From Puniceicoccaceae bacterium 5H (GTDB lineage Bacteria; Verrucomicrobiota; Verrucomicrobiia; Opitutales; Oceanipulchritudinaceae), in assembly GCA_009772895.1 (NCBI GenBank), contig WOUP01000025.1, forward strand, positions 1-46,626: a stretch of 46,626 bases of DNA, read 5' to 3'. Of this stretch, positions 1-46,626 are shown in pieces (the first letter of the stretch is position 1; every line of letters begins with the position of its first letter). The translations under genes and the position numbers were made by a program. The notes beneath the pieces are model-generated. The model was given only the letters and a program-made list of their open reading frames with translations. It was not told the DNA's origin and did no database searches.

Positions 1-315
1 CGCGACCGCACAGATCCTCCAACATTCTTCAGGGCAACTCTGTCAGAACCTCTTCAAGCATGCCAAATATGCCCCAGAATAGATGGAAAATGCTCTAGAG
101 GCTGGCATCCCGCCGGGATGCTTCAGGTAGGGCGCAGTCTCTGGACCAGCCGTGGAGTGCCAGCATGGTGGGCCGTGCAGATGGGCGAACGCCAAGCCGC
201 GAAGCCGCCAAGAGACACGGGTGGACCGCCCAACGCGTTTTGGCCTAAAGCGCATCCCACCGCTTTCCCGACGCAGACCGGAGGTCGGGAGCGTGCGTTT
301 AGCGCCGCACTCCGC
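1..315. other. Intergenic stretch, no gene recognised
   Basis: No open frame here has a recognisable protein. Short frames exist on both strands but overlap each other and have no plausible domain or ribosome-binding site. A small hairpin is visible at 106-120 (CATCCC, 3-nt loop, GGGATG). The phrase GAGGCTGGCA just before it recurs at about 580, inside the repeat array that follows, so this stretch may be an eroded part of the same array. Confidence 0.5.
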
Positions 316-445
316 AAGCGCGTTGGATGTTCGATAGCTCGTGGACGCTACGCCCTACCCTGATCCGCGGACCCCGGAGGGGTCACAGCCTATAGCCGGT
401 GGTTGAGGCGGCCTTGGGTCGCCGACACCACCGGAACGCCTCCCT
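316..445 (+). repeat. Intergenic hairpin repeat, copy A
   Basis: First of three related copies. It begins with GCGCGTTGGATGTTCGATAG and ends near ACCACCGGAACGCC. The core is a hairpin at 396-434: CCGGTGGT (396-403) pairs with ACCACCGG (427-434), with a possible inner GGCG/CGCC pairing. The same order of blocks recurs at 617-756, about 301-307 bases downstream. The form is that of a REP/MITE-like non-coding repeat. Whether it is transcribed cannot be seen. Confidence 0.75.
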
Positions 446-536
446 CTCGCGAATGCACCCCGAAGGGCGTGCCACCGTGGCGGGTGGGAATGGCCCGTTG
501 CTGGCACCTCTTCAAGGTGCCCGCGTGAGGGGACGG

Positions 537-590
537 CTGACCGGTGGTGTCGCCCGCTGCGCGTGCTCAACCACCGGCTAGAGGCTGGCA
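537..590 (-). repeat. Intergenic hairpin repeat, inverted copy
   Basis: The reverse complement of this stretch reads CAGCCTCTAGCCGGTGGTTG followed by a variable inner loop and GACACCACCGG, which matches the hairpin core of the flanking copies. The stem is CCGGTGGT (541-548) with ACCACCGG (570-577). It lies between the two direct copies, so the array is direct-inverted-direct. Confidence 0.7.
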
Positions 591-616
591 AGCCTTCAGC
601 TTGCAGGGGATGCCCA

Positions 617-756
617 CGAGCGCGTTGGACGTTCGATAGCTTGCGTGGACGCTGCGGCCTACCCCGTCTCGCGCCGACCCCAGAGGGGGTCACAGCTTGT
701 AGCCGGTGGTTGAGGCGGCCTTGGGACCCCGACACCACCGGAACGCCCCCTCTCGA
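617..756 (+). repeat. Intergenic hairpin repeat, copy B
   Basis: Second direct copy of the block at 316-445. It starts GCGCGTTGGACGTTCGATAG, has the hairpin CCGGTGGT (703-710) with ACCACCGG (734-741), and ends at the same GAACGCC phrase. Stem bases are conserved, while the loop and the joining sequence differ by substitutions and small indels. It ends about 110 bases before the start of the membrane protein gene at 870. Confidence 0.75.
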
Positions 757-869
757 GGCGCACCTGACGGGATGCAGTCGGGCGCGGGCCGCCGGTTGAG
801 CGTTGGAGGGGCAGATGGGTGGGCTATCCTTGAGAATCGGGCGGAGTGCCGTAGGTTGTGCTTCCACCA

Positions 870-1904
870 ATGACATTACTGGTCGTTTACCTGGCGCTTG
901 CCATCGCGGTGTCGTTCCTCTGTTCGATCCTCGAGGCCGTGCTGCTCTCCCTTACCCCTTCGTTCATCAATGCCGCCAAGGAAGCCGGACACCGTTCCGG
1001 CGCGATGCTGGACCGGTTGAAGCGCAACGTGGACCGGCCGCTGGCGGCGATCCTGAGCCTCAACACCATCGCCCACACCGTCGGCGCGGCGGGGGTCGGG
1101 GCGCAGGCGCAAATCGTGTTCGAGAGCGTGCCCGTCACGGTCATTTCGGGCGCGCTGACCCTGATGATCCTCGTCTTTTCGGAGATCATCCCCAAGACCC
1201 TGGGCGCGACTTATTGGCGTCAGTTCGCGGTGCCGACGGCCTACATTACGCAGGGGCTGACGGTGCTGCTCTGGCCGCTGGTGGTGCTTTCGCAGGGGAT
1301 CTCCAGCCTGCTGACGCCCAAAAACAGGGGCTCGAGCATCAGCCGCGACGAGATCTCGGCGATGGCCGACCTGGGACGTCAGGAGGGGGTGATCGACCGG
1401 GAAGATGCGGCGGCGCTGCGCAGCGTGATCGAGTTTCAATCCATCCGCGTGCAAGACGTGCTGACGCCCCGCACCGTCGCAACCAGCCTGAAGGCGACGA
1501 GCACCATCCGGGAGGTGATGGATGCGGTCGACGAGCTCACCTACTCCCGCTATCCGGTCATGGCCGAGGGCGAGCAGGTGGTCGGCTACGTGCTGAAGAG
1601 CGATCTGTTGACGGCGGCGGCCAACGATGAATGGGAGCGCACGGTGCAGGACCTCATGCGCAAGGTGCTAATCGTGCCGGAGCAGATGACGCTGAAGCGC
1701 GCGCTATCCCTCTTTTTGCGGCAACGGGAGCACCTGGCCGTGGTGGTGGACGAGTTTGGCAGCTTTGCCGGCGTGTTGACGCTCGAAGACGTGGTGGAGT
1801 CGCTGATCGGGCACGAGATCATGGACGAGGCCGACGATGTGGCCGACCTGCGCGAGCTCGCCCGCCAGACCTCTCCCAACAAGCCCGCCGCCGACGCGAG
1901 CTGA
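870..1904 (+). CDS. DUF21 (CNNM) transmembrane protein with CBS pair
   Basis: Protein of 344 residues of the hemolysin-C/CNNM family. An N-terminal DUF21 membrane domain (about residues 1-190, several hydrophobic segments beginning VVYLALAIAVSFLCSI) is followed by two CBS domains (about 200-320; motifs RYPVMAEGEQVVGYV and LAVVVDEFGSFAGVLTLEDVVE). Family members are linked to magnesium, sodium or cobalt transport or sensing, with CBS domains binding nucleotides. The C-terminal CorC/HlyC domain found in many relatives is absent: the protein ends about 25 residues after the second CBS. I chose ATG 870; an in-frame GTG at 858 would add only MLPP. The gene converges on the symporter gene with 8 bases between the stop codons. 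Confidence 0.85.
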   Translation: MTLLVVYLALAIAVSFLCSILEAVLLSLTPSFINAAKEAGHRSGAMLDRLKRNVDRPLAAILSLNTIAHTVGAAGVGAQAQIVFESVPVTVISGALTLMILVFSEIIPKTLGATYWRQFAVPTAYITQGLTVLLWPLVVLSQGISSLLTPKNRGSSISRDEISAMADLGRQEGVIDREDAAALRSVIEFQSIRVQDVLTPRTVATSLKATSTIREVMDAVDELTYSRYPVMAEGEQVVGYVLKSDLLTAAANDEWERTVQDLMRKVLIVPEQMTLKRALSLFLRQREHLAVVVDEFGSFAGVLTLEDVVESLIGHEIMDEADDVADLRELARQTSPNKPAADAS

Positions 1905-1912
1905 ACGCCGCC

Positions 1913-3328
1913 TTACGCTTCGGACTCGACCGGGCGGTCTTCCGGGGAACGGGCGTCCAGCTGGGCCTTGATCTCGTAGGCGCGGGCCTCGGTCAGCGGG
2001 TAGCTCTGGAGCACGAAAACCGCGATGAGGCAGAGCACGCCCGGCAGACCGATCTCCCAGAAGCGCATCCAGAAGAGGGTCGATCCGGCCTGCTCGACCA
2101 CCTGATCGTCGAAGCCGGTCGAATCGAGCAGGAAGCCCGAGACGAGGAACCCGGTCGAGACGGCCACCTTGAGCCACCAGCTGTAGACGGCCGAGTAGCT
2201 GCCTTCGCGCCGGAAGCCGCTCTTGAGCTCGTCCAGATTGGAGACGTCGGCCACCATCGAGACCGCCATGGTGTAGAGCGCCAGCATACCTGCCGAGATA
2301 AAGACCGTGGGGATGAGCGTGAGCCATGGCAGCGCCGGGTTATAGCACAGGATCTTGAGGAAACTGCCGCCCATCATCAGGCCGACGAAGATCTGCACCG
2401 TGCGCGCCTTGCCCAGCCGCTCGCTGGTCCACGTCATGGGCAGGACCGCCAGCAGGCCGGTGATGGCCCAGACGGTGCCGTTCCAGCCGAGCATGGTCGA
2501 CGCCGCCGCGCGGTCGCCACCGTAGACGTAAAAGATGACGATGTAGTTGGTGAAGTTGTTGACGAAGTTGAAGCCGCAGGTGACGAGGAAGACCACGCCC
2601 ACCACGCGCAGAAAGACCGAGTCGCGCAGGGTGCTCTTCATGCTGGGCCAGAACTTGACGTGCGCCTGGTGCGCCACGTCGACCTGACGCCGCTCCTTGC
2701 AGATGATGCCCGGCAGCAGTGCCGTGATCAGCACGACCCCGCCCACGATGACGGCGATCCAGCGCATGCCCTCCACCTCGCTCTCGAAGAAGTCGAGGTT
2801 GGCCAGCTTGTACATCCAGGGCGTGACGATGGCAAAGGTGTTGCCGAGGAAGCTGCCGATGGCAAAGAGGCGCGTCTTCTCGTGGTAGTCGCGGCTCATC
2901 TCGTAGCCGAGGGCCGTCAACGGCACCGAAAAGACCGTCGTGGCAGTATAGAAACAAAGGCTCACCACCAGGTAATAGGCCAGCAGCGGTCCCTCCTCCC
3001 AGCCGCGCGGGGCCCACCAGATGAGCACGTAGGTGAAGGCCGTGACGATGCCCCCGAAGATGATATACGGGCGGCGACGGCCCCAGCGCGTGCGGGTGTT
3101 GTCCGACAGGTAGCCGGTAAGGGGATCCGAGATGGCGTCCCAGAGGCGGGGGATCATCTGCACCACGCCCAGCCAGATGAGGCTGACCCCCAACCCGAGG
3201 TTGAAGATCAGGTTGGTCAGCTGGGCGACCGAGTTGATGAAGGCGATGGGGATCGCCATGCCGAGGCCGAAGGCGATCTTCTCGGCCATGGGGATCCGGT
3301 CTCGCGGCGCGGTAGAGTGATGGGCCAT
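1913..3328 (-). CDS. GPH-family (MelB-like) sugar:cation symporter
   Basis: Inner-membrane MFS transporter of 471 residues with about 12 hydrophobic segments. The family signature is clear near residues 55-85: WDAISDPLTGYLSDNTRTRWGRRRPYI, shown here in part as DAISDPLTGYLSDNT and GRRRPYI, which in MelB-type carriers holds the cation-binding aspartates. The GPH (glycoside-pentoside-hexuronide) family moves sugars or short glycosides with protons or sodium. It is the last gene of the minus-strand unit that begins with the TonB receptor, 81 bases after the PF10091 enzyme. Its likely cargo is glucose, sophorose or short beta-1,2-gluco-oligosaccharides released in the periplasm; the substrate is inferred from the neighbours only. 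No strong ribosome-binding site precedes ATG 3328. Confidence 0.88.
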   Translation of the reverse strand: MAHHSTAPRDRIPMAEKIAFGLGMAIPIAFINSVAQLTNLIFNLGLGVSLIWLGVVQMIPRLWDAISDPLTGYLSDNTRTRWGRRRPYIIFGGIVTAFTYVLIWWAPRGWEEGPLLAYYLVVSLCFYTATTVFSVPLTALGYEMSRDYHEKTRLFAIGSFLGNTFAIVTPWMYKLANLDFFESEVEGMRWIAVIVGGVVLITALLPGIICKERRQVDVAHQAHVKFWPSMKSTLRDSVFLRVVGVVFLVTCGFNFVNNFTNYIVIFYVYGGDRAAASTMLGWNGTVWAITGLLAVLPMTWTSERLGKARTVQIFVGLMMGGSFLKILCYNPALPWLTLIPTVFISAGMLALYTMAVSMVADVSNLDELKSGFRREGSYSAVYSWWLKVAVSTGFLVSGFLLDSTGFDDQVVEQAGSTLFWMRFWEIGLPGVLCLIAVFVLQSYPLTEARAYEIKAQLDARSPEDRPVESEA

Positions 3329-3409
3329 GTGGGGAGTGGCGGTCGGCTACAGGCGACCGCCGGGGAGGGTTCGGGAGTATGGAAACGGGAGCGGGAAGCG
3401 GAAAGGGGA

Positions 3410-4894
3410 TCAAGGCATGGACGCGGTGGCTTCGTTGGCGGCTTCGGTGCCGGCCTGATCGTCGACCACGGCCCCCTGCCCGGCCACATCTTCGAGCCAG
3501 CCGCCGGAGAAGCCCGCGCGCTCGAGGCCACGCACGATGTGCGGGTTGCGCTTCATCACGTCCCAGACGAAGCCGGAGCGGAAGTTCTCGATCATGAGCA
3601 GGATCGGGCCCTGGTCGATGCCCAGGTGATCCTTGCCGAACCAGCCCTTGCCGGGCACCACCTCGCCGTTGGGCACGTCGATGTCGGTATAGGTGTAGGA
3701 GGGGTTGAAGGCGTCGACGAAGCCGTGCTGGTTGTAGAGATCATCCCCGTAGCGTCGCCGCATCTCCTGGAGCGCCGGGATCACGATCTCCGGGGCGAAG
3801 GGCAGCGAAGCAGCCGCCGCGGTGGGGGCGATCGTGCCGTCGTCGGTGATGTAGTCAGCACCGGCTCCACGGGCCCGGTAGGTGAAGAATTCGCGCATGC
3901 GGCCCTTGTATTCGCGGCGCATGTCGATCGGGCCGTCGCAGGCGGTCAGGCCCCAGATGTTCTCACCGTAGTCCTCCCAGCCCAAGGGGTTGCGGATAGC
4001 GTAGGCCCGCTGGGCGTAAGCGGCGCGACGGGAGTTCTCGAAGTAGTCGATGCCCTTCTCCGCCATGAAGGCGTCCTGCACCCCGCGCAGGTCGATCCAC
4101 GACTGCGCATACTGGTGCCCGAACATCGGCGCAAAGGCGATGTGCTCCTGCTGCTGGAAGGGGTCCCAGCGGTAGGACCACACAAAGGCGTCCCAGGCGT
4201 CGGACGAGATCGGGTGCGTGGGCGAACCGAGGGCCAGCAGGTAGAGGAACATCGCCTCGTCATAGCCCTCGTAGTCCGAATCGAGGAAGCCGATCTCCGG
4301 CAGCCAGCCCATGCACATGAGGTTGGGGCGGATCTCGGCCCAGTCCCACTCCACGCGGCGGTAGAGCATCTCGGCCAACTCGCGAATCTCGGCCTCCTGC
4401 TCACCCGGGCCGTCGAAATAGCTCTGGCAAAAGAGCACGCCCATCATCAACAGCGCCGTGTCGATGGTCGACAACTCGACCTGCAGGTAACGCTTGCCGT
4501 TCTCCATGTCCAGAAAGTGGTAGTAAAACCCACGGTAGCCCGTCATGCCGACCGGCACGTCTCCCTGGGGCGCATCGGCGAAGAAGCGCAGGGTGTTCAG
4601 CACCCGATCCACGCCCTGCTTGCGTGAGATGTAGCCGCGCTCGATCCCGATCGGCCAGGCGGTGAGCCCAAAGCCGACGGCGGCGACGCTGGAAAATGAG
4701 GGCGTGGGCGCGCGGTCGGGCACCAGACCGTTGTCCGGGTTCGTCCAGTCCCAGAACCAGTCGAAGGTGCGTTCCTGGATGTCGGCCAGGAAGGCGTCTT
4801 GATCGGCGGGAATCTGCTGGGCAGTCATGGGCGGAGCCAGGAGGCCGGTGGTGAAGGCGAGCGCGAGGAGGACGCGGCGGGTACGTTGGAACAT
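3410..4894 (-). CDS. Secreted glucoamylase-like (PF10091, GH144-type) beta-glucanase
   Basis: Protein of 494 residues: signal peptide (about 1-24, RRVLLALAFTTGLLAPPMTAQ) followed by one PF10091 (alpha/alpha)6-barrel domain. Family marks include ERTFDWFWDWTNPDNGLVPDR near the start, ELSTIDTALLMMG, the acidic loop YDEAMFLYLLALGSPTHP and GPILLMIENFRSGFVW near the end. This fold includes GH144 endo-beta-1,2-glucanase and the middle domain of cyclic beta-1,2-glucan synthase. With GH94 and GH3 genes directly upstream, a beta-1,2-glucan substrate is the best reading. ATG 4894 is chosen because the signal peptide starts there and it leaves 16 bases after the GH3 stop; a longer frame to 4975 would overlap GH3. 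PF10091 proteins acting on other glucans cannot be excluded. Confidence 0.85.
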   Translation of the reverse strand: MFQRTRRVLLALAFTTGLLAPPMTAQQIPADQDAFLADIQERTFDWFWDWTNPDNGLVPDRAPTPSFSSVAAVGFGLTAWPIGIERGYISRKQGVDRVLNTLRFFADAPQGDVPVGMTGYRGFYYHFLDMENGKRYLQVELSTIDTALLMMGVLFCQSYFDGPGEQEAEIRELAEMLYRRVEWDWAEIRPNLMCMGWLPEIGFLDSDYEGYDEAMFLYLLALGSPTHPISSDAWDAFVWSYRWDPFQQQEHIAFAPMFGHQYAQSWIDLRGVQDAFMAEKGIDYFENSRRAAYAQRAYAIRNPLGWEDYGENIWGLTACDGPIDMRREYKGRMREFFTYRARGAGADYITDDGTIAPTAAAASLPFAPEIVIPALQEMRRRYGDDLYNQHGFVDAFNPSYTYTDIDVPNGEVVPGKGWFGKDHLGIDQGPILLMIENFRSGFVWDVMKRNPHIVRGLERAGFSGGWLEDVAGQGAVVDDQAGTEAANEATASMP

Positions 4895-4910
4895 TATCGG
4901 GGGGAGTATC

Positions 4911-7172
4911 TTAGGGATTGTTGGCAGATTGGACGGTAAAGGGGGCCGAGAGCGTGGCGACGGAGCTGCCGCCAACGTAGACCTTGAAGTCGCCGGGCTC
5001 GACGGTGGGCTGCAGGTTGCGGTCGAGGCAGGCCAGGTCTTCCGGTTGCAGGGTAAAGGTCAGCACCTTGGATTCGCCGGGCTCCAGCGGCACGCGCTCA
5101 AAGCGGCGCAGCTCGCGCACCGGACGGGCGGTGCTGCCCACGAGGTCCTGGATATAGAGTTGCACGACTTCGGTGCCCGGGCGCTCGCCGGCGTTGGTCA
5201 GCTCCACTTGCACCTCCAGCGAATCGTCGGGGCCGATCACTTCGGAGCTCAACTGCAGGCCGCTGTAGGAAAACTCGGTGTAGCTCAGGCCGTAGCCGAA
5301 GGGATAGAGCGGCGTCCAGGGCGCATCGATATACTTGGAGGTATACATGTCGTCCGGATCCGCCGGGCGACCGGTGTTACGGTGGTTGTAGTAGATCGGC
5401 ACCTGCCCGACGTTGCGGGGGAAGGTGATCGGCAGCTTGCCGCTCGGGTTCACGTCGCCAAAGAGCACGTCGGCCACGGCGGGGCCGGTCTCCACGCCCA
5501 GGAACCACGCTTCGAGGATCGCCGGGATGTTTTCGTCGAGCCACGGAATGCTCAGGGGACGCCCGTTCATCAGGACGACGACGATGGGCTTGCCCGTGCC
5601 GAGCACCGCCTCGGCCAGCTCGCGCTGCACACCCGGCAGGTTCAGCGAGCTACGGCTCTTGGCCTCGGCGCTCATGTCGCGGTGTTCGCCCAGCACCAGC
5701 ACCACGGCATCGGCGGCGCGGGCGGCTTCCACCGCCTGCTCGAAGCCGCTCGTATCGTGGTCGGAGACGTGACAGCCCTGCGCGTAATGGATCTCCGTCT
5801 CGGGCATGGCCTCGCGGATGCCTTCGAGCACCGTGATGGCGTCTTCCGGACGACCTGCGGCGGCCCAGTTGCCCAGGCAGGAGTGCGGGTCGTCGGCCAG
5901 GGGCCCGATGATCGCCAGGGATTGCAGGTCCTTGGAAAGCGGCAGGGTCTTGCGGTCGTTCTTGAGCAACACCATCGACTCGTGCGCCACTTCGCGCGCG
6001 GTCTGGCGGAACTCCGGCGTGAGCGTGTTGGCCTTTTCGCGCTCCACATCGCTGTAGCGGTAGGGATCGTCGAAGAGGCCCAAATCGTATTTCAGCTCCA
6101 GCACGCGGCGCACGGCGGCATCCACCACGGTTTCGTCGAGTCGCCCCGAACGTACGGCCGCGGGCAGCTCTTCGTAGATCTTGCTGAGCATGTCCACATC
6201 CACGCCCGCCTCCAGCGCCATCACGCCGGCGTCTTCACGCGTGGCGGCGACGCCGTGGTCCATCAACTCCCAGATGCCGGTGTAGTCGCTCACGACCAGG
6301 CCGTCCCAGTCCCACTCGCCGCGCAGCACTTCGCGGTAGAGGAAGGGATTGGCGTGCGAGGGCACCCCATTGATGTCGTTGAACGCCGCCATAAAGGTCG
6401 CGACGCCCGCAGCGGCCGCCGCCTTGAACGGGGGCAGATAGACCTCCCGCAGCGTGCGCTCGGAGATGTCGACCGTGTTGTAGTCGCGCCCTCCCTCGGC
6501 ACCGCCGTAAGCGGCAAAGTGTTTTGCGCAGGCCAGGATCGTGTCCGTCGCGGTCATATCGTCGCCCTGGAAGCCGCGCACCCGCGCCGCCGCCATGACC
6601 GAGCCCAGATACGGGTCTTCGCCCGCACCTTCGACCACGCGGCCCCAACGCGGCTCACGCGTCACGTCGACCATCGGGGCATAGGTCCAGTGCACGCCGT
6701 GGGCCGTGGCTTCGATCGCGGCCACGCGCGAGGACTTTTCCGCCGCCTCCGGGTCCCAGCTGGCCGACTCGGCCAACGGCACCGGAAAGATCGTGCGGAA
6801 GCCGTGGATCACGTCGTGCGCAAACAGCAGCGGGATGCCCAGCCGCGATTCCTCGACCGCGATGCGCTGCATCTCGTGGGTGACTTCCGCCCCGTAGACG
6901 CTGAGAAACGAGCCGATCTTGCCGTCGCGGATGTCGTCGGAGCCCGTTTCGGGCACGGCCGGGCCGGTATCGTTCCAGGCGCCGGGGGCCTGCGTCAACT
7001 GCCCGAACTTCTCCTCGAGGTTCATCTCGGAGATCAGGTTGTCGATAAAGGCCGCCTTCTCGGTATCGCCCGCGGAGGTGGAGGGGTTGGAGTTCGCCTG
7101 GGCCGCCCCCGTGATGGAGAGGCCTACGCTCGCGGCAAAAGCCATGGTCATGCGGAATAACGTTTGGTTCAT
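4911..7172 (-). CDS. Periplasmic GH3 beta-glucosidase (BglX-like)
   Basis: Protein of 753 residues, typical length for BglX-type GH3 enzymes. Signal peptide about 1-26 (MTMAFAASVGLSITGAAQAN); (beta/alpha)8 domain with KHFAAYG (218-224) and the nucleophile D296 in LVVSDYTG; alpha/beta sandwich domain (about 390-600, LVLGEHRDMSAEAKSR); C-terminal Fn3-like domain (about 660-745). It hydrolyses beta-glucosides from the non-reducing end; GH3 enzymes next to GH94 1,2-beta-oligoglucan phosphorylases (for example in Listeria) prefer sophorose-type linkages. The start is fixed by the TAATG overlap with the stop codon of the upstream GH94 gene, implying translational coupling. Confidence 0.92.
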   Translation of the reverse strand: MNQTLFRMTMAFAASVGLSITGAAQANSNPSTSAGDTEKAAFIDNLISEMNLEEKFGQLTQAPGAWNDTGPAVPETGSDDIRDGKIGSFLSVYGAEVTHEMQRIAVEESRLGIPLLFAHDVIHGFRTIFPVPLAESASWDPEAAEKSSRVAAIEATAHGVHWTYAPMVDVTREPRWGRVVEGAGEDPYLGSVMAAARVRGFQGDDMTATDTILACAKHFAAYGGAEGGRDYNTVDISERTLREVYLPPFKAAAAAGVATFMAAFNDINGVPSHANPFLYREVLRGEWDWDGLVVSDYTGIWELMDHGVAATREDAGVMALEAGVDVDMLSKIYEELPAAVRSGRLDETVVDAAVRRVLELKYDLGLFDDPYRYSDVEREKANTLTPEFRQTAREVAHESMVLLKNDRKTLPLSKDLQSLAIIGPLADDPHSCLGNWAAAGRPEDAITVLEGIREAMPETEIHYAQGCHVSDHDTSGFEQAVEAARAADAVVLVLGEHRDMSAEAKSRSSLNLPGVQRELAEAVLGTGKPIVVVLMNGRPLSIPWLDENIPAILEAWFLGVETGPAVADVLFGDVNPSGKLPITFPRNVGQVPIYYNHRNTGRPADPDDMYTSKYIDAPWTPLYPFGYGLSYTEFSYSGLQLSSEVIGPDDSLEVQVELTNAGERPGTEVVQLYIQDLVGSTARPVRELRRFERVPLEPGESKVLTFTLQPEDLACLDRNLQPTVEPGDFKVYVGGSSVATLSAPFTVQSANNP

Positions 7173-10100
7173 TACACTTCGATCGTGATCCGGTTCTGGT
7201 CTGGGACGAGCAGAGGCGTGACCTCGGAAGCCTCCAGGATGAGGCCGCCCGTCCTATACGGGTTCTCCTCCCGGCGGGAGGGCGCAAGCCGCGTGCCGTT
7301 TATTTGCACCGCTTCGGGGCCGAAGCCGCGACCGCGCACCCGGTAGGTGATCGACACCGGGTGGTCGAACAAGCGCACCTCCGCCACCAGCCCGTCGAGG
7401 CTGGGCGGCAGCACCGGGTCGAGCACCACATCGCCGAACGACGGGCGCACCCCCAGCAGGCACGACTTGACGAGGTTGAGGAACAGGCCGGGGCCGCTCG
7501 AGTAGAGCCGCCAGCCGCCCCGCACCGCTACTTTGCCCGCCCGCAATTCGTCCCAACGCGCGGAAGCGTCTTCGCGATCGGCAAAATCAGCATCGGAGCT
7601 GGAGAAAAAGACATTGGCTTGACGCGCCACCGCCTGCGGCAGGATCGCCTGCAGGCCCACGGGGTTGACCAGTTGCAGCGCGCGCCAGAAGCCCTCGGCA
7701 TCGCCCACCTTGGCCAGCGCCTCGGCGTAGCGGATATGGGCGTGCACATACATCAGGCCGACTTCGCGCCCGATATTGGCCGCCGTCTCCGCCCGCTTGA
7801 AGTAGTGCTCCACCCCACCCCGGTAGCGCACCGGCTCACTCATCAGGCGCACGCCGTCGTCAAAGAGCATCTCGCGGCGCACGATCTCCAGATGCCGCGC
7901 CGCTTCCTCCGGCTCGAACAGCTCGGCCAGGATGGAACGCGTCATGGGCAGCAGGCGGTAACGGATGCCGGTGGAGCTGTCGTTGGGGTGCAGGAGCAGC
8001 TTGTCGCCGTCCTCATCCCGGATGAGGAAGCCCGCCACCACGTCGTCCACCACCAGCTGGGCGTGGAAGTCGCGGCGCATGCGGGCCAGTAAATCGTCGA
8101 GCTGCGCCACCCGGCCCGCGTCTTCGCGACGCGCACACACCTCACGGAACAGCCGCAACGTGTGGTAGGCCAGGCCGACCGTCCAGGCGCTGATCATGCG
8201 CGTCCGCAACTTGGGATCGGCCGGTTGCAGCGTATCGTCCCAGTCGCCGTCGCCGTAGTTGACGAGCGCGGTATCGCCGACCAGGCGCGACTCGAGCAAC
8301 GCGATTACGCGGTCGCAATGGCGCAGGATCGTCTCCGCCGGGCCGACCTGACGAAACGTGCCGGGCTCGGTGTATTCCACACGCTCGTCGAGCAGGCTCA
8401 AGTCGTTGCTGCGCGCCAGGTAGTCGCAGAGCGCCTTGACCGGCCAGAAGCAGACATCGCCGTGGGACTCGTGTTGCTGGATGAACTGAAAGGGCGCGTG
8501 CATGAACCACTGCGGCCAGCCGCCCTCGCGGGCGTATTGCTGCCCGAAGACCGTGCGCAAGACCGCGCGCGCCACATCGAGCCGGTCCACCGCCAGCAGC
8601 CACTCCAGTGAGCCCTGGCAGACGTCGCGCACGCCCCAGGCCGCCCCGCCGTATTGCTCCAGCCCGTGGGGAGCGGAGAAGTGGATCGACGCGTTGTGGT
8701 GATACCAGGGCAGAATCTCGTCGACCCGCCCCACTCCAGCGTCTTCGCCCCCGTAGAGGTGCAGCGGCACCGGCGGGGGAGCCGCGGGCACTACGTCGCC
8801 TGCCAAGGCCGTGCGGGCCTCATGGATCACTTCCCGCAAGGCCTCTTCTCCCTCGCGCACCCCCGCCAGAACAACGTCGCAGCGGCGGGTGGGAAGGGAG
8901 CGGAAGACGACGTAGGCCGCGTTACCCTGATTTGCGCCGGGCTGGATACCGGCAGTCCCCTCTAAAGCGTCCAGTGTGCCCGGGTCTCCGAAGCCGAGAC
9001 CGAAAAGGGTATCCGGCTCTTGCTGGGCAAAAAGGCTCTCCCCCGACGGGACGACCATCGCCATCCCCTGCTCGGGCTCGAACTCGACCGTCGCAGCCGT
9101 ATCGCCCTCGGAGTCCCCCGCCATCACGCGATGCGAGACGAGTAAACGGCAAGGGTCGCCCTGTCGCACGCGGATGCGCAGGAAGGAGGCCGGCAGGTAT
9201 TCGCTGCAGGCGGCCTGCACTTCGATCGTGAGGCCCTCGAGCCGATAAAGCCACCGCACCTCGCCCGGCGTGATGGTGAACGCCGAGGGGATGCCGAGTT
9301 GCAGCCACACCCCGTCGATCTCGACGAAGATGCGCTGGCCGCTCGAACGCGTCACCCCCAGGGCGTTGCGCACCACCGGTAACAACCGGGCGAGGTTGGT
9401 GTTACCCAGGTAGGATTGAGCTCCAAAGATCCCTGCAGCGTAGCACGTGAGGCCCATGTGCCCCGGGTCGACCCGGGTATAGTCGCCACTGCGCAGGATG
9501 TGCCCGTGCGGGCGTAAAATCGTAGCCTCCTTGGCCCGTGCGACCACGTGCGTCGCGCCGTCCTGGAAAAACGAGAGCAGTCGGCCCTTGGTGTCGCGCT
9601 CTTCGTGGCGGCGTTCACCGGGGAACCATTGGCCCCATTCCGCCTCGCTCAATTCCCCGCCGTGCAGCCAGGGAGCCCGTTGGAAGAGCGAAGGCGGCAG
9701 GTCGGGCGCGGGCAGGTCTTCCGCCACCAGCGGGCGCACCCAGTCGGTCGGCAACAGCGCACGCAGGTAGCGCACATCTTCCGCCGAAGAAGCCTCTGGG
9801 TGGTCGGGCAGGAAGCGCAACAGGAAGGTGATGCGGCGGCTCTGGCCGGGCTCGATCTCGAGCGGCGCACTCTGCAGGCAGGCCATCGCACACTCATACT
9901 GCAGCTTTTCGCTCGGCAGGCTGGCCTCCATCACGGCCTTGGGCACGCTCGTAAAGCGATGATCGGCGCCGAAGAATTGCCAGCCGTCGGTGCAAAAGGC
10001 GGTCGCGCCCTCCAGACAGGCGGCCAGCAGCAGCGGATGCCGCCCCTCGGAAGCCGCCTGGTTTTGCCGCGCCAGGATCAACCAGCCGAGGTCTTCGTCC

Positions 10101-10591
10101 TCCACCGGATTCAAATCGATGTAGTGAGACGTAAACGCCTCATTGCCGCGCACCGCCGCTTCGTCTGCCAGGCCGAGGTCTTGCGCGAACTGGAAGTCTA
10201 CCGTGCGGACGCGTTCGCTGCGATTCGTCACCTCGACGGTCCAGGCCCAGGCCGCCTCGCGGGGGTGCAGTTGCACCTGGGCGACCGCCGTCAGCTCGTC
10301 CTCATCGGTCTGCCAGGCCGCGGCGTCTCCCCCCTCGGTGCCGAAAGCCGCACCGGGTTTGACCAGCGAGCGCGCCGTCAGGACGGCTTCGCCCCGGCGC
10401 TCGCGCATAAACAGGCGAAACAGGCCCTCCGCATACGGGTCGGGGATCAACTGATTGATGAGAATCGCGTCATGGCGCAGAGCGCTGGGCACACCGTCGG
10501 TCGAGAGCTGCAGCGTCAGCGGCGAAGCGTGGCGCAGCGTAACCGAACCGAGCTCGGCGGTAGCGGGGCTGGAGGCGGTGACTTTTTGCAT
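7172..10591 (-). CDS. GH94 phosphorylase, probable 1,2-beta-oligoglucan phosphorylase
   Basis: Protein of 1139 residues without a signal peptide, so cytoplasmic. The N-terminal part (AILINQLIPDPYAEGLFRLF, about 45-65) and total length fit the long GH94 enzymes that phosphorolyse beta-1,2-gluco-oligosaccharides to glucose 1-phosphate, rather than cellobiose phosphorylase (about 800 residues). The catalytic (alpha/alpha)6 domain holds GLEQYGGAAWGVRDVCQG; D656 in RDVCQG sits where the family general acid is expected. HNASIHFSAPHG and GGWPQWFMHAPF are also conserved features. It shares a TAATG junction with the GH3 gene downstream and lies 113 bases after the TonB receptor gene. The beta-1,2 assignment combines length, motifs and context; other GH94 specificities remain possible. 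Confidence 0.85.
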   Translation of the reverse strand: MQKVTASSPATAELGSVTLRHASPLTLQLSTDGVPSALRHDAILINQLIPDPYAEGLFRLFMRERRGEAVLTARSLVKPGAAFGTEGGDAAAWQTDEDELTAVAQVQLHPREAAWAWTVEVTNRSERVRTVDFQFAQDLGLADEAAVRGNEAFTSHYIDLNPVEDEDLGWLILARQNQAASEGRHPLLLAACLEGATAFCTDGWQFFGADHRFTSVPKAVMEASLPSEKLQYECAMACLQSAPLEIEPGQSRRITFLLRFLPDHPEASSAEDVRYLRALLPTDWVRPLVAEDLPAPDLPPSLFQRAPWLHGGELSEAEWGQWFPGERRHEERDTKGRLLSFFQDGATHVVARAKEATILRPHGHILRSGDYTRVDPGHMGLTCYAAGIFGAQSYLGNTNLARLLPVVRNALGVTRSSGQRIFVEIDGVWLQLGIPSAFTITPGEVRWLYRLEGLTIEVQAACSEYLPASFLRIRVRQGDPCRLLVSHRVMAGDSEGDTAATVEFEPEQGMAMVVPSGESLFAQQEPDTLFGLGFGDPGTLDALEGTAGIQPGANQGNAAYVVFRSLPTRRCDVVLAGVREGEEALREVIHEARTALAGDVVPAAPPPVPLHLYGGEDAGVGRVDEILPWYHHNASIHFSAPHGLEQYGGAAWGVRDVCQGSLEWLLAVDRLDVARAVLRTVFGQQYAREGGWPQWFMHAPFQFIQQHESHGDVCFWPVKALCDYLARSNDLSLLDERVEYTEPGTFRQVGPAETILRHCDRVIALLESRLVGDTALVNYGDGDWDDTLQPADPKLRTRMISAWTVGLAYHTLRLFREVCARREDAGRVAQLDDLLARMRRDFHAQLVVDDVVAGFLIRDEDGDKLLLHPNDSSTGIRYRLLPMTRSILAELFEPEEAARHLEIVRREMLFDDGVRLMSEPVRYRGGVEHYFKRAETAANIGREVGLMYVHAHIRYAEALAKVGDAEGFWRALQLVNPVGLQAILPQAVARQANVFFSSSDADFADREDASARWDELRAGKVAVRGGWRLYSSGPGLFLNLVKSCLLGVRPSFGDVVLDPVLPPSLDGLVAEVRLFDHPVSITYRVRGRGFGPEAVQINGTRLAPSRREENPYRTGGLILEASEVTPLLVPDQNRITIEV

Positions 10592-10656
10592 GAAAACGGG
10601 AGGGGCGGCACGGCGTGCACCATGCCGCTCGATAAGGTGGAACGTGAAAGAGCAAA

Positions 10657-10686
10657 GGCAGCGCCGCCCGCGAGGAGGGCGCTGCC
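10657..10686 (-). terminator. Hairpin between receptor and GH94 genes (terminator or attenuator)
   Basis: Perfect 9-bp stem GGCAGCGCC (10657-10665) with GGCGCTGCC (10678-10686), loop of 12. On the minus strand it lies just after the TonB receptor stop and is followed by TTTGCTCTTT, a broken U-tract. It could end part of the transcripts so that the receptor is made in excess over the cytoplasmic enzyme, or protect the receptor mRNA 3' end. Confidence 0.6.
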
Positions 10687-10704
10687 GGGCACAAAAGCGT
10701 GCGC

Positions 10705-13551
10705 TTAGAAAGTCACCTTGGCGGTAAACCGGAAGGTGCGCGGAGACTGTATATACCAGGAGTTGGGCACATGGCGGCCGTCGGCATCCTGATAGGCGTA
10801 GTGGTAGTCGGTGATGATCGGGTCGTTGTCATCAAACACGTTGTCCACGTTCAGCGCAAAGCGCACCGGCAAGTTGTGGATCTCCATCTCGTAGGCGAGC
10901 AGGAGGTTGGTCGTGGTGATGTCCGAGCCCCAGTATTCCTCGCCATCGTAGACGTTGGCATAGCGACGCCCCGTCTTGGAAATCCCGGCCCCGATGGACA
11001 GACCGTCGAGCACGCTGTCTTCGAGGAACGAGTAGGTGCCGAAGAAACTGGCCGTGTATTTGACCGAGCCTGCGACCGTCGTGCCCGGAACGGATTGGGC
11101 CAGCTTGTCGCGCACCGTTTCGATCTGGTTGCGCAGCGCGTCGGCATCGTCCTGGGTGTCGGCGGTATCGACGCCGGCTTCCCACGTGTCGATGTATTGG
11201 TCGAAGTAGGAGCGCGAGTCCGGGTAGTAGTTCACCACTTCGGAGGTCGGCTTGGCGTAGCTGGCCTGCAGGCGGATGTTTTCCGTCGGGTTGGCCGTCA
11301 CTTCAAACTCCCAGCCCTCGATATCGCGGTCGGTCGTGTCGGAGTAAGCCAGCCCCGTGCGGGCGGTATCGCGCTCCAGCTGCGGGTTGGCGTCGTAATA
11401 ACGCTCCCAGATGCCGCGCAGGCCGACCGGGTTTTCGACGAGGTGCCCCTCGGACTTGGTGTCGTAGCGGGTCAGCGTCACGTAATACTTGTTGTCGTCG
11501 GTCGAGATCCGGATGCCGTAGTCGACCCCACTGCCCTCTTCCGGGCCGGGGCGTTCACCGTTGAGCAACGGCTGGGACCCCGGATTCGGCGGCTGGATGT
11601 TTTGCGAGTAGTTGGCGAACACGCCCAGCCAGTGGAAGTAATAGATACCGCCCAGCGAGTAGGTGGTGTGGGTGTCGCTCTCGTCCGTGATCGCCGTCGA
11701 GAGGTTTTGGCCGCGGCGCAACTCCTCGATGTGCTCGTCGTAGCTGTCGACGCGCATGCCGGCCAGAATGCTCAGCGAGTCGTCGAAGAAGCGCGAGTGC
11801 GAGAGCACGGCGAAGTCCTTCAGCTTGAAGGTATCGTCGAAGTCGAACCAATAGCCGTCCGCCTTCGGGGCCCAGATCACGCTCTCTGGAAGTTCAAGCT
11901 GCTGGTTGGGCTGATCCAGGTAAAGACGGCCCCAGACCATGTTCTGCACCCAGTCCGCCGGGTTGTCCAAGGTCGAGGGATCCACCGTCTGCCCCAGATA
12001 CTGGCGCGCGGAGATCTCGAGTTTCTTGTAGGAAGTCGACGCGCTGAAGAGCTGGTGCGCCGGCATGTCGAACAGCCGGTAGTCCAGATTGTAGTTAATC
12101 TGCACCCGCGCCTCGCTCACCGTGCGGCTCTGCGTCTGCTGGCTGAGGAAGAAGTCGGCGTAAGCCTGACCGAAGTTCGGATTGGGCTGGCCGTTAGGCA
12201 ACTCGCGGTTGATGTCGATGGCCGCACCCCCGGTCGACTCATAGGCCTGGGCCGACTGGTTGTCTTCGTAGCGGTAAGCCGACGCGGTGGCCTCGAAGTT
12301 CTCGTTGAACTTGTGGTTCACCGTCAGCGTGAAGTCCTTGTATTCGGTGTCGGACACCCCGCTGCCATAGGTCCAGTCATCGTCCGGCAAGACGGGAATG
12401 CCGGCGGTCGAAAAGAGCTCGCCGTCTGCCCCCAGCCGGATCTCGTCCGGGTAGAAGCCCGCACGCGGCTGGTAGTTCAACGGCGTGTTGTTGGGCAGGC
12501 TGGTATTGGAGGCATAGCCGCCGGCCCATTCCTGCAACTGGGCATCCTCGCCCAGCCCGGGAATCAGCACGGGGTATTTCGTCAGCCAGTCGCCCCAGCC
12601 GCCCGCATTCTGGATGGGCTGGGTATTGTCGGCGCCCGGGCCGGTCGGGGCCGCACCCCAGGTCTCGGAGGCCGTCTCACCGTCCCAACCGGAAACCTTG
12701 TCGATGATGTTGGTGCCGAAGAGCGTGCGCTCCTTGTCCGCGTATTCCGCCTCGAAGGTCACCGAGGTCTGGGGAGACGGACGGTAAAGGACGGCCAGCG
12801 TCGCGGCGCGAAATTCGCCGTTGTCGTTTTCCTGCCAGCCCTTGAAGTCGTCGGCCACGGCGTTGAGGCGCACGGCCACGGTGTCGGTCGCGACCTGATT
12901 GGCGTCCAGCTCGAAGCGGGCGCCGCCGTTGCTGTCCAGGGTTGCCGTGGTCGTGGCGAAGGTGTCGTCGAGGCGTGGCCGCTTGGTGTAGACGGCGAGC
13001 GTGCCGCCCACCGTGCCGAGGCCGAAGACCAGCGAGTTGGGGCCGCGCAGGAACTCGATCCGGTCGATGTTGTAGCTGTCCGGATTCTGGTAGAAGGAGA
13101 AATAGTTACGCGTCGGGCCGGGGCCGCCTTGCTGGCCCGGGCCCGCACTGCGGTAGTTGAACGACCAGTCCTGGAACGCCGCACCGCCTTGGCCGCGGCC
13201 AGCGTTAGGATCGGCCGCCACGACGTTGGGCGCCCACTTCAGCGCGCCGCGCACGTCCTGGATGCCCAGGTCTTCGATAAAGGTCGAGGTCAGTGCGGAG
13301 ACGGACGACGGGGTGAGCTTGAGCGGGGTGTTGATGCGGCCGCCCGCGAGGGAGTCGACGGCCACATAGCCGACGTCGCCGCCCGTATTCACTTCAAAGG
13401 ACGCCAGTTCAAAAACTTGTTCGGGGTCGGGGGAGTCGTCGCCGCTTTCGGCGGGGGTCGTCGTGGTCTGCGCCGACAGAGCGAGGGGCAAACCGAGGGC
13501 CAGCAGACTGAGGCTGGACCAGAGCAGTTTCTGATGCGAAACAGGCTTCAT
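10705..13551 (-). CDS. TonB-dependent outer-membrane receptor
   Basis: Protein of 948 residues: signal peptide about 1-27 (LLWSSLSLLALGLPLALSAQ), plug domain (about 45-210) with FELASFEV, RINTPLKLTPSSVSALT and RIEFLRGPNSLVFGLGTVGG, then a long beta-barrel with many aromatic alternating strands, ending in the C-terminal phenylalanine used for barrel assembly (RFTAKVTF). It should import oligosaccharides across the outer membrane with TonB/ExbBD energy. There is no SusD-like gene beside it, as is usual in Verrucomicrobiota. It is the first gene of a minus-strand unit running to the GPH symporter. A candidate operator and a short palindrome lie in the 370 bases upstream. The sugar cargo is inferred from the cluster. 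Confidence 0.92.
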   Translation of the reverse strand: MKPVSHQKLLWSSLSLLALGLPLALSAQTTTTPAESGDDSPDPEQVFELASFEVNTGGDVGYVAVDSLAGGRINTPLKLTPSSVSALTSTFIEDLGIQDVRGALKWAPNVVAADPNAGRGQGGAAFQDWSFNYRSAGPGQQGGPGPTRNYFSFYQNPDSYNIDRIEFLRGPNSLVFGLGTVGGTLAVYTKRPRLDDTFATTTATLDSNGGARFELDANQVATDTVAVRLNAVADDFKGWQENDNGEFRAATLAVLYRPSPQTSVTFEAEYADKERTLFGTNIIDKVSGWDGETASETWGAAPTGPGADNTQPIQNAGGWGDWLTKYPVLIPGLGEDAQLQEWAGGYASNTSLPNNTPLNYQPRAGFYPDEIRLGADGELFSTAGIPVLPDDDWTYGSGVSDTEYKDFTLTVNHKFNENFEATASAYRYEDNQSAQAYESTGGAAIDINRELPNGQPNPNFGQAYADFFLSQQTQSRTVSEARVQINYNLDYRLFDMPAHQLFSASTSYKKLEISARQYLGQTVDPSTLDNPADWVQNMVWGRLYLDQPNQQLELPESVIWAPKADGYWFDFDDTFKLKDFAVLSHSRFFDDSLSILAGMRVDSYDEHIEELRRGQNLSTAITDESDTHTTYSLGGIYYFHWLGVFANYSQNIQPPNPGSQPLLNGERPGPEEGSGVDYGIRISTDDNKYYVTLTRYDTKSEGHLVENPVGLRGIWERYYDANPQLERDTARTGLAYSDTTDRDIEGWEFEVTANPTENIRLQASYAKPTSEVVNYYPDSRSYFDQYIDTWEAGVDTADTQDDADALRNQIETVRDKLAQSVPGTTVAGSVKYTASFFGTYSFLEDSVLDGLSIGAGISKTGRRYANVYDGEEYWGSDITTTNLLLAYEMEIHNLPVRFALNVDNVFDDNDPIITDYHYAYQDADGRHVPNSWYIQSPRTFRFTAKVTF

Positions 13552-13736
13552 TGGGGTAGTCGTGTTGAGGTTATTTCAGCTGACTTGGGGATTTCTCAGC
13601 CTGAAAGGAGGGGGAGTTGCCGCAGCAGGGTGGCTGCAGTCATGCCGGCTTCGTCAGCTCGGCGGATCATTTCAGGGTAAAGGGAGCAGACGCCGCGTAC
13701 TGGGGGTGGCATCTTGCCTCAATAAAGAATGAAAAC

Positions 13737-13751
13737 ATTTGCAATGCAAAT
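13737..13751. promoter_or_regulatory. Perfect palindrome ATTTGCA-A-TGCAAAT upstream of the TonB receptor
   Basis: Two 7-bp arms around one base, 186 bases before the receptor start. On the minus strand TTGCAT inside it and TTTATT 17 bases later could be a weak -35/-10 pair, placing the palindrome on the -35 box. The octamer ATGCAAAT also occurs in the operator-like site at 19685. Possible regulator-binding site or half-sites; unproven. Confidence 0.45.
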
Positions 13752-13851
13752 GCAAAACACACCTTTCTTGCACTTTTTTATCCCGAATTATGCAGCTAAA
13801 TGACTCAATATTGCGTGCTTCAGCCGTAACAAGGCCCACAGCGCAAAATGA

Positions 13852-13867
13852 ATGACAACGTTTGCAT
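13852..13867. promoter_or_regulatory. Candidate LacI operator upstream of the TonB receptor unit
   Basis: ATGACAACGTTTGCAT is an imperfect palindrome centred on CG, the usual form of a LacI-family operator. Its reverse complement ATGCAAACGTTGTCAT matches 15 of 16 bases of the site at 19685-19700 upstream of the other transcription unit of this locus. It lies between the lacI-type gene and the receptor gene, 301 bases before the receptor start. Confidence 0.6.
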
Positions 13868-13920
13868 TCACGCGATCACTACACGGATCCGTAAACGCCT
13901 GGAAGGCGCGGGTAAGCAAC

Positions 13921-14997
13921 CTACGCGACGCGGGTGGAGTCGCGAATGACGAGTGATGCCGCCAGGTCGGCCAACTGGGGCGAATGGACCTGCCCCTTGG
14001 CATTGGCCGCCTCTACAATGGCGACGACCGCCCGCTCGGCCATGGCGGCCAGGGGCTGGCGTATTGTCGTGAGCGCGGGACGCGCCATGGTAGCCCACGG
14101 TCCATCGTCAAAGCCTACCACAGAAATGTCGCCGGGGCAGCTCAGGCCGGCAGTTTGCAGGGCCGTTATGGCGCCAAAGGCGATTTCGTCGCTCGCGCAG
14201 CACAGGGCGGTCGGGCGTTCCCGGCACTCCAGCAAACGTTCCATCGCGCCCCGGCCCCCTTCAAAGTTGAAGCCGCCCTCGAGGATCCATTCGGGGCGCG
14301 TCTGTAGCTTCAACTCCTCGATCGTCTCCCGATAGCCGCTATTGCGCTCATAGGCGTCCCGCGATTCCGCGGGGCCGAGCAGCAGGCCGACTTGCGTGTG
14401 ACCGAGCTGGTGCAGCAGTCGCATAGCCGAGCGAGCCCCATCGGCGTTGTTCACGCCCACCACCGGCATGTCCAGCGACCGCGTGTCGATGTCGCGCGGC
14501 AGGGCGGCCTTGGTCAGCACCAATGGGCGCCGGTAGCCGCGCAGCTGCTCCACGTCTTCCCGCGACAGCGGCTCCGCCAGGTAGATCACGCCCGAGCTCT
14601 CGAGCCCCACGTGCTGGATCGCCTCGCGGAAGTCCTCCCCCTTTTTGCGGTTGAGGGTGCGGATCTGCACATCCCAGTCGCGCGCGGCCGCCGAGTGCAG
14701 GGTGCCAGCGAGGAAGCGGCCATAAAACTCCGAGAAAAAGATGCTCTCGTCCATCGGCACGATCACCGTCAACGTGGCATTGACGCCCCGGCGCAACATA
14801 CGCGCGCCCGGGTTGGGTGAAAAGCCGCGCCGCTCCGCCAGATCGAGGATGGCCTTGCGGCGCTCCGCGCTCACCAAGTGGGCCGTCTCCTGTCGCAGGG
14901 CCCGGGAGACCGTGGAAGCCGAGATGCCGAGCTCGGCGGCAATCGACAGGATTCCGGGTTTGTCGATTTTGGAAGACTTGGAGGATGAACGGGCCAT
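13921..14997 (-). CDS. LacI-family transcriptional regulator
   Basis: Protein of 358 residues: DNA-binding helix-turn-helix and hinge at about 15-65 (LSIAAELGISASTVSRALRQ, then NPGARMLRRG), followed by a periplasmic-binding-protein-like sensor domain (about 75-350; VIYLAEPLSRED, VVGVNNADGARSAMRLLHQLGHTQVGLLLG, VVGFDDGPWATMARPALTTIRQP). These proteins usually repress sugar genes until a ligand derived from the sugar binds. It lies between GH31 (110-base gap upstream) and the TonB receptor (369-base gap downstream), all on the same strand, and is the natural reader of the paired operator-like sites at 13852 and 19685. An 11/16 match to the operator at 15071-15086, just upstream of this gene, could allow autoregulation. 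Confidence 0.93.
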   Translation of the reverse strand: MARSSSKSSKIDKPGILSIAAELGISASTVSRALRQETAHLVSAERRKAILDLAERRGFSPNPGARMLRRGVNATLTVIVPMDESIFFSEFYGRFLAGTLHSAAARDWDVQIRTLNRKKGEDFREAIQHVGLESSGVIYLAEPLSREDVEQLRGYRRPLVLTKAALPRDIDTRSLDMPVVGVNNADGARSAMRLLHQLGHTQVGLLLGPAESRDAYERNSGYRETIEELKLQTRPEWILEGGFNFEGGRGAMERLLECRERPTALCCASDEIAFGAITALQTAGLSCPGDISVVGFDDGPWATMARPALTTIRQPLAAMAERAVVAIVEAANAKGQVHSPQLADLAASLVIRDSTRVA

Positions 14998-15070
14998 GCG
15001 GGCGTTAAAACGGACGTTACGGTGGCGAAAGAACGGGCACGACGCAAGGGTCGCCGCCCGACTCTAGCGG

Positions 15071-15086
15071 ACGCCAACGTTTACCC
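15071..15086. promoter_or_regulatory. Weak operator-like site upstream of the LacI gene
   Basis: ACGCCAACGTTTACCC keeps the CAACGTTT core of the site at 13852 (11 of 16 positions). It is 74 bases before the LacI start, in the 110-base gap after GH31. It may be an autoregulatory site or chance similarity. Confidence 0.3.
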
Positions 15087-15108
15087 TTAGGGGAGGCTGC
15101 CTATAAAA

Positions 15109-17283
15109 TCAATGCTCGAGGCGTACCACGACAGGCTGGCCGTCCACACCCTCGCCGCGCGAGACGCCATGGTCGCCCACGATTTCGACCACGACGGGAC
15201 GCTCCGGGCGGGGCCGGTCGCCCTCGGTCGAGACCACCCGCACGGTCACTTCGTCACCCTGGCGCACCGCCTCATAGGTCGTCAGCAGGTAGTCGCCCTC
15301 GCGGTAATCGAAGCCGTCACCGTCATCCTCATAGAGCGTGCCGCGGGCCTGACCGTCTTCGTCCAGCGACACCATCAGCGTCAGCGGATCGAGCGATGGT
15401 TCCGCCGTGCTCTGGATGACCTTGCCGACCGGCAGGATCGCCCCACCCCGCAGCTTGAGCTCGGCTTGATAGCCGTCCGCTTCCACGTCACCCTCCAGCA
15501 ACGAGATCGAGCGCCACGTGCCCTGCGGCAAGGCCGGGTCCTCCGCCCATTGCGGCACCACCAGCAGGTCTGCGCCGACGAGGAACGCCTGATCTTCCTC
15601 GCGCAGGCGCTGGTCTTGCGGATCGGCAAAGAAGACCGGACGCATCACCGGCAGGCCGTCGACCGAGCTTTCGCGAAAGAGCGTGTAGTAATACGGCAGC
15701 AGCCGGTAGCGACGCTGCAGGGCCGTGCGGGCCACGTCGGTCACCTCCGGCCCGAACGCCCAGGGCTCCTTGGCGTTGGAATCCTTGGTGGCATGCCCGC
15801 GGGCAAAGGGGAAGAAGCTGCCCACCGCAACCCAGTTGGCCCACAGGTCGGCCTCCGCATCGTTGCCGAAGCCGCCGAGGTCCGGGCCGTTGAACGGCTG
15901 CCCCGAGAGGCCCAGGTTGAGCGTCATGGGGATCGACCAGCGCAGGTGCTCCCAGGTGGAAAGGTTGTCGCCCGTCCAGGTCGCCGCGTAGCGCTGCCCG
16001 CCGATGTAGTTGGCGCGCGTCAGCACAAAGGGGCGCTTGTCGGGATTGACGTCGAGGACGCCCTCGCGCGTCGCCTCGACCATCAACATGCCGTAGACGT
16101 TGTGATACTGGGCATGCGGACCCGCCGGCAGCTCACCGCCACCACGGTGCCAGTTGTGCAGCGGCATCGTCTTGCTCGGCACGTTCATCACCGCCGGCTC
16201 GTTCATGTCGTTCCAGACGCCGTCGATGCCGGTGGCCATGAAGTCCGCGTACAGGTCGGCCCACCATTCCCGGGTCTCAGGCCGCGTATAGTCCGGAAAC
16301 ACGCAATCCCCCGGCCAGACATTCCCGTGAAAGGGCTGCCCGAAGGCGTCGTGCACCCATACGTCCTCGGCGTTGCCGCTTTCGTAGACGAAGTAATCCG
16401 GGTCGGTCTTGATGCCGGGGTCGATCATCCACACGGCCTTGAAGTTGTGCTCGTGCAGGTAATCATTGACGGCTTCCGGCTCCGGGAAGCCCTCGGGGTC
16501 GAAGGTGAAGACGCGAAAGCCGTCCATGTAGTCGATGTCCATCCAGATGACGTCGCAGGGGATCTCGTGCTCGCGAAAGCCGTCGGCAATCTCCTTTACG
16601 CGGTCGTCCGGATAGTAGGACCAGCGGCTTTGCTGGTAGCCCAGCGCCCACTTCGGCGGCAACGGCATGTGACCGGTCAGGTCGGCCAGGGCCTGCATCA
16701 CCGCCTGCGGCGAATCCCGCTCGATCACCACCACCGGGAACCACGGGCCGTCGCTCGTGAATTCGATGCGGTCCTCCAGCGCAAGGTGAATGCGCCAGGT
16801 GGAATCGGCCAGCACGCCAAAAGCCGTGCCGTCGGGGCGCACCCCCAGCACCCATGGGTGGGACTGGTAGAGCTGGTGACCGTCGTTATCGCGGTAACCG
16901 TAGTTGTCACGGTTCCAGAGCGTAACCTCCCGACCCGAGCGCTCCAGGGGCCCCGTCACCTCTCCCGTGCCGTAGAGACTGGTGCCCTCCGGCACGGCAA
17001 TCGTCGCCTGCGTCTGCTCCACGCCCAGGGCGTATTGTGGACGGATTTGCCAGCCCGTAGGCAGCTTGCCGCTCGGCTCCGGACGTTCCACCAGGGCGTG
17101 CGAATACGGCATCGCCTCCAGCGACAGGTCTTCGGGCAGAAACAGCGCAATAGCGTCACCGATCAGGCCGGAGTAGCCGACCTCGCGGTCGACGAAAGAC
17201 TGGGCGACAGCGGGCGCGGTGAGCGCAAAGCCGACACTGAGGGCGAGCGCGAGTGAGCGCGGACGTAAAGGCAACATGTTCAT
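15109..17283 (-). CDS. Secreted GH31 alpha-glucosidase
   Basis: Protein of 724 residues with a signal peptide (about 1-28, ALALSVGFALTAPAVAQ), a beta-sandwich N domain, and a GH31 catalytic barrel: WMDIDYMDGFRVFTFD (248-262), nucleophile D359 in GVWNDMNEPAV, acid/base candidate D439 in ATWTGDN, and the GQPFNGPDLGGFG loop. The NDMNEPAV...KTMPLHN run resembles alpha-glucosidases more than alpha-xylosidases. It would remove alpha-linked glucose in the periplasm or outside the cell. It starts 24 bases after the stop of the larger PF10091 enzyme, so the two are co-transcribed. An alpha-enzyme in a beta-1,2-glucan locus is odd: either the natural substrate has alpha linkages, or the locus handles more than one glucan. 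Confidence 0.9.
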   Translation of the reverse strand: MNMLPLRPRSLALALSVGFALTAPAVAQSFVDREVGYSGLIGDAIALFLPEDLSLEAMPYSHALVERPEPSGKLPTGWQIRPQYALGVEQTQATIAVPEGTSLYGTGEVTGPLERSGREVTLWNRDNYGYRDNDGHQLYQSHPWVLGVRPDGTAFGVLADSTWRIHLALEDRIEFTSDGPWFPVVVIERDSPQAVMQALADLTGHMPLPPKWALGYQQSRWSYYPDDRVKEIADGFREHEIPCDVIWMDIDYMDGFRVFTFDPEGFPEPEAVNDYLHEHNFKAVWMIDPGIKTDPDYFVYESGNAEDVWVHDAFGQPFHGNVWPGDCVFPDYTRPETREWWADLYADFMATGIDGVWNDMNEPAVMNVPSKTMPLHNWHRGGGELPAGPHAQYHNVYGMLMVEATREGVLDVNPDKRPFVLTRANYIGGQRYAATWTGDNLSTWEHLRWSIPMTLNLGLSGQPFNGPDLGGFGNDAEADLWANWVAVGSFFPFARGHATKDSNAKEPWAFGPEVTDVARTALQRRYRLLPYYYTLFRESSVDGLPVMRPVFFADPQDQRLREEDQAFLVGADLLVVPQWAEDPALPQGTWRSISLLEGDVEADGYQAELKLRGGAILPVGKVIQSTAEPSLDPLTLMVSLDEDGQARGTLYEDDGDGFDYREGDYLLTTYEAVRQGDEVTVRVVSTEGDRPRPERPVVVEIVGDHGVSRGEGVDGQPVVVRLEH

Positions 17284-17307
17284 CGTGGGGTAAAGGCGAA
17301 GCGGGGG

Positions 17308-19494
17308 TTATTCGGCGTCGGGCTCGAAGCCGATCGCGTCGAGCGCAGGCTGGATCTCGGGGTTGGACATAAAGAGGTCCCAGATCAGACCGGTGCGGTG
17401 ATTTTCAATCATGACCGTAATCGGGGCCTGGTTCAACGCCATGTAAACTTCTTCGTACCAGCCCTGGCTCTCGTTGAAGCCGTCGTGAAAGCCGTAGACG
17501 CCCCACACCTTGTCGCCGAGGTCGCGGTAGAAGTGCTTCAGCGCCTTCATCGACGCCTCCGGCGTGTAGGGCATGGAGGCCAGCGAGGCCATGACGTTGA
17601 TCGTGCCGTTGTCGTCGCGCGGCACCGCCCGCCCGCCGCCGGTGTTGATCCCGGCCGAAAGGCCCCAGCAATCCTCGCCGTAGCCCTTGAAGTCACGGGG
17701 GTTGTCCATGGCGTAGGCCTGGCTGATCAGCGCGATCGCCCGGTTGTTCTCAAAGTAGTTTGTGTAGCGATCGCGTTTGCCGCGCGGGTCGAAACCCATG
17801 TAGGAAAAGTGCGTGAAGAACAGGTCCGAGCCGCTGCCGCAGCCCACATCCAGCTTGATGCCGTAGTAGCGGTTGCCGTTCACATAGTGGTCGCCTGCGG
17901 TCGTGCGGCTCCAGTTCTGCCGGTAGTGCACCGCTTCTTCGGAGGTGCCCGCAAAGCCCGTATGGTAGAGGCTGGCTGGCACGGGATGTGTGGGCGAGGC
18001 GATGGCCAGCAGGTAGATGATCATCGTCTCGTTCCAGCCGATCAGCGGGTGGCTGATGTGGAAGCCGTGGTCGGGCGACCAGTGCCAGTAGATGAAGTCG
18101 CTGTCTTCGCTCTTGCGATACCAGTCCCACTCCACCTCTTCCCAAAAGCGCGTGATCGTCTCGCGGATCTGCTGCTCTTCGGCGCTGCCGCGATCGAAAT
18201 ACTGGCGCGCCGCGAGCAGACCCTGGATCATGAAGGCCGTCTCGACCAGGTCGCCGCCGTTGTCGTATTTGCCGAAAAAGGCGACCGCTTTGCCCGTCTC
18301 GGCATTGATGAAGTGCGGCCAGACGCCGTGGAAGCGCTCCGCCCGATCGAGGAAATCGAGAATCGTCTGCATCCGGCCGATCGCCTCGTCGCGCGTTACA
18401 AAGCCCCGCTCCGCCGCGACCAACAGGGCCATCACGCCAAAGCCGTTGCCGCCCAGCGCCACCAGACGCGAATCGCCGGGCCACACCTCCGGAGCGAGGC
18501 CCGAACTCGGATGCGCAGCCTCCCAATAGTAGCGGAAGCACGCACGCTGCACCATCGTCAGCAGCTCGTCGTCGCTCATCTCGTGGGTCGTCGCCGCGAT
18601 CGTCTCGGAGACCTCCGATTCGTTGCCCGCGAGATCGACCGCGCTCACGCGATAGTATGCCGTCTGGTCCGACTCGCCCAAAAAGTCCTCAAAGCGCGTC
18701 ACGTGCCCCTGCTGGATGCCCAGAGGCTCGAAGTCCTCGCCATCCCGGGAGCGGTAGACCTTGTAATACAACAAGTCGTCGGCCTCGCTCGGCTGCCACG
18801 CGATGTCGACATGACGGTCCGCCCCCTGCGCCTCCAAATGCGCGGGCACAGGGGGCGGTGTCGTGTCGTGGTTGCCTAGATCGTGGACCTGAAAGTCGTC
18901 GAGATACAGCGTGTGCGGCTCCCCATCGTCCAACCCCTGCATGAAGGTGACGCTGACCATGTCTTCGGAGCGGAACTTCGGGTCGTCCGTGCCGTGGTAG
19001 AGCCCCTCGTGAAACGCCGCCAGGGGCAGCGTCACGCGCGTCCATTGCTCCGCCGGCAGCGTCTCGCCATCCTTCACCAGACGCAGCGTGCCCGTGCCAT
19101 TGCCGTCGCGGTCGCGCAGGAAGACCAGCGGCGAGTTCAAGCGCGTGATCTCCTGGTCCGAGTAGACCCAGAAGCTGAGCGCGTCGCCCTCGAACTTGAA
19201 CTGGCGGGCGTAGCGGCGCGGGATTTCGGTCGTGATCTGCCAGTCGCCACCGAAGGCCGACGTCCATTGCAGCCGCAACGCATTGGGCGGGGTGACGAAA
19301 TGCTCGTGTTCGACCGGAAACTTGCCGTCGGCCGTCTCCAGCGAACTGGGTTCGACCCGCATACTGTAGCTGTATTCGGCCCCGTCGTCGGCTGCGCTGT
19401 TGGCGAAGAGCACGTGACGGTCGTAAAAGGATTGGGACAACGCCGAAGTGGCAAAAAGGGCACTCATGGCGAGAGCAGTAAGGGGATACTTCAT
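17308..19494 (-). CDS. Large secreted PF10091/GH144-type enzyme with binding module and Fn3
   Basis: Protein of 728 residues: signal peptide about 1-20 ([19 protein letters not shown]); beta-sandwich, carbohydrate-binding-like region (about 25-212, ending [13 protein letters not shown]); Fn3 domain (about 213-310, [22 protein letters not shown]...[16 protein letters not shown]); then a PF10091 catalytic domain (about 315-725) with [60 protein letters not shown] and [17 protein letters not shown]. The catalytic domain parallels the enzyme at 3410-4894 but is clearly divergent, so the locus has two paralogous enzymes with different architectures. The added modules suggest action on polymeric or surface-bound glucan. 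It is the first gene of its unit, with an operator-like site about 190 bases upstream. Confidence 0.87.
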
Positions 19495-19684
19495 GGGGGT
19501 TCAGGAGTTTTGCAAACGGATTGCAAGCGACCTTTAAACAACGCTGGCGAGACCTTTCCGAATCGACCCGTATACGTTGCTATTACGCCGCCTCAATTCA
19601 CCGCAAACAAAGGGGTTTTGCTTTATCCAAACGTAAAGAACGCTGCCGCGCGACGACACACACCGTCGGCCGCTTCACCCATTT

Positions 19685-19700
19685 ATGCAAATGTTGTCAT
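19685..19700. promoter_or_regulatory. Candidate LacI operator upstream of the PF10091-GH31-lacI unit
   Basis: ATGCAAATGTTGTCAT is nearly identical (15/16, or 16/17 including the following T) to the reverse complement of the site at 13852-13867. It lies 191 bases upstream of the enzyme start at 19494. Two such sites upstream of the two units of one locus, and not seen elsewhere in the window, point to shared control by the LacI protein at 13921-14997. Confidence 0.6.
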
Positions 19701-19781
19701 TTTAGGCAATCAAGATCGTGCATTTTGTTTGAGGGGGGTCGGGCCGTGGCGGCGGGCAGGTCGCCCTACCCTGGGGGCCAC

Positions 19782-19809
19782 AAAAAACCCGCAGCGGGAA
19801 AACTGCGGG
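19782..19809 (-). terminator. Rho-independent terminator of the tRNA-Cys gene
   Basis: On the minus strand a stem CCCGCAG/CTGCGGG (19803-19809 with 19788-19794) and an 8-base loop are followed directly by six T (19787-19782). It begins 20 bases after the tRNA 3' end. Confidence 0.85.
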
Positions 19810-19828
19810 TGTGCATCGGAGAAAAAAT

Positions 19829-19902
19829 TGGAGGCGCGGGGCGGAATCGAACCGCCGATAGAGGATTTGCAGTCCCCGGCCTTACCACTTGGCTACCGCG
19901 CC
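19829..19902 (-). tRNA. tRNA-Cys (anticodon GCA)
   Basis: The minus strand folds as a complete cloverleaf of 74 bases: acceptor GGCGCGG with CCGCGCC, D arm GCCAAGTGGTAAGGC, anticodon stem GGGGA/TCCTC around loop CTGCAAA (anticodon GCA), T arm GGCGG-TTCGATT-CCGCC, and an encoded CCA end. It lies alone, with its own terminator, between the sugar locus and the parA-like gene. Confidence 0.96.
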
Positions 19903-20024
19903 TTTAGGTCCAGCCTTCACTGAACGAAAGAGAAGAAATTGAGGGACAGCTCCCGGCCCGTCAACTCAATATTCGAAGTTTTCAAGCTAGACTTGAGGGG
20001 CCGACCTCCCGAAGATGCGGCGTC

Positions 20025-20807
20025 ATGTCTGCGCAGGTATTGGCGATTGCAAATCAGAAGGGCGGTGTCGGTAAAACGACGACGGCCGTCAATCTCGCGG
20101 CCGCACTCGCGGAAGCAAAAGTCCCGACCCTCCTGATCGATATGGATCCGCAGGGTAACGCGACCAGTATGCTCGGGCTCGAACGCACCGACGGCGCCAG
20201 CCTGTACGGGCCCATGAACGGTGAAGGCATCGCGCGGGACAAGATCATCGAGACCGGGCGCAAGGGCCTCTGGATGATCCCGGCCGAGGTCGACCTCGCC
20301 GCGCTCGAGACCGAGATGGCCCGCCGCGACAATTACCTGCGCCAGATGAAGCAGGTGCTGGGACCGTTGCGCGAGACCGACCCGTTTCACCTGGGCATGA
20401 TCATCATCGACTGCCCCCCGGCCCTCGGCCTCATCTCCATGAACTGCCTGGGCGCGGCCGACAGCCTGCTCATCACGCTGCAGACCGAATACCTCGCCAT
20501 GGAGGGCCTCGGCCAGATCCTCAGCGTGCTCGACCAGTTGCGCGAGGCGGGCGTGAACGACCACCTGGAGCTCGCCGGCGTGCTGATGACGATGTATGAC
20601 AAACGCATGCGCCTGAGCCAGGAAGTGGTGGCCCAGGTGAAGGAGCATCTGCCGGACAGCGTCTTCAAGACCATGATCCCGCGCTCCGTGCGCCTCGCCG
20701 AGGCCCCGAGCTTCGGCCAGACGATCTTGGAATACGATCGCTGGAACCCGGGTGCCCGGGCTTACAAGAAGCTGGCCAAAGAGCTGATCGAGAAGTATTC
20801 GCTGTAG
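20025..20807 (+). CDS. ParA/Soj-family ATPase
   Basis: Protein of 260 residues with the deviant Walker A motif NQKGGVGKTTTAVNLAAALA (about 10-29), switch I DMDPQGNAT (38-46) and Walker B IIIDCPPALG (about 125-134), all as in chromosomal ParA/Soj proteins that move ParB-parS complexes. Length is normal for chromosomal ParA without an N-terminal HTH. The usual parB partner is not beside it; instead rnc follows 2 bases after the stop, so the two are probably co-transcribed. It could serve chromosome segregation with a parB elsewhere, or position another cargo. Start ATG 20025 puts the nucleotide motif close to the N-terminus, as in the family. Confidence 0.9.
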   Translation: MSAQVLAIANQKGGVGKTTTAVNLAAALAEAKVPTLLIDMDPQGNATSMLGLERTDGASLYGPMNGEGIARDKIIETGRKGLWMIPAEVDLAALETEMARRDNYLRQMKQVLGPLRETDPFHLGMIIIDCPPALGLISMNCLGAADSLLITLQTEYLAMEGLGQILSVLDQLREAGVNDHLELAGVLMTMYDKRMRLSQEVVAQVKEHLPDSVFKTMIPRSVRLAEAPSFGQTILEYDRWNPGARAYKKLAKELIEKYSL

Positions 20808-20809
20808 TC

Positions 20810-21520
20810 ATGGCGGACGACGTTTTGGCGGAGTTTGAAAGCCGCATCGGTTATACGTTCGAGGATCGCAGCCTGCTCGTCCGGGCGCTGACGCACCCCT
20901 CTTACATCCAGCAGCACCCCGAGGAAGGCGAAAACAACCAGCGCCTGGAGTTCCTCGGCGATGCCGTGCTCTCGCTCATGCTGGCCGAAAAGCTGTATGC
21001 CATCCTGCCGCGCAAGCGCGAGGGCATCCTCACCCGTAACCGGGCGGCCCTGGCCAAAGGCGCGCACCTCTCCAGCCTCGCCCGCCGCATCGGCCTGCCC
21101 GAGTTTTTGCGCCTGAGTGACGCCGAACAGCAGAACGGCGGCCGCGAGCGCGATTCCATCGTCGAGGACGCCTTCGAGGCCGTCATCGGCGCCATCTACC
21201 TCGACAGCGACTACGAGACCGCGCGCCGCGTGGTGTTGCCCTGGTATGGCGACATCCAGAGCACGGTCGAAAACCTGCTCGACCGCCACAACCCCAAAGG
21301 GCGCCTGCAAGAGCTGCTGCAGCCCCACATGGGCAACAACGCCATCCACTACGAGATGGTCGGCGCCCACGGCCCCGATCACGCCAAGAAGTTCGAGGCC
21401 CGGGTCGTCGTCAACGGCGAGGAATGGGGCCGCGGCCTCGGCTCCAGCAAAAAGGCCGCCGAAGAAGAAGCCGCCCGCCAGGCCCTGCCCCAGGCCGAAG
21501 CCCGCGGCAACGGCGCTTGA
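20810..21520 (+). CDS. rnc: Ribonuclease III
   Basis: Protein of 236 residues with the full RNase III layout. The endonuclease domain (about 5-155) has the signature NQRLEFLGDAVLSL with E47 and D51, and the second metal-binding pair D120 and E123 in EDAFEAVIGAIYLD. A double-stranded-RNA-binding domain follows (about 161-228; NPKGRLQELLQ, GRGLGSSKKAAEEEAA). It cuts dsRNA in rRNA precursors and some mRNAs. It begins 2 bases after the parA-like gene, so expression is probably joint. No T-rich terminator serving the plus strand is seen after it. Confidence 0.97.
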   Translation: MADDVLAEFESRIGYTFEDRSLLVRALTHPSYIQQHPEEGENNQRLEFLGDAVLSLMLAEKLYAILPRKREGILTRNRAALAKGAHLSSLARRIGLPEFLRLSDAEQQNGGRERDSIVEDAFEAVIGAIYLDSDYETARRVVLPWYGDIQSTVENLLDRHNPKGRLQELLQPHMGNNAIHYEMVGAHGPDHAKKFEARVVVNGEEWGRGLGSSKKAAEEEAARQALPQAEARGNGA

Positions 21521-21552
21521 GGGGAAGCGCCGAGCAATCCTGTAAGCACCCC

Positions 21553-21583
21553 AAAAAGCCGCTTCTCGTGGTGGAGAGCGGCT
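21553..21583 (-). terminator. Terminator for the PEP-CTERM gene
   Basis: Minus-strand stem AGCCGCTCTC with GAGAAGCGGCT (one bulged base), 6-base loop, followed by TTTTT at 21557-21553. It lies 64 bases after the PEP-CTERM stop codon. On the plus strand the tail is A-rich, so it does not serve rnc well. Confidence 0.65.
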
Positions 21584-21646
21584 GAAAAGAAACAAATTAC
21601 GGACACTTAAAGCCTTGCCAGCCTGGCATAACGCCTGGGCTCGACG

Positions 21647-22351
21647 CTACCGCCGCATGCGGCGGTAACCCACGCATGCCAGGGCAAGCGCACCCAAGGC
21701 CAGGGCGCTGGTGGCAGGTTCCGGCACGGCAGCCGTCGGACTGATCGTCAGGCTCGAAATCGTAAATTGAGAATCTCCCGCACTAGAAGAGAAATAGCTA
21801 CTGTTTTGACTCTCCAAGGCATACGTTCCGAAATAATCTGCATAGTATTCGCCCGGAGAGATCAAGGCGCCTGGATCCGCCAACGTCAGCCCTGCAAATG
21901 TGGCGTCTAGATTGAAGCTATTTATGATGCTGCCCGATGCATCCAGCCCAAGACCGTATCCGCCATTGTTGCTCGCAAACATCTGCAAACGGCCAGAATC
22001 GAAATACGCATTAGCAATATCGTAAGGGTACCACTCCAACAGAGTCGGGAAGGCGTAGCTACCTCCTAGACCATTCAGGGAAATATCGTTCCACAGCGGA
22101 CCTTGCGGCACCGTCTCAACGTAGTAAAACAGATTGTTGCCACTTGAATACAAACTAATCTCCGAATCCAGATCATCGTTTAGCGAGAACGTCAATTCAT
22201 AGGAGTCGCCGAGCACAAACGTCCCGGTCGGGTCCGCATCGAAGCTGATCGTGAAAGAGAAGTCTACCGCTTGCGCTACAATAGCCGGCAGAACGATGGC
22301 CGCACCGAGCGAAAACAGGCGGGAAACGAGTTGTTTTTTAAGACAGAACAT
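21647..22351 (-). CDS. PEP-CTERM sorting-domain protein
   Basis: Protein of 234 residues: signal peptide (about 8-28, LFSLGAAIVLPAIVAQA), a beta-rich middle with no recognised enzyme domain (DFSFTISFDADPTGTFVLGDSYELTF), and a C-terminal PEP-CTERM tail: VPEPATSALALGALALACVG, then the basic end YRRMRR. Such proteins are processed by an exosortase and anchored or released at the cell surface, often with exopolysaccharide. ATG 22351 is chosen because the signal peptide begins there; the upstream extension runs through an IS remnant. The middle of the gene is less GC-rich than its neighbours, which is usual for fast-changing surface proteins. Specific function unknown. Confidence 0.85.
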   Translation of the reverse strand: MFCLKKQLVSRLFSLGAAIVLPAIVAQAVDFSFTISFDADPTGTFVLGDSYELTFSLNDDLDSEISLYSSGNNLFYYVETVPQGPLWNDISLNGLGGSYAFPTLLEWYPYDIANAYFDSGRLQMFASNNGGYGLGLDASGSIINSFNLDATFAGLTLADPGALISPGEYYADYFGTYALESQNSSYFSSSAGDSQFTISSLTISPTAAVPEPATSALALGALALACVGYRRMRR

Positions 22352-22516
22352 ATGGTGTGTGCGGTATGGGTGAGATCTAAGGCCCAAATGAGACTTATGC
22401 GCTCCATAAGCCTCCCCAGCTAGAGTTAAGGCATAATCGCTAGCCAATCCAGGAATTTTTACCCTAAAACCCTCCAATATTCTTCTGACACCACCGCCGG
22501 GCTTTGAGGCCCGCAT

Positions 22517-22640
22517 TTCCGAGCAGCGTTATTTCGGCCGGGCTGGCGCTCGCGAGTCGCCATGAAAAAGGAAGACCTTGGCCGTCTGCGACCACCATGC
22601 ACGTGCTGCCTTTGTGCCTCATTTAATTTGCTCCACCCCC
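22517..22640 (-). pseudogene. Decayed fragment of an IS5-family transposase
   Basis: This stretch aligns over about 120 bases with the transposase at the window end (22521 corresponds to 46290). Shared runs include GGGCTGGCGCTCG and GGCCGTCTGC. Read on the minus strand it encodes KGSTCMVVADGQGLPF and then ASASPAEITLL, the region just after the first catalytic aspartate. No start, catalytic residues or IS ends remain. It lies between the divergent PEP-CTERM and mfd genes and now forms part of their upstream region. Confidence 0.8.
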
Positions 22641-22705
22641 GCAATTTGGGGCTTCCCCAACTTGCAGAAGCGGCGGAATGCGCTCATAGTGAGGATTTTT
22701 CTGCG

Positions 22706-25700
22706 ATGAAGCGTGTAAGGCTGCCCGATACCCTCCCCCAGATGCGTTTCCTCGGGGTGGCGCATGAGGCCGCCCCGTGGGTCACCGAGCTGTGGCGTCA
22801 AGAGCAGGCCTGCCCGGTCACGATCATCCAGGTCAAGAACGGGGCGGAGGCCGAACGCTGGGCGGCGTTGCTCGAAACGCTGCAGGGGCTGGCGTTCAGC
22901 GCCCAACGCCGGTCGGAGATCTGGTTGCTGCCCCCGCCGCCGGATGTCGATACCGAACAAGCCCGTAATGCCGAGAGCCAGCTGGACCGCATGGCCGTCT
23001 TTACGCGCCTGCAGGAGCTGAAGCAGGGGAGCGATTCCCGACCGCTGGTCGTGCTGACCACGCCCCCGGCCTTGATTGCGGCGGCCCCGCCGATGCAGGA
23101 GATGCAGCAAAACAGCATCCGCCTCAAAGTCGGCGAGGAACGCAGCTTCCGCGACCTGCAGCGCCAGTTGAGCGAGGACCTCGACTACGACTTCGAGCCC
23201 GTCTGCGAGCACCCTGGCCAGTTTGCGATCCGCGGCGGCCTGATCGACGTCTACCCGCTGAACGAGACCCACCCGCTGCGCATCGACTTTTTTGGGGACG
23301 AGATCGACAGCATCCGCAGCTTCGACCCCACCACCCAGCGCACAATCGACACCCAGCCGGAGGTGGTCATCGCACCGCGCACCCAGCAGCCGCTCGCCGA
23401 CCAGGAGGGCAGCAGCACGCTCTTCGATTACCTGCCGGACTGCGTCAGCTGGGTCTTTGCCGAGCCCGACCGCCTGCTCGACGCCCACACGGGGGCCTTC
23501 GAGACGTTCGAGAACCTGAAAAACCCAAAGCCGCACGTCGGCTGGATCTGGGAGCAGCGACCGGAGGGCCGCGACGCCTTTCTCGGCATCACGGAATTCG
23601 ACGAGATCGAGCACGTACTGTCCCTCGAGAGCCCGCGCAAGGCGTTTCGCGCCACCGGTCTGGAGCCCTTCCGCCAGCACGCGCTGGATGCCTCCGTCGG
23701 GCAGGAACGCGTGCAGGCCGAGAAGGAGTCGCGGGACAAATTCCTGCGTCAATTGCGGGACTGGCAGCAGGCGGGCGAGGTTGTGTGGCTGCTCGCCCCT
23801 ACCGATGCCGACCAGAAGCGCTGGGAGGAGATCATCGCCGAGACCTCGGGGCTGGAAGGCTTCAAGCCCGTCTACCAGCGTGGCGACATCGCCCGGGGCT
23901 TCCGTTGGGAGCTGCAGGCGCAGGATCAACCGCTCACCGAACAACTGCCCAGCCTGCAAAAGCGGCGCGGGTGGACCGTAGTCGGGGCCAGCGATCTCTT
24001 TTCACGCCGTCAGGCGCCACCGCGTCGTCACAAGCAACGCAAGCTGCTCCAGCGCCGCCCGATCGACCAGATGCTCGACTTCAGCGAGCTGGCCGACGGC
24101 GACGCACTGGTCCACCTCGCGCACGGCATCTGCCTCTACCGCGGCCTGCGCAAGATGGAGCTGAAGGGGCGCGAGGAGGAGGTCATCTCGGTCGAATTTG
24201 CGGACAAGCTGACCCTGCACCTGCCCTTGCAGGAATCTCACCTGCTGACCCGCTACGTCGGCCTGACCAAGACCGTGCCCAAGCTCGCGCGCCTGGGCAG
24301 CAACACCTGGGAGAAAAACCGCCGCGCCGCCGAAAAGGCCACGGTGGACTTCGCCGCCCAGCTCATCCAGCTGCAGGCGCAGCGCGAACAGGGCGAAGGC
24401 TTTGCCTTCCTGCCCGACTCGGAGTGGCAGCGCGAGTTCGAGGGCTCCTTCCCCCACCACGAGACCAACGACCAGCTGCGCTCGATCGAAGACGCCAAGC
24501 ACGACATGGAGCGCCCCCACCCCATGGACCGCCTGTTGTGCGGCGACGTGGGCTTCGGCAAGACCGAGGTGGCGATGCGGGCGGCGTTCAAGGCGGTGAT
24601 GAGCGGCAAGCAGGTGGCCGTGCTCGTGCCTACGACCATCCTCGCTCAGCAGCATTACAATACCTTTCGCGAGCGCATGGCCGACTTCCCCGTGACGGTG
24701 GAAATGATCAGCCGCTTTCGCCAGAAAAAGCAGCAGGACAAGATCCTGAGCGAGGTCGCGGGCGGCCAGATCGACATCCTCATCGGCACCCACCGCCTGC
24801 TCACCGGCGACGTCACGTTCAAGGACCTCGGGCTGCTCGTGATCGACGAGGAACACCGCTTCGGCGTGCGCCACAAGGAAAAGCTCAAGCAGTTCAAGAC
24901 GGAGGTGGACGTGTTTGCGATGAGCGCCACCCCCATTCCACGCACCCTCTACCTGGCGCTGATGGGCGTGCGCGACCTCAGCGTGATCGAGACCCCGCCG
25001 GCGGACCGCCTGCCCGTGCAGACCATCGTCAAAGGCTACGACCTCAACCTCGTCAAAAAGGCCATTAGCGAAGAGCTCGAACGCGGCGGCCAGGTCTTCT
25101 ACTTGCACAACCGCGTCCAGACGATCGAGTCCGTCGCGAAGAAGATCGAAGAGCTCGTGCCTCAGGCCAAGGTGGGCGTCGGCCACGGGCAGATGGCGGA
25201 GGCTACGCTGGAGAAGGTCATGACCCGGTTCGTCGCGGGCGAATACGACGTGCTCGTCTGCACCACGATCATCGAAAATGGTCTCGATATCCCCAACTGC
25301 AATACGATGATCATCGAGGGCGCGGACCGCTTCGGGCTGTCTCAGCTCTACCAGCTGCGGGGCCGCGTGGGGCGCTACCACCGGCAGGCCTACGCCTACC
25401 TGCTGCTGCACCGCCACGCCCATATGCTGGATGTGGCCCGCAAGCGTCTGACCGCGATGCGCCAATACACCCAGCTGGGCGCGGGCTTCAAGATCGCCAT
25501 GCGCGACCTGGAGCTGCGTGGCGCGGGCAATCTGCTCGGCTCGCAACAGAGCGGTCACATCGCCAACGTCGGCTTTGAGCTCTACTGCCAGCTGCTGCGC
25601 CAGAGCATCGGGCGCTTGCGCGGCGAATCCGTCGCCCGCCAGATCCGCGCCAGCGTCAACCTCGATTTCGTGCGCCAGGGCACCGGCGGCGTCGAAGGCC

Positions 25701-26134
25701 GCACGCTGAAGCCGGTCGACGTGCTCGACGACGAGGAAAACGCCAACGGTCGCCAGCAGGAGGTAGTCGAAGCCTACCTGCCCGCCGAATACGTCAACGA
25801 GGCACGGTTGCGTATTGACCTGTATCGCCGCCTCGCCTTAGCCGTGGAGCCATCGGAGGTAGACGCGATCGAGGCGGAATTGAAAGACCGTTTCGGCGAT
25901 CTGCCCGAGCCCGCCAATTTCCTCGTTTTGGTCACTCGCCTGCGCACCCTGGCCGAGGCCTACGGCTTCGCCTCCGTCGAAACGGCGGGTGATCGGTTGA
26001 AATTATTGCGGGCATCCGGTAAGCGTGACGACTTTGTGAAGGTTGGACCCCGTTTTCCCCGCTTGACCCGACCCGACCCACTCCTAAGGTTACGCGAAAT
26101 TGAACAATACCTAAAAAGAGTGGGTCAAAACTGA
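22706..26134 (+). CDS. mfd: Transcription-repair coupling factor Mfd
   Basis: Protein of 1142 residues, the normal Mfd length. Order of domains: UvrB-like N-terminal region (IRGGLIDVYPLNETHPLRIDFFG, about 175-200), RNA-polymerase-interaction/CarD-like domain (about 460-530, LVHLAHGICLYRGL), then a RecG-like motor with Walker A GDVGFGKTE (about 613-621), DEEH at 714-717, the ATPIPRTLYLAL motif and RGRVGRYHRQAYAYLL, and a C-terminal TRCF domain. It removes stalled RNA polymerase and recruits UvrA. ATG 22706 (MKRVRLPDT) is the real start: the frame stays open back to 22562, but those 48 codons are IS remnant, not Mfd. The foldase gene follows after 5 bases. Confidence 0.96.
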   Translation: MKRVRLPDTLPQMRFLGVAHEAAPWVTELWRQEQACPVTIIQVKNGAEAERWAALLETLQGLAFSAQRRSEIWLLPPPPDVDTEQARNAESQLDRMAVFTRLQELKQGSDSRPLVVLTTPPALIAAAPPMQEMQQNSIRLKVGEERSFRDLQRQLSEDLDYDFEPVCEHPGQFAIRGGLIDVYPLNETHPLRIDFFGDEIDSIRSFDPTTQRTIDTQPEVVIAPRTQQPLADQEGSSTLFDYLPDCVSWVFAEPDRLLDAHTGAFETFENLKNPKPHVGWIWEQRPEGRDAFLGITEFDEIEHVLSLESPRKAFRATGLEPFRQHALDASVGQERVQAEKESRDKFLRQLRDWQQAGEVVWLLAPTDADQKRWEEIIAETSGLEGFKPVYQRGDIARGFRWELQAQDQPLTEQLPSLQKRRGWTVVGASDLFSRRQAPPRRHKQRKLLQRRPIDQMLDFSELADGDALVHLAHGICLYRGLRKMELKGREEEVISVEFADKLTLHLPLQESHLLTRYVGLTKTVPKLARLGSNTWEKNRRAAEKATVDFAAQLIQLQAQREQGEGFAFLPDSEWQREFEGSFPHHETNDQLRSIEDAKHDMERPHPMDRLLCGDVGFGKTEVAMRAAFKAVMSGKQVAVLVPTTILAQQHYNTFRERMADFPVTVEMISRFRQKKQQDKILSEVAGGQIDILIGTHRLLTGDVTFKDLGLLVIDEEHRFGVRHKEKLKQFKTEVDVFAMSATPIPRTLYLALMGVRDLSVIETPPADRLPVQTIVKGYDLNLVKKAISEELERGGQVFYLHNRVQTIESVAKKIEELVPQAKVGVGHGQMAEATLEKVMTRFVAGEYDVLVCTTIIENGLDIPNCNTMIIEGADRFGLSQLYQLRGRVGRYHRQAYAYLLLHRHAHMLDVARKRLTAMRQYTQLGAGFKIAMRDLELRGAGNLLGSQQSGHIANVGFELYCQLLRQSIGRLRGESVARQIRASVNLDFVRQGTGGVEGRTLKPVDVLDDEENANGRQQEVVEAYLPAEYVNEARLRIDLYRRLALAVEPSEVDAIEAELKDRFGDLPEPANFLVLVTRLRTLAEAYGFASVETAGDRLKLLRASGKRDDFVKVGPRFPRLTRPDPLLRLREIEQYLKRVGQN

Positions 26135-26139
26135 CAGCT

Positions 26140-27129
26140 ATGGCATTTATTTACTGGCGATTGGCCATCCTGGGGGCGTTTCTGACGGCCCCCATTCTCC
26201 TTACGGCACAAAAAGCGCACAACATCTGGGATCCCCCCTACAAGCAGGGCATTGCCGCGGAAGTCGAAGGTGAGATCATCACGTTTGAAGACCTCCGCCG
26301 GGAAATGGGCCCCCTGATCCCGCGTATTCGCGAATCGGCGCGCAATCGGCAGGAGTTCAATCAGAAGATGGAAAACCTCTACTTCGAGGTGCTGCAAAAC
26401 CTGATCGACCGCGTCCTCATCGTCGACGAGTTCGGCGAGAAGGAATTCAACCTGCCGCAATCCTACATCGAAAACGAGTACGACCGCATCCTGGCGGAAG
26501 ACTTTGGCGGCGACCGGGCGGAATTTCTCGAATACCTCAAGGAACAGGGCCAGAACGTGCGCGAGTTTCGCCGCGACCTGCGTGACAAGATCATCGTCTC
26601 CGCCATGCGCAGTGAAAAGCGCAAGAGCGAATCGCAGGTCAGCCCCGAGCGTATCGAAGCCTTTTACAACGAAAACAAGGTCGCCTTCTATCAGGAGGAA
26701 TCCGTCAAGCTGCGCATCATCATGCTGCGCCCGCTGGCCGATGAAAATGCCGACCTGATGCAGCAATCGGTCGAAAAGGTCCTCTCCGAGCTCGACGACG
26801 GTAAAGACTTCTCCGACGTCGCGCGCAAATACAGCCAGGACTCCCGCCGCGAATCCGGTGGCGACTGGGGCTGGCTGAAGCGCACGGACCTGAAGGACGA
26901 GCTGGCCAAGGTCGCCTTCGACCTCAAGCCGGGCGAACACAGCGACCCAGTCAAGATCGCCAACCAGACCTTCATCCTCTACGTCGAAGATTACCGCCCG
27001 GAAGGCATCCTGCCGCTGGCCGAAGTCCGCGACCGCATTGAAGAAATCCTGGCCGGGCAGCTGGCCCGCCAGGCTCAGGAAGCCTGGCTCGATCGCCTGC
27101 GCCGCGACGCCTACGTGCGCTACTACTAA
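26140..27129 (+). CDS. SurA/PpiC-type periplasmic peptidyl-prolyl isomerase
   Basis: Protein of 329 residues with a signal sequence (about 1-24, WRLAILGAFLTAPILLTAQ), an SurA-like N-terminal chaperone region (about 30-175; EVEGEIITFEDLRREMG, LQNLIDRVLIVDEF) and one parvulin PPIase domain (about 185-285; KLRIIMLRPL, DFSDVARKYSQDSRRESGGDWGWL, DLKPGEHSDPVKIANQTFILYVEDY). It would help outer-membrane proteins, such as the TonB receptor, fold in the periplasm. It begins 5 bases after mfd and ends at a strong terminator, so mfd and this gene form an operon. E. coli SurA has two parvulin domains; this one has one. Confidence 0.9.
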   Translation: MAFIYWRLAILGAFLTAPILLTAQKAHNIWDPPYKQGIAAEVEGEIITFEDLRREMGPLIPRIRESARNRQEFNQKMENLYFEVLQNLIDRVLIVDEFGEKEFNLPQSYIENEYDRILAEDFGGDRAEFLEYLKEQGQNVREFRRDLRDKIIVSAMRSEKRKSESQVSPERIEAFYNENKVAFYQEESVKLRIIMLRPLADENADLMQQSVEKVLSELDDGKDFSDVARKYSQDSRRESGGDWGWLKRTDLKDELAKVAFDLKPGEHSDPVKIANQTFILYVEDYRPEGILPLAEVRDRIEEILAGQLARQAQEAWLDRLRRDAYVRYY

Positions 27130-27160
27130 GACTTCCATTCTTCCACGCCCGCTCTTTTAC

Positions 27161-27185
27161 CCCGCCCCTGCCGGCGGGTTTTTTT
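27161..27185 (+). terminator. Rho-independent terminator after the foldase gene
   Basis: CCCGCC (27161-27166), 6-base loop, GGCGGG (27173-27178), then seven T (27179-27185), 31 bases after the stop codon. It ends the mfd-foldase unit. Confidence 0.9.
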
Positions 27186-27245
27186 GTGGCCGCAAAACCG
27201 GCAAAACCAGTTGCCCCGCTGCCGGTCCTGCCCATCGTGACGCGT

Positions 27246-28244
27246 ATGCAAGTCGCCGTCTTCTCCACCAAAAGCTACGATCAGGACTCCTTCGAGGCCG
27301 CCAATCAGGACTTCGGCCACGAGCTGACCTTCTTTGAAGTCGGGCTGGGCCCCAAGATGGCCCGTGTGGCGCGCGACTATGAGGCCATCTGCGCCTTCGT
27401 GAACGACGACTTGAGCGCCCAGACCCTCGAGACCCTGGCCGAGGGCAAGACCCGCCTGATCGCCATGCGCTGCGCCGGCTTCAACAACGTCGACCTCGAT
27501 GCGCTGAAGGACACCGGGCTGAAGCTCGTGCGCGTGCCGGCCTATTCGCCCCACGCGGTCGCCGAGCACGTGCTGGCCCTGCTGCTGACGCTCAACCGCA
27601 AGACGCACCGCGCCTACAACCGCGTGCGCGAAGGCAACTTCAACCTCGAGGGGCTGCTGGGCTTCGACATCTACGGCAAGACGGTCGGCATCGTCGGCAC
27701 CGGCAAGATCGGCGTCATCACAGCCAAGCTCTTCCAGGCCTTCGGCTGCCGCGTGCTGGCCTACGACGTGCAGGAAAATCCCGAGGTGCTCGAGGCCGGT
27801 ATCGAATACGTCAAGCTGGGGCAGCTCTTCCGCGAGAGCGACATCATCTCGCTGCACTGCCCGCTCGTACCCGCTACGCAACACCTGATCGACGGCACCT
27901 CCCTCGCACAAATGAAGGACGGCGTCTGCATCATCAATACCAGCCGCGGCGGCCTGATCGACACCCAGGCGGTCTATCGCGCCCTCAAGTCCGGCAAGGT
28001 CGGCCTGCTCGGGCTCGACGTCTATGAGGAAGAGGCGGGCCTGTTCTTCACCGACCACAGCCAGCGCATCATCCAGGACGACCTGTTCATGCGGCTCACC
28101 ACCTTCCCCAACGTGCTCATTACCGGGCACCAGGCGTTCTTTACCGACAACGCGATCCGCAATATCGCCGATACGACGTTGCAAAACATACGCGATTTCG
28201 AGGAAAAAGGCTGCAGCGCCAACGAGGTTGCCGCCAAAGCCTAG
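27246..28244 (+). CDS. ldhA: D-lactate dehydrogenase (2-hydroxyacid dehydrogenase)
   Basis: Protein of 332 residues, matching the E. coli LdhA type (about 329). Rossmann motif VGIVGTGKIGVITAKLFQAFG (about 148-168), substrate/NAD signature LHCPLVPATQHLIDG, INTSRGGLIDTQAV with the catalytic Arg, and DVYEEEAGLFF, which is typical of fermentative D-lactate dehydrogenases; the catalytic His lies in ITGHQAFFT. It reduces pyruvate to D-lactate with NADH in the cytoplasm. ATG 27246 (MQVAVFSTKSYDQ) matches family starts; an upstream in-frame extension to 27186 runs into the terminator. radC follows after about 50 bases. Confidence 0.93.
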   Translation: MQVAVFSTKSYDQDSFEAANQDFGHELTFFEVGLGPKMARVARDYEAICAFVNDDLSAQTLETLAEGKTRLIAMRCAGFNNVDLDALKDTGLKLVRVPAYSPHAVAEHVLALLLTLNRKTHRAYNRVREGNFNLEGLLGFDIYGKTVGIVGTGKIGVITAKLFQAFGCRVLAYDVQENPEVLEAGIEYVKLGQLFRESDIISLHCPLVPATQHLIDGTSLAQMKDGVCIINTSRGGLIDTQAVYRALKSGKVGLLGLDVYEEEAGLFFTDHSQRIIQDDLFMRLTTFPNVLITGHQAFFTDNAIRNIADTTLQNIRDFEEKGCSANEVAAKA

Positions 28245-28270
28245 CGGATTTACCTTAGGCCCTATACGTT

Positions 28271-28280
28271 AAGGAGGTAA
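28271..28280 (+). promoter_or_regulatory. Strong Shine-Dalgarno AAGGAGGTAA upstream of radC
   Basis: An almost perfect anti-SD match ends about 15 bases before GTG 28295, wider than the usual 5-9. A TTG at 28287 at ideal distance opens a 21-codon frame ending at 28352, overlapping the radC start region. Either radC starts at an unusual codon or a short leader peptide is translated. Confidence 0.5.
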
Positions 28281-28294
28281 CGCCTTTTGGGATT

Positions 28295-29044
28295 GTGTCC
28301 ATCCGGGTTCTGCATGATCGTTTCCGGATGGATCATAGCGCCAATAGACTGAGCCTCCGTGAGATGGTCGCCACCGAACGCCCCCAGGAGCGACTGGAAC
28401 GCCTCGGCCCGGAGGCCTTGAGCGATAGCGAACTGCTGGCCATGATCCTGCGCAGCGGCAGCCGCGAGCTGGACGTGTTGTCGCTGTCCTCGCAAATCAT
28501 CACGGAAGCGGCCTCGCTTTCGGGACTCTTGCGCTGGGGGCTGCCCGACTTCCTGCGTTGGCGCGGCATCGGCAAGGTCAAGGCCCTGCAGTTGCTCACC
28601 GTCATGGAGATGTCGCGCCGCATCCTCAACCAGAACGCCGACCTCAAGCCCTGCCTCAAATCCGGGGCCGACATCTACAACTACCTGCGGCCCAGGGCGG
28701 AGGGCCTCAACGTCGAAAAGGTGTGGGTCGCCTCCCTCGACTCGAAACACCGCCTCATCGAGTGTCGCATGATCACCTCGGGCATCGCCAATGCCTCCCT
28801 CATCCATCCGCGCGAAGTATTCCGTGAGGCAGTACGCGCCAACGCAGCCGCCGTCGCCGTGGCGCATAACCATCCCAGCGGCGATCCCAGCCCCAGCACC
28901 CCCGACATCCAGAGCACCCGCTTGCTGCGCGAATCCGCACGTGTGCTGGATCTAACGTTGGTCGATCACGTCATTCTGGGCCACCCCGGGATCGATCCCA
29001 GACAGTTGGGCTATTACAGCTTTTACGACGCGGGACTGATCTAG
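28295..29044 (+). CDS. radC: RadC/JAB-domain protein
   Basis: Protein of 249 residues from GTG 28295, or 238 from ATG 28328 (MDHSANRLSLREM). UPF0758 N-terminal helix-hairpin-helix region (GPEALSDSELLAMILRSG; LRWRGIGKVKALQLL) and a C-terminal JAB1/MPN-like metallo-domain with HNHPSGDPSPSTPD, whose two His and Asp bind zinc. RadC was once linked to DNA repair; its real role is unsettled. It is usually found, as here, in a housekeeping setting. The start is uncertain because the strong ribosome-binding site at 28271 is too far from GTG 28295. Confidence 0.93.
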   Translation: MSIRVLHDRFRMDHSANRLSLREMVATERPQERLERLGPEALSDSELLAMILRSGSRELDVLSLSSQIITEAASLSGLLRWGLPDFLRWRGIGKVKALQLLTVMEMSRRILNQNADLKPCLKSGADIYNYLRPRAEGLNVEKVWVASLDSKHRLIECRMITSGIANASLIHPREVFREAVRANAAAVAVAHNHPSGDPSPSTPDIQSTRLLRESARVLDLTLVDHVILGHPGIDPRQLGYYSFYDAGLI

Positions 29045-29187
29045 TTTGCACAAAATGAAGATTCTTCTTTCCGCTACGTTACTTTGCGTGTATAGACATT
29101 AACTGCAAAGCTTGGGCTTTGTACGCTTCTGCTGTTCGTCTGCATTTGGAGTAAATTCCTTATCCGCCCAACCGAATTGTCATAAAG

Positions 29188-30135
29188 GTGTCTACGCAGT
29201 ATTCCAGTTCTGCCATCAGTGCGCTTGTCTACGACGGTGACCGCGAGGTCCACCAGCTGGTTCACTGCTTGTGTCGCGACCTGCAGATCAAGAGCTTTCA
29301 CTTTCTCTCCGGGGCCGAAGCCCTCGGCTTTTATCAGCAACGCCCGGTCGAAATCGTCGTGGCGGAGATCAATGATCAGGCCGTCAACGGTTTGACTATG
29401 GCCAAGCGGATGCGCACTTCGCACCCCCACACGCCCATCATTCTGCTGGCGGACCCGGGCAAGCGGGAGCGCGTCAACGGCATGGAGAAAGCCGCCAACG
29501 TCTCGGTCGTGACCAAACCGATCGAGCCGCTGTTGCTGGCCCGCTATCTCTCCGAAGCCGTGGAATGGGTCCACAACGGCCCGAAGGCCGCAGCGGGCAG
29601 CAGCCCTGCACCCCTGCCCGACTTCGATGAGGTGGAGACGGAGACGACCGACGACATCGAGGATGTGCGCCTCGAACTGGAGAGCGCTTACGCCCTGATC
29701 GATCAGCTGCGCGAGCAGTTCGACCAGAAAGATCAGGAAAACGCCAAGCTGGTCCAGCAAGCCCAGCGCTTGCAACGCATGCTGCAGGAGCGCGAGGCCG
29801 AGATCTCCCGCATCCAGCAGGTCATGAATGCCATGCAAGGACGCATCGAGCAGCTCGAGCAACAGGGCCCCGCCTCTGCCGAGGTAGACGCCGAGGCCGC
29901 GGAGGCCGACAACGAAGCCCTGGCGGAACGCCTGGCCTACATCGAGGAAAGCGAAGAACGCCTCATGCAGCGCGCTCAGGAGCTTTATGAGCGGGAGACC
30001 GAACTCGCCCATCGGGAGGAGACCTTCACGGCGCTGGAGAACGGCCAGCGTGCGCCCAGCGCGCCCGAAGACGACGGCTTGGACAGCTGGGGAGACATCG
30101 GCCTGGAAGACTTCGACGAAGCCCCCCGGCGATAA
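29188..30135 (+). CDS. Degenerate response-regulator receiver fused to a coiled coil
   Basis: Protein of 315 residues. The first about 130 form a CheY-like receiver (SALVYDGDREVHQLVHCL; EIVVAEINDQAVNGLTMAKRM; VVTKPIEPLLLARYL). At the phospho-acceptor position there is E60 instead of Asp (AEIN), one of the two acidic-pocket residues is Gly (D16 G17), and the switch Thr/Ser is A88; K110 is kept. Residues about 150-290 are a long acidic coiled coil rich in Glu, Gln and Arg (LIDQLREQFDQKDQENAKLVQQAQRLQRMLQ). It has no output DNA-binding domain. Start is GTG 29188 with a weak upstream site. It probably acts as a phosphorylation-independent scaffold; partner unknown. Confidence 0.8.
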   Translation: MSTQYSSSAISALVYDGDREVHQLVHCLCRDLQIKSFHFLSGAEALGFYQQRPVEIVVAEINDQAVNGLTMAKRMRTSHPHTPIILLADPGKRERVNGMEKAANVSVVTKPIEPLLLARYLSEAVEWVHNGPKAAAGSSPAPLPDFDEVETETTDDIEDVRLELESAYALIDQLREQFDQKDQENAKLVQQAQRLQRMLQEREAEISRIQQVMNAMQGRIEQLEQQGPASAEVDAEAAEADNEALAERLAYIEESEERLMQRAQELYERETELAHREETFTALENGQRAPSAPEDDGLDSWGDIGLEDFDEAPRR

Positions 30136-30162
30136 GCCCGTTTAACGCCCCGCGATCAAGGC

Positions 30163-30191
30163 AGGCCACCCGAAATCCGGGCGGCCTTTTT
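30163..30191 (+). terminator. Terminator after the receiver/coiled-coil gene
   Basis: AGGCC-A-CCCG (30163-30172) pairs with CGGG-C-GGCCT (30178-30187) with one A/C mismatch, followed by TTTTT. It lies between the stops of convergent genes (30135 plus, 30207 minus). Confidence 0.8.
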
Positions 30192-30206
30192 CGTCTCCGG
30201 ACCTCC

Positions 30207-32021
30207 CTAGCGCCCGAGGGCCTGGTCGATCTGATTCTGCTGCCGCGCGATGTCGTGCAGCGTCACGATGCCGAGGATCTTCTGCGGGTCCGTCGCGCTG
30301 ACCACCGGAGCCTGCATGACGTCTTCGACCACCAGGATCTGCGCCACGTCGCGGATGGACGACTCGGGGCGCAACGAGATGATCTCGCGGTCGCTCATGA
30401 TCTCCGAAGTCGGCTTGTCCGCATCTTCCAGTAAGTGCTCCTGCATTTCGTGGTGCGTGATCATGCCGATCAGGCGGGCGTCGGCATCCACCACCGGGTA
30501 GGCGTGGTGCTTCAGGCCGAGCTTCTTCAGCTCCTCCAGGTTTTCCTTGAGCGTCTTCGCGCCCTGGATGGTCGCCGGCTCGAAGGTCATGATGGTGCTC
30601 ACCGGCAAGTTGCGCCAGTCCTGGTCGCCCTGATAGTCGGGCATCTTGCGCAGGGAGATCTTGTCTTGCAGCAGCAGCGAGTCGTAGAGCGGCACCGATT
30701 GCAGGCGGCTGGAAATCAACCAGGCCAGGATGTTACCGGCCATGAGCGGCAGGATCAGCGAATCCTGACGCGTCATTTCCCAGATGATCACGATACTCGT
30801 CATCGGGCAGCGAATGACGCCGGCGAAGAACGCGCCCATCCCGAGCATGGCCATTGCACCGATAATCTCGTTGTCGTAGCCGACCAGATGCTGGCCGATG
30901 ATGCCCATCATGCCGCCCAGCATGGCACCAATAAAGAGCGTGGGAGCAAACAGGCCGCCACTGCCGCCAAAACCGTAGGCGACGCTGGAGGCGATGAACT
31001 TGCCCGCAAACAGCATCAACGCCACGGTGAAGAGGTTGAGGTGGCCGTTGAGCATCGAGGTCACATCGTCGTACCCGATGCCGAAAATGCCGAGATGGCC
31101 TTCGCTCAGGAACATGACCGAGACGCCCACGAGGCCGATGATCAGACCGCCGAGCGCGGGCTTGATCCATTTCGGCATCTTGGACTGCAGCGTCACGCGA
31201 GCGCGAATGCGCAGGATGGCTTCAACGTAGGCCTTGCCCACGAAAGCCGCGAGGATGCCCAGCGGGATCGCCAGCAGCATCCACGGCGCCGTCGTCAACT
31301 CGCCCAGATGCAGGTCGAAGGCCGGGTGCTCCCCCGTCATGAGGCGCTGCACGGCCGACGCGATCACCACCGAGATGATGATACCAAAGTAGCTCTTGCC
31401 GGAGAAGTCGCCCAGCAGCTCCTCAAACACGAAGAAGAGCGCCGCCATGGGCGAGTTAAAGGCCGCCGCGATGCCCGCGCCCATGCCCAGCGGCACCATT
31501 GCCTGCACCCGCTTCTTGGCCAGGCCGAAAAATTGCCCGATATTGGAGGCCAGGGCCGAGCACAAGTGCACCGTCGGGCCCTCGCGGCCCAGGCTGATGC
31601 CCGAACCGACCGAGACCACCCCGATGATAAAGCGCCAGGCCACTTCCGAGAGACGAAAGATGCCGAAGTCTCGGTAGTAGCGGGTCTTGGTTTGCGGAAT
31701 GCCCGAACCGGCGGCATCCGGCGCCAGGTAAGTGAGGATCAGACCGCTGACCAGACCGCCCAGGGTGGGAGCCGCCACCAGAATCGCCCCGAGGATGATG
31801 GGGCTGCCGCCGCCGAAATGCCGCGCCAGTCCCAAGATCCCACTGAAGAGAAACTGGATGGAATGGTGAAAAGCCACCGCTGCCAGGCCGCAGGCCACAC
31901 CGGTAATGATCCAGATGATGAGGTAGCGCTGTGTATCACTGTATCTTGCCCGGAATAACTCCGGCAAACTGTAGCGCTTGCGGCCTACATGCTCCCCCAG
32001 ATTAGCATCACTCATTCGCAT
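30207..32021 (-). CDS. ClC-family chloride/proton antiporter with CBS domains
   Basis: Protein of 604 residues. The ClC membrane domain (about 30-450) shows GSGIPQ (105-110, selectivity Ser), GREGPTVHL with gating glutamate E147, and FFVFEELLGD, where E201 matches the internal proton-path glutamate of E. coli ClcA; GFGGSGGLFAPTLFIGAMLGG follows. Presence of both glutamates predicts a 2 Cl-/1 H+ exchanger rather than a channel. The C-terminus (about 470-600) carries a CBS pair (VSTIMTFEPATIQGAKTL; EIMSDREIISLRPESSI), uncommon in E. coli ClcA but frequent elsewhere, likely a nucleotide sensor. Start: MRMSDAN at 32021, or MSDAN two codons later. It stands alone between convergent and divergent neighbours. 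Confidence 0.95.
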   Translation of the reverse strand: MRMSDANLGEHVGRKRYSLPELFRARYSDTQRYLIIWIITGVACGLAAVAFHHSIQFLFSGILGLARHFGGGSPIILGAILVAAPTLGGLVSGLILTYLAPDAAGSGIPQTKTRYYRDFGIFRLSEVAWRFIIGVVSVGSGISLGREGPTVHLCSALASNIGQFFGLAKKRVQAMVPLGMGAGIAAAFNSPMAALFFVFEELLGDFSGKSYFGIIISVVIASAVQRLMTGEHPAFDLHLGELTTAPWMLLAIPLGILAAFVGKAYVEAILRIRARVTLQSKMPKWIKPALGGLIIGLVGVSVMFLSEGHLGIFGIGYDDVTSMLNGHLNLFTVALMLFAGKFIASSVAYGFGGSGGLFAPTLFIGAMLGGMMGIIGQHLVGYDNEIIGAMAMLGMGAFFAGVIRCPMTSIVIIWEMTRQDSLILPLMAGNILAWLISSRLQSVPLYDSLLLQDKISLRKMPDYQGDQDWRNLPVSTIMTFEPATIQGAKTLKENLEELKKLGLKHHAYPVVDADARLIGMITHHEMQEHLLEDADKPTSEIMSDREIISLRPESSIRDVAQILVVEDVMQAPVVSATDPQKILGIVTLHDIARQQNQIDQALGR

Positions 32022-32192
32022 CTACCTACTCCGCTCCAGCTGAAGATTCAAGGGAAAGGACAATCCAATCTGATTTACTCCGCATGAGTTCGGCTGATTT
32101 GGAGGTGCATTTTGCCAACGTCGGCCCACAGGTCACGCTCCCCCAGGCCCCTGTCCCCAGGCTGGTATGGCTTATGCGACACGTAGGCTGCT

Positions 32193-33425
32193 ATGAACAA
32201 GATTATCCCCATTACGACTCTCACCGCCCTGATTGCTTTTGGCCCCACCCTGCTCGGCCAGAATACTTCCACGAGCGGCCATAATTCCACGGACGACATG
32301 GCGACTCCCACAACCCAGATGTCGGACGACTATAACAAGGATTACAACAGCAACAACAAGGACTGGAAGGACAACAAGAGCCACCAGGACCGCATGGGCT
32401 CCAAGGACCACCAGTCCAGCAATCGCTCCGACAGCTCCCGCGACGACTCCCTCCGCGTCACCCAGGGCAGCGAACTCATGGGCTACGACGTGTTTGACTC
32501 CCAGGGCCACAAGGTCGGCGACATCACGGATTTTGTCGTCAACCTCAAAGACGGCAGCATCAGCCACGTGATCGTTTCCAGCGGCAACTGGTTCAGCCAG
32601 GGCCTGACGGGCGAAAATCGCATCGTGCCCGCCAGCGCCATTAGCCGCAACGGCGACCGCTTCCAGCTCAGCCTCACCAAGTCGGCCTTCATGAAGACCC
32701 CGACCTTCGAGGGCGGCGATCTCAACGACATCGCGAAAGACGTGAAGCGCAGCCTGAAGAGCGCCTACGCCGATGCGGCCAACAACATGCAGGCCAGCAG
32801 CAGCTGGAGCCGCGACCGCGACCATCAGCAAACCGGCATGCGCTCCGAGCAGGACCGTAACCAAGAACAGCAGATGGCCGAACAGCAACGCCGTCAGGGC
32901 GAAGATGTCGCGATGGAAAACAAGGATTGGGACCGCGACACCAAGATGGACCAGATGCACGATCGCATGCAGGACAACATGGATCGCATGCAAGGCAACC
33001 AGATGGCGTCTCAGGACAAGATGGATCGCAGCCGCACGCAGAATCGCTCCAGCCAGTGGGGCTCGTCCAGCGACCTCGAAATCACCGAGCAGACGCACAT
33101 TCTTTACTCCGACCTCGCCGAGTCGGAAATGCTCTCCGCCAGCGACAGCGACCAGGTCGCCCGCGTGCGCGATGCGCTGATCAACGTGGAAAAGGGCGAA
33201 GTCGCCTACATCCTCGTCGATGAAGAGCAGGTATTTGTCCGCTCCTACCCCAACGACATCGTGGCCGTTCCCATGGGTGCCTTCTCCAGCCGCGACGGCG
33301 AAGAAGTGACCTTTAACATCGACATGAATACCCTGGATCAGGCCGAACAAGTCGACGACGTCTCCCAGGTGAAGCGCAAGGGCGGCCAATACTCGGATGT
33401 CTACGTCATCCGCAACGTCAACTAA
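32193..33425 (+). CDS. Exported double PRC-barrel protein with Met/Asp/Gln-rich linker
   Basis: Protein of 410 residues: signal peptide (about 1-22, MNKIIPITTLTALIAFGPTLLGQ), an Asn/Asp/Ser/Lys-rich disordered stretch (25-90), a PRC-barrel domain (about 92-165; ELMGYDVFDSQGHKVGDITDFVVN, ISHVIVSSGNW, RIVPASAIS), a low-complexity linker (about 205-295) with DQMHDRMQDNMDRMQGNQMA and SQDKMDRS, and a second PRC-barrel-like domain (about 300-400; VARVRDALINVEKGEVAYILVDEEQVFV). PRC barrels bind proteins or RNA and are frequent in stress or envelope proteins. It is monocistronic with its own terminator. Function unknown; the methionine-rich linker could bind metal or be an oxidant sink, but this is only a guess. 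Confidence 0.85.
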   Translation: MNKIIPITTLTALIAFGPTLLGQNTSTSGHNSTDDMATPTTQMSDDYNKDYNSNNKDWKDNKSHQDRMGSKDHQSSNRSDSSRDDSLRVTQGSELMGYDVFDSQGHKVGDITDFVVNLKDGSISHVIVSSGNWFSQGLTGENRIVPASAISRNGDRFQLSLTKSAFMKTPTFEGGDLNDIAKDVKRSLKSAYADAANNMQASSSWSRDRDHQQTGMRSEQDRNQEQQMAEQQRRQGEDVAMENKDWDRDTKMDQMHDRMQDNMDRMQGNQMASQDKMDRSRTQNRSSQWGSSSDLEITEQTHILYSDLAESEMLSASDSDQVARVRDALINVEKGEVAYILVDEEQVFVRSYPNDIVAVPMGAFSSRDGEEVTFNIDMNTLDQAEQVDDVSQVKRKGGQYSDVYVIRNVN

Positions 33426-33458
33426 GCGCGCACCGCGTCCATCCCTTCATTTGCCAAA

Positions 33459-33485
33459 GCCGAGGCCATTCGCCTCGGCTTTTTT
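33459..33485 (+). terminator. Terminator after the PRC-barrel gene
   Basis: GCCGAGGC (33459-33466), 5-base loop, GCCTCGGC (33472-33479), then six T. A perfect 8-bp stem 33 bases after the stop codon. Confidence 0.93.
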
Positions 33486-34212
33486 GGTTTCGTATCAGTA
33501 GCCGTCAGGATGTGGCAGCCTTTCGCAAGTATGGCTTCTGTTTTGCATACACCCTGCCCCTCATCCTTATTGCTTCGGCAAGTCCTCACTGTAAAGAGCC
33601 AGAGCGTAATCGCAGCCGGAAGGGGATTCCTCGACGGAAAGCAACGTGCGGTCATCAAGGGTTCTGCGCCACCCCGTGGGGAGCGTCCCATTTCTGCCCG
33701 CAAGTTCGGACGTAACGATAGCCGGCTATCAGTTTGACACGGAATCCTTTCTCAAAATCGAAATGGATCAGCCCCGAGCCTGCACCTTATAGCAAATCCT
33801 GAAACCACTGCCGGAGTTGAAGAGATTCTCTCCCGCCGCGTAGGACTTCTTGTCCCCAATGGGGCCTGCGATCAGCTCTATATCTTTAGTCATACCAGAA
33901 ACGAAACCTTTGATGCCTTGAAGATAAAGAGGGAGACATGGCATTTTCATCAGCACCCCAGGTTGCCCTCCCCCCTATGTTCAACAGGGCACGTTACCTT
34001 CAATCGCCTTTTCCCCTCATGATACCCTGCCCATTTTCTGCTTCGTGTCTCCGTGGCTTGGCATCCTCTGATCTGGGCAGAAGGTGATAAGGGCAGAAAA
34101 TGGAGTTGCCCGCAGCGATTTTTTGTCATCACCGGCAGCATCCTCCCCTCTCCATGCTACAACCCAACCCCGCTGAAGGTGAAACAGTCTTCAACCCCCT
34201 GAAAATTAAAAC
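33486..34212. other. Long non-coding stretch, possible gene remnant at 33768-33956
   Basis: About 730 bases with lower GC than the surroundings and no convincing gene. The minus strand at 33768-33956 has a 62-codon frame ending ENLFNSGSGFRICYKVQARG, whose Gly/Phe/Cys pattern looks more protein-like than its surroundings. It has no start signal and no recognised domain, so it may be the tail of a broken gene. The end of the stretch (GAAGGTG at about 34177, then an A-rich run) holds the upstream region of the GH27 gene. Confidence 0.4.
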
Positions 34213-35823
34213 ATGAAGCGACTAACTTGCTTGGCCCTCGCGGTGTGTCCTATCTTCACCGCAACCGTGCTGGAAGCCAACTCGAGTTCTCCTGCACCCG
34301 ACACCGCCGGCGAGATTTTAACCCCTCCCGCACCGCCCAGCCCGCGCATCAACGGCCCCTCAATTTTCGGCGTCCGCTCCGGTTCGAAGTTCCTCTATGC
34401 CATCCCCGCTACCGGCAAGCGTCCGATGGAGTTTCACGTCTTGAACCTGCCCGAAGGGCTGCATGTGGACTCTGAAACGGGTCACATTGAAGGCACACTG
34501 GCCGAACCGGGCGAATATACCGTAACGCTGCGGGCCAAAAACGAGCTCGGTTCCGATGAAAAGGTGTTTCGTATCGTGGTGGGGGAAAAGATCGCACTTA
34601 CGCCGCCTATGGGCTGGAGCAGTTGGAATTGCTGGGGCGACGCCGTCAGCCAGGACAAGGTGCTCAGTTCCGCTCGCGCGATGAAGGCAAAAGGCCTGCG
34701 CCAGCATGGTTGGACCTACATCAATATCGACGACGGATGGCAGGGGCCGCGGGGAGGTGAACATAACGCGATCCAGCCAAACGAAAAGTTCCCCGATATG
34801 AAGGCGCTTGCGGATGAAATCCATCAACTAGGCCTAAAATTCGGCATCTACTCAAGCCCGTGGCGCGGGACATATGCAGGCTATGTCGGTGGTTCGTCCG
34901 ACCATGCGGACGGCAGCTACGACTGGATCATAGAACACGATCACGATGTAAATTATCGCTTTGGTCGAGGACCGGACAGCCCCAAAGAGGGCAAGCCCAC
35001 CTGGGTGCACTGGCAATTCGGCCAATACTCTTTTGCAGCGCCAGATGCCCAGCAGTGGATGGATTGGGGCGTCGATTACCTGAAATACGACTGGTTTCCC
35101 AACGACCTGCCGCACGTCAAGGAAATGGCCAGTGCCTTGCGTAACGGCGACCGCGATATCGTCTACAGCCTCTCAAATACAGGGATTTACGACAATGCCC
35201 CCGGCTACGTAGAGCATGCCAACCTGTGGCGAACGACGGGCGATATCGTTGACACCTGGGAAAGCGTGAGCCGCATCGGCTTTGCTCAGGACCGCTGGGC
35301 CGCCTATACAGGTCCAGGGCATTGGAGTGACCCGGACATGCTGGTCCTGGGCCAAGTCGGCTGGGGCCCGAACCTGCACTCGACTCGGTTGACACCAAAC
35401 GAGCAATACTCGCACATAAGTCTTTGGTGTCTGCTTTCGGCTCCCCTGATCCTTGGCTGCGATTTGGCCCAATTGGACGCGTTCACGCTCAGCTTGCTCA
35501 CCAACGACGAAGTGCTCGCGATCAATCAGGACTCGCTTGGTCGCCAAGCCACCCAGATCAGTAATGCCAACGATAAAACGGTTTATGCAAAAACCCTCGA
35601 AGATGGCACCTATGCGATCGGGCTCTTCAACCGTGGCGAATCCGAAGCAACCGTCGGAGTCAAGTGGGGACCATGGGGGACGCTTGCCACCCCTGATGCA
35701 GGGGCCGAATTTGTCGTGCGCGACCTCTGGAGGCAGGAAAATCTCGGTATCTTCAAGGAGCGATTCGAAACCAAGGTGCCTCCGCATGGCGTCGTTCTCG
35801 TCAAGTTGACTCCCGTGAAATAA
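34213..35823 (+). CDS. Secreted GH27 alpha-galactosidase with N-terminal Ig-like domain
   Basis: Protein of 536 residues: signal peptide (about 1-22, LTCLALAVCPIFTATVLEA), a putative-Ig (He_PIG-like) domain (about 45-125; FHVLNLPEGLHVDSETGHIEGTLAEPGEYTVTL), a GH27 barrel (about 128-440) and a C-terminal beta-domain. Family motifs: LTPPMGWSSWNCW (129-141), NIDDGWQ, nucleophile D293 in DYLKYDWF and acid/base D344 in RTTGDI, plus GHWSDPDML. It hydrolyses terminal alpha-galactose from oligosaccharides or galactomannan outside the inner membrane. It stands alone, flanked on both sides by non-coding, lower-GC DNA, and its own GC looks lower than that of neighbours, consistent with separate acquisition. 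Confidence 0.93.
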   Translation: MKRLTCLALAVCPIFTATVLEANSSSPAPDTAGEILTPPAPPSPRINGPSIFGVRSGSKFLYAIPATGKRPMEFHVLNLPEGLHVDSETGHIEGTLAEPGEYTVTLRAKNELGSDEKVFRIVVGEKIALTPPMGWSSWNCWGDAVSQDKVLSSARAMKAKGLRQHGWTYINIDDGWQGPRGGEHNAIQPNEKFPDMKALADEIHQLGLKFGIYSSPWRGTYAGYVGGSSDHADGSYDWIIEHDHDVNYRFGRGPDSPKEGKPTWVHWQFGQYSFAAPDAQQWMDWGVDYLKYDWFPNDLPHVKEMASALRNGDRDIVYSLSNTGIYDNAPGYVEHANLWRTTGDIVDTWESVSRIGFAQDRWAAYTGPGHWSDPDMLVLGQVGWGPNLHSTRLTPNEQYSHISLWCLLSAPLILGCDLAQLDAFTLSLLTNDEVLAINQDSLGRQATQISNANDKTVYAKTLEDGTYAIGLFNRGESEATVGVKWGPWGTLATPDAGAEFVVRDLWRQENLGIFKERFETKVPPHGVVLVKLTPVK

Positions 35824-36019
35824 GCGAAACGTAGCCCCAAGACGTGCATCATCCCTAACCCGGCGGTTCATCCCATGCTCGACGTCACCCCTCGAACAAC
35901 GCGTTACGCCGCACTCTTCCAATCGTGAATGGGCCTTCCCTCGTTGAACGGGCTTATGTCATGAAAGAAATGGTCTGGCGGCCCATCACGATTACACCTG
36001 AAAGCAACGGACAACAGGG

Positions 36020-36036
36020 CCAAATCGGCAATTTGG
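36020..36036. promoter_or_regulatory. Small inverted repeat CCAAAT-CGGCA-ATTTGG upstream of pncB
   Basis: Perfect 6-bp arms with a 5-base spacer, followed by TTTATAAAG, which may contain a -10 box. Located 36-52 bases upstream of the pncB start. It could be an operator for an NAD-salvage regulator, but no known consensus is recognised. Confidence 0.35.
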
Positions 36037-36071
36037 TTTATAAAGCAGGCGTCATTACGTAGGGTGTGGGC

Positions 36072-37490
36072 ATGATCGACTTGGCGCATGGGCTCGGCCT
36101 CTATACCGACCGCTACGAACTCGCGATGGCGCGCAGCTATTGGCACGACGGGATGGCCGACAAGCCGGCGGTGTATGACTACTTCTTTCGCACGCTGCCT
36201 TTCGGGGGCGGCTACGCCGTCTTCGCCGGGCTGGGTACGCTGCTGGAGTTGCTGCCGCAGTTTCGCTACGATGCAGAGGCAATCGAGTTCCTGCGTGCGG
36301 ACGGCTTTGATGAGGCCTTTCTCCACTATCTGCGCCAGTTCCGCTTCCGCGGCTCACTGTGGGCGCCAACCGAAGGCGAACCCGTCTTCCCACTGGAGCC
36401 CGTGGTGCGCGCCGAAGGCACGCTGCTGGAGCTGCAACTGATCGAAACCCTGTTGCTCAACGTGCTGAATTTCCAGACGCTGATCGCAACCAAAGCCGCC
36501 CGCTGCGTGCAGGCGGGCCAAGGACGCGTCGTGAGCGAGTTCGGCCTGCGCCGGGCCCAGGGGCTCGGCAGTCTCTGGGCCGCCCGCGCGGCCTGCATCG
36601 GCGGTTGCACCTCGACTTCCAACGTCATCGCGGCGCAGCATTACAACCTGCCCGCAGCCGGGACCATGGCCCACGCGTTTGTGCAGGCCTACGGCGACGA
36701 GCTGGCCGCCTTTCGCGCCTTTGCCGAGATCCACGGCTCGTCGACCGTGCTGCTGCTCGACACCTTCGACACCGTGCGCTCCGGCCTGCCCAACGCCATT
36801 ACCGTGGCCCAGGAAATGCGGGCGCGCGGGCAGCAACTGGCGGGCGTCCGACTCGACAGCGGCGACCTTGCCTACCTCAGCCGCAAAGTCCGCCGTGGGC
36901 TCGATGCCGCCGGGCTGCCGGAGGTCCAGATCGTGGCCTCCAACCAGCTCGACGAATACCTGATCCGCAGCCTGATTTTGCAGGACGCGCCCATCGATAT
37001 TTTCGGCGTCGGCACCGCGCTGGCCACCGGCGCGTCGGACGGAGCATTGGACGGGGTCTACAAACTGTCGACGATCGACGGAGAGCCCCGCGTCAAGCTC
37101 TCCGAAACCCTGGCCAAGAGCACCCTGCCCGGCCGCAAAAACGTCATCCGCTACACGGACGAAGCTCAGGAGCTTGCCGCGGATGCCGTAGTCCTCGCGG
37201 ATGAAACGGCGCCCGAGCGCATGATCCACCCCTTTGAGCCGCACCGCCAGTTACCGCTGGCGCCGTATGGAGGCGATGGTCTGCTGCAGCCCGTCATGCA
37301 GCACGGTGAGCCTCTGGCCGAACCGGCGCCGATCCGGACGCTGGCGGACCAGACCCACCGGCGACTGGCCCAACTCCCGCCGGAACACCGCCGCTTCGAG
37401 AACCCCCACCCCTACAAGGTCGGCCTCAGCCCCCAGCTCCGCGCCCTCTGGGAAGACCAGCGCAACTGCGAAAAGGCGAAGGTGGGTTAG
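36072..37490 (+). CDS. pncB: Nicotinate phosphoribosyltransferase
   Basis: Protein of 472 residues of the PncB2-like class. Conserved features: [14 protein letters not shown] near the N-terminus, [25 protein letters not shown] (about 138-162), [22 protein letters not shown] and the phosphate-binding loop region [12 protein letters not shown]. It makes nicotinate mononucleotide from nicotinate and PRPP with ATP, the first step of NAD salvage. ATG 36072 is preferred: AGGGTG lies about 6 bases upstream, whereas GTG 36066 overlaps that site. Ends 11 bases before the stop of the convergent MFS exporter gene. Confidence 0.94.
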
Positions 37491-37501
37491 AAATCTCCCC
37501 C

Positions 37502-38863
37502 TCAAGCCGGAGCGCTGACCGGTCGCAGGCTGAGGCTGCACCAGGCGGTGAGCAGGGCTACCACAGTGGCGAGCAGCAGACTCACCCGCATCCCGTTCAC
37601 AAAGCCGAAGGGCTGAGCGAGCAGCGCGCCAAAGACCGCCACGGCAAGAGCACCCCCGACCTGCCGACTGGTGTTGAAAGCGCCACTGGCCGTTCCCGCC
37701 AGGGGCGCAGGCACACTGCCCAGCAGCACCTCGGCGATAGGCGGCGCAATCAAGGGGCCCGCCAGTCCGACCAGTCCCATCAGAACAGAGATGCCCGCAA
37801 TGGGCAGACCATCGGCCAGCAGCGCCATACAGAACAGCCCGAGCACCATTGAGACCAGGCCACTGAAGATGACCGCCCGCGCCCCGAAGCGCTCCACGAT
37901 GCGCGCACTGAAGGGGGTGAGGAACAGGCCGATCAACATCATGGGCAAGAAGGACAGGCCCGTCTGCAGGGGGCTGAGCCCGCGCAACTGCTGCAGATAC
38001 AAGCTCATGACAAAGGGCAGGCCAAAGTAGCCCATCATGAAGGTAAAGCCGACCGCCAGCGCAATCACCGCGTTGCGGACCCGAAAGAGCTCGGGCGGCA
38101 CCATGGGATGGCGGACCCGGCGTTGGCCGATGACGAAAGCGACGACCGCGCAAGCGCCCAACAGCAGGCTACCCCAGACCTGCGGACGTCCCCAGCCGAT
38201 TTCGCCTCCTTCGATCGCGCTGAAAATGAGCAGCCCCATCGCGGCCACCGCCGTGATTTGCCCCCAGAGGTCGAAGCGCGTGACCCGCTTTTCCGTGGGC
38301 TCGACCCGGGTCAGCAGCGCAAAGGTCAACAGGCAGACCGGCAGGTTGACGAAGAAGATCCAACGCCAGCTAAGCAGGATCAAGAGTCCCCCGACCACGG
38401 GGCCGGATGTCGCGGCGACGGAACCGCCCATGGCCCAATAGGCGACCGCCCGGCCCCGCTTGACCGGATCGTGATAGGCGTGCCGGATCAGCGCCATGGA
38501 AGACGGCATCATGATCGCGGCCCCCGCTCCTTGCAGCAAGCGGGCGAGGATCAACGTCAGCGTGTCGGGAGCCAGCCCGCACACCACCGATGCGCTCATG
38601 AAGATCGCCACGCCGAGGCCGAATGCGTTGCGGGCGCCGATGCGGTCGGTTATCACCCCGGCAGACAGGAGTAGCGCGGCGAACACCATCGTATAGCTGT
38701 CGACCACCCACTGCAGGCCAGACATCTCAGCCCCCAACTCCCGGCCGATGGTGGGCAGCGCCACGTTGACGACGACCGCATCGAGGGTGATGACAAAAAA
38801 ACCGAGGAGCGCTGCCACCAGAGTAAATGCGGGCGGCGGCGAACTGGCAGACTGCTGATCCAT
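37502..38863 (-). CDS. MFS drug exporter, DHA2 (EmrB/QacA-like) family
   Basis: Protein of 453 residues with about 14 hydrophobic segments. N-terminal motif LDAVVVNVALPTIGREL (motif D1 of the DHA2 subfamily), LQWVVDSYTMVFAALLLSAG and DRIGARNAFGLGVAIF (motif A). Such proteins expel drugs or toxic organics using the proton gradient from the inner membrane. ATG 38863 (MDQQSASS) is chosen; the frame could extend to GTG 38899. It is the last of a run of minus-strand genes encoding oxidoreductases and a regulator (38975-44449), lying 111 bases after the SDR gene, and may export the compounds those enzymes deal with. Confidence 0.9.
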   Translation of the reverse strand: MDQQSASSPPPAFTLVAALLGFFVITLDAVVVNVALPTIGRELGAEMSGLQWVVDSYTMVFAALLLSAGVITDRIGARNAFGLGVAIFMSASVVCGLAPDTLTLILARLLQGAGAAIMMPSSMALIRHAYHDPVKRGRAVAYWAMGGSVAATSGPVVGGLLILLSWRWIFFVNLPVCLLTFALLTRVEPTEKRVTRFDLWGQITAVAAMGLLIFSAIEGGEIGWGRPQVWGSLLLGACAVVAFVIGQRRVRHPMVPPELFRVRNAVIALAVGFTFMMGYFGLPFVMSLYLQQLRGLSPLQTGLSFLPMMLIGLFLTPFSARIVERFGARAVIFSGLVSMVLGLFCMALLADGLPIAGISVLMGLVGLAGPLIAPPIAEVLLGSVPAPLAGTASGAFNTSRQVGGALAVAVFGALLAQPFGFVNGMRVSLLLATVVALLTAWCSLSLRPVSAPA

Positions 38864-38974
38864 ATTGTGCTTGGGTATCTGAATCCGCACCCGCTCCACC
38901 GCCAGCAGAGGCCCCTTCTACGGAGTGACGCGAAAGGAGCCCAAACGATGAGGCAAGTGCCGTTGCAAGTGCGC

Positions 38975-39742
38975 TTACGCCGCGGTGACGCCTCCATCTA
39001 CAGTCAAGGCATGCCCTACGACATAGCTTGCCGCCGGGCTACAAAGCCAGAGCACGACGGATGCGATTTCCTCCGGGCGACCGGCTCGCCGAATCGGAAT
39101 GCTCTCCAGCATCCTGGCGTAGGCGTCTTCATCGCCGCCGACCACATCCCGCGCCACCTGGGTATCGATCACCCCCGGGTTGATCGCATTCACGCGAACG
39201 CCATAGGAGATGGCTTCAAGTGCCGCCGTGCGCGTAAGGCCGATCACACCATGCTTTGACGCAATGTAAGAGGGGATGCCGGGATGGCCCGTCAACGCAC
39301 CGAGTGAGCCCGTGTTGACGACCGCCCCGCTGCCCTGCGGCTGCATGTGCTGCAACTCGTATTTCATACAAGCCCACACGCCGCGTAGATTCACGCCGAT
39401 GATCCGCTCCCATTCTTCACGCGAACTCTCGGCTGTGGGCGCAAGCTTCGACATCACGCCGGCGTTGTTAAAGGCGGCATCGATCCGCCCAAACTCGGCC
39501 ACCGCGTAGTCCACCATGGCTTTTACCTGGGCCTCATCCGCCACATCGCACCCGATCCAACGGACCGGATAGCCTGCGGCGGACAGCTCTTCCGCCAGTG
39601 CGGCGATCGCGTCCTGTTTGTAATCGGCGACGAGCACCGAGGCGCCTGCTTCGGCAAAAGCCTTGGCGGTGGCCCGGCCCATGCCGGAAGCCGCCCCCGT
39701 GACGAGGGCAACCTTGTCTGTATAGTCCAGCGGATGCTTCAT
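38975..39742 (-). CDS. Short-chain dehydrogenase/reductase
   Basis: Classical SDR of 255 residues: cofactor motif TGAASGMG (15-22), NNAG (92-95), catalytic S146, Y159 and K163 (YIASK), and the C-terminal end VVGHALTVDGGVTAA. D40 at the end of the second strand (VLVADY) favours NAD(H). It oxidises or reduces an unknown alcohol/ketone. A near-perfect 28-bp palindrome lies 39-66 bases upstream of its start. Neighbouring oxidoreductases on the same strand suggest a shared stress or detoxification role; the substrate cannot be told from sequence. Confidence 0.92.
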   Translation of the reverse strand: MKHPLDYTDKVALVTGAASGMGRATAKAFAEAGASVLVADYKQDAIAALAEELSAAGYPVRWIGCDVADEAQVKAMVDYAVAEFGRIDAAFNNAGVMSKLAPTAESSREEWERIIGVNLRGVWACMKYELQHMQPQGSGAVVNTGSLGALTGHPGIPSYIASKHGVIGLTRTAALEAISYGVRVNAINPGVIDTQVARDVVGGDEDAYARMLESIPIRRAGRPEEIASVVLWLCSPAASYVVGHALTVDGGVTAA

Positions 39743-39780
39743 GGATCTGCTTCTCCTCTGTGGTGTCTATTGTTTGCGGC

Positions 39781-39808
39781 GGAACCGGCTGACCGGTCAT
39801 CCGGTTCC
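39781..39808. promoter_or_regulatory. 28-bp near-perfect palindrome upstream of the SDR gene
   Basis: Outer arms GGAACCGG (39781-39788) and CCGGTTCC (39801-39808) enclose TGACCGGTCA (39790-39799), itself a perfect palindrome. Only one base pair of the 14 is unmatched (C/T). It ends 39 bases upstream of the SDR start. It is not followed by a T-tract on either strand, so an operator or cruciform is likelier than a terminator. Confidence 0.55.
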
Positions 39809-39981
39809 AGCGGGAATTGCGCCGGATCGCTTCCGCCCTTCGACGTGCGCGATGGAGCCTATGATAGCGGCATCCTTCATCGGCTGCGCGCCACATCTTG
39901 CTCGACCTGTCCTCTGGTTGCGTGAAACCGAATTGCACGCATCCAGAGGATGAGGTTCACGAGCCCGGCCCGCCCTTTCGC

Positions 39982-40635
39982 TCAGCGGTGGAGGGCGGCC
40001 ACCGCCTGGTCGATCGGCGTATCACCGTCGGTCAGCTCGAGAATCTCCTGCTTGAGCGTAGGCGTCTCGATCAACTTGGCCAGGACGCCAGCGACATTGC
40101 CCCGCGCCACTTGGCCGTAGGGGATCGCCCGGTCGAGGTGCACCCGTCCCTCTCCTGCCTCCGAGACCAGCACACCGGGCCGCACGATCACCCAGTCCAG
40201 GCCCGAGGCAACCACAGCATTGTCGGCCTGCCGCTTCATGTTCATGTAGTGCTCAAAGCCATCGCGCCGCGGGCGGTCACGTCCTGCATCCATGAAGGCC
40301 GAGACCAGATAGAGCCGCGAAATGCCGTTCGCCCGGGCCGCAGCTATGAGTTTGACCGGCGTCTCGTAGTCGATCGCCGTCGTCCGCTCCAAGCCGCTGC
40401 CGGCGGCCCCAGCGGAAAACACGATGATGTCGTGGCCTTGAGTTGCCGCGGTGAGATCGTCCGTCGACAACTCCATCAAGTCGCCGAAAACGGGCGTGAT
40501 GCCCGCCTGGCGTAGACCCGCTTCCTGCTCGGGCTGACGATAGAGCCCAGACACGGCGTGGCCGGCCTCGATCAATTTTGGCGCGAGCCGTGAACCGACA
40601 CCACCGGTGACGCCAACCATGAAAATCTTGCTCAT
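39982..40635 (-). CDS. NAD(P)-binding atypical SDR (NmrA/YwnB-like)
   Basis: Protein of 217 residues with the N-terminal dinucleotide motif MVGVTGGVGSRLAPKLIEAGH (about 6-26), a core IIVFSAGAAGSG and RLYLVSAFMDAG, and DWVIVRPGVLVSEAG; this matches the small NAD(P)H-binding family with an open reading close to NmrA/SDR_a5. It lacks a YxxxK pair in the classical position. Some relatives are redox sensors, others reduce flavins or ketones. It follows the aldo/keto reductase gene at 178 bases, separated by a terminator-like hairpin. Confidence 0.85.
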   Translation of the reverse strand: MSKIFMVGVTGGVGSRLAPKLIEAGHAVSGLYRQPEQEAGLRQAGITPVFGDLMELSTDDLTAATQGHDIIVFSAGAAGSGLERTTAIDYETPVKLIAAARANGISRLYLVSAFMDAGRDRPRRDGFEHYMNMKRQADNAVVASGLDWVIVRPGVLVSEAGEGRVHLDRAIPYGQVARGNVAGVLAKLIETPTLKQEILELTDGDTPIDQAVAALHR

Positions 40636-40706
40636 AAAATTACGCGATAGAAGTTATGCTTTAAGAAGACGCAACCGCCAGAGCGGCGGCAGGTGCATCC
40701 AAAGGA

Positions 40707-40750
40707 GAAAACGGAGGTCGGCCTCCCTGCTCGGGGCACCGATCCTCCGT
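40707..40750 (-). terminator. Probable terminator after the aldo/keto reductase gene
   Basis: On the minus strand ACGGAGG-ATCGG (from 40750) pairs with CCGA-CCTCCGT (to 40711) with one bulged base, followed by TTTTCTCCTTT. It lies 64 bases beyond the aldo/keto reductase stop. Confidence 0.6.
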
Positions 40751-40813
40751 TGAGAATCGTAGATCAATATAGCAGTTCGGCGGGCGGAATCGCCTCGCCT
40801 GCCGCCGACGCAT

Positions 40814-41671
40814 CTACTCCTGAAAGACCGGCATCTGATTGGCGTCTCCGTAGTCCTTGACGCGCTCCGCCTGATCCAGGGTCGCCATATCCTGCTCCGA
40901 GATTTCGAAATCAACATCCGCATTGTTCTGGATGTGCGCCTTCTTGGCGCTCTTCGGCAGCGGCAGCAGGCCCTTCTGCAGGAGGTAGCGCACGGCGAGT
41001 TGCGGCACCGAGACGTCGTAGGCCTTGGCGATCTCGACCACCTTGTCGTGCTTCATCAAGCCGCCGTGGGCCACCGGCGAGTAGCCTTCGACGAGGATGT
41101 CGTGCGATTGCGAAAACCGGATCAGGTCCGTCGGCATGTGGCTGATGTGCGCGAGGATCTGGTTGACCATCGGCTTTACCGTGCAGGATTGCAGGATGTT
41201 CTCGAGGTCGGCCTGCAGGAAATTCGACACGCCGATGGCGCGGAGCTTGCCGGCCTGATAGGCTTCTTCCAGCGCCTTCCAGGCTGCGCGATTGCCCTCG
41301 TAGTATTTGTCGTCGCCGCGAAACTCCTTCCACGGCTGCGGGCTGTGAATAATCATCATATCGAGATAATCCAAGCCCATCGTTTCGAGAGATTTGTCGA
41401 TCGAGGCGACCGCGTCCGGGTAGTTCTTCACTTCAGCGGCGAGCTTGGACGTCACGAAGAGCTCTTCGCGCGGGACTCCGCACGCCCGGATCGCTTCGCC
41501 GACGCCGCGCTCATTCTGGTAGGCCTGGGCGGTGTCGATGTGGCGATAGCCGAGGTCCACGGCATCCTTCACCACTTGTACGACATCCTTGTCTTCGATA
41601 AACCAGGTTCCGAGGCCCAGCTTCGGGATTTTCACGTCATTCGAAAGGGTGTAGGTCTCTTGGGTGATCAT
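40814..41671 (-). CDS. Aldo/keto reductase (2,5-diketo-gluconate reductase-like)
   Basis: Protein of 285 residues of the AKR superfamily with the full catalytic tetrad: D46 and Y51 (RHIDTAQAYQNE), K76 (VTSKLA) and H109 (MMIIHSPQP). Further marks are GLGTWFIED, RAIGVSNF and LPKSAKKAHIQNN. It reduces aldehydes and ketones with NADPH in the cytoplasm; close relatives (DkgA/YqhE type) act on methylglyoxal and other reactive carbonyls. ATG 41671 (MITQETYTLSND) fits family starts; the frame continues 36 codons upstream without resemblance. A 544-base intergenic region carries its promoter. It lies in the same cluster as an alcohol dehydrogenase and an AraC-type regulator. Confidence 0.93.
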   Translation of the reverse strand: MITQETYTLSNDVKIPKLGLGTWFIEDKDVVQVVKDAVDLGYRHIDTAQAYQNERGVGEAIRACGVPREELFVTSKLAAEVKNYPDAVASIDKSLETMGLDYLDMMIIHSPQPWKEFRGDDKYYEGNRAAWKALEEAYQAGKLRAIGVSNFLQADLENILQSCTVKPMVNQILAHISHMPTDLIRFSQSHDILVEGYSPVAHGGLMKHDKVVEIAKAYDVSVPQLAVRYLLQKGLLPLPKSAKKAHIQNNADVDFEISEQDMATLDQAERVKDYGDANQMPVFQE

Positions 41672-42215
41672 ATTATTTTCTACTTCGTTTTTCAATTTAT
41701 GCGTAGGTAAAGGGCTGTGCATGATTCCGTGCCGAAGCCGATCCTGAACGTTCTTTTCCTTCAAGGGCACCGTAATCAAATCAAACTGGCGAGATCACTT
41801 CGACTACGGGAACCGCACTGCCCACAAGGTTTTCAGATTTCCCGATCCTGCAAACGCTTCCCCACAAAAATGCCTCGCTAGCGCCATAAGGACAACGACT
41901 ACCCGCCGCACGCTTACTTTTGACAATCAATCGCTTAATAAACAAAAAAGCGCCCCTCACATTACCCTGCTAATCCCAGCATCATCCTCTATTTCGAACC
42001 GTACAACATCAAACAAACCGGACGCTTGAGCTACGCATAAACATCACGTCAACGCGCTCGATGTCTGGATTTTCCTAATACGATTGCCCCTTGTTTATAC
42101 CACTTACCTTCGTTCGATTACTTGATCTTAATGAACGAACGAACGTATCCTGCGGCAAAGGAAAGCAAACCGCCTGAGGTGACAGGCAAGCCACCCCAAG
42201 CGGCAAAAGCGACGG
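41672..42215. other. AT-richer intergenic region with an inverted repeat
   Basis: About 540 bases without a plausible gene, upstream of the aldo/keto reductase and downstream of the alcohol dehydrogenase. It has lower GC than its surroundings. An inverted repeat TTCGTTC (42109-42115) / GAACGAA (42133-42139), extended by a short GAAC run, lies about 70 bases after the alcohol dehydrogenase stop. No known motif is recognised. Confidence 0.5.
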
Positions 42216-43283
42216 TTACGCCTTGAGGGTCGCCATATCGATGACGAAGCGATACTTCACATCGCTCTTGAGCATGCGCTCATAGGCCTCGTTGATCTGA
42301 TCCATCCGGATCATTTCGATATCGGAGGTAATCCCGTGCTGGCCGCAGAAATCGAGCATCTCCTGCGTCTCACCGATGCTGCCGATCATCGAACCGCCCA
42401 GCGTCTTGCGCCCCATGATAAGGCTGAAGACCGCGACGGGCAGCGGTTTGTCGGGCGCGCCCACAATGGCCATCTTGCCCTCTACCGTGAGCATGGCGAG
42501 ATAGGCGTTGAGGTCGTGCTCGGCCGAAACGCAATCGAGAATAAAGTCGAACGTGCCGGTGTGGGCCTGCATCTCCTCCTCGTTGCGCGAGACGATCACT
42601 TCGTGCGCACCCAACCGCATGGCGTCCTCCTTTTTCGAAGGAGACGTGGTGAAGACCACGACGTGCGCCCCGAAGGCGCGGGCAAACTTGACCGCCATAT
42701 GGCCGAGGCCGCCCAGGCCCACGACGCCCACCTTTTGGCCCGGCCCCACCTGCCAGTAGCGCAGCGGCGAATAGGTGGTGATGCCGGCGCACAGCAGCGG
42801 CGCGACGCCCGCCAGGTCGAGGTTTTCCGGCACGCGCAGGGCAAAGTGCTCGTTGACGACGATATTCTCGGAGTAGCCGCCGAAAGTCGGCCCCCCGATA
42901 AACGGCTCAGTCGAACCATAGGTGCCGACCATGGTCGGAGAATACTGCTCATTGCCCGCCTTGCAGTGCGGGCAGCTCATATCGGCGCCCACCATGCAGC
43001 CGACGCCGGCGAGGTCGCCCACCTTGAACTTCGTGACTTTCGAACCAACCTGGGTGACGCGCCCGACGATTTCGTGTCCGGGCACGGCGGGGTATTGGGT
43101 GAAGCCCCACTCGTTGCGCGCGAAGTGGATGTCGGAGTGGCAGACCCCGCAGTAGAGGATCTCGATCTGGACGTCCAGATCGGTCGGCTCACGGCGGTCA
43201 ATCGTGGCCGGGGTCAAGGGATTGCTCGGCGCCTCCGTGGCGTAAGCGGTGAGTGAATAAGTCTCGGGTTTCTGATCGGTCAT
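42216..43283 (-). CDS. Zinc-dependent alcohol dehydrogenase (YahK/CAD-like), structural zinc site incomplete
   Basis: Protein of 355 residues of the medium-chain dehydrogenase family. Catalytic zinc ligands are present: C45 (YCGVCHSD), H70 and E71 (PGHEIVG), C165 (PLLCAGITTYSPL); the cofactor motif is GLGGLGHMAVKFA (189-201). In relatives such as YahK four Cys form a structural zinc site; here the segment GADMSCPHCKAGNEQYS has Cys only at 104 and 107, with D101 and S115 in the other two places. It reduces aldehydes, usually with NADPH. The AraC-type regulator gene lies 191 bases upstream on the same strand, and the aldo/keto reductase gene follows. Confidence 0.93.
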   Translation of the reverse strand: MTDQKPETYSLTAYATEAPSNPLTPATIDRREPTDLDVQIEILYCGVCHSDIHFARNEWGFTQYPAVPGHEIVGRVTQVGSKVTKFKVGDLAGVGCMVGADMSCPHCKAGNEQYSPTMVGTYGSTEPFIGGPTFGGYSENIVVNEHFALRVPENLDLAGVAPLLCAGITTYSPLRYWQVGPGQKVGVVGLGGLGHMAVKFARAFGAHVVVFTTSPSKKEDAMRLGAHEVIVSRNEEEMQAHTGTFDFILDCVSAEHDLNAYLAMLTVEGKMAIVGAPDKPLPVAVFSLIMGRKTLGGSMIGSIGETQEMLDFCGQHGITSDIEMIRMDQINEAYERMLKSDVKYRFVIDMATLKA

Positions 43284-43474
43284 AGGATCTCCGGAAGAAT
43301 TTCGGTATTCTGGAAAACCTTGATCTTACCATTTTGCGTGTCTCTGGATAATACCTATTCCTTCCGAAGGATTGCCTAATTCTTCAGCATGCCGGAAAAT
43401 CTCCGCCGTTTTCACTTCGAGGCGTATCGACGCATCCCCAGCCCTGCCCCGCCCCATTTCCGCCACTGATCGCG

Positions 43475-44449
43475 CTAGCCCCGCCCGTTGGACGACGGCT
43501 CGGGCAAGGTGGCGTCCTTGATGTCCTGCCGGGGCGGTGCACCAAAGAGCCGCCGGTATTCGCGGCTGAACTGAGAGGGGCTTTCGTAGCCAACCCGGAA
43601 GGCGGCCGTGGCCGCGTCGACGTGCTCGACCATCATCAACCGCCGGGCCTCGTTCAAGCGCAGGCGTTTCTGAAATTGCAGCGGGCTCAGGGCCGTCAGC
43701 GCCTTGAAATGCTGGTGCAGCGTCGTACTGCTCATGCCCGTGCGCTGGGCTAGCTCCGGCACGCTCAACCGCTCGTTCAAATGCTCCTTGATCCACTTGA
43801 TCGCGCCGGAAATCTGGTGATGGTGGCTGCCCATCGCCCCGATTTGCCGGATGCGCGGGCCGGGCTTGGTCTGCATCAGCCGGTAGAGAATCTCCGTATG
43901 GAAAACCGGGGCGAGAGCGGAAACGCTTTCCGGCTCGTCCTCCAGCTCCAGCAGGCGACTCAAGGCCCTGAGCAACGGCAATCCCAGCGAATCCACCGCG
44001 ATTCCGCGCCGATTGTCGCCCTTCGCGCTCGAGGGAATCTTGTCGTCGATGATCAGCTGCGCGAGGATCTCAGGATTCAGTTCCAGGGTCATGCCCACGT
44101 ATGGACGCGCTTCACTGGCTTCCATGACCTGCACGACCAGAGGGAGGTCGACCGAGGTAACCAGAAAGGACGTTTCATCGTAAACGTAGCTTTCTTCGCC
44201 CAGAATCACGCGCTTGGAGCCTTGCACAATCATGCAGACGCTGGGCGGCATCACACAGCTGAGCGGCGGGCTCGGCTCCGTCCAGCGATGAAAGGCCACG
44301 CCGGGGATCGGGCTCACCTTTTCGGAGCGTCCGCCCAGTGAGCGCAGGATAAAGTTCAGGAGCCTCAAGCGGACTTCCTCCCGTTCACTCACCTCACACA
44401 AGGAACCACCCTGCGGGCAGATGGTGTCGAGCTGTGCAGTTACTCCCAT
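43475..44449 (-). CDS. AraC-family regulator with AraC_N domain (YqhC-like)
   Basis: Protein of 324 residues. The N-terminal about 200 residues match the AraC_N (PF06719) type sensor (SPIPGVAFHRWTEPSPPLSCVMPPSVCMIVQGSKRV); the C-terminal about 100 carry two helix-turn-helix motifs (LSVPELAQRTGMSSTTLHQHFKAL; AAFRVGYESPSQFSREYRRLFG). YqhC of E. coli has the same architecture and controls yqhD (alcohol dehydrogenase) and dkgA (aldo/keto reductase) in response to aldehydes; here an alcohol dehydrogenase and an aldo/keto reductase are the next two genes, which supports an analogous role. ATG 44449 (MGVTAQLD) is chosen; the frame is open to 44572. Divergent from the Gfo/Idh/MocA gene. Confidence 0.92.
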   Translation of the reverse strand: MGVTAQLDTICPQGGSLCEVSEREEVRLRLLNFILRSLGGRSEKVSPIPGVAFHRWTEPSPPLSCVMPPSVCMIVQGSKRVILGEESYVYDETSFLVTSVDLPLVVQVMEASEARPYVGMTLELNPEILAQLIIDDKIPSSAKGDNRRGIAVDSLGLPLLRALSRLLELEDEPESVSALAPVFHTEILYRLMQTKPGPRIRQIGAMGSHHHQISGAIKWIKEHLNERLSVPELAQRTGMSSTTLHQHFKALTALSPLQFQKRLRLNEARRLMMVEHVDAATAAFRVGYESPSQFSREYRRLFGAPPRQDIKDATLPEPSSNGRG

Positions 44450-44799
44450 GTTGCGGAACCTAGGCGAACGGAGCGTCGGAAGCCAGCCTGTATCGTGGAA
44501 TCCTGCAATAACATCCCCCGTGCCTGCGGCACGCGCTTCACGTGCCCTGATGGTAAGATCCCTCTGGTCCACGTCGTTTCTGGTGCTCCAAGGCGAGGCA
44601 GCATCAAAGAGCCGTGAACGCTGGCCGGGGCAGCTCCCGAAGTTTTAGGCAATGATTCCGAAAAATCGGTCTACCTCTGAAATCCGGGAGAATCGTATAC
44701 TGCTCACATCCACCAAGGGCGTCTGCCAGTGCGGCGCTTCAAGCCCCTCCCCCCGGCCCGCGTGCACAAACACCTTTTGCGAACCGCCACTTACCAATT
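44450..44799. other. Divergent intergenic region
   Basis: About 350 bases between the AraC-type gene (minus) and the Gfo/Idh/MocA gene (plus). It must hold both promoters. I see no convincing palindrome, RNA gene or conserved small protein in it; the AraC reading frame stays open through part of it but without family resemblance. Confidence 0.5.
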
Positions 44800-45888
44800 A
44801 TGAACCACGAAAAAATCCGTGTTGGCTTCATCGGCCTCAATCCCGATTCTCACTGGGCCGCGATGGCCCACCTGCCCGCGCTCAAAGCGCTTTCCGACCG
44901 CTTTGAAATCGTCGGCGTCGCCAACTCCACGCCCGAAAGCGCCCAGCGCACGGCCCAGGCCCTCGAACTGCCGCATGCGTTCGCCGATGCGCAGGAACTG
45001 GTCGCCTCTCCGGAGATCGATCTGGTAGTCGTGACGGTCAAAGTCCCCCACCACCTGAAGCTCGTCACCGCCGCACTGGAAGCCGGCAAGCACGTCTACA
45101 GCGAGTGGCCCCTTGGCAACGGCCTGGAAGAAGCCCGCCAGCTGGCCGCCCTCGCGGAGGCCAAGGGCGTAGTCGCCGTGGCCGGGACCCAGGCCCGCGC
45201 GGCGGTCGAAGTCGGCTACCTCGCCAGTCTCATCGCCGACGGCTATGTGGGCACCGTGCTCTCTACGACGCTCGTGGGCTCGGGCGGCAACTGGGCCGGC
45301 CAAACCGATTCCGACCTCGCCTACCTCTTTGATGCGGCCAACGGCGCGACCATGCTCTCCATCCCCCTCGCCCACACCCTGGCGGCGATGAAGGATGTGC
45401 TGGGCGATTTCGACGACCTCTCCGGCCGCTTCGTCAGCCGCTACGACAAGGTCAAGGTGACCGACACCGGCGAGACCTTGCCAAAGACCGCCGCAGACCA
45501 GATCATGGTGCACGGCACGCTGGCGAACGGGGCCGCCCTGTCCGTCCACTACCGCGGCGGCATGTCGCGCGGCACCAATCTGCTTTGGGAGATCAACGGC
45601 ACCGAGGGCGACATCCAGGTGATCGGAGACATCGGCCATGCGCAAATGACGCAACTGCGGATTTTGGGCGCACAGGGCGATGCCAACGAACTGCAACCCC
45701 TCACCCCGCCGGACTCGGCCTATGCCGGCTGGCCGGAAGAAACCATCCCCCGTAACGTGGCCCGGATGTATGCGAAAGTCGCTGATGACATCCAAAATGG
45801 CACGCGCACAGCCCCCTCTTTTCAGGATGCCGTCGCCCTGCACGCAGTGATCGATACGATCGAAAAGACGGCAGCAGCCGCACACTAG
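44800..45888 (+). CDS. Gfo/Idh/MocA-family dehydrogenase (Gal80-like subgroup)
   Basis: Protein of 362 residues: Rossmann domain with RVGFIGLNPDSHWAAMAHLPAL (about 6-27) and the C-terminal alpha/beta domain from about 130. The usual EKP motif that places the catalytic lysine is EWPLG here (VYSEWPLGNGLEEA, about 98-111), a form typical of the Gal80/galactose-dehydrogenase-like subgroup, where Trp replaces Lys. The protein may be a sugar dehydrogenase with altered mechanism or a sugar sensor. NAD(P) and sugar binding are expected; the substrate is unknown. It is monocistronic; an IS5 element starts about 60 bases downstream. Confidence 0.9.
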   Translation: MNHEKIRVGFIGLNPDSHWAAMAHLPALKALSDRFEIVGVANSTPESAQRTAQALELPHAFADAQELVASPEIDLVVVTVKVPHHLKLVTAALEAGKHVYSEWPLGNGLEEARQLAALAEAKGVVAVAGTQARAAVEVGYLASLIADGYVGTVLSTTLVGSGGNWAGQTDSDLAYLFDAANGATMLSIPLAHTLAAMKDVLGDFDDLSGRFVSRYDKVKVTDTGETLPKTAADQIMVHGTLANGAALSVHYRGGMSRGTNLLWEINGTEGDIQVIGDIGHAQMTQLRILGAQGDANELQPLTPPDSAYAGWPEETIPRNVARMYAKVADDIQNGTRTAPSFQDAVALHAVIDTIEKTAAAAH

Positions 45889-45904
45889 GCTACAGCCACA
45901 TATC

Positions 45905-45943
45905 AAAAAAAGGGGCCTGCCCGAGAGTCACCCTGGGCAGGCC
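45905..45943 (-). terminator. Strong hairpin with T-run between the dehydrogenase gene and the IS
   Basis: Perfect 9-bp stem GGCCTGCCC (45914-45922) and GGGCAGGCC (45935-45943). On the minus strand it is followed by CC and TTTTTTT, a good terminator that would block transcription coming out of the IS; on the plus strand the tail TTCTTCC is weaker but may end the dehydrogenase mRNA. Confidence 0.8.
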
Positions 45944-45950
45944 TTCTTCC

Positions 45951-46626
45951 AGAAGCGGTTTCAAAACGTCATCCTGCGCATGGTTGCATAATGCAGGCAA
46001 TGATGAAGAAGGCATGGTAGAGAGTGAGGTGGTGCTCATGGCGCACAAGCCGTCGCCGGAAGCTGCCGAACCAGGCGAAGGTGCGCTCGATCTTCCAGCG
46101 GTGTTTGTAGCGGCGTAGCTTTCGGCCGTCTTGGTTTTTTGGCTGCACGCGGCCTTTACGATGAGGCACGGTGAGGTCGAAGCCCTTATGCTTGAGTTTC
46201 TTGCCATGCTTATCGCTATCGTAGGCGCGATCCGCGATCAGCTTGAGACCCCAAGGTCGGCGGATTTTGAGATGGTCGACGGCGTCTTCGAGCAGCGTGA
46301 CTTCGAGTGGGCTGGCGCTCGTGAGCTGACATGAAAGAGGAAGACCCTGGCCGTCTGCCACCCACCATGCACTTCGTTCCTTTGCCGCGTTTGGTTTTGC
46401 CGACTCCGTCGCCCCCTTTTTCGCCGGGAAGAAGCTGGCATCCACGAAGGCCTCCTCCCAGTCGACCAAGCCCTGCGTATCTAGTTCCTGCAGAAAAGCT
46501 TCCCAAATCGTTTCCCACACCTCCAGCTCCTCCCAATCATGCAAGCGGCGCCAGCAGGTCGAGGCACTCGGATACTCTTTGGGCAGATCACGCCAACGCG
46601 CTCCCGTCTTTAACACCCACAAGATG
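45951..46626 (-). mobile_element. IS5-family insertion sequence, cut by the window end
   Basis: The element holds the transposase gene at 45969-46626. Its left terminus is probably the sequence AGAAGCGGTTTCAAAA beginning near 45951, which resembles terminal inverted repeats of this IS group; the other end and the target duplication lie outside the window, so the limits are provisional. A decayed relative lies at 22517-22640. Confidence 0.8.
45969..46626 (-). CDS. IS5-family transposase, 5' end outside the window, with compensating frameshifts
   Basis: At least 217 residues of a DDE transposase: KTGARWRDLPKEYPSASTCW near the visible start, first Asp in EAFVDASFFPAKKG, second Asp in LIADRAYDSDK, Glu in HRWKIERTFAWFGSF, and a C-terminal tail. 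Between the first two catalytic residues the frame reads ATESAKPNAAKERSAWW, which is not family-like, while the +1 frame over the same DNA reads GGDGVGKTKRGKGTKCMV, the conserved motif. One base missing in the C-run at 46412-46416 and one extra in 46361-46363 would explain it. The IS fragment at 22.5 kb keeps the correct CMVVADGQG joint. Activity is therefore doubtful. Confidence 0.88.
   Translation of the reverse strand, partial: ILWVLKTGARWRDLPKEYPSASTCWRRLHDWEELEVWETIWEAFLQELDTQGLVDWEEAFVDASFFPAKKGATESAKPNAAKERSAWWVADGQGLPLSCQLTSASPLEVTLLEDAVDHLKIRRPWGLKLIADRAYDSDKHGKKLKHKGFDLTVPHRKGRVQPKNQDGRKLRRYKHRWKIERTFAWFGSFRRRLVRHEHHLTLYHAFFIIACIMQPCAG

Follow-up and report, generated by a model that had tools for sequence, protein, structure and literature searches.

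A probable beta-1,2-glucan scavenging locus of Opitutales with predicted LacI-type operators and an occasional GH31 member

Introduction

The beta-1,2-glucans made by other bacteria are mostly rings. In many bacteria, cyclic beta-1,2-glucans act as factors of symbiosis, of virulence, and of osmoregulation, and systems that degrade them are known from few. In Listeria innocua, lin1839-lin1840 place an SOGP beside a GH3 enzyme that prefers sophorose (PMC3960220, PMC4757417, PMC8861115). The parts of these accounts used here describe both enzymes as cytosolic, together with an ABC-type binding protein, and mention neither a GH144 enzyme nor a TonB receptor, unlike the locus described below. In Ignavibacterium album, the SGL cluster combines two GH144 enzymes, a GH94 homologue, and sugar transporters, for which the authors proposed TonB-dependent uptake; unlike our locus, it has an importer of the ABC type along with a GH35 glucosyltransferase (PMC8861115). 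The GH94 protein is described there as homologous to the C-terminal domain of CGS, and the text does not mention GH31. The introduction of that paper names GH3, and its discussion denies any beta-glucosidase homologue. Finally, XcSGL of Xanthomonas campestris (XCC2207, PDB 8xul) is, among solved structures, the one most closely related to the short GH144 protein of our locus and has the same key residues, but the sections of the report used here treat the enzyme alone and describe no utilization locus (PMC12102758).

Results

Gene content and family placement

The window, which is the whole stretch of DNA analyzed (46,626 bp), is the entire contig C33 of a 4.10-Mb genome in 40 contigs, placed in the order Opitutales of the Verrucomicrobiota. 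The open reading frame list and a Pfam search of the window gave eight open reading frames at 1913-19494, all on the minus strand, which confirmed the gene number and families of the original prediction. Hydrophobic leaders were judged by eye from the N termini of both GH144 proteins and the GH3, TonB receptor, and GH31 proteins. A profile search of the contigs found two PF10091 matches in the whole genome, both inside the locus.

The GH94 protein (7172..10591, minus strand) had the predicted length of 1139 amino acids, showed no leader when its N terminus was inspected by eye, and carried the RDVCQG motif, which is common to it and the SOGP of L. phytofermentans (LpSOGP). The domains SOGP_N, SOGP_2nd, and SOGP_4th were all found above the Pfam cutoffs (PF21958, 181 bits; PF21250, 132 bits; PF21270, 27.8 bits). 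LpSOGP was also the closest solved structure (PDB 5h3z, 603 bits, query residues 96-1120 aligned), and the only other match among solved structures at an E value of 0.001 was 4zle, with 30 bits. With LpSOGP as the sole close solved structure, assignment to another characterized phosphorylase was ruled out, and the grouping with other phosphorylases that would have spoken against the original prediction was not seen at the sequence level.

The stop codon of the GH94 gene overlaps the start of the GH3 gene in TAATG (junction sequence ...GTGTAATGAAC), as had been predicted. The GH3 beta-glucosidase (753 aa; 4911..7172, minus strand; Pfam assignment) bears an N-terminal export leader, in contrast to the cytosolic enzyme of Listeria. 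In the parts of the source used here, the Lin1840/JMB19063 group is marked by an arginine at subsite +1 that sits on a loop from the neighboring subunit. Arg602 of the window enzyme aligned with Arg587 of JMB19063 and Arg572 of Lin1840 (PMC4757417), and by this alignment it retains the sophorose-binding arginine of its group. A point against the pathway proposed below is that the locus shows no sophorose hydrolase for the cytosol, given that sophorose is not a substrate of LpSOGP (PMC5309861) and that the GH3 enzyme is apparently exported; a GH3 search of the same genome found three further GH3 proteins outside the locus.

The short GH144 protein, a predicted endo-beta-1,2-glucanase (494 aa, internal ATG taken; 3410..4894, minus strand; PF10091, 271 bits), was nearest to an assayed endo-beta-1,2-glucanase, XcSGL (8xul, 598 bits). 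The long GH144 protein (728 aa; 17308..19494, minus strand) has an extra N-terminal region and matched Parabacteroides distasonis BDI_3064 (PDB 5z06, 670 bits) over its full length, residues 25-720 against 7-699, with the N-terminal region included. We take 5z06 to be the EC 3.2.1.214 enzyme (exo-sophorohydrolase) and BDI_3064 to be exo-acting, and we propose that the long protein is likewise a sophorose-releasing exo-enzyme.

Loss of the GH144 catalytic residues would have spoken against the original prediction, but at the positions given in the parts of PMC12102758 used here, both proteins keep the Glu of catalysis and the Phe of the clan, and the candidate general base is acidic in each. 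A correction concerns the long protein, which lacks the Tyr at subsite -3 that is described there as marking the clan. In the short protein and two orthologues, Glu, Phe, Tyr, and the acidic base candidate were all present in the XcSGL alignment. The crystal chain of XcSGL has Gln at the catalytic Glu position. The long protein keeps the clan Glu and Phe in its GWNE and LFF stretches, but it and two orthologues lack the subsite -3 Tyr, a possible difference from BDI_3064; the window protein and one orthologue have Thr in its place, and the other orthologue has Ser. A disaccharide-releasing exo-enzyme may do without this Tyr. The matches to GH144 structures, together with the leaders, agree with the prediction of two secreted GH144-type enzymes. 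They also ruled out GH189, of which no structure was among the matches of either protein in the PDB sequence search, and GH193 was ruled out for the short protein since XcSGL stands in GH144 in the sections of PMC12102758 used here.

The TonB-dependent outer membrane receptor (948 aa; 10705..13551, minus strand) was recognized by its plug (PF07715, 41 bits). Its cargo is assigned from context because its best model was the siderophore receptor TIGR01783, whose 104 bits fall below the cutoff. A Pfam search of the eight locus proteins gave no SusD match, as predicted, and the plug alone was found in place of the SusC/SusD pair of Bacteroidota polysaccharide utilization loci. The GPH-type (MFS_2) sugar:cation symporter (471 aa; 1913..3328, minus strand; PF13347, 216 bits), which scored 153 bits against the curated GPH model, below the 231-bit cutoff, is proposed to be the inner membrane importer of short beta-1,2-gluco-oligosaccharides.

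The GH31 alpha-glucosidase-type enzyme (724 aa; 15109..17283, minus strand) has the catalytic barrel of its family (PF01055, 405 bits), and five other Opitutales carry an orthologue in their loci. The motif WNDMNE, presumably the GH31 nucleophile region, was invariant in five Opitutales copies. Its structural match was PDB 5djw (934 bits), which we take to be BT_3299 of B. thetaiotaomicron. BT3299 is placed in a mannan regulon in the passage of one paper used here; neither this placement nor the structural match settles the GH31 specificity.

The LacI-type regulator and its predicted operators

The predicted LacI-family repressor (358 aa; 13921..14997, minus strand; Pfam assignment) has a helix-turn-helix that is near-invariant with five Opitutales orthologues, and its PF00356 match of 26.4 bits lies just below the cutoff of 27. 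Two predicted operators, TGCAAATGTTTTCA (13730..13743, minus strand) and TGCAAACGTTGTCA (13853..13866, minus strand), lie upstream of the putative TBDT-GH94-GH3-GH144-GPH operon, and a third, TGCAAATGTTGTCA (19686..19699, plus strand), lies upstream of the putative GH144-GH31-LacI operon. The exact pattern TGMAAAYRTTKTCA had three sites in the 4.1-Mb genome, all before these two operons and none elsewhere, as would be seen in a local regulon, and the reversed pattern had none. Thus, the locus is probably under its own LacI repressor.

Looser patterns were less specific. The palindromic form with one mismatch allowed gave 10 genome sites, three in the locus and seven elsewhere, against two for the reversed control. 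One of the seven, C19:16239, was exact; its two flanking open reading frames had no Pfam match, and a GH43 gene lies a few kilobases off. Of two further sites on C14, one lies beside or within glycosyltransferase genes and the other beside a HAD hydrolase gene, and the remaining four are on C2, C22, and C31. The plain 14-mer with up to three mismatches matched the window four times against 1.54 expected, which was not significant (9 of 100 shuffles reached four). For the exact pattern, the reversed control matched once per strand in one related genome, G387, at least as often as the pattern itself.

The window, G387, and G392 were the source of a related consensus, for which the 27 loci of the neighboring family, probably Opitutaceae, are the only independent test. 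A site of this consensus was found in 25 of these, the exceptions being G099 and G464, the latter a 9-kb contig. Over all 30 loci, there were 68 sites in 981,620 bp, 10 of which were flagged inside an open reading frame in its longest reading, against 0.2 expected from mononucleotide shuffles in 200-bp blocks (five per locus).

Conservation across Opitutales

The gene set is conserved across Opitutales, with the GPH symporter as the likely importer. Among 33 loci, the window included, we found the TonB receptor in 28, LacI in 27, GH3 in 23, GPH in 22, long GH144 in 19, and GH31 in 6, with absences that are not proven because several contigs end near the gene. Presence was counted anywhere in the stretch around the gene by phmmer scores above 400 bits (GPH, LacI, GH3, and TonB receptor), 600 (short and large GH144), 700 (long GH144 and GH31), or 800 (GH94); the 33 loci omit G579, G468, and the second G637 copy. 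A GH144-type PF10091 protein (at least 90 bits) co-occurred with SOGP in 22 of 26 SOGP genomes versus 26 of 361 others (P ~ 7e-19, uncorrected for kinship). Of the 25 other SOGP genomes, 24 entered the SOGP neighborhood scan, the exception being G344, in which the gene is on a 4-kb contig. A chance origin is not plausible, since other genomes have this gene set as well. Two other genomes of the same bacterial family appear to encode a cyclic glucan synthase.

Discussion

The locus very likely serves the scavenging of exogenous beta-1,2-glucan through two operons under one local LacI repressor, and the placements and key residues of the GH94, GH144, and GH3 proteins support the beta-1,2-glucan interpretation of the original prediction. 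Cyclic or linear beta-1,2-glucans would pass the outer membrane through the TonB receptor. Once they are in the periplasm, the short GH144 enzyme would cut the chains endolytically, the long one would release sophorose from nonreducing ends, GH3 would free glucose from sophorose and short oligosaccharides, and GH31 would take off alpha-linked glucose. The GPH symporter would then import short oligosaccharides, and cytosolic SOGP would phosphorolyze those of at least three units to glucose 1-phosphate, saving ATP. LacI at the three operators would keep both operons off until an oligosaccharide appears.

The same enzymes could instead recycle the osmoregulated periplasmic glucan of the cell itself or of its lysed kin. 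An internal source is conceivable since the genome encodes a homologue of OpgG/MdoG (595 bits). This protein is closer to OpgG (431 bits) than to the OpgD entry 8x18 (326 bits), which we take to be XccOpgD, and a GT2 gene lies directly downstream of its gene. However, a TonB outer membrane receptor and a dedicated repressor suggest an external, inducible substrate, and the opgG homologue is on another contig (C22), where the exact operator pattern has no match and the one-mismatch site (C22:221183) is about 150 kb away; we therefore regard recycling as unlikely. Another beta-glucan such as laminarin would suit the GH3 enzyme, since Lin1840 cleaves laminaribiose as well in the data used here (PMC4757417). 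This substrate is highly improbable, because LpSOGP phosphorolyzed neither laminaribiose nor cellobiose (PMC5309861), of the polysaccharides assayed with XcSGL in the parts of the report used here, the enzyme was specific for beta-1,2-glucan (PMC12102758), and Pfam found no GH16, GH17, GH5, or GH9 match among the eight locus proteins.

Scavenging of beta-1,2-glucan leaves the role of GH31, which the original prediction listed without one and which has no place in the portions of the published beta-1,2-glucan schemes compared here. We propose that it clears alpha-glucosyl linkages, namely, the alpha-1,6 bond of alpha-1,6-cyclized beta-1,2-glucans. XccOpgD produces such a compound, a beta-1,2-glucohexadecaose with one alpha-1,6 bond, which would be a possible task for GH31 (PMC11228985). 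The parts of that paper used here treat synthesis, and the term GH31 is absent from its text and from that of a second paper on the compound; the literature on the glucohexadecaose, partly searched in full text, gave no degradation route. Six of the 33 loci, the window included, would then be extended to consume these rings, GH31 removing the exposed alpha-1,6-linked glucose after endo-cleavage and trimming so that degradation could continue, a reading that we hold only tentatively. The chance is closer to even, though still short of it, that GH31 is a passenger in an incidental position, serving an unrelated alpha-glucoside such as maltodextrin. It is missing from 27 of the 33 loci, and an SOGP or GH144 match was near only 3 of 80 GH31 relatives in named genomes (flanks up to 10 kb, some contigs short). 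At 6 of these 80 loci (Dyella, Luteimonas, Rhodanobacteraceae, Opitutaceae palsa_1470, a Spartobacteria MAG, and Cerasicoccus), 10 neighboring open reading frames showed no beta-1,2-glucan context: two UvrA, DUF4139, alpha-L-fucosidase, histidine kinase, sigma-54 regulator, phage sheath, alpha-amylase, and two without a match, the alpha-amylase-family gene adjoining GH31 in Cerasicoccus. Against a passenger, the window GH31 lies 24 bp behind the long GH144 gene in an operon headed by a predicted operator, and in G392 it is divergent from the TonB receptor with predicted operators in between. In six of the at least eight Opitutales genomes found with both genes (lower bounds, the best two and best four candidates per genome being scored), the GH31 end lies no more than about 10.6 kb from where SOGP starts. 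GH31 copies outside the locus had no operator in five of five stretches of 4.5 to 19 kb. One side of a branch holds all six locus copies (none of 500 shuffles gave a value as low); with a support of only 37, this branch allows but does not show a single origin. The higher scores of the six copies on GH31 profile A1 arise partly by construction because it was built from five of them.

The locus may serve as an operator-tagged marker of probable beta-1,2-glucan consumers in Opitutales. If the GH31 step is true, it would also provide a set of enzymes for the rings that plant pathogens close by an alpha-1,6 bond, and a degradation route for a glucan reported to be vital for plant infection by Xanthomonas. 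The original prediction knew of no description of the full set in one cluster for this phylum; the co-occurrence as such is already known from I. album in the sections of PMC8861115 used here, and the novelty stands for the Opitutales variant. Altogether, comparison of the sequences gives good support for a new form of a system already known in general from Listeria and I. album, in which the new features would be a LacI-type operator tied to the locus, conservation across Opitutales with a GPH importer, and GH31 as an occasional member.

Organization of the locus and its flanks

All eight minus-strand ORFs of the original prediction were found exactly at the positions claimed (window 1913-19494), and Pfam assigned their products to GPH/MFS_2, GH144-type PF10091, GH3, GH94, TonB plug, LacI, GH31, and a second PF10091. 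The proposed TAATG coupling of GH94 and GH3 was likewise borne out, with the GH94 stop overlapping the GH3 start in the sequence. The window is the entire contig C33 of a 4.10-Mb genome (98.6% complete), and a whole-genome search placed both PF10091 matches inside the locus. The flanks are ordinary, comprising a CNNM/CBS protein identified by Pfam (858-1904) and, within 19829-26134, tRNA-Cys, a ParA-type ATPase, RNase III, and a TRCF/Mfd-type helicase. A 289-aa ORF in this region (21647-22516), which showed no Pfam match at E 1e-5, ends in VPEPATSALALGALALACVGYRRMRR, a C terminus that we take to resemble a PEP-CTERM sorting signal.

Identity of the enzymes

The GH94 protein (7172-10591, 1139 aa) matched SOGP_N (181 bits), SOGP_2nd (132 bits), and SOGP_4th (27.8 bits), all above their Pfam cutoffs. 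The only solved structures matching at E 0.001 were the Lachnoclostridium phytofermentans 1,2-β-oligoglucan phosphorylase (LpSOGP; 5h3z, 603 bits) and 4zle (30 bits). LpSOGP is reported to use substrates of DP 3 or more and not sophorose (PMC5309861). Besides the locus GH3, three more GH3 genes are present elsewhere in the window genome. The best structure match of the locus GH3 was JMB19063 (749 bits), and others included 5xxl (705 bits), presumably BtBGL, and Lin1840 (593 bits). Its Arg602 aligns with Arg587 of JMB19063, which is described as equivalent to Lin1840 Arg572, binding sophorose and laminaribiose (PMC4757417). Judged by eye from its N-terminal leader, the locus GH3 appears to be exported.

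The short PF10091 protein (3410-4894, 494 aa) matched XcSGL (8xul, 598 bits), reported as an endo-enzyme specific for β-1,2-glucan among the substrates tested and assigned by its authors to GH144 (PMC12102758). In the alignment it retains XcSGL positions E239, F286, and Y367, as numbered in that paper; at the first of these, the crystallized protein carries Gln. It also has Asp at the general-base candidate. The long PF10091 protein (17308-19494, 728 aa) matched BDI_3064 (5z06, 670 bits) across residues 25-720. We take BDI_3064 to be the sophorose-releasing GH144 homologue that carries additional N-terminal sequence. For such a homologue, sophorose release from nonreducing ends has been reported (PMC8861115). 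The aligned long protein retains the Glu, the Phe, and the D-x3-D-x2-E stretch. The expected -3 Tyr is replaced by Thr, as in one of two orthologues, the other having Ser. Because of this combination, we place the long protein in GH144 and consider it, with moderate confidence, a candidate exo-enzyme.

Conservation in the phylum

SOGP_N was present in 26 of 387 genomes sampled from the phylum. GH144-type PF10091 occurred in 22 of these 26 versus 26 of the 361 others (Fisher P = 7e-19, kinship ignored), with a cutoff of at least 90 bits that we set to exclude a weak match within long synthase-like ORFs. Long ORFs of this kind that match PF10091 weakly are present in further genomes across the phylum. 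Within Opitutales, 31/252 genomes of a neighboring family and 3/17 of the window's own family carry SOGP at 400 bits or more. Among the 33 Opitutales loci read, the window included, GH94 above 800 bits was present in 31, the TonB receptor in 28, LacI in 27, GH3 in 23, GPH in 22, a larger GH144 in 22, the long GH144 in 19, GH31 in 6, and the short GH144 in 3. The larger type comprises relatives of a 910-aa GH144 (L041:14172-16904) whose C-terminal part is long; this protein also gave a weak CBM9-like match. A genome of the window's genus (G387) has the identical eight-gene order. In a genome of its family (G392), LacI-GH31 diverges from TonB receptor-GH94-GH3-GH144-GPH, and the long GH144 was not found within the stretch read.

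Further genes were observed in these loci. A recurrent neighbor of GPH in Opitutaceae (L196:3279-6476, L038:14323-17526, and L206:11029-14313) is a protein of ~1065-1095 aa that has an F5/8-type C domain. One of its three copies shows a weak 6-hairpin rhamnosidase match, and the protein is a candidate additional glycosidase of the pathway. One Opitutaceae locus has a weak GH125 (α-mannosidase) match (L196:8863-10791) flanked by two GH3 genes. In a further SOGP genome, G074, the gene is broken across several frames (L039:7995-11341) and nearby PF10091 matches contain internal stops, a copy that is decaying or misassembled.

The window genome also carries an OpgG/MdoG homologue (595 bits; G000:C22:69226-70770, L268:5226-6770) with a GT2 gene downstream (L268:7353-9512), which suggests that it makes osmoregulated glucan itself. 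The A2 profile search of this genome matched SOGP alone.

A shared predicted operator and the local LacI

The window, G387, and G392 have in common a 14-bp near-palindrome, found in their intergenic stretches. Genome-wide, TGMAAAYRTTKTCA has three sites in the window's genome (13730, 13853, and 19686), every one ahead of the locus operons, and one place each in G387 and G392, in the locus; the reversed control gave none in the window genome or G392 and one per strand in G387. With one mismatch allowed, the palindromic consensus TGMAAAYRTTTKCA matched 10 genome sites, of which 3 lie in the locus (control, 2). Two sites match exactly, one in the locus and one on contig C19. When the window was searched for a plain 14-mer, allowing 3 mismatches, the result was not significant. 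Across 30 Opitutales loci, 68 sites were found versus 0.2 expected from shuffles, 10 of them flagged as inside an ORF. The 27 loci of the neighboring family played no part in deriving the motif, and 25 contain it, mostly ahead of GH144, TonB receptor, GH94, LacI, or GPH. Given these shared putative operators and a LacI HTH stretch near-invariant among six orthologues, both operons, GH31 included, are probably controlled by the local LacI.

The GH31 gene and the proposed pathway

The GH31 protein best matched 5djw (934 bits). The main alternative to a role in the pathway is that GH31 is a passenger. Its type is widespread: of 80 relatives in named genomes, 3, all from Opitutales, are accompanied by SOGP or GH144 within the flanking sequence examined. 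Close copies (at least 1000 bits) were present in 11 of 269 Opitutales genomes, 8 of which also have SOGP, versus 26 of the 258 without such a copy (P = 4e-6, kinship ignored). For 6 of the 8, about 10.6 kb or less separates the GH31 end from the SOGP start; in G571 and G140 the two are on different contigs. On the tree, a single change accounts for all six locus copies; the branch support is 37, so a single origin is allowed, short of demonstrated. No operators were found in the stretches examined near the five copies outside the locus (5/5). Taken together, these results indicate that the association is real but optional. XccOpgD is reported to make β-1,2-glucan with one α-1,6 bond (PMC11228985), and we propose that GH31 acts on this bond of such a glucan after endo-cleavage and trimming have made it accessible. 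Elsewhere in the window genome, outside the locus, lies another GH31, distantly related and carrying a PA14 domain (G000:C30:3863-6760, L267).

In the proposed pathway, glucan would be taken up by the TonB receptor, cleaved by endo- and exo-action in the periplasm, cleared by GH3 and GH31, imported via GPH, and phosphorolyzed in the cytosol to glucose 1-phosphate. Sophorose left over by SOGP would form a gap in this scheme, with the GH3 apparently outside the cytosol; a comparable gap in their own cluster was noted by the I. album authors (PMC8861115).

Comparison with known clusters

The known kind of β-1,2-glucan cluster is represented by those of Listeria and Ignavibacterium. No such locus in Verrucomicrobiota was found in the open-access journal literature searched by title and abstract opening, and a text search for "Verrucomicrob" gave no hit in PMC12102758, PMC11842490, PMC8861115, or PMC5309861. 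The window locus is therefore a variant of this kind, differing in a GPH importer in place of the ABC importer, a predicted local regulon under LacI with an operator of defined sequence, an optional GH31, and its occurrence in a phylum for which we found no report.
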